NCBI RefSeq assembly: GCF_029255545.1
Contig: NZ_JANLJJ010000082.1
Coordinates: forward strand, 100,417-133,497
DNA from: Ferrovibrio sp.
GTDB lineage: Bacteria > Pseudomonadota > Alphaproteobacteria > Ferrovibrionales > Ferrovibrionaceae
Direction of reading: 5' to 3'
DNA: 33,081 nt
Shown here: positions 1 to 33,081 of the stretch, one piece after another
Layout of the letters: every line of letters begins with the position of its first letter
How positions within the stretch are numbered: position 1 is the stretch's first letter
Position numbers and translations under genes: made by a program
Notes under the pieces: model-generated
Database searches by the model: none
Seen by the model: the letters and a program-made list of their open reading frames with translations, nothing else
Told to the model about the DNA's origin: nothing

Positions 1-748
1 CGGAAATCCGCGCCGCCAGCGCCGGCGAGAGATTGATGCTGGGCACGGCCGGCGGCAGGGCAAAGCTGCCGCTTTGCGCCTTGGCCAGATGCTCGGCCGC
101 AACGGCTTCGGTCATGCGCACGGCGGCAATGGTGCTGTCGATCACCGGCACCGGTACCTGATCGCGGATCGCGGCAGCCAGGCCAGCCAGCCCCGCCCCG
201 CCCAGAATCACATGATCGGCGCCGGCATCTGCGGCATCGCGGCAGGCCCGCGCCAGCAAAGCCATCGAACCTGCCGGATCGCGCGCGATGTCGCCCCCGG
301 TCGGCGCCACGGTCTGCACGGCTGCCAGGCGATCGCTTAAACCCCGGCTGGCGACGAATTCACGCAACATCGCCCCCCAGCGTTCGCCGCCGGTGACGAT
401 GCCAAAACGGCGGCCCAGGCTGGCGGCAAGCTGGATCGAGGCGTCGGCCATGCCGATCACGGGCACGGGCGAAAGCTCGCGCAGGCCATCCAGCCCAGGA
501 TCACCGAAACAGGCCAGCAGCACGGCATCGAAGCCGCCGCCATTGCTGCCTGCCGTCGACTCGGCCCAGGCATCCAGCGCGGCATGGGCGGCGATGGCAT
601 AGGCACTGCGGGTGGCGACATAGGCAGCGCCGAAACGTCCGGTGGCGCCGACCAGCTCGGTACCCGGCGCCACGACCTGGCGGGCAACCGACAGTACCCT
701 GTCGGTCATCGCCGCCGTGGTATTCGGGTTGATCAGCAGAAGCTTCAT
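1..748 (-). CDS. Asp/Glu/hydantoin racemase family protein, partial (C-terminus beyond window)
   Basis: Read on the minus strand from ATG at 748; the frame stays open for 249 codons to the window edge, so the C-terminus is missing. The N-terminus MKLLLINPNTTAAMTDRV is the classic NPNT start of hydantoin/Asp-Glu racemases. The first catalytic cysteine lies in LLACFGDPGL (about C80). The second, normally in a LGCAG motif, is replaced: the sequence reads VILGGAGLAG, with Gly at about residue 184. Family members racemise 5-substituted hydantoins or amino acids by a two-base cysteine mechanism, so loss of one cysteine predicts changed chemistry (decarboxylase, isomerase) or an inactive form. A purine-rich AGGGGAA lies upstream of the start. 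The gene is separated from the hydantoinase operon by a tRNA and another gene, but the functional link is plausible. Family membership is secure; the substrate is unknown. Confidence 0.88.
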   Translation of the reverse strand, partial: MKLLLINPNTTAAMTDRVLSVARQVVAPGTELVGATGRFGAAYVATRSAYAIAAHAALDAWAESTAGSNGGGFDAVLLACFGDPGLDGLRELSPVPVIGMADASIQLAASLGRRFGIVTGGERWGAMLREFVASRGLSDRLAAVQTVAPTGGDIARDPAGSMALLARACRDAADAGADHVILGGAGLAGLAAAIRDQVPVPVIDSTIAAVRMTEAVAAEHLAKAQSGSFALPPAVPSINLSPALAARIS

Positions 749-839
749 GCGTGGCTACTTCCCCTGGGGCAGGCCTGGAAACAAGGACCGGAGTCACAAT
801 GCAAGGCCAGTGCCAGAAGCAGCCATGCCCGGGCCCACG

Positions 840-878
840 AAAAACGGCCGGCCAAGGGTTAACCCATTGACCGGCCGT
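840..878 (-). terminator. Rho-independent terminator after tRNA-His
   Basis: On the minus strand, arms ACGGCCGG and CCGGCCGT (plus positions 871-878 and 844-851) enclose an inner stem GGG-TTAA-CCC with flanking CAA/TTG pairs, giving a long hairpin with one bulge. It is followed by a five-T run. It starts about 10 nt past the tRNA 3' end and before the racemase gene, so it most likely ends the tRNA transcript. Confidence 0.7.
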
Positions 879-887
879 CAGAATTCA

Positions 888-965
888 TGGGGCGAGAGAG
901 GGGACTTGAACCCCCGACCCCCAGGGCCACAACCTGGTGCTCTAACCAACTGAGCTACCCCCGCC
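888..965 (-). tRNA. tRNA-His (GTG anticodon)
   Basis: The minus strand folds as a full cloverleaf: acceptor GCGGGGG pairs with CTCTCGC (with G-T wobbles), D-loop TAGCTCAGTTGGTTAGAGC, anticodon arm CCAGG-TTGTGGC-CCTGG with GTG anticodon, and T-arm GGGGGTTCAAGTCCCC. An extra 5' G (G-1, position 965) faces a C discriminator (position 891), the identity pair of histidine tRNAs. CCA is encoded at 888-890. Confidence 0.96.
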
Positions 966-978
966 ACAGGGCAGCCGC

Positions 979-1007
979 TTCTTAAACCGGGCACCTGCCC
1001 GGGTCAA
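979..1007 (-). promoter_or_regulatory. Sigma-70-type promoter of tRNA-His
   Basis: On the minus strand TTGACC (plus 1002-1007) and TAAGAA (plus 979-984) are separated by exactly 17 nt. The spacer holds a short inverted repeat CCGGGC/GCCCGG. The expected start is only a few nucleotides ahead of the mature tRNA 5' end at 965, as is usual for tRNA genes. Confidence 0.6.
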
Positions 1008-1127
1008 GCTTTCCCGCGTGGCCCCATGCTGCCTGAAGGCTATGCAAATACTAATCTGGCGTGTCCGGACTTTAGCCGCTATTTCAGCATCTTGTACGGA
1101 ATTTCCCACTCCGCTAAACACATAGGC

Positions 1128-1628
1128 ATGACCAGTTTCTGGCTCATCATGGGGGCCCTGCTGATCGGCGTGCCCGGCGCCACCTTCATTGTGCTGCAGA
1201 TGATCGCGCAGCATAAGAAGCAGATTTATGCCTATGAGTGGAGTTCCCAGGAGGTGATCCGTCGGGGTCAGCGCCTGGACGAACTGGAAAAAATGAGCCG
1301 CGGCGCGCAGCATAAGATCGCCGAGCTGACCAAGCAGAAATTCGAACTGGAAGCCGAGATCGTCAAGCTGGAAAAACTGGCCAGCAAGGCGGTGGCCGCC
1401 GAAGCGAATGTGAAGACCTTCAGCATCGGCATCTACAATTCCGAAGTGCGCCGCGCCCATATGATGGGCGAGAAACATCGCCAGCTCGACGACAAGTGGG
1501 GCGAGATAAACTACGTCGAACTGCAGGCGACCAACGACGACGAAGTGCGCCGCACCATCATGCGCAAATTCCCGCCCGAGCGTGGCTTCGTCATCGAATC
1601 CGTGCAGGAAGTGAAAAAAAGCGGCTGA
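1128..1628 (+). CDS. Small membrane-anchored coiled-coil protein, unknown function
   Basis: This 166-residue protein is not assigned to a family. It begins MTSFWLIMGALLIGVPGATF, a single hydrophobic N-terminal segment (about residues 4-26). A charged, heptad-like stretch rich in Glu, Lys and Leu follows (about residues 40-95, e.g. KIAELTKQKFELEAEIVKLE), as expected of a coiled coil, and then a small C-terminal globular part. The arrangement suggests an inner-membrane anchor with a cytoplasmic coiled coil. The frame is open further upstream to 1026, but that extension is not hydrophobic or conserved-looking and would bury the membrane segment, so the internal ATG at 1128 is preferred; the ribosome site there is weak. 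Its 3' end converges with the methyltransferase gene at 1633 and overlaps that operon's terminator. Confidence 0.7.
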   Translation: MTSFWLIMGALLIGVPGATFIVLQMIAQHKKQIYAYEWSSQEVIRRGQRLDELEKMSRGAQHKIAELTKQKFELEAEIVKLEKLASKAVAAEANVKTFSIGIYNSEVRRAHMMGEKHRQLDDKWGEINYVELQATNDDEVRRTIMRKFPPERGFVIESVQEVKKSG

Positions 1629-1644
1629 AGACTCAGCGGCCGCT
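1614..1644 (-). terminator. Rho-independent terminator at the end of the 12-gene operon
   Basis: On the minus strand AGCGG and CTGA pair with TCAG and CCGCT around a GTCT loop, with a 3-nt bulge, followed directly by seven Ts (plus 1614-1620). The hairpin overlaps the stop codon of the methyltransferase gene (1633-1635) and the last codons of the convergent gene ending at 1628. On the plus strand it is not followed by Ts, so it acts on the minus strand only. Confidence 0.6.
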
Positions 1645-2436
1645 TCCTGCGCCATCCCAGCGGCTCGCCTGCACCGTAATATCCAGACTGGTTTCGTTGT
1701 CGATCTCACCGCGCGGCGCCACGGGCCAGCGCCATTCGCGTTGCGGCGTGGGCAGGCTCAGCCCCAGCAGCGCGTTTTCGCTCATCACCGTTTCGCCGGC
1801 GCGGCTGCGCCAGATGCGGCGCGCATCCGCCACCAGTCCGACCGGGCAGGACATGCCCTGCAAGGCGTCGAGATGCATCTGCAGGATGGCGCGGCCGAAA
1901 CTCTCGGCGCCAACGCGACTGACGCCATGCTTCTGCACATATTCCATCGGCAGCAACGGCAGCTGCGACAGCAGGTTGAGCGACAGAACGCAATCCGGCG
2001 GCACGCTGTCGAGTTCGGCCAATGCCCGCATCGACGGGATCGGCAGCGGCAGGCCGGCGCGCCATTCGGCCAGCGGCGCAACCATGCCAGTAACATCGGC
2101 CTGGCGCAGTTCGACATTGGGGAATTGCTTCGCCCGGCGCCGCGCGCTTGCCAGCCAGACGATATCGAAAATCACCACGCGCTTGAACAGCGCGCTGAGC
2201 TCGGCCAGCGGCAGATCGGCCAGCGTGCCGCCACCCAGCAGCCACGCTGTGTCTCGGTGGCGGCAAGCCTGGGCTATCGACAGGGCAAACTCGCGGGTCT
2301 GCTGCTCATGCCCGGCCCAGGCCCTGTGGCAGCGCCGTCGCCGCGACCATAGCGAAACCGCCGCTTTTGCATAACCCAGCCGCCGCGCCGCCGGATCGGC
2401 CTGGATGCCGGCCCAGGCGACAAGTTCGACCAGCAT
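1633..2436 (-). CDS. Putative class I SAM-dependent methyltransferase-like protein
   Basis: The protein has 267 residues. A region near residues 60-120 looks like a Rossmann nucleotide or SAM fold: a hydrophobic strand and glycine-rich turn (WLLGGGTLADLPL), a second strand ending in an acidic residue (VVIFDIVWL), then QFPNVELRQADVTG, where the acidic turn would contact the adenine. The glycine motif is not a strict GxGxG, so enzymatic activity is an inference. The start ATG at 2436 lies 3 nt after the HyuB stop, making this the last gene of the operon. Its substrate is unknown; by position it could modify a pathway intermediate or be a structural partner of HyuAB. Confidence 0.72.
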   Translation of the reverse strand: MLVELVAWAGIQADPAARRLGYAKAAVSLWSRRRRCHRAWAGHEQQTREFALSIAQACRHRDTAWLLGGGTLADLPLAELSALFKRVVIFDIVWLASARRRAKQFPNVELRQADVTGMVAPLAEWRAGLPLPIPSMRALAELDSVPPDCVLSLNLLSQLPLLPMEYVQKHGVSRVGAESFGRAILQMHLDALQGMSCPVGLVADARRIWRSRAGETVMSENALLGLSLPTPQREWRWPVAPRGEIDNETSLDITVQASRWDGAGSGR

Positions 2437-2439
2437 CGA

Positions 2440-4164
2440 CTATTCGGCCGCTGACCTGGCCGGCGGGGTGACCCCGAAGCGTTCGGCGATCTGCTGCGGC
2501 GTGTAATAGCCACGTTCGATATCGCGAGCAATCTCGGCCGGATCGCGCTTGGCCGGATCGCCATAGCCACCACCACCCGGCGTCGAAACGCGCAGGCGGT
2601 CGCCGACCTTGATCTCGATATCCTGGTCCTTGGAGAGATGCGGCGGCACATAGGTGCGGGTGCCATCGGCCTGAACGGTCTCGATCGCCACCGTATTGAG
2701 GCCGCCATCCTCGCCGCCCAGCACCCCGCGCGGACCCGTGCGGCCATGATCCATCACCATGGATGCCCGGGCCTCGCCCCGCCGCAGCCGGATCGTGTAG
2801 TTCACGCCGAAGCCGCCCCGATGTTCGCCGGCGCCGCCCGAGCCCTCATGCAGTGAGTATTCCTCGAACAGCACGGGGTAATACTGCTCCATCACCTCGA
2901 TCGGCGTGGTCTTGGAAATACCGATGGTCGAGCAGCCGTTGCTGATGCCGTCGCCGCCATACCAGCCACCATAACCGCCGCCCGAGATCACATACATCAC
3001 GTAACTGCGGTCGCGCTTGGGGTCATAACCACCGAGCGCCAGGTTGCCCGAAGTGCCGGCGGGCGCAGCGAACAGCCGGTCCGGCATCGCCTGCACCAGC
3101 GCGTTGAACACGGCTTCGGCGATACGCTGGCTGACTTCAGCGGCGCAACCCGAGACCGGGCGCGGATATTTGGCATACAGGAAGGTGCCGTGCGGGTCCT
3201 TGATCTTCAGCGGCTCGAAAGTGCCGGCATTGATCGGCACGTCGGGGAAGATGTGTTTCACGGCCAGGTAGATCGAGGAATAGGTGGTGGCGATCACGCT
3301 GTTCATCGGGCCACGGCATGGTGGGCTGGAGCCCGTCATGTCGAAATGCAGCTCCTCGCCCGTCTTGTTCACCTGCATTTTGATCAGCAGCGGCTCGTCC
3401 ACCACGCCATCGGAATCGACCACTGCCTCGCCATGATAGACGCCATCCGGGATGGTGCGGATACGGGCGCGCATCTGCTGAGCCGCGCGCTGCTTCAGTT
3501 CGCCGATCGCCTGCTTGACCACATCGGCGCCGTAGCGGTCGAGTAAAGCCGACAGGCGCTTCTCGCCGATGGCCAAAGCTGCCGCCTGGGCCTTGATGTC
3601 GCCAATGCGCTGGTCGGCGATACGGATATTGCTGAGGATGATGGAGAGGATTTCCTCGTCCAGCACGCCTTCCTTGTACAGCTTCACCGGCGGCAGGCGC
3701 AGGCCTTCCTGCTCCACCTCGGTGGCATTGGCCGAGAAACCACCCGGCACCATGCCGCCGATATCCGGCCAGTGGCCGGTATTGGACAGCCAGGCGAACA
3801 GCCTGCCCTTGTAGAAGAACGGCTTGACGAAACGCACATCCATCAGATGCGTGCCGCCCAGATAGGGATCGTTGACGATGTAGACATCGCCGGGCTTGGG
3901 CGCCAGCAGCGGCGTGTTGCGCGCCCGCTCGATCACCGCCTGCGTCGAGAACTGCATGGTGCCGACGAAAACCGGCAGGCCAAGCTCGCCCTGGGCGATC
4001 AGTTCGCCGGTCTCGCCGTCATAGATACCGTCGGAGCGGTCGAGCGCTTCCGAGATCACCGGCGAAAAGGCGGCGCGGCAGAAAGCTAGGTCCATCTCGT
4101 TGCAGACCTGCTGCAGGCCGTTCTGGATGACGACGAGGGTTACCGGATCAATCGGCTTGGCCAT
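2440..4164 (-). CDS. hyuB: Hydantoinase B / oxoprolinase family protein
   Basis: This 574-residue protein is the B subunit of the ATP-dependent hydantoinase/5-oxoprolinase family, of usual length. It starts MAKPIDPVTLVVIQNGLQQV and carries the family landmarks NDPYLGGTH (98-106), SNTGHWPDIGG, and a C-terminal glycine-rich segment with YGGWYGGDGISNG and EGSGGAGEHRGGFG. With HyuA it is expected to hydrolyse a cyclic amide (hydantoin, oxoproline, lactam or carbonyl substrate) using ATP in the cytoplasm; the B subunit is thought to carry the amide-opening site. It lies 9 nt after HyuA and 3 nt before the methyltransferase gene. Family is secure; the actual substrate cannot be read from the sequence. 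Confidence 0.93.
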   Translation of the reverse strand: MAKPIDPVTLVVIQNGLQQVCNEMDLAFCRAAFSPVISEALDRSDGIYDGETGELIAQGELGLPVFVGTMQFSTQAVIERARNTPLLAPKPGDVYIVNDPYLGGTHLMDVRFVKPFFYKGRLFAWLSNTGHWPDIGGMVPGGFSANATEVEQEGLRLPPVKLYKEGVLDEEILSIILSNIRIADQRIGDIKAQAAALAIGEKRLSALLDRYGADVVKQAIGELKQRAAQQMRARIRTIPDGVYHGEAVVDSDGVVDEPLLIKMQVNKTGEELHFDMTGSSPPCRGPMNSVIATTYSSIYLAVKHIFPDVPINAGTFEPLKIKDPHGTFLYAKYPRPVSGCAAEVSQRIAEAVFNALVQAMPDRLFAAPAGTSGNLALGGYDPKRDRSYVMYVISGGGYGGWYGGDGISNGCSTIGISKTTPIEVMEQYYPVLFEEYSLHEGSGGAGEHRGGFGVNYTIRLRRGEARASMVMDHGRTGPRGVLGGEDGGLNTVAIETVQADGTRTYVPPHLSKDQDIEIKVGDRLRVSTPGGGGYGDPAKRDPAEIARDIERGYYTPQQIAERFGVTPPARSAAE

Positions 4165-4173
4165 AATCCACCT

Positions 4174-6216
4174 CTACTCTGCGCTGACGGCAACGATCAG
4201 GTTGCCCAGGCTGTCGACATGCACGTGGTTGCCCGGCTCGATCACCACCGTGGTATCGAGCTGCTCCAGGATGGCCGGGCCGGCGAAATCGGCCCCGCGT
4301 GGCAGCCGCTCGCGGTCATAGACCGGCGTATCCTGCCAGCCGCCGGCATCATACCAGACTTTGCGGCTGCCCTTCCTGGCGCCGGCGACATCCTTGGCCG
4401 GCTCGGCGGCCAGCAGGCGGTCGAGCGATAATTGCGGCCGACGGCCGATCACGGCGGTATGAAGATTGACTAGCACGGCGCGGATTTCCGGCAGCTCGAC
4501 TTCAAACCGCTGCCAGTAGGCCTCCTCGAAGGCTTTCTGCAAAGCCTCACGCGTGATGCCCTTGTCGGGCACGGCCACAGTGAGCAGATGGCTCTGGCCC
4601 TGGAACTGCATGTCGGCGGAGTGCAGCACCTGCACCTCTTCCACCTTCACGCCGTCGCGCTCCAGCGTCGCCCTGCCCTCGGCGACCTGGCCATCCAGAA
4701 CCTCGGCCACCAGCCCGTCCGGCAGCACGCCCAGCGGCTTGTTCACCGTGCGCACGTAATCATGGCGCAAGTCGGCCACCACGCAGCCCAGTGCATTGGT
4801 GATGCCCGGGCGCGCCGGGATCAGCAGCTTCGGGATGCCCAGTTCGCGCGCCAGCGCCGCCGCATGCAGCGGCCCGGCGCCGCCGAAGGCAAACAGCGCG
4901 AAATCGCGCGGGTCATGACCACGGCTGAGCGAGACCATGCGAATGGCGCCGGCCATCTTGTCATTGGCGATGCGCAGGATCGCGGCGGCAGCATCGTCGG
5001 TACTCAGACCCAGCGGCTTGCCGACCTCGCGGTCGATGGCATCCTTCACATCCTGCAGCGATACCTTGTTGTCGACCGACAGCAGGCCATCGGGATTGAG
5101 CCGGCCGAGCGCCAGGTTGGCATCGGTGATGGTCGGCCTCGTGCCGCCACGGCCATAGCAGATCGGGCCGGGCCGCGCGCCGGCGCTTTCCGGCCCGACC
5201 TGCAGCATGCCAGCCTCGTTGATGAAGGCGATCGAGCCGCCGCCAGCGCCGATGGTATGCACGTCCACCATGGGCACGTGGATCGGCATGGCGTATTCGA
5301 TCTCAAGCTCGGATGAGACCTGCGGCACGCCATCCTGGATCAGGCCCACGTCAGACGACGTACCGCCCATGTCGTAGGTAATCACGTTGGGCAGGCCGGC
5401 GGCGCGCGCGGTATAGGCCGCCGCCATCACGCCCGAGGCCGGGCCGGACATCACCGTATTCACCGCGGCCTCGGCCACGATTCCGGCAGCGATGGTCCCG
5501 CCGTTGCCCTGCATCACCAGCAGGTCGCGCCCAAAACCCTTGCCCTTCAGCTCGCCATTCAGTCGTTCGATATAGCGGTGCAGCACCGGCTGCACGGAAG
5601 CATTGACGCAGGCGGTGGTGCCGCGTTCGTATTCGCGGTATTCCGACAACAGCTGATGGCCTGCGGTGATGTAGCCGTTCGGCCAGACCTCGGCGGCGAT
5701 CTCCAGCGCGCGCTTTTCATGCGCCGGATTGATGTAGCTGTGCAGGAAATGGATCACCAAAGCCTCGCAGCCGGCTTTTTTCAGCTGCCCGGCGGCTTCA
5801 CGCACGGCGGCTTCATCCAGCGGCACGACCACGTCGCCATCGGCATCCATGCGCTCGGGCACTTCCAGGCGCCACTGGCGCGGCACCAGCGGCTCGAAAC
5901 CGCCGGTCAGGCCATAGGCCTGCGGCCGGGTGCGGCGGCCAAGCTCAAGGCTGTCGCGGAAGCCCTTCGTGGTGATAAGGCCCACGCGGGCCACCTTGCG
6001 CTCCAGCAGGGCGTTGGTGGTGGTGGTGGTGCCATGCACGATGGTATCGGCCTGGGGCAGCGCGATGCCGCCCTTTTCCAAAGCGCTGAGCACGCCAAAA
6101 GCCTGGTTGTCCAGGGTGGTGGGCACTTTCGCCAGCGCAACGGCACCCAGCGACGGCTCGATCCCGATCAGATCGGTGAACGTACCGCCGACATCGATCC
6201 CGACAATCCAACCCAT
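4174..6216 (-). CDS. hyuA: Hydantoinase A / oxoprolinase family protein
   Basis: This 680-residue ATP-binding subunit belongs to the ASKHA fold. Landmarks are MGWIVGIDVGGTFTD (phosphate-1 loop, 8-15), HGTTTTTNALLERK (from 61), MSGPASGVMAA, YDMGGTSSDVG and FGGAGPLHA. Family members phosphorylate a cyclic amide or carbonyl, which the B subunit then opens. The frame is open to 6261, but ATG 6216 is preferred: it has GAGGA 8-9 nt upstream, gives the family's compact N-terminus, and avoids overlapping the LivF stop at 6227. Co-transcription after an ABC transporter and a heteroaromatic hydroxylase suggests it opens a ring made by those enzymes; this is inference. Confidence 0.93.
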   Translation of the reverse strand: MGWIVGIDVGGTFTDLIGIEPSLGAVALAKVPTTLDNQAFGVLSALEKGGIALPQADTIVHGTTTTTNALLERKVARVGLITTKGFRDSLELGRRTRPQAYGLTGGFEPLVPRQWRLEVPERMDADGDVVVPLDEAAVREAAGQLKKAGCEALVIHFLHSYINPAHEKRALEIAAEVWPNGYITAGHQLLSEYREYERGTTACVNASVQPVLHRYIERLNGELKGKGFGRDLLVMQGNGGTIAAGIVAEAAVNTVMSGPASGVMAAAYTARAAGLPNVITYDMGGTSSDVGLIQDGVPQVSSELEIEYAMPIHVPMVDVHTIGAGGGSIAFINEAGMLQVGPESAGARPGPICYGRGGTRPTITDANLALGRLNPDGLLSVDNKVSLQDVKDAIDREVGKPLGLSTDDAAAAILRIANDKMAGAIRMVSLSRGHDPRDFALFAFGGAGPLHAAALARELGIPKLLIPARPGITNALGCVVADLRHDYVRTVNKPLGVLPDGLVAEVLDGQVAEGRATLERDGVKVEEVQVLHSADMQFQGQSHLLTVAVPDKGITREALQKAFEEAYWQRFEVELPEIRAVLVNLHTAVIGRRPQLSLDRLLAAEPAKDVAGARKGSRKVWYDAGGWQDTPVYDRERLPRGADFAGPAILEQLDTTVVIEPGNHVHVDSLGNLIVAVSAE

Positions 6217-6226
6217 AACGCTGTCC

Positions 6227-6928
6227 TCACACCGAAAGATACTGTTCACGCACCGCCGCATTGGCCGCCAATTCGGCCATGGTGCCGGAATAGCGGATGC
6301 GGCCCTTCTCGATGATGTAGGCGCGATCAGCCACCATCTGGGCGAAATGCAGGTTCTGCTCCGACAGCAGCACGCACAGCCCTTCGTCTTTCAGCTGCAG
6401 GATGGTTTTCGCCATCTGCTCGACGATCACCGGCGCCAGGCCTTCCGACGGCTCGTCCAGCAGGATCAGGCGCGGATTGCCCATCAGCGTGCGGGCGATG
6501 GTCAGCATCTGCTGCTCACCGCCCGACATGCGGCCGCCGGGGCGGTCCTTCATGCGGCCGAGATTGGGAAACAGCTCGAACAGCCGTTCCGGCGTCCAGG
6601 TCGGCGCGCCGTCGCGCGGCGGCTGTTTGCCGACCGCCAGATTCTCCATCACCGTCAGATCGGTGAAGATGCGACGCTCCTCCGGCACATAGCCAAGGCC
6701 GAGCCGGGCGATGTGATGCGAGGCCATGCGGTCGATCCGCGTACCATCGAAGGTCATCGCGCCGCTCTGCGCCGGCACCATGCCGATCACCGATTTCATC
6801 GTGGTCGATTTGCCAGCGCCGTTGCGGCCCAGCAGCACCACCACCTCGCCCGGATTGGCCTGCAACGCCAGGTCGGCCAGGATATGGGCGCGGCCGTAAT
6901 AGGTGTTGAGCCCTTCGATTGTCAGCAT
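6227..6928 (-). CDS. livF: Branched-chain-type ABC transporter ATPase LivF
   Basis: This 233-residue ATPase is of normal LivF length. Walker A GRNGAGKST is at 34-42, the Q-loop region GYVPEERRIF follows, the signature is MSGGEQQ (134-140), Walker B is LILLDEPSEGLAP (from 154), and the tail ends EQYLSV. It powers uptake as a heterodimer with LivG at the inner face of the membrane. It starts 1 nt after the LivG stop and ends 10 nt before HyuA, so the transporter and hydantoinase are probably translated from one message. Substrates of this ABC family reach well beyond branched-chain amino acids, including aromatic acids, urea and amides. Confidence 0.95.
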   Translation of the reverse strand: MLTIEGLNTYYGRAHILADLALQANPGEVVVLLGRNGAGKSTTMKSVIGMVPAQSGAMTFDGTRIDRMASHHIARLGLGYVPEERRIFTDLTVMENLAVGKQPPRDGAPTWTPERLFELFPNLGRMKDRPGGRMSGGEQQMLTIARTLMGNPRLILLDEPSEGLAPVIVEQMAKTILQLKDEGLCVLLSEQNLHFAQMVADRAYIIEKGRIRYSGTMAELAANAAVREQYLSV

Positions 6929-6929
6929 C

Positions 6930-7694
6930 TCAGTGGCCCTCCCCGGCGAATACGGCGCCCGATCCCAGATACACCGCCTGCACCTCCGGATTGGCCCGCA
7001 CCTCGTCAGGACTGCCTTCCGCGATCAGCCGGCCGCGATTGAGCACGATGATGCGGTCGGCCTGGGCGAAAACCACGTCCATGTCATGCTCGGTGAACAA
7101 CACGGCGATATCATCCTGCCGCGCCAGTTTCGCCGTCAGGTCCATCAGGGCGATGCGTTCGGTCGGCGCCATGCCGGCGGTCGGCTCGTCCATCAGCAGC
7201 AATTTCGGCTGGTTGGCCAGCGCGATGGCCAGTTCGACGCGCTTGAGATCGCCATAGGCCAGGATGCCGCAGGGCCGCTCGCTCTGGTCGGCCATGCCGA
7301 CGCGGTCCAGCAAAGCCATCGCCTCGTCGCGATACAGCGCATTGGCCGGGCGCCAGAACGACATCAGGCCATTATGGAACGACAGCAGCGCCATCTGGAT
7401 ATTTTCGCGCACCGTCATCGAATTGAAGGTGGCGGTGATCTGGAAGGTGCGACCGACGCCCAGGCGCCAGATCTGCCGCGGCGCCAGGCCGAGCAGGCTG
7501 CGGCCCAGCAGGGTCACCACGCCGGTATCGGGCCTGAGCTGGCCATTCAGCATGTTGAAGCAGGTGCTCTTGCCGGCGCCATTGGGACCGATCAGGGCCA
7601 GCAGCTCGCCGGCGGCGACCTGGAAGTTCACATCCTGCACCGCCTGCACGCCGCCGAAGGATTTGTGCAGGCCTTTCACCGAGAGAACGGTCAT
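6930..7694 (-). CDS. livG: Branched-chain-type ABC transporter ATPase LivG
   Basis: This 254-residue ATPase begins MTVLSVKGLHKSFGGVQAV. Walker A GPNGAGKST is at 36-44, the FQITATFNSMTVREN segment is typical of LivG, the degenerate signature reads LAYGDLKR, and Walker B is LLLMDEPTAGMAP. The frame stays open upstream to 8258, but that part only shadows the permease gene. ATG 7694 overlaps the permease stop by 4 nt (ATGA) and gives the family's proper N-terminus. It partners LivF in driving the LivHM permease. Confidence 0.95.
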   Translation of the reverse strand: MTVLSVKGLHKSFGGVQAVQDVNFQVAAGELLALIGPNGAGKSTCFNMLNGQLRPDTGVVTLLGRSLLGLAPRQIWRLGVGRTFQITATFNSMTVRENIQMALLSFHNGLMSFWRPANALYRDEAMALLDRVGMADQSERPCGILAYGDLKRVELAIALANQPKLLLMDEPTAGMAPTERIALMDLTAKLARQDDIAVLFTEHDMDVVFAQADRIIVLNRGRLIAEGSPDEVRANPEVQAVYLGSGAVFAGEGH

Positions 7695-9592
7695 CGCACG
7701 ACCTCCCGCTCCCGCGCGCTGGTAAATCGGGCCGTCGCCTGCTTGAGGAAACCGGCGATGCCCTGCGGGAAGGCCAGCACGATCACCAGGATGGCGAGGC
7801 CGAGGATGGCGCGCCAGTATTCGGTGTTGCGGGCGATGGAATCCTGCAGCCAGGTGAAGACCGCAGCGCCCGCCACCGGGCCGGTCAGGGTCTGCACGCC
7901 GCCGAGCAGCACCATCACCAGGCCGTCGACCGAGCGCGACACCGCCAGCGTCTCGGGCGAAATGCTGCCTTTCGAGAAGGCGAACAGGCCGCCAGCCAGG
8001 CCGGCGAAGACACCCGCCAGAATGAACCCGTACCACTGGAAGCGCCGCACATCGATGCCGATGGCATCGGCGCGCAGGGCGGAATCGCGACCCGCCCGCA
8101 GCACATAGCCAAACGGGGCATGCACCACGCGCCAGAGGAAGATGATGCTGGCGGCGCAAAGCGCCAGGGTGAAGAGATAGAAAGCCGTGCGGTCTTTCAG
8201 CCATTCGCTGGGCCACAGGCCGACCAGGCCGTTGGAGCCGCCTGTGAAGGCATCCCACTGGTAGATCACCGACCAGGAAATCTGGGCGAAGGCCAGGGTG
8301 AGCATGGCAAGATAGACGCCGCTCAGGCGCACGCAGAACCAGCCGAAGACCAGCGCGCCAAGACCGGAGGCCAATGGCGCCGCCAGCAGGGCCAGCTCCA
8401 TCGGCAGCTTCAGCTTCAAGAGCGCCAGCGCCGCGCCGTAACAGCCGAGGCCGAAATACGCGGCATGGCCGAACGAGACCATGCCGGATGGCCCCATCAG
8501 GAAATGCAAGGTCGCGGCAAAGACCGAGAAAACGGCAATGTCGATCAGCAGCACCAGCAGGTAATCGTCGCCGCCCAGCGGCATCAGCGCCAGCAGGGCG
8601 ACCAGGCCGACCACGGCGATCCAGAACGGCCGGGTCAGCGGATAGAGCGGCGGCTCCACCGTGGCCGCGCCGCGCTGGGCGCCCTGCAGCTTGCCGAGCA
8701 GGCCGAGCGGTCGCACCACCAGCACGATGGCCATGATGACGAATTCGACCACCAGGGTGAATTTGGTGAAGGATAAAGTGGCGCCGAAGATCGAAACGTC
8801 GCCGATGCCGATGCAGAAGGCTTTTGCCTGGGCAATCAGCAGCGCGGCGAGGAAAGCGCCGCCGATCGAGCCCATGCCGCCAACCACGACAACGACGAAA
8901 GCGTCGGAAATCACGGTGATGTCGAGCATCAGCTGGGCCGGCTCACGCGGGATCTGCACCGCGCCGCCCAGACCGGCCAGGAAGGCGCCGAGGAAGAAGA
9001 CGCTCGTGAACAGGCCGCTCTGGTTGACCCCGAGCGCGCCGACCATCTCGCGATCCTGCGTCGCGGCGCGCACCAGGGTGCCCCAGCGGGTGCGATTCAG
9101 CAGCAGCCAGAGCAGGCCAAGCACCAGCGGACCGATCGCGATCAGCACAAGGTCATATTGCGGGAAGCGCTTGCCCATGATCTCGACGGCGCCGCGCAGG
9201 CCGGCGGCGCGCGGCCCGACCAGGTCCTCTGCGCCCCAGAAGTAGAGCGCGGCATCCTTGATCACCAGCACCAGCGCGAAGGTCGCCAGCAGCTGGAACA
9301 GTTCCGGCGCGCGGTAGATCCGGCGCAGCACCAGCACCTCGATCACCACGCCGATCAGGCCGACGGCGATCGCCGCGCCCAGCACGCCGCCCCAGAAACC
9401 GAAGATCGAGGAGCGGCCGAAGAATTCGATCAGGCTGTAAGCCAGGTAGACGCCCAGCATATACAGCGAGCCATGGGCGAAATTCACGATCCGGCTGACG
9501 CCGAAGATGATCGAGAGCCCGGCGGCCACCAGGAACAGCGACGAAGCGCCGGCGAGGCCGTTCATGAACTGGATGACGATATTGGCAAGCAA
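7691..9592 (-). CDS. Fused LivH-LivM ABC transporter permease
   Basis: This roughly 633-residue polytopic membrane protein carries both permease halves that are usually separate. The N-terminal half is LivH-like (LSIIFGVSRIVNFAHGSL, GVNQSGLFTSVFFLGAFLAG). The C-terminal half is LivM-like (LMGPSGMVSFGHAAYFGLG, then GVYLAMLTLAFAQI), ending with a basic tail. The frame is open to an ATG at 9655, but that codon sits in the loop of a strong hairpin and the residues it adds are not hydrophobic. A TTG at 9592 giving MLANIVIQFMNGLAGASSLF matches the family start better, although no good ribosome site is seen at either. The exact start is therefore uncertain; the fusion itself is clear. Confidence 0.9.
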   Translation of the reverse strand: MLANIVIQFMNGLAGASSLFLVAAGLSIIFGVSRIVNFAHGSLYMLGVYLAYSLIEFFGRSSIFGFWGGVLGAAIAVGLIGVVIEVLVLRRIYRAPELFQLLATFALVLVIKDAALYFWGAEDLVGPRAAGLRGAVEIMGKRFPQYDLVLIAIGPLVLGLLWLLLNRTRWGTLVRAATQDREMVGALGVNQSGLFTSVFFLGAFLAGLGGAVQIPREPAQLMLDITVISDAFVVVVVGGMGSIGGAFLAALLIAQAKAFCIGIGDVSIFGATLSFTKFTLVVEFVIMAIVLVVRPLGLLGKLQGAQRGAATVEPPLYPLTRPFWIAVVGLVALLALMPLGGDDYLLVLLIDIAVFSVFAATLHFLMGPSGMVSFGHAAYFGLGCYGAALALLKLKLPMELALLAAPLASGLGALVFGWFCVRLSGVYLAMLTLAFAQISWSVIYQWDAFTGGSNGLVGLWPSEWLKDRTAFYLFTLALCAASIIFLWRVVHAPFGYVLRAGRDSALRADAIGIDVRRFQWYGFILAGVFAGLAGGLFAFSKGSISPETLAVSRSVDGLVMVLLGGVQTLTGPVAGAAVFTWLQDSIARNTEYWRAILGLAILVIVLAFPQGIAGFLKQATARFTSAREREVVR

Positions 9593-9632
9593 GGCCGCGA
9601 CCCGAGGAAAGAAGGAAGGGAAGAAATGCCCC

Positions 9633-9671
9633 CTGCCCGACGGCCGCGCGGCCATGGGCAGGGGGCGGGCT
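9633..9671 (-). terminator. Strong hairpin between binding-protein and permease genes
   Basis: On the minus strand GCCCCCTGCCC and GGGCAGGGGGC form a perfect 11-bp stem around a 17-nt loop that itself contains GGCCGCGCGGCC. A pyrimidine-rich stretch (ATTTCTTCCCTTCC) follows, not a pure T run. It begins 8 nt past the binding-protein stop at 9680. Such hairpins often stabilise the upstream message or partly attenuate transcription, allowing more binding protein than permease. Full termination is unlikely because transporter genes follow. Confidence 0.55.
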
Positions 9672-9679
9672 TGTATGGC

Positions 9680-10891
9680 TTACTGAGCCGGACGCATCTT
9701 GGCGACGTCGGCATCCGACGGCAGGAACTTGGCGCCGTCCGCATAATACCAGTCGGTCATGATGCCCTTGCCGTCCTTCAGTCCGATCTTGCCGACATAG
9801 GCACCCATGGTCGACTGATTGTCCTGCGGGCGGTAAGTGATGTTGCCCAGCGGGGTCGAGTGGGTCAGGCCCTTCATCGCCGCCACCAGTTTCTCGGTGT
9901 CGAGCGTGCCGGCTTTCTTGATCACGGCCGCCGCGCTCTGCACCATCGAATAGCCGACAATGGAGCCAAGGCGCGGATAGTCGTTGAACTTCTTCTGGTA
10001 GGCATCGGCAAACGCCTTATGCTCCGGCGTAGTGATGGCATACCAGGGATAACCAGTAACCCACCAGCCGACCGGCGCCTCGTCCTTCAGCGGATCGAGG
10101 TATTCCGGCTCGCCGGCCAGCAGGTTGAACACCGGCATGTTCTTGAACAGGTCGCGGGTCTGGCCCTCGCGCACGAACTTGGCTAGGTCGGCGCCGAACA
10201 GCGAGGAGAAGATCGCATCCGGCTTGGCGGCGGCGATCGCGTCGGCGACGGCGCCGGCCTCGATCTTGCCAAGCGGCGGCGCCTGCTCGATCACGAATTC
10301 GACATCCGGTTGCACTTCCTTCATCAGCTTCTTGAAGGCGGCGGTGGCCGACTGGCCGTATTCATAATTCGGATAGACGATGGCCCAGCGCTTTTTCTTC
10401 AGCTTGGCCGCTTCCGGCACCAGCATCGCCGTCTGCATGTAGGTCGAGGCGCGCAGGCGGAAGGTATACTTGTTGCCCTGGTCCCAGACGATCTTGTCGG
10501 TCAGCGGCTCGGCGGCGATGAACAGCGTCTTCTTCTCCTTGGCGAAGCTGGCGACCGCCAGGCCGACATGGGAGGGGAAGGTGCCGATCAGGAAAGAGAC
10601 TTTTTCGCGGGTCACCAGTTCCTCGGCGATACGCACGGCATCGCCAGGATTGCCATTATCGTCGCGACTGACGATCTCCAGCTTCTTGCCCAGCAGGCCG
10701 CCACTGGCGTTGATCTGCTCGACGGCCAGTTCCCAGCCCTTCTTGTAGGGCTCGAGGAAGGCGGCGAAGTTCTTGTAGGAATTCATCTCGCCAAGCTTGA
10801 TGGTGTCCTGCGCCTGCGCGCCGCTCCCCATCAGTCCGGCCACTGCGATACCGAACGCTGCACTCCACTTCAACCATGTCCTGCGGTTCAT
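9680..10891 (-). CDS. Branched-chain-type ABC transporter substrate-binding protein
   Basis: This 403-residue periplasmic binding protein of the LivK/type I fold begins MNRRTWLKWSAAFGIAVAG, with a Sec signal peptide and likely cleavage after AQA (about residue 28). The mature part opens with IKLGEMNSYKNFAAFLEPYK and contains QINASGGLLGKKLEIVSRDD, a family hallmark. A strong AGGAGGGG ribosome site lies upstream of ATG 10891. The gene follows the DUF1185 gene by 51 nt and precedes the permease across a hairpin. It would capture the pathway's substrate. The ligand cannot be read from sequence; operon context favours an N-heterocycle or cyclic amide. Confidence 0.95.
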   Translation of the reverse strand: MNRRTWLKWSAAFGIAVAGLMGSGAQAQDTIKLGEMNSYKNFAAFLEPYKKGWELAVEQINASGGLLGKKLEIVSRDDNGNPGDAVRIAEELVTREKVSFLIGTFPSHVGLAVASFAKEKKTLFIAAEPLTDKIVWDQGNKYTFRLRASTYMQTAMLVPEAAKLKKKRWAIVYPNYEYGQSATAAFKKLMKEVQPDVEFVIEQAPPLGKIEAGAVADAIAAAKPDAIFSSLFGADLAKFVREGQTRDLFKNMPVFNLLAGEPEYLDPLKDEAPVGWWVTGYPWYAITTPEHKAFADAYQKKFNDYPRLGSIVGYSMVQSAAAVIKKAGTLDTEKLVAAMKGLTHSTPLGNITYRPQDNQSTMGAYVGKIGLKDGKGIMTDWYYADGAKFLPSDADVAKMRPAQ

Positions 10892-10942
10892 GTAATCCCC
10901 TCCTGTTTGTAGTGTTGATCCTCAACGCGTAACGCTAATTCC

Positions 10943-11527
10943 CTATCTCTGGCCGTCTTCGCCCTTGATCTCGTGGGCCTGCAGGCCGCCGACGCGGGCA
11001 TGCACGCGTCCGCCCGTGCTCATGGCCAGAATGAACGCGATCTCGTTGTCGCGCGGCCCGTCGGGCGCGCAGAATTCAATGGCATCGAAATGGCTGCGCA
11101 CATAGGCGGCGTTGATGTGATGCAGCGGAATGTCGATGCGGCTGCCCACGCCGGCCAGCTTGGTGGCCGAGGGCACGATGGCCTTCGCATTGCCCAGCAC
11201 GTCGCGCATGGAGTGGCCGCCGGCGACATGCCACAGCGCGCCATGCTCCAGTTCGCCGCCGGCGCCGACGATGGCGCCCTTCCCATAAGCCTCGATGTCC
11301 TTCGGGTTGCCACCAAGCGCCGCCACCAGGCGCTTCGCCAGCTCGACTCCGACCGGCTTCAGCGCGTCCATCATCGGAATAATGTCATCGACGTAGCGGC
11401 CGGCATAGGGATTCTTGACCAGCGCGCCGATCACGCCACGGCGCGGCGGCCGGGCCGCCTTCGGGCCGCCATCGTGAAAAATCTCGTCAGTGATGCAGAC
11501 GATCCTGCGGACCTCGACCGATACCAT
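10943..11527 (-). CDS. Amino acid synthesis family protein (DUF1185-like)
   Basis: This 194-residue protein opens MVSVEVRRIVCITDEIFHDGG and contains RRGVIGALVKNPYAGRYVDD, YGKGAIVGAGGELEHGALWH and a C-terminal GGRVHARVGGLQAHEI. These match the small 'amino acid synthesis' family (PF06684), to my knowledge without a firmly established reaction. No signal peptide or membrane segment is seen, so it is cytosolic. It starts 3 nt after the UPF0280 stop and is embedded with a molybdenum hydroxylase, an Fe-S reductase and hydantoinase, which argues for a catabolic rather than biosynthetic role. Family assignment is from recalled motif pattern; function is open. Confidence 0.82.
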   Translation of the reverse strand: MVSVEVRRIVCITDEIFHDGGPKAARPPRRGVIGALVKNPYAGRYVDDIIPMMDALKPVGVELAKRLVAALGGNPKDIEAYGKGAIVGAGGELEHGALWHVAGGHSMRDVLGNAKAIVPSATKLAGVGSRIDIPLHHINAAYVRSHFDAIEFCAPDGPRDNEIAFILAMSTGGRVHARVGGLQAHEIKGEDGQR

Positions 11528-11530
11528 GCC

Positions 11531-12418
11531 CTACCCCATTGCCTTTCGTTCACTGGCCAGCAGCGTTTCGCCGCCGGTGCTGCGATGCTCGCCCTGCAGC
11601 GAGAGGAATGCCGCGTGAATCAGCCCGGCGCGGCGCAGATCCTGCGCGCGGCGCAGACCCGCCGACAAGGCTTCCTCTACGGCAAATAACGGCAGTGTAC
11701 CTACGTTCGCGGTCACCGGGATATCGCCCAGGTCAGACTCGTCGCGCAGCCTGCACGCCGGCCGGCGCTCAATGGCAGGATGATCGATATTCACTGCATT
11801 CGCCACCATCGTCGCGGCTGCATCCGCCATTGCCGCATTCGTCGCCAGAATGGTCACCGCATCGGCAATGCCGCGCGAGAACGAACGCCCGCGCCAACCG
11901 GAAGTAGCGATCCCGCGCGAAGGGTGTTCCGATGAGAGTGTCGCAACCGCATCCAGATGCGGCAGATCGGGATTGCACACCACTGCGGCGCGCAGCGACT
12001 CAGCCGGCGCCAGATGAAAAGCGATGTCGCCACCGTTGTTCACATAAGCCCTGGCCAGTGTCGTGTCGCACAGCATGGCCTGCAGGATTTCATCGGCCAC
12101 CGAGCCGGCCACGGCGGCCATCGGCGTGATGTAGACATCGCGATAGGGCCAGCAGGCCGCCGCCATGCGCCGCGCCACCGGGCCGCGCAGCAGCGGATGC
12201 GCCTCGCCCAGCGGCCGGCGCAGGTCGCTCAGCTCGCTGACCAGCACGGTGAGGATATCCTGGAATCGCGCAACCGCCTGCTCATAGGCGCGCTGCATGT
12301 CGGCAGTCGGCCCGAAAGCCTCGACGATCAGGTCGATCGGACCATGCTGCAGATGCAGGCGGCGCGAGGAGAGATCGCGGCCGTTGAGCCAGGCGGCGGT
12401 GGGCGGCTGGCCGATCAC
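11531..12418 (-). CDS. UPF0280 family protein (ApbE-like fold)
   Basis: This 295-residue protein starts at a GTG that overlaps the upstream reductase stop by 4 nt (GTGA). Landmarks include YVNNGGDIAFHL, a central TSGWRGRSFSRGIADAVTIL segment and AAATMVANAVNIDHPAIERRPA, which match the UPF0280 family; members are described as related in fold to the FAD:protein FMN transferase ApbE. No reaction is established to my knowledge. Its place directly behind a flavin/iron-sulfur reductase-like gene makes either cofactor attachment or a catalytic step on the pathway possible. Confidence is high for a real gene and good for the family. Confidence 0.82.
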   Translation of the reverse strand: MIGQPPTAAWLNGRDLSSRRLHLQHGPIDLIVEAFGPTADMQRAYEQAVARFQDILTVLVSELSDLRRPLGEAHPLLRGPVARRMAAACWPYRDVYITPMAAVAGSVADEILQAMLCDTTLARAYVNNGGDIAFHLAPAESLRAAVVCNPDLPHLDAVATLSSEHPSRGIATSGWRGRSFSRGIADAVTILATNAAMADAAATMVANAVNIDHPAIERRPACRLRDESDLGDIPVTANVGTLPLFAVEEALSAGLRRAQDLRRAGLIHAAFLSLQGEHRSTGGETLLASERKAMG

Positions 12419-13923
12419 GGCTGTTCCTCGGCGGTCGGCCGGGTGATCGGCCAGGGATTGTCATCGCGCCAGGCCAGCTTGCTGAGACGTTCGCCCTGCA
12501 GCACGTCATTGAGCTGCACGACATAATCCATATGACCGCCCAGCGCGGCATAATCGTCACGCCGCATGGTGAACTCGATTGGCGCCACCAGGGCCGGCGT
12601 CGGCACATAGCCGAAGGAATTGTCCGGCATGCGCGCCACATCGACCATGTAGGTGATGCCGCCGCCCGGCCAGACATAGACCGGCGCGCCGCCCGAGGTG
12701 ACGCGGGTCAGGCGATCTTTCACCGACAGCGTCAGGCGGACCGGATTCTCCGTCACGCCCGCGCGCAGGCTGCCGCCGGCACCGGCCATGAACAGTACGG
12801 TGCACAGCGAGGGCTCGCAATTCTCGGCGATGCGCTCGACCACCTTGGTGATCGGCGCCGGCATCGCGGCCGGCCGCGGCTTGAGCTGGTCGTCCAGCAC
12901 ATACCAGGCGCTGTGTTCGCCTGTGGTCGAGACCATCAGCAGCCGCATGCCCGGCCAGGCCGTCTTCGGATCGATGCTCTCGATGATCTCGAGCGGATCG
13001 GAGACATTGGTGCCGCCCCAGCCCAGGCCCGGATCGGCCACCTGGAAATAACGGCCCGGCGTGGATTTGCGGCCGCGCACGCGGATGCCCGACAGTTTCA
13101 TGTCGAGGAAACGGCCGGCCTGGTGCTCGGTCAGCACGCCGGTGATATGGTCGTCCACCACGATCACCTCGTCGGCATGCTCCAACCACTGCTTGGCGAA
13201 GATGCCGATCGTGGCCGAACCGCAGCCAACCCGCATACGGGCTTCCGGTTTTCCATTCACCACCGGCGGCCTGTCGGCCTGGATGACGACTTCAGCGCCG
13301 CCATCGATCTGCACGGTGACCGCCTGTTTGTTGCAGAGCGCCAACAGCGCGTCGCAGGTGACGGTGCCTTCCTTTTTGCTGCCGCCGGTCAGGTGGTGCA
13401 CGCCCCCGAGCGAGAGCATCTGCGAGCCGTATTCGGTGGTGGTGACGTGGCCGATCGCCTCGCCATTCACCCGCACGGATGCCTGCTCGGCGCCGAGGTA
13501 ACGATCGGTGTCGATCTTCACCTTCACGCCGCAATAGCTGAAGATGCCTTCGGTCACCACGGTCACCATGTCGACGCCGTCATGCTGCGAGGCGACGATG
13601 AAGGGGGCCGGCTTGTAATCGGGGTAGGTGGTGCCGGCGCCAACGCCGGTGACGAAGGTGGCGGCTTTCAGGGCTTCGGGTGGCGGCGCCGCGACCGAGC
13701 CGTTCCAGCCTTCGCTGCCCGACAGGAAGGGCGTGATGCTGCCGCCCTGGGCAATGGCGCGCTCGGTGACGATCAGCGGATCGACGCGGGTCAGCACGCC
13801 GGCGACATTGGCATAGCGGTCGCAGGCGCCGGCCTTGCCCGGGCGGATGCGGCACAATACCGGACAGGCATCGCAGCGGACGACGTCGTCCTTGACGGCT
13901 TCGGCGGTGGCAACGGCGGTCAT
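12415..13923 (-). CDS. 6-hydroxynicotinate reductase-like iron-sulfur protein
   Basis: This 502-residue cytosolic protein begins with a cysteine cluster C17-x2-C20-x3-C24-x9-C34 (CDACPVLCRIRPGK and onward), suited to a [4Fe-4S] centre. Further cysteines occur in YCGVKVKID and VGCGSATIG. The pattern resembles proteins annotated as 6-hydroxynicotinate reductase, named for the Eubacterium barkeri enzyme that reduces 6-hydroxynicotinate to 1,4,5,6-tetrahydro-6-oxonicotinate with ferredoxin. A good ribosome site (GGGGAGGAGGG) precedes ATG 13923. It lies 16 nt after the molybdenum hydroxylase, which is the enzyme type that makes hydroxylated heteroaromatics. The natural substrate here is inferred; other hydroxylated N-rings are equally possible. 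Confidence 0.78.
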   Translation of the reverse strand: MTAVATAEAVKDDVVRCDACPVLCRIRPGKAGACDRYANVAGVLTRVDPLIVTERAIAQGGSITPFLSGSEGWNGSVAAPPPEALKAATFVTGVGAGTTYPDYKPAPFIVASQHDGVDMVTVVTEGIFSYCGVKVKIDTDRYLGAEQASVRVNGEAIGHVTTTEYGSQMLSLGGVHHLTGGSKKEGTVTCDALLALCNKQAVTVQIDGGAEVVIQADRPPVVNGKPEARMRVGCGSATIGIFAKQWLEHADEVIVVDDHITGVLTEHQAGRFLDMKLSGIRVRGRKSTPGRYFQVADPGLGWGGTNVSDPLEIIESIDPKTAWPGMRLLMVSTTGEHSAWYVLDDQLKPRPAAMPAPITKVVERIAENCEPSLCTVLFMAGAGGSLRAGVTENPVRLTLSVKDRLTRVTSGGAPVYVWPGGGITYMVDVARMPDNSFGYVPTPALVAPIEFTMRRDDYAALGGHMDYVVQLNDVLQGERLSKLAWRDDNPWPITRPTAEEQP

Positions 13924-13939
13924 GGCTGCCCTCCTCCCC

Positions 13940-16666
13940 TTATTCTGCCGCCTGCGGCAGGTTTTTCAGCGCCGCATGCAAGCGATGTGGCAGCACCGGC
14001 ACCTCGGTGACGCGCACGCCGGTGGCATGGCGGATCGCGCCCAGGATAGCCGGGGCGGTGGCGACCAGGCCGGGTTCACCGACGCCTTTGGCACCGAAGG
14101 GGCCGAGCGGCTCGGCATCCTCGATCATCAGCACCTCGATCTCCGGCACGTCGCCCACGGTGGGGATCAGGTAATCATGCAGGTTCTCGGTGCGTCCGGG
14201 CAGGTATTCCTCCATCAGCGCCAGGCCCAACCCCTGCGCGATGCCGCCATGGATCTGGCCTTCGACCTGGACCGGATTCACAGCCTTGCCGACATCATGC
14301 GCGGCGATGATCTTTTGCACCTTCACGGTGCCAAGCTCGGTATCGACCTCGACCAGCGCCATCTGCGCGGCGAAGCCATAGGTCGCATAAGGCACGCCCT
14401 GGCCGTTTTCATCCAGCATGGTGGTCGGCGGGTCGAAGCGGCCCTCGCCCAGCAGCACGTCGCCATCGTCGCTCAGGCGCGGCAGGGCGGCCAGGTCAAC
14501 GCGGCGCACCACGCCGCCATCCTCCACGCTCAGCGCGCCGGCCTCGAATTTCAGCGTGGCATTGTCGCCGGCATTGGCCAGCCGCAGGATCTGGCCACGC
14601 AGGTCGCGCGCCGCCAGTTCGACCGCCTTGCCCGACACGAAGGTCTGGCGCGAGGCCGAGGTCTTGCCGGCATCCAGCGTGCGGTCGGTATCGCCCATCA
14701 CGTAGTCGATGCGGTCCATGGTCACGCCCAGCGCATCGGCCAGAATCTGCACGAAGATAGTGTTCGAGCCCTGCCCGATATCGACCGCGCCGTTATAGAA
14801 GAACACGCGGCCATCGGCGCGCAGGGCGACGCGCATGGTGGACGGATTCGAGATCGAGGTGTTGCCCAGGCCATACCACATGCAGCCGATGCCGACGCCG
14901 CGCCGCACGCCCTTGCGGCGGGCATTGAAGGCCTCGGCCTCGGCTTTCAGGGCCTGCCATTGCGGGCGCAGCGCGTCGATGCAGGCGGCCAGGCCGGCCG
15001 AATGCTCCAGCCGGTGGCTGGTCGCGGTCAGGTCGCCGGCGCGCAGGGCATTGCGATGGCGGATTTCCAGCCGGTCGATCTTCAGCCGCTCGGCCAGATC
15101 GTCCATCAGGGTTTCATGGGCGATGGCGGCCTGCGGCACGCCGAAGCCGCGGAAGGCGCCGGCGGGCGGCGCATTGGTGAACAGCGCGCAACTGCGGTTC
15201 TTCACATGCGGCACCAGATACGGGCCGCTGGCATGCACCGGCACGCGGTTGGCCACGGTGGGGCCCCAGCTGGCATAGGCGCCGGTGTCGAAATCGGCAT
15301 GGGTTTCAACGGCCACCAGTTTGCCGTCCTGCGCCGCGCCGAACTTGGCCTTGATGCGCGCCGGATGCCGCTTGGTGCTGGAGGCCATGCTTTCCGGCCG
15401 CGTGTAGACGCAGGCCACCGGCCGATGCAGGTTCCACGCCGCCAGCGCGATCAGCGGCTGCACGGAAACGTCCAGCTTGCCGCCGAAACCGCCGCCGCAG
15501 GCGGTCGGCACGATGCGCACGCGATCAGGCGGCAGCTGCATCACGCTCGCCACTTCGTCGCGATCCATGTAGGGCGCCTGGGTGGAGGCATGAATCTCGA
15601 TGCGGTCGCCGACGCGGATGGCCCAGCCGGCTTCCGGCTCGATATAGGCATGCTCGACGAAGCTGGTCCGGAACTGGCCTTCCACAACGGCGGCGGCCTG
15701 GGCAAAACCCAGCTCGACATCGCCCTTGGTGACATTGCCGCGGATCAGCACGTTGCCCGGCTTGTCGGCCTGCACCAGCCTGGCATCCGGCGCGGCGGCA
15801 GCGATCACGCCGCTGACCGGTTCTTCGGGCGCATAGGTGATCGGCAGCTCGTCCGGCCGCACGGCTTCGACAACCTCGCGCGGACCCACCAGCGCCACCA
15901 CCGCCTCGCCCTTGTAACGCACCAGGCCATCGGCTAGCACCGGCTGGTCCTTGGCCTCGAAAATGGCAAAGCCGTTGCGCGGCACGTCGGCCGCCGTGAA
16001 CACGCGCTCCAGGCCGTATTTGCCGATCACGCCGGAGAAATCGCCCAGCGTGAAGGTGGCGCGGGCATGCGGGCTGCGGATCACGCGCAGCCACAGGGCA
16101 TCAGCCGGAATGTAGTCGGCGCCGTATTTCTCGGTGCCTTCCACCTTGGCCTGGCCATCGACCTTCATGCTGCGGGCGCCCACCGCGCCGCCCAGCCGGG
16201 GCTGCGGCGGCAAGTCCGGCGTGCGCGTGGCATCCAGCACCGCCTCGACGATCTTGCGATAGCCGGTGCAGCGGCACAGCACGCCGCCAATGGCATCCAT
16301 TACCTGCTGTTCGCTGGGCCGCGCCGTCTCGGCCAGCAGATCGGTCGCCGCCATCAGCATGCCGGGCGTGCAGATGCCGCATTGCGCCGCGCCATGTTTC
16401 AGGAATGCGCGCTGCAGGCGCGACAGGCTGCCATGGGCCTTCAGGCCTTCGACCGTCACGACCGGCTGTCCCGCGGCCTGCCCAACCGGGGTGAGGCAGG
16501 AGCAGACCTGCCTGCCATTCATCATCACCGTGCAGGCGCCGCAATCGCCGGCATTGCAGCCGACTTTCGTGCCGGTCAGGCCCAGGTCATCACGCAGCAC
16601 GTCGCTCAGCCGCTTGGCCGGAGAACCGTGATAGGTATGCTGTTTGCCGTTGACGATCAGACGCAT
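13940..16666 (-). CDS. Molybdopterin-dependent hydroxylase, fused [2Fe-2S] and Mo domains
   Basis: This 908-residue enzyme belongs to the xanthine oxidase family. A plant-ferredoxin-type [2Fe-2S] domain has C37, C42, C45 and C57; the second cluster domain has C96, C99, C131 and C133. The Mo-binding part carries CGGGFGGK, AFRGFGVPQ and, near the C-terminus, FGAKGVGEPG, whose Glu (about 864) is the conserved active-site base. Order and length parallel the Desulfovibrio gigas aldehyde oxidoreductase (907 residues), which lacks FAD; here a separate FAD subunit is encoded 6 nt upstream. It would hydroxylate a heteroaromatic ring or oxidise an aldehyde with water-derived oxygen. Context with the reductase gene favours an N-heteroaromatic substrate. 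Confidence 0.92.
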   Translation of the reverse strand: MRLIVNGKQHTYHGSPAKRLSDVLRDDLGLTGTKVGCNAGDCGACTVMMNGRQVCSCLTPVGQAAGQPVVTVEGLKAHGSLSRLQRAFLKHGAAQCGICTPGMLMAATDLLAETARPSEQQVMDAIGGVLCRCTGYRKIVEAVLDATRTPDLPPQPRLGGAVGARSMKVDGQAKVEGTEKYGADYIPADALWLRVIRSPHARATFTLGDFSGVIGKYGLERVFTAADVPRNGFAIFEAKDQPVLADGLVRYKGEAVVALVGPREVVEAVRPDELPITYAPEEPVSGVIAAAAPDARLVQADKPGNVLIRGNVTKGDVELGFAQAAAVVEGQFRTSFVEHAYIEPEAGWAIRVGDRIEIHASTQAPYMDRDEVASVMQLPPDRVRIVPTACGGGFGGKLDVSVQPLIALAAWNLHRPVACVYTRPESMASSTKRHPARIKAKFGAAQDGKLVAVETHADFDTGAYASWGPTVANRVPVHASGPYLVPHVKNRSCALFTNAPPAGAFRGFGVPQAAIAHETLMDDLAERLKIDRLEIRHRNALRAGDLTATSHRLEHSAGLAACIDALRPQWQALKAEAEAFNARRKGVRRGVGIGCMWYGLGNTSISNPSTMRVALRADGRVFFYNGAVDIGQGSNTIFVQILADALGVTMDRIDYVMGDTDRTLDAGKTSASRQTFVSGKAVELAARDLRGQILRLANAGDNATLKFEAGALSVEDGGVVRRVDLAALPRLSDDGDVLLGEGRFDPPTTMLDENGQGVPYATYGFAAQMALVEVDTELGTVKVQKIIAAHDVGKAVNPVQVEGQIHGGIAQGLGLALMEEYLPGRTENLHDYLIPTVGDVPEIEVLMIEDAEPLGPFGAKGVGEPGLVATAPAILGAIRHATGVRVTEVPVLPHRLHAALKNLPQAAE

Positions 16667-16672
16667 CGGACC

Positions 16673-17533
16673 TCAGTTCCCCTTCTGCTTGCCGAGCGCG
16701 GTGAGCGCGCGACGCACCAGCACTATCGCCGCCTCGCGGCGATAGGCGGCGCTGGCGCGGATGTCGTCGATCGGCGCCAGCATGTCGAAATGTTCGGGCT
16801 TCACCCGGTTGGCCAGCGCCGCATTCAGCCGGCGGCCAATCAGTTCGGATTCAAGATACGGCAGCCGCTGCGCCACCGCCGAGCAGGCGCCGACCGCCAC
16901 GCTGGCCGCCGACACCACATTGCCTTCGGTTTCCAGCACCACGGCGACCATGGCGATCGAAATCACCAGGTATTCGCGGGCGCCGAGTTTCAGGAAAACG
17001 CTCTGGGCATCCTTTTTCGGCCGCGGCACCAGCACGGCGGCCACCAGCTCGCCGGGCTTCAGCACGGTGCGGCGGTTGCCGGTGATGAACTCGCCCAGCG
17101 GCAATTCGCGGCGCCCGGCGCGGCCGTGGATTTCCACCTTGGCCCGCATCGCCAGCAACGGCGGCACGCTGTCGGCCGCCGGCGATGCATTGCACAGATT
17201 GCCGGCCAGGGTGCCGGCATTCTGGATCTGCACGCCGCCAATCAGGCGCGCGGCACGGCGCAGGGCATCGAAAACCGGCGGCAGATCGGCATGGGCGATC
17301 TCGCTCCAGGTGGTGGTGGCGCCGAGGCGCCAGCCATCCTCGGTTTCGCGGATGCCGCGCAGGTCGGGGATGCCGGTGACGTCCAGCACATCCTCGTCCA
17401 GCGCGCGGCCGACCCGGGCGGGATAGAAATCGGTGCCGCCGGCCAGAATCACCGGCCCGGCCGCATTTATACTGGCGGCGCTCAGATGATCGAGCGCTTC
17501 ATCGAGACTCGTCGGACGCACATACGACGCCAT
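16673..17533 (-). CDS. FAD-binding subunit of the molybdenum hydroxylase
   Basis: This 286-residue protein has the size of CoxM/XDH-type FAD subunits. It starts MASYVRPTSLDEALDHL, with FAD motifs ILAGGTDFYP (about 29-38) and IQNAGTLAGNLCNASPAAD, both typical of the vanillyl-alcohol-oxidase-like FAD domain in this enzyme family, and a CO-dehydrogenase-flavoprotein C-terminal domain. It passes electrons from the iron-sulfur clusters to the final acceptor. A GGGGAGG sequence lies upstream of ATG 17533. It is the first gene of the minus-strand operon; the next gene starts 6 nt after its stop. No cysteine motif for an extra cluster is visible. Confidence 0.93.
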   Translation of the reverse strand: MASYVRPTSLDEALDHLSAASINAAGPVILAGGTDFYPARVGRALDEDVLDVTGIPDLRGIRETEDGWRLGATTTWSEIAHADLPPVFDALRRAARLIGGVQIQNAGTLAGNLCNASPAADSVPPLLAMRAKVEIHGRAGRRELPLGEFITGNRRTVLKPGELVAAVLVPRPKKDAQSVFLKLGAREYLVISIAMVAVVLETEGNVVSAASVAVGACSAVAQRLPYLESELIGRRLNAALANRVKPEHFDMLAPIDDIRASAAYRREAAIVLVRRALTALGKQKGN

Positions 17534-17566
17534 TGGACTTGGGGCCTCCCCGCTGGCATCTGCCGC

Positions 17567-17589
17567 GTTGTCCGCCCTGCACGGACAAC
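17567..17589. repeat. 8-bp inverted repeat, possible operator
   Basis: GTTGTCCG and CGGACAAC are perfect reverse complements around a 7-nt spacer. The site lies 34 nt upstream of the FAD-subunit start, where a repressor could block the minus-strand operon. No T tract follows, so it is not a terminator. A regulator role is inferred. Confidence 0.35.
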
Positions 17590-17838
17590 ATCATTCGTGT
17601 GCATATGATGCTGCGATGCTGCCTCAAAAGAGTCAACGTCAAAATTTCAGCAGACGCTGCCTGCAAATGCGGCAGTGCAACATAAGCCAAGTCGCCGCAC
17701 GTTCATGCCACTTCTGCATGTTCCATCCGGCAAAGCGACGGCCTTCAGGCTCAAGGCTGGTTTTCAGATGAAGGGGCAACGCCGGTCTGATGCGCCTATG
17801 TCGCGACTAGCATCGAATATTTCGCTTGAGGCGGCCTC

Positions 17839-17883
17839 AATACTACGCTATGCGTATTATATTGACACGCATAGCGTAGTATT
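17839..17883. promoter_or_regulatory. 17-bp perfect inverted repeat, likely MarR operator
   Basis: Arms AATACTACGCTATGCGT (17839-17855) and its exact reverse complement (17867-17883) flank an 11-nt AT-rich spacer. The spacer and arm edges contain TTGACA on the plus strand (17862-17867) and a consensus TATAAT on the minus strand (plus 17856-17861), so binding would cover promoter elements in both directions. It ends 15 nt before the MarR start codon. Such symmetry is the usual target of MarR dimers; autoregulation is the simplest reading. Confidence 0.65.
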
Positions 17884-17898
17884 AACGGCGACAATCCG

Positions 17899-18396
17899 AT
17901 GAATGATATCGACACCGATGAAGCGACACTGATCCTGCGGGGCGTGCTTGCCCTGGCCCGCCGCATGCGTACAGAGCGGCCGGATGATGCAATGAGTCCG
18001 GCATCGGTCGCCCTGCTGGGTGCGCTCTATCGCCTGGGCCCCGTCCCCGCGGTGCAACTGGCTGCCGAACTGCATTTGCAGCCGCAATCGCTCACGCGTC
18101 TGCTGGACACCCTTGAACATCACGACCTGATCGCCCGCAAGCCGGGGACACATGACCGCCGGGAACGCGTGATCACCCTCACCCGACGCGGTCGCGGTGC
18201 TTTTATGGCCGACATGCGTGACCGGCGGCAGTGGCTCAAAACCGCCATGGCCGCCACATTGACCGGCCGCGAACGGACGGTACTGGCGGAGGCCGCGCAG
18301 GCCATGCTCAAGCTGGCGAAGCATGACGCGGCCGGATCTGGATCAGAAACAGCCGATTCTCCGACACGGCGCCGCGCCCTGGAGGCAATCGCATGA
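17899..18396 (+). CDS. MarR family transcriptional regulator
   Basis: This 165-residue winged-helix protein contains the recognition region LAAELHLQPQSLTRLLDTLE and the wing HDLIARKPGTHDRRERVITLT, with the DxRxxxxxLT-type wing pattern of MarR proteins. It opens MNDIDTDEATLILRGVLALA. It lies directly downstream of a 17-bp inverted repeat and divergent from the molybdenum hydroxylase operon, so it may control itself, the downstream desaturase gene and possibly the catabolic operon. Its stop overlaps the next start by 4 nt (ATGA), showing co-translation with the sterol-desaturase-family gene. The effector is unknown. Confidence 0.9.
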   Translation: MNDIDTDEATLILRGVLALARRMRTERPDDAMSPASVALLGALYRLGPVPAVQLAAELHLQPQSLTRLLDTLEHHDLIARKPGTHDRRERVITLTRRGRGAFMADMRDRRQWLKTAMAATLTGRERTVLAEAAQAMLKLAKHDAAGSGSETADSPTRRRALEAIA

Positions 18397-19271
18397 GCAG
18401 CATAGTTGCCATGATCTCGCTGGGGCTGCTGGTCGGACTCGGCCTCGTCGAGTTCTTCTGGATCAGGCTGGTCCGGCGGAACGGTTACCCCTGGGCCGAC
18501 GTCGCCGCCTCGATCGGGATCAAGATCGGGCGACGCTTGGTCAAGCTGGCGACGGCCGGCCTGGTGGCGCCGGTCTATTTCTGGGCCTGGGACCATCGGC
18601 TGTGGCAAATCCCGCTGAAAAGCGCCCTGGGCTGGGCGGCCGCCTTCCTGCTTGTCGAGTTCGCCTATTACTGGCAGCACCGGATGCATCACGAGGTGCG
18701 CTGGATGTGGGCCGCGCACCGCACACACCACTCGACCAACTGGTTCAATATTCTGGCGACGTCCCGCACGTCCGTGACCGGCCTGATCAGCGGCGACTGG
18801 CTGTTCTACCTGCCGCTGGCCTGGCTCGGCGTCCATCCGCTCGCCATCTTCCTGCTGATCGCGATCAACCTGACCTACCAGATCTGGCTGCATACGGAAT
18901 TGGTCCCGAAGCTCGGCCCGCTTGAATGGGTGCTGAACACGCCATCGCATCATCGCGTCCACCATGCCGTGAACCCGCGCTATCTCGATACCAACTATGG
19001 CGGCGTGCTGATTGTCTTCGACCGACTGTTCGGCAGTTTTGCCGAAGAGCGGGCAGACGATCCCTGTCGCTATGGGCTGGTCAAACCAGAGAGCAGCTAT
19101 AATCCTTTTGTCATCGTCTTCCGCGAATATGCTGCCATCGCCCGCGACTTGGCCCGGGCGGGCAGCCTGCGCGACATCGCCGGCTACATGTTCGGGCCAC
19201 CCGGCTGGGCGCCCGATGGTACGGGAGCGACCAGCAAGCGCATCCGCGCCGGCATCGACCCCGCCATCTGA
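18393..19271 (+). CDS. Sterol desaturase / fatty acid hydroxylase family membrane protein
   Basis: This 292-residue membrane protein has hydrophobic segments at the N-terminus (AMISLGLLVGLGLVEFFW), around FLLVEFAYYWQ, and around LAIFLLIAINLTYQIW. The di-iron histidine motifs are present: HRMHH, HRTHH and a later HRVHH. These mark the fatty acid hydroxylase superfamily, which inserts oxygen or double bonds into lipids using di-iron and O2 at the inner membrane. It is translationally coupled to the MarR gene in front. The substrate (sterol, carotenoid, fatty acid or ether lipid) cannot be told from sequence. It converges with a second MarR gene 7 nt downstream. Confidence 0.9.
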   Translation: MSSIVAMISLGLLVGLGLVEFFWIRLVRRNGYPWADVAASIGIKIGRRLVKLATAGLVAPVYFWAWDHRLWQIPLKSALGWAAAFLLVEFAYYWQHRMHHEVRWMWAAHRTHHSTNWFNILATSRTSVTGLISGDWLFYLPLAWLGVHPLAIFLLIAINLTYQIWLHTELVPKLGPLEWVLNTPSHHRVHHAVNPRYLDTNYGGVLIVFDRLFGSFAEERADDPCRYGLVKPESSYNPFVIVFREYAAIARDLARAGSLRDIAGYMFGPPGWAPDGTGATSKRIRAGIDPAI

Positions 19272-19278
19272 AAAGCTT

Positions 19279-19737
19279 TTATGTGATGCGCTTGAGCAGC
19301 GCGAGGAACTGCTGCTGCTCGGCCGGCGACAGCGGATCGAGCGTCGCCTTGCTCACTTTCGGACCATTGGTCAGCAGGCGTCCGACCAGTTCGCGGCCGC
19401 CCGCCGTCAGGCTGAGGCAGCGGCGACGCTTGTCGTTCTTGTCAGGACGATGGGAGATCAGCTTGCGGCCGGTCAGCCGGCGGATCACGCCCTGGATGGT
19501 TGCTGGGTCCATCGCGGTGAGGCGGCCGAGATGGTTCTGCGACAACTCGCCCATCTCATACAGCTTCACCAGCGCGGCATATTGGGTCGGCGTCACCTGC
19601 GCGTCACCGATCATGGCGATGAACAAGGCCGTATGCCGCTGATGCGCCCGCCGGATCAGGTGGCCGACCTGGTCTTCCAGCACATACCCATCGGGCATGC
19701 TCGACGGATCGGTCTTGATCTCGGGTTTCACATTCAT
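19279..19737 (-). CDS. MarR family transcriptional regulator
   Basis: This protein has about 152 residues from ATG 19737; the frame is open upstream to an ATG at 19779. The shorter start is preferred because AGG lies just ahead of it and the extra residues look non-conserved. The winged helix is clear: VTPTQYAALVKLYEMGELSQ, HLGRLTAMDPATIQGVIRRL and the wing KLISHRPDKNDKRRRCLSLT. The target is unknown. It lies about 110 nt behind the histidine phosphatase gene and has no obvious operator of its own. Confidence 0.88.
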   Translation of the reverse strand: MNVKPEIKTDPSSMPDGYVLEDQVGHLIRRAHQRHTALFIAMIGDAQVTPTQYAALVKLYEMGELSQNHLGRLTAMDPATIQGVIRRLTGRKLISHRPDKNDKRRRCLSLTAGGRELVGRLLTNGPKVSKATLDPLSPAEQQQFLALLKRIT

Positions 19738-19844
19738 CCTGGGGCTGTTCCTCGACACCCGGTCTTCGCTACCGGGCAAGTCCAGTCTAACCGGGGCAAA
19801 CCGTTCCGGCCAAGTTATTCCAAGGGCGAAACCTGCCGGCGCGG

Positions 19845-20405
19845 TTACAGGACCTTGGTGGCGGCTTCCGGCCCGCGCGACAGCAGATTCAGGCCCCGCG
19901 ACGTGCTTTCGACCACGGTGCAGGAGCAGAAATCGGGATGCGATGTCACCATGCGATCGTCATTCAGAGCTGCGCTGAGCGCCGCATTGATCACCATGAA
20001 ATGGGTGAATACGATCGTGTCGCTACGACAGGATTTCAGCATGCCGATCAGGCCTTCGCGCCAGGCCCGGATGATCGGCGGCTGGGCGGGATAACGCTGG
20101 CCGGCCAGTTGCTGCAGCCAGGGGCCACGCGCCTTGATGCCCTGCTGCGCGATCTCGGGCGGGGTCGGAATTTCGCTGAAAGCGGCGCTCACCTCGGGAA
20201 TCACGCCCCAGCGGTTGGCCAGCGGCAGCGCGGTTTCGCGGGCGCGTTCCATCGGCGAGGTATAGATCGGTATCGGGCCCAGCCCTTCCAGCTGCAATGC
20301 CAGATCGACCGCCGCCTCCTTGCCCTCATCCGAGAGACTCGGATCGGGATCCTCGTCGAACCGCGCGGCCGCCTTGGCGTGACGCACCAGATAGAGCCGT
20401 GCCAT
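19845..20405 (-). CDS. Histidine phosphatase family protein (SixA/PGAM-like)
   Basis: This 186-residue protein starts MARLYLVRHAKAAARFDED; the RHA motif (R8, H9) holds the phosphorylated histidine. YTSPMERARETA supplies the second arginine, and FTHFMVI places the second catalytic histidine near residue 135. An acid donor may be Glu 78 (SEIPTP). Small enzymes of this branch dephosphorylate proteins, sugars or nucleotides. It starts 9 nt after the MBL-fold gene and is probably co-transcribed with it. Confidence 0.88.
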   Translation of the reverse strand: MARLYLVRHAKAAARFDEDPDPSLSDEGKEAAVDLALQLEGLGPIPIYTSPMERARETALPLANRWGVIPEVSAAFSEIPTPPEIAQQGIKARGPWLQQLAGQRYPAQPPIIRAWREGLIGMLKSCRSDTIVFTHFMVINAALSAALNDDRMVTSHPDFCSCTVVESTSRGLNLLSRGPEAATKVL

Positions 20406-20414
20406 GTTTCCCCC

Positions 20415-21239
20415 TTACAGTAAATTAACGCGCATGTTTTCCCGCGCCACCAGTGCCCCGGACCAGAGTTGCCGTGCCTCAGCCTCCAGGGCCTCCATGA
20501 ATAGATCCTCATGATCGGGATCATGATGGAAAATCGCAAGGGTCTTGGCATTGGCGGCGCGACAGAGCCGCACGCCCTCCTGCCAGGTCGAATGCCCCCA
20601 GCCGACATGGTCTTCGAATTCCCTGTCGGTATAGGTGCAGTCGTAGATCACCAGATCGGCCCCCTCGATCAGGGCCAGGATATTCTGGTCCGGCTTGCCC
20701 GGCACATGCTCGGTATCCGTGACATAGCAGGCTGCCTTGCCGCCATATTCAAAGCGATAGGCCGTCGCCCCGTCGGGATGGTTCAGCGGCGTGGTGCGCA
20801 CCCTGATCTTGCCATCGAGGCTGAAGCTGTCGCCGGCCCTGAAATCGACGTTGTCGATGGTTGCCCCCATCTTTTCCAGCGGTACCGGAAAGAATGGCTG
20901 CGCCATCTGCGAGGCCAGCACCTTGCCGATGCCGCCCTGGTCGATCAGGTGGCCGGCATGGATGGTGAAATGACGGTCGGACTTGAAGGCCGGCGAGAAG
21001 AACGGAAAGCCGTTGATATGGTCCCAATGCGTATGCGACAGGAAAATGTCGCCATGCATCACATTGCGGCGCAGCAGCCAGTGGCCAAGGTTGCGGATGC
21101 CGGTGCCGGCGTCGAGGATGATGTGGCGCGGGCCGATCTTGAGCTCGACGCAGGATGTGTTGCCGCCGAAACCGATATGGCGCGGGGATGGCGTCGCGAT
21201 ACTGCCGCGGACGCCCCAGAACTTCACCTTGAAGCTCAT
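20415..21239 (-). CDS. MBL-fold metallo-hydrolase
   Basis: This 274-residue protein begins MSFKVKFWGVRGSIATPSP, a start typical of a phosphodiesterase-like MBL group. The metal motif HTHWDH is at residues 69-74, and further ligands fit CYVTDTEH, VIYDCTYTD and a C-terminal FHHDPDHED. It likely hydrolyses a phosphodiester or related ester in the cytoplasm, possibly a cyclic nucleotide; this is inference. It lies 20 nt after the M20D amidohydrolase stop and 9 nt before the histidine phosphatase, forming a three-gene minus-strand unit. Confidence 0.88.
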   Translation of the reverse strand: MSFKVKFWGVRGSIATPSPRHIGFGGNTSCVELKIGPRHIILDAGTGIRNLGHWLLRRNVMHGDIFLSHTHWDHINGFPFFSPAFKSDRHFTIHAGHLIDQGGIGKVLASQMAQPFFPVPLEKMGATIDNVDFRAGDSFSLDGKIRVRTTPLNHPDGATAYRFEYGGKAACYVTDTEHVPGKPDQNILALIEGADLVIYDCTYTDREFEDHVGWGHSTWQEGVRLCRAANAKTLAIFHHDPDHEDLFMEALEAEARQLWSGALVARENMRVNLL

Positions 21240-21259
21240 CGCCCCGCCCCGTTCCCGTG

Positions 21260-22429
21260 CTAGCCGGCCGGCAGGATGGTTTCAACCAGCCTAGACCAGT
21301 AGCTGGCGCCGATCGGCAGCACATCGTCGTTGAAGTCATAGCGCGGGTTGTGAACCATGCAGCTGCCCTCGCCGGCGCCGTTGCCGATCCAGACATAGGA
21401 GCCCGGCTTCTCGCGCAGCATCCAGGCGAAATCTTCCGCGCCCATGCTGGGATTGACGTTGCGCAGCACATTCTCGCCACCCACGACGGCCGCAGCCGCC
21501 GCGGCGGCCAGCTCGGTCTCGTCGGCGGTATTGATGGTGGGCGGGTAGCGGCGCTGGTAATCCAGCTTGGCGCTGGCGCCATGGGCGGCAGCAATCCCGG
21601 TGACGATCTGGTTCATGCGCGCCTCGATCATGTCCTGCACTTCGGGCAGGAAGGCGCGCGTGGTGCCGGCGATCATCACGTCTTCTGGAATCACGTTGGT
21701 GGTATGGCCGCCCTGGATCTGGCAGCAGCTCACCACCGCGCATTGCAGCGGATCGACGTTGCGAGCCACGATGCTCTGCAGCGCCAGCACGATCTCGGAG
21801 GCGATCACCACCGGATCGATGCCACGATGCGGATAGGCGCCATGGGCGCCGACGCCCTTGATCCTGATCCAGAACATATCGGCCGACGCCATCATCGGGC
21901 CTGTGCGCACGGCGAACTTGCCTACGTCGATCCCCGGCATGTTGTGCATGCCGAACACGGACTCGCACGGGAACTTGGTGAACAGGCCGTCATCGACCAT
22001 CACCTTGCCGCCGGCGACATTCTCCTCGGCCGGCTGGAAGATGAAATGCACGGTGCCGTCGAAACTCTTCGCCTTGGCCAGATACTGCGCGGCGCCGAGC
22101 AGCATGGTGGTGTGGCCGTCATGGCCGCAGCCATGCATCTTGCCCTCATGGCGGGACTTGTGACCGAACTCGTTCATCTCGACCAGGTCGAGCGCGTCCA
22201 TGTCGGCGCGCAGGCCGATGGCGCGGTTGCCCTTGCCGGCCTTCAGCGTGGCGACCACGCCGGTCTTGGCCAGGCCGCGATGCACCGGCAGGCCAAAGGA
22301 TTCCAGGGTTTTGGCGACGAAATCGGAGGTGCGGTGCTCCTCGAAGGCGGTTTCGGGATGCATATGCAGATCACGCCGCCAGGCGGTCAGTTGATCCTTG
22401 TTGGCGACGATCTCGTCGATCAGCTTCAT
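21260..22429 (-). CDS. M20D family amidohydrolase (hippurate hydrolase / N-acyl amino acid deacylase-like)
   Basis: This 389-residue zinc hydrolase begins MKLIDEIVANKDQLTAWRRD with LHMHPETAFEEHRT, the M20D N-terminal signature. Metal ligands appear in MHGCGHDGHTTMLLGA (C101, H103, H106) and the catalytic acid in FQPAEEN (E135-E136). Later landmarks are GVGAHGAYPH and MGAEDFAWML. It should release an amino acid from an N-acyl conjugate such as hippurate or an N-acetyl amino acid. It is divergent from the helicase gene, with 165 nt between the two starts. Confidence 0.92.
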   Translation of the reverse strand: MKLIDEIVANKDQLTAWRRDLHMHPETAFEEHRTSDFVAKTLESFGLPVHRGLAKTGVVATLKAGKGNRAIGLRADMDALDLVEMNEFGHKSRHEGKMHGCGHDGHTTMLLGAAQYLAKAKSFDGTVHFIFQPAEENVAGGKVMVDDGLFTKFPCESVFGMHNMPGIDVGKFAVRTGPMMASADMFWIRIKGVGAHGAYPHRGIDPVVIASEIVLALQSIVARNVDPLQCAVVSCCQIQGGHTTNVIPEDVMIAGTTRAFLPEVQDMIEARMNQIVTGIAAAHGASAKLDYQRRYPPTINTADETELAAAAAAAVVGGENVLRNVNPSMGAEDFAWMLREKPGSYVWIGNGAGEGSCMVHNPRYDFNDDVLPIGASYWSRLVETILPAG

Positions 22430-22537
22430 AGGGGCTCTCCGGCTACGGAAAAAATCTCGAAATGCACGATAACCGATTGATTTTGCTGTTTCTAGCCGCT
22501 GAGTTTGGCATTGACTCAGGGGGGACGCTGTGGTCTT

Positions 22538-22551
22538 GTCCGCCGGCGGAC
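22538..22551. repeat. 14-bp perfect palindrome upstream of the helicase gene
   Basis: GTCCGCCGGCGGAC reads the same on both strands and lies 44 nt ahead of the helicase start codon, inside the 165-nt divergent gap. It could be an operator or a 5'-leader hairpin. GC-rich palindromes also arise by chance in such DNA, so support is weak. Confidence 0.25.
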
Positions 22552-22594
22552 GGTGCGCATCTGTGCTGACGCCGTCAAGACATTACGGAAATCC

Positions 22595-24229
22595 ATGGAA
22601 TTTGCTGATTTAGGCTTGAGCGAGCCGGTTCTCAAGGCTGTCGCCGAAGCCGGTTACACGACCCCCACCCCGATCCAGGCACAGGCGATTCCGATCGTGC
22701 TGATGGGCCGTGACGTGCTTGGCACGGCGCAGACCGGCACCGGCAAGACCGCCGGCTTCACCCTGCCGCTGATCGACATCCTGGCCGGTGGCCGGGCCCG
22801 CGCGCGCATGCCGCGCGCCCTGATCCTGGAGCCGACCCGCGAGCTGGCCGACCAGGTCGCCCACAGCTTCGACAGATACGGCAAGAATTCGCCGCTTTCG
22901 ATGGCGCTGCTGATCGGCGGCGTGAACTACACCGAGCAGGAAAAGCTGCTCGATCGCGGCGTCGACGTGCTGATCGCCACCCCGGGCCGCCTGATCGACC
23001 ATTTCGAACGCGGCAAGGTCATGCTGACCGGCGTGCAGATTTTCGTCATCGACGAAGCCGACCGCATGCTCGACATGGGCTTCATGCCCGACATCGAGCG
23101 CATCGGCAAGATGCTGCCGCCGCTGCGCCAGACCCTGTTTTTCTCGGCCACCATGGCGCCAGACATGCGCAAGCTGGCCGACAAGTTCCTCAGCAACCCG
23201 AAGGAAATCGAGGTTGCCCGTCAGGCCACCACGGCGGAATCGATCTCGCAGTTCCAGATCCACGTGCCGCACCGCCTGAAGCGCGAAGCCCTGCGCACCC
23301 TGCTGCGCAACGAGGAAGTCAAGAACGCCATCATCTTCTGCAATCGCAAGCGCGACGTGGATATCCTGGCGAAATCCCTGGCCCGCCACGGCTTCGATGC
23401 CCAGCCGCTGCATGGCGACATGGACCAGTCGGTGCGCACCGCGACGCTGGAGAAATTCAAGAAGGGCGAAATCGGCCTGCTGGTTGCCTCGGATGTCGCC
23501 GCGCGCGGCCTCGACGTGCAGGGCCTGACCCATGTGTTCAATTTCGATGTGCCGACCCATCCGGAGGATTACGTCCACCGCATCGGCCGCACCGGTCGCG
23601 CCGGCATGGACGGCCGCGCCTTCACCCTGGTGGGCGGCGAGGATGGCAAATACATCTCGGCGATCACCCGGCTGATCCAGCGCGACATCCCGGTGATGGA
23701 GCTGCATGGCTTTGCCCCTGAAGAGGGCGAGGCCGGCGAAGAGCGCAGCGAGCGTGACCGCGACGACCGCAAGGGCGAACGCAAGGGCCGCGGTCGTGGC
23801 GGCCGCAGCCGGGACCGCGAAGGCGACCGCAGCCGCAGCCGGGATCGCACGCGCGAGCCGCGCGCCGGCGACGCCTCGATGCAGCCGCAGCCCGCCTTTG
23901 TCGAGCCGTCAGGCGAGCAATCCGGCGAACCGCGCGCCGTTGCCGCCGAGGGGCATGAAGAACGCAAGCCGCGGCAGCGCGGCCCGCGCCGCGACAAGCC
24001 GCGCCAGGACAAGCCGCGCGAGGACAGGCCGCGCGCCGATCAGCAGGCCCGGTCGGAACAGCCCCGCGCCGAGCAGTCCCAGGCCGAGCAGCCCCGCGAA
24101 CCGCGCCGCGACAGGAGCGATCGGGACCGCAATCGCCGCGACCAGCGCGAGGACCGTGAGCCGCCGGTGATCGGCATGGGCGACCATGTGCCCGATTTCC
24201 TGCTGCGTCCCAGCCGCCGGGCTTCCTGA
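22595..24229 (+). CDS. DEAD-box ATP-dependent RNA helicase, RhlE-like
   Basis: This 544-residue protein has a complete DEAD-box core in about residues 1-375: the Q motif region TPTPIQAQAIP, AQTGTGKT (45-52), PTRELADQV, TPGRL, DEAD (153-156), SAT, then IIFCNRKRDVD, ASDVAARGLD and HRIGRTGRAG. The rest is a low-complexity Arg/Asp/Glu/Gln/Pro-rich tail that would be disordered and bind RNA or the degradosome. The frame is open upstream to 22505, but ATG 22595 gives MEFADLGLSEPVLKAV, the usual family start. It probably remodels RNA or ribosome assembly intermediates, often more at low temperature. Confidence 0.95.
   Translation: MEFADLGLSEPVLKAVAEAGYTTPTPIQAQAIPIVLMGRDVLGTAQTGTGKTAGFTLPLIDILAGGRARARMPRALILEPTRELADQVAHSFDRYGKNSPLSMALLIGGVNYTEQEKLLDRGVDVLIATPGRLIDHFERGKVMLTGVQIFVIDEADRMLDMGFMPDIERIGKMLPPLRQTLFFSATMAPDMRKLADKFLSNPKEIEVARQATTAESISQFQIHVPHRLKREALRTLLRNEEVKNAIIFCNRKRDVDILAKSLARHGFDAQPLHGDMDQSVRTATLEKFKKGEIGLLVASDVAARGLDVQGLTHVFNFDVPTHPEDYVHRIGRTGRAGMDGRAFTLVGGEDGKYISAITRLIQRDIPVMELHGFAPEEGEAGEERSERDRDDRKGERKGRGRGGRSRDREGDRSRSRDRTREPRAGDASMQPQPAFVEPSGEQSGEPRAVAAEGHEERKPRQRGPRRDKPRQDKPREDRPRADQQARSEQPRAEQSQAEQPREPRRDRSDRDRNRRDQREDREPPVIGMGDHVPDFLLRPSRRAS
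23740..24170 (+). repeat. Low-complexity Arg/Asp/Glu-rich coding tail
   Basis: The helicase C-terminal coding region is built from imperfect short repeats such as KPRQDKPREDRPRADQ and EQPRAEQSQAEQPRE, encoded by GC-rich repeats of the type CCGCGC-GA-GAC. This compositional bias is confined to the tail and is expected to vary in length between strains. Confidence 0.6.
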
Positions 24230-24233
24230 CCCG

Positions 24234-24258
24234 ATTGGCTTCCCGCCAATTGGCTTCC
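24234..24258 (+). repeat. 10-bp tandem direct repeat
   Basis: ATTGGCTTCC occurs at 24234-24243 and again at 24249-24258, a 15-nt period, between the helicase stop and the small Lrp-domain gene at 24308. It may be a regulator site or chance. Confidence 0.25.
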
Positions 24259-24307
24259 AGCGTGGAGTTGGCTACAGTCCGCGGCAGCAAAGCGAACGGA
24301 GCCGGCG

Positions 24308-24550
24308 ATGCAGACGATTTTCGTGATGGTGAAATGCGAGCTGGGCCGCGCCTATGACGTGGCGGTGAAGGCGGTCGAGGAAATCGAGCAGGTTTCCGAA
24401 GTGCATTCCATCTCGGGCCAGTACGACCTGATGATGAAATGCTACCTGCCTGACGGCCAGGATATCGGCCATTTCGTCGTCAACAAGCTGCAGACGATCA
24501 CCGGCGTGAAGGACACCTTCACGCTCATTACGTTCAAGGCGTTCAGTTAA
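24308..24550 (+). CDS. Stand-alone Lrp/AsnC ligand-binding (RAM) domain protein
   Basis: This 80-residue protein opens MQTIFVMVKCELGRAYDVAV, with a central EVHSISGQYDLMMKCYLPDG that matches the effector-binding alpha-beta sandwich of Lrp/AsnC regulators. No DNA-binding helix-turn-helix precedes it. Such single-domain proteins form oligomers that bind amino acids; they may sense metabolites or partner full-length Lrp proteins. GGAG lies a few nucleotides ahead of the start. It converges with the lipoprotein gene, with only 3 nt between stops. Confidence 0.88.
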   Translation: MQTIFVMVKCELGRAYDVAVKAVEEIEQVSEVHSISGQYDLMMKCYLPDGQDIGHFVVNKLQTITGVKDTFTLITFKAFS

Positions 24551-24553
24551 AAC

Positions 24554-25060
24554 CTAGCGCCGCGCGCCGTTCGCGCGTGCCGGCGCCACGCCGCTGCCGG
24601 CGGCGGGCGACACCGTCATGTCGACCTTCGAGCCGTACAGCGTGGAGCGCTGGATCAGGATCGAGGCGACGCGGTCGCCGCCGCCCGACAGATAGGTGAG
24701 CAGGCTGGTTTCCGCCCGCACCACGGCCACCTCCGACCAGCCGTGATTGATCATTTCGCGCCGCACGAAATCGAACATGTCGTCGGCCGAGGAGTTCACG
24801 CTGTAGGACAGGCGGCCGATCCAGCGGTCGCCCTCGCCCAGGATGATGGTGCGGTTGGCATCCAGCGAATAGCCATCGGGCAGGGCCACGCCGGAAATCT
24901 GCGGTGGCGGACCGCCGCGGGCGCCGGGATCGTTACCGCCGCCACCGCCCGCGGCGGCACCGCCGATCCCCATGCTTTGACAGCCGGCCAGCGCCACGCA
25001 GATCGCAAGAGTCAGCAATCCCTTCTGAATCAGGCCGTTCTGCAGGCGCGCAAACTGCAT
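24554..25060 (-). CDS. Putative lipoprotein of unknown function
   Basis: This 168-residue protein carries a lipoprotein signal: a basic N-terminus, hydrophobic GLLTLAICVALAGC and a lipobox LAGC with C27 as lipidated residue. A glycine-rich linker follows (about residues 30-50). The folded part (about 55-160) includes YSVNSSADDMFDFVRREMIN and GWSEVAVVRAE, a pattern of alternating strands and helices. No catalytic motif is recognised. It would sit in the outer or inner membrane facing the periplasm. It is divergent from the SDR gene. Confidence 0.78.
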   Translation of the reverse strand: MQFARLQNGLIQKGLLTLAICVALAGCQSMGIGGAAAGGGGGNDPGARGGPPPQISGVALPDGYSLDANRTIILGEGDRWIGRLSYSVNSSADDMFDFVRREMINHGWSEVAVVRAETSLLTYLSGGGDRVASILIQRSTLYGSKVDMTVSPAAGSGVAPARANGARR

Positions 25061-25239
25061 TGTCTTTCAAAACTCCCCCGGCGAATCGCGTGGAATCTGT
25101 TTACCATACTTTGCCCGGGCAAGTCGCCTTTACGATCCCGGCTGCAAGCAGCCCGTGTCCGCCTGACCGGCCGGTCGAGCCGACCTTGCCCAATCCGGAA
25201 ATTTATTTTAGACTTAAAACAATATTCGGGAGGGCTGGC
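25061..25239. promoter_or_regulatory. Divergent gap with three short palindromes
   Basis: This 179-nt region separates the lipoprotein gene and the aromatic-CoA operon. It contains TTGCCCGGGCAA (25111-25122), GGCTGC-AA-GCAGCC (25140-25153) and GACCGGCCGGTC (25165-25176), all perfect. One or more may be operators for the MarR protein encoded in the downstream operon. GC-rich palindromes can occur by chance. Confidence 0.4.
25186..25214 (+). promoter_or_regulatory. Candidate sigma-70 promoter of the aromatic-CoA operon
   Basis: TTGCCC (25186-25191) and TAGACT (25209-25214) are spaced by 17 nt, with an AT-rich spacer end. Each hexamer matches four of six consensus bases. Transcription would start about 20 nt ahead of the GTG start of the SDR gene. 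Confidence 0.4.
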
Positions 25240-26070
25240 GTGACGGCACAACCGCGGGACAGGACACAGACGGCGCAACAGGCCGCGCAATCCGGCACGG
25301 GCGCGGCTTTTGCCGGCCGGCATGTGCTGGTCACCGGCGCCAGCCGCGGCATCGGCTGGGCCATCGCCCGTGCCTTCGCCGCGCAGGGCGCGATCCTGAC
25401 GCTGTCCGGCCGCGATACCGCCCTGCTGGAACAGCGCCGCGACACCCTGGGCGATCGCCATGCCGCCCTCACCGCCGACCTGACCGATCCCGCCGCCGCC
25501 GCCGCCATGGTGCAGCAGGCCGTGGCCACCCATGGTCCGCTCGACATCCTCATCAACAATGCCGGCTACGGCGCCAGCCAGCCCTTCGCGAAGATGACGG
25601 CCGAGCATTGGGACCGGATGCTGGGCGTGAACCTCTCCAGCGTGTTCCATGTCACCCGCGCCGCCATCGGCGGCATGCTTGAGCGCAAACAGGGCCGCAT
25701 CGTCAACGTCGCCTCCACGGCCGGGCTGACCGGCTATGCCTATGTCGCCGCCTATGTGGCGGCCAAGCATGGCGTGGTCGGCCTGACGCGCGCGCTGGCG
25801 CGCGAATATGCCAGCCAGGGCATCACGGTGAACGCGGTCTGCCCGGGTTACGTCGATACCGAGATGACCGCCCAGACCATCGACACCATCGTGCAGAAAA
25901 CCGGACGCAGCGCCGAAGCGGCCCGCGCCGAACTGGCCAAAGGCAATCCGCAGGGCCGCCTGATTGCACCGGAAGAAGTGGCCGACGCCGTGTTGTGGCT
26001 GGCCGGCGATGCGGCCGGCTCGGTGACCGGCCAGTGCATCGCGATCGCCGGGGGAGAAGTAATGTCATGA
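25240..26070 (+). CDS. SDR family NAD(P)-dependent oxidoreductase
   Basis: This protein has 276 residues from a GTG start at 25240, which has GGGAGGG about 6 nt upstream; the frame continues upstream only through the divergent gap. It is a classical short-chain dehydrogenase: cofactor motif TGASRGIG (32-39), NNAG (106-109), catalytic Asn131, Ser159 (NVASTAG) and Y172-x3-K176. It should oxidise a hydroxyacyl-CoA or related alcohol with NAD(P)+. It is the first gene of a six-gene operon with a crotonase, an acyl-CoA dehydrogenase and an aryl-CoA ligase, so a 3-hydroxyacyl-CoA dehydrogenase-like step is the natural guess. Confidence 0.92.
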   Translation: MTAQPRDRTQTAQQAAQSGTGAAFAGRHVLVTGASRGIGWAIARAFAAQGAILTLSGRDTALLEQRRDTLGDRHAALTADLTDPAAAAAMVQQAVATHGPLDILINNAGYGASQPFAKMTAEHWDRMLGVNLSSVFHVTRAAIGGMLERKQGRIVNVASTAGLTGYAYVAAYVAAKHGVVGLTRALAREYASQGITVNAVCPGYVDTEMTAQTIDTIVQKTGRSAEAARAELAKGNPQGRLIAPEEVADAVLWLAGDAAGSVTGQCIAIAGGEVMS

Positions 26071-26092
26071 GCGGATGCGGAGAACCCAAACA

Positions 26093-26620
26093 ATGAGCGA
26101 ACTGCGCCAGCCGGCGCCCGCGCCGGCCAATGACCGCGAAACGGCGGCCACCCGCGACGACAAGCTGGAGCTGCGGCTCTGGCTGCGGCTGCTCACCTGC
26201 TCCAGCCTGATCGAGCAGAATGTGCGCACCGCCCTGCGCGAGCGCTTTGATACCACCCTGCCCCGCTTCGACCTGCTGGCCCAGCTCGACCGCGCGCCCG
26301 ACGGCCTCACCATGAGCGAATTGTCGGCCCGCATGATGGTATCCAACGGCAATATCACGGGCCTGACCGACCGTCTGGTCGAGGAAGGCCTGGTCAAGCG
26401 CACGCCCTCGGCGCGCGACCGCCGCTCCAGCCATGTCAGCCTGACGCCCGCCGGCAAGAAGGCCTTCGATGCCATGACGCCGGAACACGAGGGCTGGATC
26501 GACGCCATGATGGCGGGCCTCAGCCGCCAGGACATGCAGCAGCTGTTCCTACTGCTCGGCAAGCTGAAACAGTCGGTGCACCAGAACGCCGTCGAACCGA
26601 ATAAGGGAGAGAAGGTGTGA
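26093..26620 (+). CDS. MarR family transcriptional regulator
   Basis: This 175-residue protein has a 30-residue polar N-terminal extension before the MarR core. The core includes [40 protein letters not shown] and the wing [15 protein letters not shown]. An ATG at 26075 in the same frame is possible, but 26093 has GGAG about 10 nt upstream. It lies inside the catabolic operon, 22 nt after the SDR stop, and its stop overlaps the crotonase GTG start (GTGA). It probably represses the operon until an aromatic acyl-CoA ligand binds, as do many MarR proteins in aromatic clusters; the ligand is inferred. Confidence 0.9.
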
Positions 26621-27444
26621 GCAAGCTGGCGAAGGATTTCAAACCGCAGCATTTCGGCTGGTCGGTCGATGGCAAGGTCGCTACCGTCACGCTGAACCGG
26701 CCCGAGCGCAAGAATCCGCTGACCTTCGCCTCCTACGCCGAGCTGCGCGACACCTTCCGCGCCCTGAACTATGTGGATGACGTGAAGACGGTGGTGATCA
26801 CCGGCGAAGGCGGCAATTTCTGCTCCGGCGGCGACGTGCACGAGATCATCGGCCCGCTGGTCAGGATGAAAGACGCCGGCGACATGGCCGGACTTCTGGC
26901 TTTCACCCGCATGACCGGCGACCTGGTCAAGGCCATGCGCCATTGCCCGCAGCCGGTGATCGCCGCCATCGATGGCATCTGCGCCGGCGCCGGCGCGATC
27001 CTCGCCATGGCCTCCGACCTGCGACTGGCGACGCCGCGCACCAAGACCGCCTTCCTGTTCACCCGCGTCGGCCTGGCCGGCGCCGATATGGGCGCCTGCA
27101 ACATCCTGCCGCGCATCATCGGTTCGGGCCGCGCCGCGGAACTGCTCTATACCGGCCGCAGCATGTCCGCCGAGGAAGGCGAGCGCTGGGGCTTCTATAA
27201 CCGCCTTGTTGCGCCCGAGCAGGTGCTGGATGCAGCGAAGGCCCTGGCGAAAGAGCTGAGCGACGGGCCCACCTTTGCCCATGGCATCACCAAGACCTGC
27301 CTGCACCAGGAATGGTCGATGGACCTGGATGCCGCCATCGAGGCCGAGGCGCAGGCGCAGGCGATCTGCATGCAGACGCAGGATTTCGCCCGCGCCTATC
27401 ACGCCTTCGTGGCGAAGCAGAAACCCGTTTTCGAGGGCAACTGA
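26617..27444 (+). CDS. Enoyl-CoA hydratase/isomerase (crotonase) family protein
   Basis: This 275-residue crotonase starts at GTG 26617, overlapping the MarR stop by 4 nt, with AAGGGAGAG ahead. The CoA oxyanion-hole elements are present (FCSGGDV, 68-74; GICAGAGAI, 120-128). The two glutamates of classical hydratases are not where expected: GAGAILAM replaces GGCELAM, and [12 protein letters not shown] replaces the QPEILLG segment. Asp157 in that stretch lines up with the aspartate of dienoyl-CoA isomerases. Isomerase, hydrolase or lyase chemistry on an aromatic-derived acyl-CoA is therefore more likely than simple hydration. It is followed after 1 nt by the acyl-CoA dehydrogenase gene. Confidence 0.9.
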
Positions 27445-27445
27445 G

Positions 27446-28627
27446 ATGGCCGACACCAGCTACCTCGCCTGGCCGTTCTTCGAGGAGCGCCACCGCCTGC
27501 TGGCCAGGACCCTGCAGGCCTGGGCGAAGCAGCATGCGTCGCATCACGACGAGGACGGAGACATCGACGCGGTCTGCCGCGCCTTCGTTTCGCAACTCGG
27601 GCGCGACGGCTTCCTCGGCCTCACCGTGCCGAAAGACGGCGGCGGGACTTACGACAAGCTCGAAGTGCGTTCGCTGGCGCTGGCACGCGAGATCCTCGCC
27701 TATCATCACGGCCTGGCCGATTTCGCCTTTGTCATGCAGGGGCTGGGCTCGGGCCCGATCAGCCTGTTCGGCACGCCCGAGCAGAAACAGCGCTGGCTGC
27801 CCGGCGTGGCGCGCGGCGACAGGATCGCGGCCTTGGCCATGTCGGAGCCCGATGCCGGCTCGGATGTCGCCAATGTCAGCACTGTCGCGGTTCCTGATGG
27901 ACAGGGCTACCGCCTCAACGGCGTGAAGACCTGGATTTCCAATGGCGGCATCGCCGACCAATACACCGTGGTGGCCCGCCTTGGCGATGCACCCGGCGCC
28001 AAGGGCCTCGCCGTCTTCGTCGTCGAAGCCGGCACGCCGGGCTTCAGCGTGCCCGAGCGCATCGACGTGATCGCGCCGCATCCGCTTGGCCGCCTGGAAT
28101 TCAGGGACTGCGTCATCCCGGCCGGCAACCTGATCGGCAAGCCCGGCGAAGGCTTCAAGATCGCCATGAGCAATCTCGATGTCTTCCGCTCCACCGTGGG
28201 CGCCGCTGCGCTCGGGTTTGCAAGGCGTGCTTTGGACGAGGCGCTGGCCCGCGTGCAGGTACGCAAGGTGTTTGACCAGAAGCTGGCCGATTACCAGCTC
28301 ACCCAGGCCAGGATCGCCGACATGGCCACCGAGATCGACGCCTCGGCTTTGCTGATCTACCGCGCCGCCTGGACCAAGGATATGGGCGCCGCCCGCGTCA
28401 CCCGCGAAGCCTCGATGGCCAAGATGTATGCCACCGAGGCCGCCCAGCGCGTGATCGACTCGGCCGTGCAGCTCTGGGGCGGCTTGGGCGTCACCCGCGG
28501 CAACATGGTGGAGAGCCTGTATCGCGAGGTGCGGGCGTTGCGGATCTATGAAGGCACCACCGAGATCAACAAGCTGGTGATCGCCGGCCAGACCTATGCG
28601 GCTTATGCCGCCGAGAGTCAGCCATGA
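27446..28627 (+). CDS. Acyl-CoA dehydrogenase family protein
   Basis: This 393-residue FAD enzyme has the standard three-domain layout. Landmarks are [49 protein letters not shown] and the C-terminal [14 protein letters not shown], whose Glu (about 369) sits where many family members carry the catalytic base. It oxidises an acyl-CoA between alpha and beta carbons and passes electrons to ETF. ATG 27446 begins 1 nt after the crotonase stop; the longer open frame upstream only shadows that gene. The substrate is probably a cyclic or aromatic-derived acyl-CoA, by context. Confidence 0.93.
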
Positions 28628-30096
28628 AGATCCTCGAACCGCTCACGCTGAACGGCGTCACCCTGCCGAACCGCATCGCGGTGCCGGCGATGGTGACGCG
28701 CCTCTCCGGCGAGGACGGTTTCGTCAACCAGCCGATCATCGACCGTTACGTGCGCTACGCCCAGGGCAATGTCGGCCTGATCGTGGTGGAGGCCACGGCG
28801 GTGCACGGCAACAAGTCCGGCCCGCTGCTGCGCCTGTCGGACGACGACTTCATCCCCGGCCACCGCGAGCTGGTGAACCAGGTGCATGCCACCTCGGATT
28901 CCAAGGTGGTGCCGCAGATCATCCATTTCCTGAAAGTGGCCCGCTCGGGCTGGCGCCAGACCATCGACAGCCTGAGCCCCGAAGACATCGAACGTATCAT
29001 CGACCAGTTCGGCCAGGCCGCCGCCCGCGCGCGCCAGGCCGGCTATGATGGCGTCGAGCTGCATTCCGCTCATGCCTATACGCTCTCCTCCTTCCTCTCG
29101 CGCCGCAATCCACGCCGCGACGACTATGACGGCCGCACGCTGGAAGGCCGATTGGCCATGTTCGGCCGCGTGATGGCCAGCGTGCGCAAATACGCCGGCA
29201 AGGACTGGACCGTGGGCGTGCGCTTCCTGGCCGAGGAAGCGATCAAGGAAGGCTACACGGTGGAGGATGCCAAGCTGATCGCGCTGCGCATGGCGCAGCT
29301 CGGCGTGGATTACATCTCGCTGTCGGTCGGCGGCAAGTTCGAGGATGCGGTGCATCGCGAGGGCCAGCCGCTCTATCCTTATACCGGCTATTCCGGCGAC
29401 CGCTGCATGCCGGGCGACTGGTATCCACCCCTGCCGCATGCCCATCTGGCGGCCGCCGTGAAGCAGTATGTCAACGCCAAGGGCTATACCGTGCCGGTGA
29501 TCTCGGCCGGCAAGATCAGCGACCCCAATGATGCCGAGCGCCTGCTGCAGACCGGCCAGGCCGACATGATCGGCATGGCGCGCCAGCTGCTGGCCGATCC
29601 CGACTGGCCAAAGAAGGTGGCCCAGGGCCGCGCCGACCAGATCGTGCGCTGCATCTACTGCAACGTCTGCAAGCAGCTCGACGAGAATTTCAAGGAAGTC
29701 ACCTGCTTCCTCTGGCCCAAGGGCGTGAACCAGGCGCCGCCGGACGCCACCGACGGCCTCGGGCCCCGCTGGCCCGAGGGCGGCGCGGGACTGACCGCCA
29801 GCGTCGAGAAAGGCCAGGTGAAGCTGAGTTGGAAAAAGGCCGAGGCCGGCGCGTCGCCGATCGCCGGCTACAATGTCTACCGCGCCGAGGACGAGAGCGC
29901 CGCCCGCGTCACCGAGGCCGTGAAGTCGACCAAGCACACCGACAAGATGGTGCTGGGTGGCCTGCGCTACACCTATTACGTCCGCGCCCATGATACGGCC
30001 GGACGGGCGACACCGCCGTCAGATGCGGTGCGTATCGACCTCCCCGTCCCGATCGCCGAACCCGCCTCCCATCCTTCCGAGGTGCATCATGCATAG
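28624..30096 (+). CDS. OYE-like Fe-S flavin oxidoreductase with C-terminal fibronectin III domain
   Basis: This 490-residue protein has an unusual two-part build. Residues 1-365 form an old-yellow-enzyme FMN barrel ([51 protein letters not shown]) ending with a four-cysteine cluster C343, C346, C349, C361, as in trimethylamine dehydrogenase and 2,4-dienoyl-CoA reductase. The FAD/NADPH domains that normally follow are absent. Instead, about residues 387-473 ([44 protein letters not shown]) look like a fibronectin type III domain. It overlaps the dehydrogenase stop by 4 nt and the ligase start by 8 nt. A reductase of an unsaturated or aromatic acyl-CoA, fed by an external donor, is the likely role. 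Confidence 0.88.
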
Positions 30097-31717
30097 GTTC
30101 GAGCCCTCCGCTCACATTGATACATTCGCCCGCGATCATCTGCCGCCGCAGGACCAGTGGCCGGTAATGCGCTGGGACACCCTGCCGGAACTGCAGGCCT
30201 ACCCGAAACGGATGAACTGCGCCCGCGAGTTGCTGGACAAGCAGGCGGCGATCCACGGCAACCGGCCGGTGATCTACTACAACGACGAGGTCTGGACCTA
30301 TTCCCGCCTGCTGGAGACGGCCAACCGCATCGCCCATGTGCTGGTCGAGGATTTAGGGATCAAGCCCGGCAACCGCGTGCTGCTGCGCTCGCCCAACAAC
30401 CCGATGTATGTCGCCTGCTGGTTCGCGGTGATGAAGGTGGGCGCCATCGCGGTGGCCACCATGCCGCTGTATCGCTGGCGCGAACTGACCTTCATGACCG
30501 AGAAGGCCGAGATCGAGGTTGCGATCTGCGACTGGCGCCTGCGCGACGAGATGGAAACCACGCTGAAGGAGTCGAAGAATCTCAAGCGCGCCGTCTATTT
30601 CTACAAGGACGGCGTGGACTCGCTTGAAGCCCTGATGGCCAGCAAGCCGGCCGAGTTCGAGACGCTGGACACCGCCTGGGACGATGTCTGTCTGATCGCC
30701 TTCACCTCGGGCACCACCGGTCCGGCCAAGGGCTGCATGCATTTCCATCGCGACGTGATGGCGATCTGCGACACCTTCAACCGCTATGTGCTGCGGCCCA
30801 CCAAGGACGACATCTTCACCGGTTCGCCGCCGCTGGCCTTCACCTTCGGGCTCGGCGCGCTGGTCACCTTCCCCATGCATGTCGGTGCCTCGACCGTGCT
30901 GGTCGAGCAATACAATCCGCAGAAGATGCTGGAGACGATCCAGGAGAAGAAAGTCACCATCCTGTTCACCGCGCCGACCGCTTATCGCGCGATGACCGAC
31001 ATGGCGAAGGATTACGACATCTCCTCGCTGAAAAAAGGCGTCTCGGCCGGCGAGACCCTGCCGCTGCCGGTCTGGCAGGGCTGGTATGATGCCACCGGCG
31101 TGAAACTGATCGACGGCCTGGGCGGCACCGAGATCCTGCACATTTTCATCACCTCGGAAGGCGACGGCATCCGCCCCGGCGCCACCGGCAAGCCGATCCC
31201 CGGCTATGAAGCCGCGATCTTCGACAGGGACGGCAACCCGGTGCCGCCCGGCATTGTGGGACGGCTGGCGATCCGCGGCCCGGTCGGCTGCCGCTATCTC
31301 GACAACCCCGAACGCCAGAAGGCCTATGTGCAGAATGGCTGGAACTTCACCGGCGATGCCTATCTGTGCGACGAGGATGGTTACTACTGGTATCAGGCGC
31401 GCGCCGACGACATGATCATCTCGGCCGGCTACAACATCTCCGGCCCCGAGGTGGAAGCCGTGCTGATGCTGCATCCGCTGGTGCAGGAATGCGCGGTGAT
31501 CGGCGCGCCCGATCCCGAACGCGGCCAGATCGTGAAGGCCTATGTGGCGCTGCGCGACAAGACGAAGGCCGGACCGGAGACCGCCAGGGCCCTGCAGGAT
31601 TTTGTGAAGGCCGAGATCGCGCCCTACAAATACCCGCGCGCCGTCGACTTCATCGACGCCCTGCCGCGCACCGAAACCGGCAAGGTGCAGCGCTTCGTGC
31701 TGCGGCAGCGGAACTGA
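30089..31717 (+). CDS. Aryl-CoA ligase, benzoate/2-aminobenzoate-CoA ligase-like
   Basis: This 542-residue ANL-superfamily enzyme has the ATP-binding loop FTSGTTGPAKG (205-215), the A5 region GLGGTEILHIF, GWNFTGDAYLCDEDGYYW and the hinge ADDMIISAGYNISGPEVE. The catalytic lysine is K532 in PRTETGKVQRF. The FTGSPPLAFTFGLGAL segment and overall pattern recall benzoate and 2-aminobenzoate CoA ligases. It activates an aromatic acid to its CoA thioester, the entry step of the operon's pathway. ATG 30089 lies within the end of the OYE gene (8-nt overlap); the longer frame upstream shadows that gene. The precise acid is uncertain. Confidence 0.92.
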   Translation: MHRFEPSAHIDTFARDHLPPQDQWPVMRWDTLPELQAYPKRMNCARELLDKQAAIHGNRPVIYYNDEVWTYSRLLETANRIAHVLVEDLGIKPGNRVLLRSPNNPMYVACWFAVMKVGAIAVATMPLYRWRELTFMTEKAEIEVAICDWRLRDEMETTLKESKNLKRAVYFYKDGVDSLEALMASKPAEFETLDTAWDDVCLIAFTSGTTGPAKGCMHFHRDVMAICDTFNRYVLRPTKDDIFTGSPPLAFTFGLGALVTFPMHVGASTVLVEQYNPQKMLETIQEKKVTILFTAPTAYRAMTDMAKDYDISSLKKGVSAGETLPLPVWQGWYDATGVKLIDGLGGTEILHIFITSEGDGIRPGATGKPIPGYEAAIFDRDGNPVPPGIVGRLAIRGPVGCRYLDNPERQKAYVQNGWNFTGDAYLCDEDGYYWYQARADDMIISAGYNISGPEVEAVLMLHPLVQECAVIGAPDPERGQIVKAYVALRDKTKAGPETARALQDFVKAEIAPYKYPRAVDFIDALPRTETGKVQRFVLRQRN

Positions 31718-32077
31718 CTGCGCCACGCCTTCCCATATGCAGAATAATGCTTGCGAGGGGATAAACCGGCACTATAGTACCTGTCAGAAAATTAAGAAGA
31801 GGGAGCTTTGTGGGGGAAATTTCGTGCGATATACGCACCATTCCGGTGATCCGTAACATCGTCGCAAATTTCTGCTGCATCGCAGTAAGCTTTTGACGAC
31901 GTTCATAATGGTCTGACTTGATGTTCGGCCGCTTTGGACGCCAAACAAAAGCATGGAGTAGAGTGCGTAACGGGGCATGCGCGCCAACCCGGCGGGCAGA
32001 CCGGCAGGAACACCAAAACCAAACGGTCGTCCGGCGAGGTCGTCGGGCTGGCCGGAAAGGCTAGAGGGAGGCCGACT
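31718..32077. promoter_or_regulatory. 360-nt gap with candidate promoter ahead of the second binding protein
   Basis: No convincing gene lies here. Plus-strand TTGCGA (31751-31756) and TATAGT (31773-31778) are 16 nt apart and could form a sigma-70 promoter, giving a leader of almost 300 nt. GTGCG-ATATA-CGCAC (31824-31838) is a small inverted repeat 45 nt downstream of the -10, a possible operator. No strong terminator follows the ligase gene, so read-through from the operon is possible. Confidence 0.4.
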
Positions 32078-33081
32078 ATGAAATTTTCCACGCTGCTTAG
32101 CATGACCACGGCGCTGGCATTTGCCGCCATGCCGTTGATGGCCCAGCCCGCCGCGGCGCAGGCCAAGAAGATCAAGATCGGCTTCGTTACCACCCTGTCG
32201 GGCCCGAACGCGGCCTATGGCCAGGACATGAAGAACAGCGTCGAGCTGGCGCTGGAGCATATGGGCCGCAAGATGGGCGGTATCCCGGTCGAGGTCGTCT
32301 ATGAAGACGACGAGCAGAAGCCGGAAGTCGGCAAGCAGAAGACCGAGAAACTGCTGCAGCGCGACAAGGTCGATTTCGTCGCCGGCTATATCTGGTCGAA
32401 CGTGCTGCTGGCCTCCTACAAGCCGGTGGTCGACAGCAAGACCTTCCTGATCAGCGCCAATGCCGGCCCCTCGCCGCTGGCCGGTGAGCAGTGCAATCCG
32501 TATTTCTTCGCCGCCTCCTGGGCCAACGAGCAGAACCCGATGGGCGTCGGCGAGCTGCTGAACCAGAAGGGCGTGAAGAAGCTTTACATCGTGGCGCCGA
32601 ACTATGCCGCCGGCCAGGACATGGCCAATGGCGTGAAGGCCACGTTCAAGGGCCAGGTGGTCGGCCAGGACATGACCAAGTGGCCCGACCAGCTCGACTT
32701 CTCGGCCGAGATTTCCAAGATCCGCGCCGCCAAGCCCGACGCGGTCTACGTCTTCTATCCCAGCCGCTGGGGCGTGCAGTTCTACACCCAGTACAGCCAG
32801 TCGGGCCTGAAGAAGGAGATTCCGCTCTATTCCGTGTTCACCATCGACGCGGTGACGCTGAAGCTGCAGAAGGATGTCGCGCTCGACACCTATTTCGGCC
32901 TGTTCTGGGCGCCCGACCTGCCCTATGCCACCAACACCAAGTTCGTCGGCGACTACAAGAAGAAGCACAAGGACACGCCGACCTTCTACGGCGCGCAATC
33001 CTATGACGCCATGAACCTGATCGCCTCGGCGGTGGCCTCGACCAAGGGCAACCTCAAGGACAAGGATGCCGTGCGCAAGGC
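32078..33081 (+). CDS. Branched-chain-type ABC transporter substrate-binding protein, partial
   Basis: The gene is cut by the window end after 334 codons. It starts MKFSTLLSMTTALAFAAMPL, a Sec signal peptide cleaved near AAAQA (about residue 28). The mature protein begins IKIGFVTTLSGPNAAYGQD with VVYEDDEQKPEVGKQKTEKL, typical of type I periplasmic binding proteins. A strong AGAGGGAGG ribosome site lies upstream of ATG 32078. It is unlike the binding protein at 9680-10891 in sequence. Its place after the aryl-CoA operon suggests aromatic acid uptake, with permease and ATPase genes probably just beyond the window. Confidence 0.95.
   Translation, partial: MKFSTLLSMTTALAFAAMPLMAQPAAAQAKKIKIGFVTTLSGPNAAYGQDMKNSVELALEHMGRKMGGIPVEVVYEDDEQKPEVGKQKTEKLLQRDKVDFVAGYIWSNVLLASYKPVVDSKTFLISANAGPSPLAGEQCNPYFFAASWANEQNPMGVGELLNQKGVKKLYIVAPNYAAGQDMANGVKATFKGQVVGQDMTKWPDQLDFSAEISKIRAAKPDAVYVFYPSRWGVQFYTQYSQSGLKKEIPLYSVFTIDAVTLKLQKDVALDTYFGLFWAPDLPYATNTKFVGDYKKKHKDTPTFYGAQSYDAMNLIASAVASTKGNLKDKDAVRK

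What the first reader, a model, noticed from the sequence alone, without database searches (positions are those of the whole stretch)
1633..17533. Twelve-gene operon that reads as a reductive N-heterocycle degradation pathway
Seen: twelve minus-strand genes with gaps of -4 to +51 nt (the permease start is uncertain) and a closing T7 terminator. They combine a three-cofactor molybdenum hydroxylase, a 6-hydroxynicotinate reductase-like Fe-S protein, two uncharacterised proteins, a complete Liv-type importer, ATP-dependent HyuAB and a methyltransferase-like protein. Known: Mo hydroxylases oxidise N-rings; the E. barkeri reductase partly saturates the 6-hydroxypyridine ring; HyuAB opens cyclic amides. 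Inferred: import, hydroxylation, reduction and ATP-driven ring opening. A reductive nicotinate route has been described in the aerobe Azorhizobium caulinodans, but the amidohydrolase-type enamidase of E. barkeri is absent here, so HyuAB may be an alternative ring opener.
Basis: partly seen in the sequence, partly recalled or inferred. Interest (0 to 1): 0.75.

Follow-up and report, generated by a model that had tools for sequence, protein, structure and literature searches.

The report
Nicotinate operon with ATP-driven ring opener
A bacterium carries what looks like a vitamin-B3-degrading operon in which the usual ring-opening enzyme is replaced by an unrelated ATP-using one, and the same either/or swap recurs across many genomes, which points to an enzyme activity that I found described nowhere.

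Summary
In detail: twelve minus-strand genes, 17533 to 1633, gaps -4 to +51. The reading holds and can be sharpened. The Fe-S protein belongs to the proteobacterial 6-hydroxynicotinate reductases (HNR). Of 386 alphaproteobacterial genomes 68 have HNR; 30 of these have an orthologue of E. barkeri-type enamidase, 38 one of this operon's HyuB, none both, none neither. Smaller follow-up sets show the same with a few exceptions. The swap recurs on the HNR tree. A MarR gene upstream has the four residues with which BpsR binds 6-hydroxynicotinate, and a palindrome precedes the operon in both cluster types. HyuB keeps the metal ligands of ATP-dependent caprolactamase. Best explanation: nicotinate is hydroxylated, reduced to the lactam THON, and opened by HyuAB with ATP instead of by enamidase. 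The COG2122/ApbE-like protein occurs in exactly the same 68 genomes as HNR and is probably its maturation factor. Nothing is shown biochemically. It is a new variant of a known pathway; the twelfth, methyltransferase-like gene looks like a genus-level passenger.

The parts
19279..19779 (-). MarR-family regulator, BpsR-like; predicted 6-hydroxynicotinate-responsive repressor
   Evidence: Pfam MarR; phmmer to BpsR 6pcp/6pco E 1.3e-25 and 1.7e-25, best PDB match 2nnn E 3.4e-29; Y32 H40 R43 H49 match BpsR Y15 H23 R26 H32 in identity and spacing
17591..17608 (.). Putative operator: 18-bp palindrome TCATATG-N4-CGAATGA (minus strand), 58-75 nt before the first gene
   Evidence: at most 2 mismatches to the degenerate motif in 51 of 70 upstream regions, 35 of 54 not seen when the motif was drawn; 45 of 3500 shuffled upstream stretches
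16673..17533 (-). Molybdenum hydroxylase FAD subunit (nicotinate hydroxylase, predicted)
   Evidence: Pfam FAD_binding_5 and CO_deh_flav_C
13940..16666 (-). Molybdenum hydroxylase, fused [2Fe-2S] + molybdopterin subunit
   Evidence: Pfam Fer2, Fer2_2, Ald_Xan_dh_C, MoCoBD_1, MoCoBD_2
12415..13923 (-). 6-hydroxynicotinate reductase homologue (HNR), Fe-S protein
   Evidence: Matches in 68 of 386 class genomes, all at 63% identity or more; named 6-hydroxynicotinate reductase in 17 of 26 plasmid records, the other 9 without a named function; C17 C20 C24 C34 C234 C369, D257 D258 I260 T261 in 82 of 82 rows
11531..12418 (-). COG2122/UPF0280 ApbE-like protein, putative HNR maturation factor (flavin attachment inferred)
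   Evidence: NCBIfam NF003322 over its cut-off; profile to 2o34/DVU1097 E=8e-14; model resembles ApbE/Ftp flavin transferases; same 68 genomes as HNR
10943..11527 (-). AA_synth/DUF1185 protein, Bacillus chorismate mutase-like fold; role unknown
   Evidence: PF06684 E=1e-69; PDB 3byq, 2qtp; in 58 of 68 HNR genomes
9680..10891 (-). Liv-type substrate-binding protein
   Evidence: Pfam Peripla_BP_6
7691..9655 (-). Fused LivH-LivM permease (start uncertain)
   Evidence: Two BPD_transp_2 stretches; UrtB- and UrtC-like halves
6930..7694 (-). LivG-type ATPase
   Evidence: Translation, assigned by eye; start
6227..6928 (-). LivF-type ATPase
   Evidence: Translation, assigned by eye
4174..6216 (-). HyuA, ATP-binding subunit of predicted ATP-dependent THON lactamase
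   Evidence: Pfam Hydant_A_N, Hydantoinase_A, Hydant_A_C; best NCBIfam caprolactamase alpha, below its cut-off; PDB 7hk5, 6yra_A
2440..4164 (-). HyuB, metal-binding hydrolytic subunit
   Evidence: Pfam Hydantoinase_B; best NCBIfam caprolactamase beta, below its cut-off; D42 H106 D109 H131 align with CapB D41 H99 D102 H124
1633..2436 (-). Methyltransferase-like ORF (by eye); genus-level passenger, not part of the conserved set
   Evidence: No Pfam/NCBIfam match at E<=0.01; found after HyuB in 3 of 3 other genus genomes looked at (69, 51, 47% identity), not in 2 stretches after HyuB in more distant genomes nor in 9 further loci
1614..1637 (-). Weak terminator-like hairpin with T7 tract

Best explanation
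The operon encodes the reductive (THON) route of nicotinate degradation with a substituted third step. The importer brings in nicotinate or a near relative. The molybdenum hydroxylase makes 6-hydroxynicotinate. HNR, matured by the COG2122/ApbE-like protein, reduces it to 1,4,5,6-tetrahydro-6-oxonicotinate (THON), a six-membered lactam. HyuAB, an ATP-dependent lactamase of the oxoprolinase/caprolactamase type, activates the lactam in HyuA and hydrolyses it at the metal site of HyuB. This gives an enamine acid that loses ammonia to 2-formylglutarate, the product that enamidase makes without ATP elsewhere. A BpsR-like MarR repressor senses 6-hydroxynicotinate and controls the operon through a palindromic operator. 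Shown here by sequence: gene content, homology, complementarity, regulator residues, shared palindrome. Inferred: every enzyme activity, the substrate of the importer, the enamine step, and binding of the MarR to the palindrome.
For: (1) Among 68 HNR genomes of 386, 30 have an enamidase orthologue (66-77% identity) and 38 a HyuB orthologue (68-100%); none both, none neither (Fisher p 5.6e-20, phylogeny ignored). (2) HyuB lies within 25 kb of HNR in 20 of the 38; in 7 it is 45 kb to 1.4 Mb away on the same contig, in 11 on another contig, which in a draft need not be far. So the pattern is not only inheritance of one block. (3) At least 9 label changes on the HNR tree, 4 forced by well-supported branches; in the 4 supported independent pairs the two traits go opposite ways. 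(4) The replaced amidohydrolase is an enamidase relative: PDB 2vun E=1e-106 and 2.4e-111 for two examples. (5) The HyuB subfamily (65% or more) goes with HNR: 38 of 68 with, 4 of 318 without. (6) CapB metal ligands conserved; the related OplAB hydrolyses delta-valerolactam, a six-ring lactam, with ATP (PMC11033972). (7) The window's MarR has all four BpsR residues for 6-hydroxynicotinate, with the same spacing; Y and R are kept in 56 of 56 readable MarRs of the neighbourhoods. (8) A shared palindrome upstream of the hydroxylase genes at 2 mismatches or fewer in 22 of 29 enamidase-type and 29 of 39 HyuAB-type loci; leaving out the 16 loci seen when the motif was drawn, 20 of 27 and 15 of 25; 45 of 3500 shuffled upstream stretches. 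(9) Some rhizobial HyuAB clusters (L021, L022, L026, L041) have a NicAB-like hydroxylase nearby instead.
Against: No enzyme of this operon has been assayed. In the further genomes the rule is not perfect: of 37 named ones, 13 enamidase (two only in part or in pieces), 18 HyuB, 6 neither (five metagenome-assembled genomes of unknown completeness and the isolate Rhodovarius lipocyclicus, L016), and one HyuB genome (G405) also has a 55% enamidase relative. Of 13 more, two HyuB genomes (G527, G577) also have a 60-62% enamidase relative on another contig. In the first sample two HNR-less genomes have the enamidase orthologue, four the HyuB one and four more a HyuB relative at 60-62%. Labels cluster on the tree, so independent swaps are few (sign test p 0.125 on 4 pairs). 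HyuAB scores stay below the NCBIfam cut-offs shown, so its substrate cannot be read from sequence. Two of the four MarR pocket places vary across the clusters: the second is F in 27, H in 18, Y in 10; the fourth A in 18. Enamidase opens THON without ATP (recalled), so the reason for spending ATP is unexplained.
Confidence: 0.77

Rival explanations
1. Same architecture, but a different substituted pyridine or pyridone is the real substrate in HyuAB-type bacteria; HNR and HyuAB have shifted specificity together.
For: HyuAB clusters differ in transporter and, in some Rhizobium, in hydroxylase type; HNR identities within the family go down to 63%; two of four MarR pocket places vary.
Against: The MarR of the window has the complete 6-hydroxynicotinate pocket of BpsR and the palindrome is shared with enamidase-type clusters. 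HNRs of the two types are intermingled on the tree. Hydroxylases at 60% identity or more to the window's occur in both types.
Confidence: 0.13
2. HyuAB does not act on THON but on a later intermediate or a side product (for example a glutarimide or pyroglutamate-type lactam), and another enzyme opens THON.
For: HyuAB family members act on several lactams, hydantoins and oxoproline (PMC8453981); the DUF1185 protein beside HNR is uncharacterised and has a chorismate-mutase-like fold (PMC2954203, abstract start, passages).
Against: It would not explain why HyuB and enamidase orthologues exclude each other in the 68 genomes. DUF1185 is missing from 10 of the 38 HyuAB genomes and from none of the 30 enamidase genomes, the wrong way round for a substitute opener.
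Confidence: 0.08
3. The exclusion is a phylogenetic accident: two old lineages of the cluster, one with enamidase and one with HyuAB.
For: Labels are clustered (9 changes against a shuffled mean near 25); 31 of 33 families are uniform, many of them with one genome only.
Against: At least 4 well-supported switches, two families with both states (f98, f33), both states among records named Alpha- and Betaproteobacteria or Burkholderiales, and HyuB often far from HNR.
Confidence: 0.07

Closest known systems
Reductive nicotinate (THON) pathway of Eubacterium barkeri and of Azorhizobium/Bradyrhizobiaceae (PMC3511419; Alhapel et al. 2006 and Kitts et al. known to me from its reference list and recall)
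   Same: Genes for the first three steps including HNR, an ABC importer and two unknown conserved proteins in one cluster (sections 7 and 13 of PMC3511419); predicted intermediates 6-hydroxynicotinate and THON
   Different: No enamidase match in this genome; HyuAB takes its place. The window's hydroxylase has a fused Fe-S/Moco subunit, unlike the separate subunits of E. barkeri (recalled)
ATP-dependent caprolactamase CapAB (PDB 6yra; PMC8453981) and 5-oxoprolinase OplAB (PMC11033972)
   Same: Two-subunit ATP-dependent lactam hydrolases; metal ligands conserved; OplAB acts on a six-ring lactam
   Different: Near full-length alignment but scores at about a third to a half of the NCBIfam equivalog cut-offs; gene partners and predicted substrate (THON) differ
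BpsR, the MarR regulator of nicotinate genes in Bordetella (PDB 6pcp, 6pco; PMC6837509)
   Same: All four 6-hydroxynicotinate-binding residues and their spacing
   Different: Stands before a reductive pathway cluster here, not before aerobic nic genes; moderate similarity only (E about 1e-25)
COG2122/DUF39 homocysteine system (PMC5764234)
   Same: COG2122 works as a required partner of one specific protein
   Different: Partner here is HNR; no DUF39 (PF01837) in this genome and no HNR-DUF39 match seen

Membership tests
Reductive nicotinate (THON) pathway, E. barkeri type | Mo hydroxylase and 6-hydroxynicotinate reductase encoded together | tested here: met
   identity of this HNR to the E. barkeri enzyme itself not measured (42% for the SG-6C homologue, PMC3511419)
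Reductive nicotinate (THON) pathway, E. barkeri type | Enamidase (amidohydrolase) as ring opener | tested here: not met
   No match at E<=1e-60 in G000; none of the other 37 HyuB-bearing HNR genomes of the sample has one at 60% identity or more, two have 39-40% relatives
Reductive nicotinate (THON) pathway, E. barkeri type | Conversion of 6-hydroxynicotinate to THON and on to 2-formylglutarate | not testable with these tools
   Needs enzyme assays or growth tests
ATP-dependent lactamase (HyuAB/OplAB/CapAB) | HyuA and HyuB domains as two subunits | tested here: met
   PF05378, PF01968, PF19278, PF02538
ATP-dependent lactamase (HyuAB/OplAB/CapAB) | CapB-type metal ligands D41, H99, D102, H124 | tested here: met
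Caprolactamase proper (NF050156/NF050157) | Score above the NCBIfam equivalog cut-off | tested here: not met
   542 and 338 bits against 1000 each
BpsR-type 6-hydroxynicotinate regulator | Tyr15, His23, Arg26, His32 of the ligand pocket | tested here: met
   Y32 H40 R43 H49 of the window protein; the register rests on the paper's numbering and the start of the phmmer alignment, not on a printed alignment with BpsR
ApbE flavin transferase | ApbE fold | tested here: met
   Foldseek 4ifu, 7esc, 3pnd and others, E 2e-5 to 1e-3, TM-scores 0.33-0.55
ApbE flavin transferase | Pfam ApbE score above the gathering cut-off | tested here: not met
   18.6 bits against 25.6; 37 of 72 family members match at E<=1, best 1.2e-5
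ApbE flavin transferase | Catalytic Asp-Ser-His set (Vc ApbE D285, S241, H257) | tested here: inconclusive
   Invariant S173 and D199 look equivalent, no invariant His in that stretch; equivalence judged by eye
COG2122/UPF0280 | Family model and solved member | tested here: met
   NF003322 374 bits over cut-off 290; 2o34 E=8e-14

The most novel reading that the evidence does not exclude
HyuAB here is an ATP-dependent opener of a pyridine-derived ring, a THON lactamase not yet described. It has traded places with enamidase several times, so that about half of the HNR-bearing bacteria sampled use it. Its operon partner COG2122 is an obligate, HNR-specific covalent-flavin maturase; the same chemistry would then explain the need for COG2122 in homocysteine synthesis.
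Probability: 0.35. Interest if true: 0.8.

Novelty: new variant of a known kind. Interest (0 to 1): 0.63.

Why it matters
It names a candidate for the missing ring opener of the reductive nicotinate route in the many bacteria that have the reductase but no enamidase. It predicts an enzyme activity that a simple assay can test, and it offers an unusually clean natural case of non-orthologous replacement at one pathway step (30 to 38, no overlap in the main sample). It also gives a concrete client for COG2122, whose role in homocysteine synthesis is open, and a regulator and operator that would define the regulon. Annotations of these HyuAB vary (hydantoinase/oxoprolinase, N-methylhydantoinase, acetophenone carboxylase), which this would correct.

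Tried and rejected
HNR as a member of a known fold: no Pfam family over threshold, no convincing PDB sequence relative, no confident Foldseek or VIA match for a model with pLDDT 83.6; single domains were not folded apart, so a known fold is not excluded. The only repeated signal is a short barrel like the C-terminal domain of glycine cleavage T-protein, residues about 132-219 (80 of 83 members weakly, best E 3.9e-5; best Z 4.7), too little to use.

HNR as a relative of DUF39/HcyBio (shared COG2122 partner): no PF01837 among the 13 families that any of 83 HNR sequences matched at E up to 5, where the filters drop most weak hits; no DUF39 sequences could be fetched for a profile comparison. The idea is unsupported, not excluded.

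Flavinylation site in HNR: the stretch D258-x-I-T261-G-V-x-[S/T]265 is nearly invariant (T261 82 of 82; 265 is S 45, T 37) and loosely recalls the ApbE target motif (recalled), but does not fit it in register. That the E. barkeri reductase carries covalent flavin is recalled; the paper is not held.

DUF1185 as the enamine deaminase for the HyuAB route: rejected as a requirement, because it is absent in 10 of 38 HyuAB genomes and present in 30 of 30 enamidase genomes.

Methyltransferase-like ORF as a pathway part: rejected.

Rows dropped: of 97 full-length HNR rows, 14 left out as near-copies or doubles before alignment A1 (83 rows), and L132 (frameshifted) before the final tree (the first tree with it gave 9 changes, 5 forced). 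Of 72 loci with the FAD-subunit gene, one double and one without room upstream were left out of the operator count.

A third ring opener in L016 (neither enamidase nor HyuB): ten ORFs scanned, only a TPP enzyme, TctC receptors, HPPK and periplasmic binding proteins, two without a match; unexplained.

In print: '6-hydroxynicotinate reductase' (2 papers), 'Eubacterium barkeri'+nicotinate+reductase, '6-oxonicotinate'+'hydantoinase', any two of '6-hydroxynicotinate', '6-hydroxynicotinic', 'hydantoinase', 'enamidase' (19 papers, none of the 18 listed holds 'hydantoinase'), 'formylglutarate', 'nicotinic acid'+'methylhydantoinase'+'ring cleavage'. The library lacks most subscription papers.
Full report
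What is there. The window (G000:C82:100417-133497, a 4.1-Mb genome in 116 contigs; nearest named relatives are Ferrovibrio and unnamed alphaproteobacterial bins) holds twelve closely packed minus-strand genes from 17533 to 1633. Pfam and NCBIfam confirm a molybdenum hydroxylase (FAD subunit plus one fused Fe-S/Moco subunit), a Liv-type binding protein and fused permease, and HyuA and HyuB. The 502-aa Fe-S protein matches no Pfam or NCBIfam model at E<=0.01 and no PDB chain at E<=1. Its neighbour is a COG2122/UPF0280 protein (NF003322; DVU1097 structure 2o34, E=8e-14 with a profile). The next is AA_synth/DUF1185.

The Fe-S protein is the proteobacterial 6-hydroxynicotinate reductase. In 26 plasmid records its homologues (62-69% identity) are labelled 6-hydroxynicotinate reductase in 17; the other 9 bear no named function there. 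In the class sample 68 of 386 genomes have it, all at 63% identity or more, with nothing weaker down to E=1e-20. PMC3511419 (sections 7 and 13 read) describes, in Azorhizobium and Bradyrhizobiaceae, a cluster with the genes for the first three steps (the third, by inference, enamidase), this reductase (42% identity to the E. barkeri enzyme for strain SG-6C), an ABC importer and two conserved unknown proteins; strain SG-6C degrades nicotinate with 6-hydroxynicotinate appearing on the way. The window is therefore a relative of a described cluster. I did not hold the SG-6C or E. barkeri sequences, so membership of the same orthologous group rests on the absence of any second HNR-like group in the class sample.

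The swap. Of six annotated relatives, two have an amidohydrolase and no HyuAB, four have HyuAB. The two amidohydrolases match the solved E. barkeri enamidase, 2vun, at E=1e-106 and 2.4e-111. I then searched whole genomes for both. Of the 68 HNR genomes, 30 have an enamidase orthologue at 66-77% identity, 38 a HyuB orthologue at 68-100%, none both and none neither. Weaker relatives were not counted: enamidase-like at 39-40% in two HyuB genomes, HyuB-like at 43-46% in five enamidase genomes (thresholds E<=1e-60 and 1e-150). In the 318 HNR-less genomes of the sample, 2 have the enamidase orthologue, 4 the HyuB one (69-70%), and 4 more a HyuB relative at 60-62%. HyuB is within 25 kb of HNR in 20 of 38, 45 kb to 1.4 Mb away on the same contig in 7, and on another contig in 11, which in drafts need not be far.

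Checks on other genomes. Of 37 named HNR genomes (at least two of them already in the first sample, judged by identical coordinates), 13 have enamidase at 65% or more (one in part, one in two pieces), 18 have HyuB at 67% or more, none both at these cuts, 6 neither. Five of these six are metagenome-assembled genomes of unknown completeness and one is an isolate, Rhodovarius lipocyclicus. One HyuB genome of the 37 also has a 55% enamidase relative. A phylum draw found HNR in 18 of 249 genomes, 13 of them new. Of the 13, 5 have enamidase at 69% or more and no HyuB match, and 8 have HyuB; two of the 8 also have a 60-62% enamidase relative on another contig. So the rule is very strong but not absolute once more distant enamidase relatives are let in.

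Phylogeny. On an HNR tree of 82 rows, 77 with a label, the enamidase/HyuAB state changes at least 9 times, 4 of them forced by well-supported branches, and the 4 supported independent pairs all go opposite ways. The labels are clustered, so the Fisher value overstates the evidence, and a sign test on 4 pairs cannot reach significance. The point that survives is that the two ring openers trade places several times around one and the same reductase.

Chemistry. THON is a six-membered lactam. HyuB aligns over nearly its full length with caprolactamase CapB (6yra_B, E=1e-83) and keeps its metal ligands. The related OplAB is strongly active on delta-valerolactam with ATP (PMC11033972, abstract and passages). 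Caprolactamase is thought to activate the lactam in CapA and to hydrolyse it in CapB through a tunnel (PMC8453981, passages). A HyuAB acting on THON would give an aminomethylene acid that releases ammonia to 2-formylglutarate, the enamidase product (recalled from the E. barkeri work). This step is inference.

Regulation ties both cluster types to 6-hydroxynicotinate. A MarR gene at 19279-19779 matches BpsR (6pcp, 6pco, E about 1e-25; best PDB match overall 2nnn). BpsR binds 6-hydroxynicotinate with Tyr15, His23, Arg26 and His32 (PMC6837509, passages). The window protein has Y32, H40, R43, H49, the same residues at the same spacing. Among 57 MarR genes in the neighbourhoods (best hit per locus, near-copies included, one unreadable at these columns) Y and R are kept in 56 of 56; the second place is F 27, H 18, Y 10, N 1; the fourth H 37, A 18, N 1. 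An 18-bp palindrome lies upstream of the hydroxylase genes in most clusters: at most 2 mismatches to TCRTWYG-N4-CRWAYGA in 51 of 70 upstream regions, against 2% of 1400 stretches drawn at random from the same loci and 45 of 3500 shuffles of the upstream stretches themselves. By type it is 22 of 29 enamidase, 29 of 39 HyuAB, 0 of 2 unlabelled. I drew up the motif after looking at 16 of these loci; without them it is 35 of 54 (20 of 27, 15 of 25, 0 of 2). In the window it lies at 17591-17608. That the MarR binds it is inference.

The two unknown proteins. COG2122 is found in exactly the 68 genomes that have HNR and in none of the other 318 at E<=1e-10. Its model resembles DVU1097 and, more weakly, ApbE/Ftp flavin transferases, but its ApbE Pfam score is below the cut-off and no invariant histidine stands where ApbE has its base (judged by eye). 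In Desulfovibrio COG2122 is needed, with DUF39, for homocysteine synthesis; the paper notes that its homology to ApbE does not seem to reach the flavin-binding region, and its role is open (PMC5764234, passages), which speaks against a flavin role. Since the E. barkeri reductase is said to hold covalent flavin (recalled), a flavin-attaching or other maturation role for HNR is still my best guess, at perhaps 0.45. DUF1185 is in 58 of 68 HNR genomes, 30 of 30 with enamidase and 28 of 38 with HyuAB (p 0.0017, phylogeny ignored), so it is not needed for the HyuAB route and its function stays unknown.

Verdict. It is a new variant of a known pathway: the third enzyme of the reductive nicotinate route appears to be replaced by an ATP-dependent lactamase. 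No held paper that my searches listed joins hydantoinase with 6-hydroxynicotinate, which is not proof of novelty. What is missing is an enzyme assay.

Noticed in passing
window 18393-19271 (+): A fatty-acid-hydroxylase-family gene lies between the MarR gene and the operon. The MarR-to-hydroxylase distance is 2.2 kb in the window and in its nearest relative L002, but 0.6 kb in L003, L004 and L075, so about 1.6 kb was gained or lost within the genus.
   Followed up: partly
window 11531-12418; The COG2122-type protein and the reductase occur in exactly the same 68 of 386 genomes, a perfect match that points to obligate partnership.
   Followed up: yes
L088, L084 (G063, G339): A HyuA relative (69-70%) is in the HNR cluster with no HyuB seen after it in the stretch fetched, while the HyuB orthologue lies 1.4 and 0.6 Mb away; the two subunits may be split there.
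   Followed up: no
L016 (Rhodovarius lipocyclicus): An isolate with HNR and COG2122 but neither an enamidase (only a 43% relative) nor a HyuB orthologue; a third ring opener may exist there.
   Followed up: partly
L132 (G027): HNR reads in two adjoining pieces in different frames in a one-contig genome, either a sequencing error or a decayed gene.
   Followed up: no
L040 18055-19122, L044 17544-18614 and others: Some HNR clusters carry a Rieske oxygenase of the VanA type, perhaps feeding a more decorated pyridine into the route.
   Followed up: no
window 12415-13923: HNR has no Pfam or NCBIfam model and no confident fold match, although it occurs in 68 of 386 sampled alphaproteobacterial genomes.
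   Followed up: partly
G108, G205, G290, G363 (family f108): Four HNR-less genomes of one family have the HyuB orthologue at 69-70% identity; a related lactam may be its substrate there.
   Followed up: no
window 1633-2436: The methyltransferase-like gene after HyuB is kept in three other genomes of the genus but diverges faster (47-69% identity) than HyuB (86-92%).
   Followed up: partly
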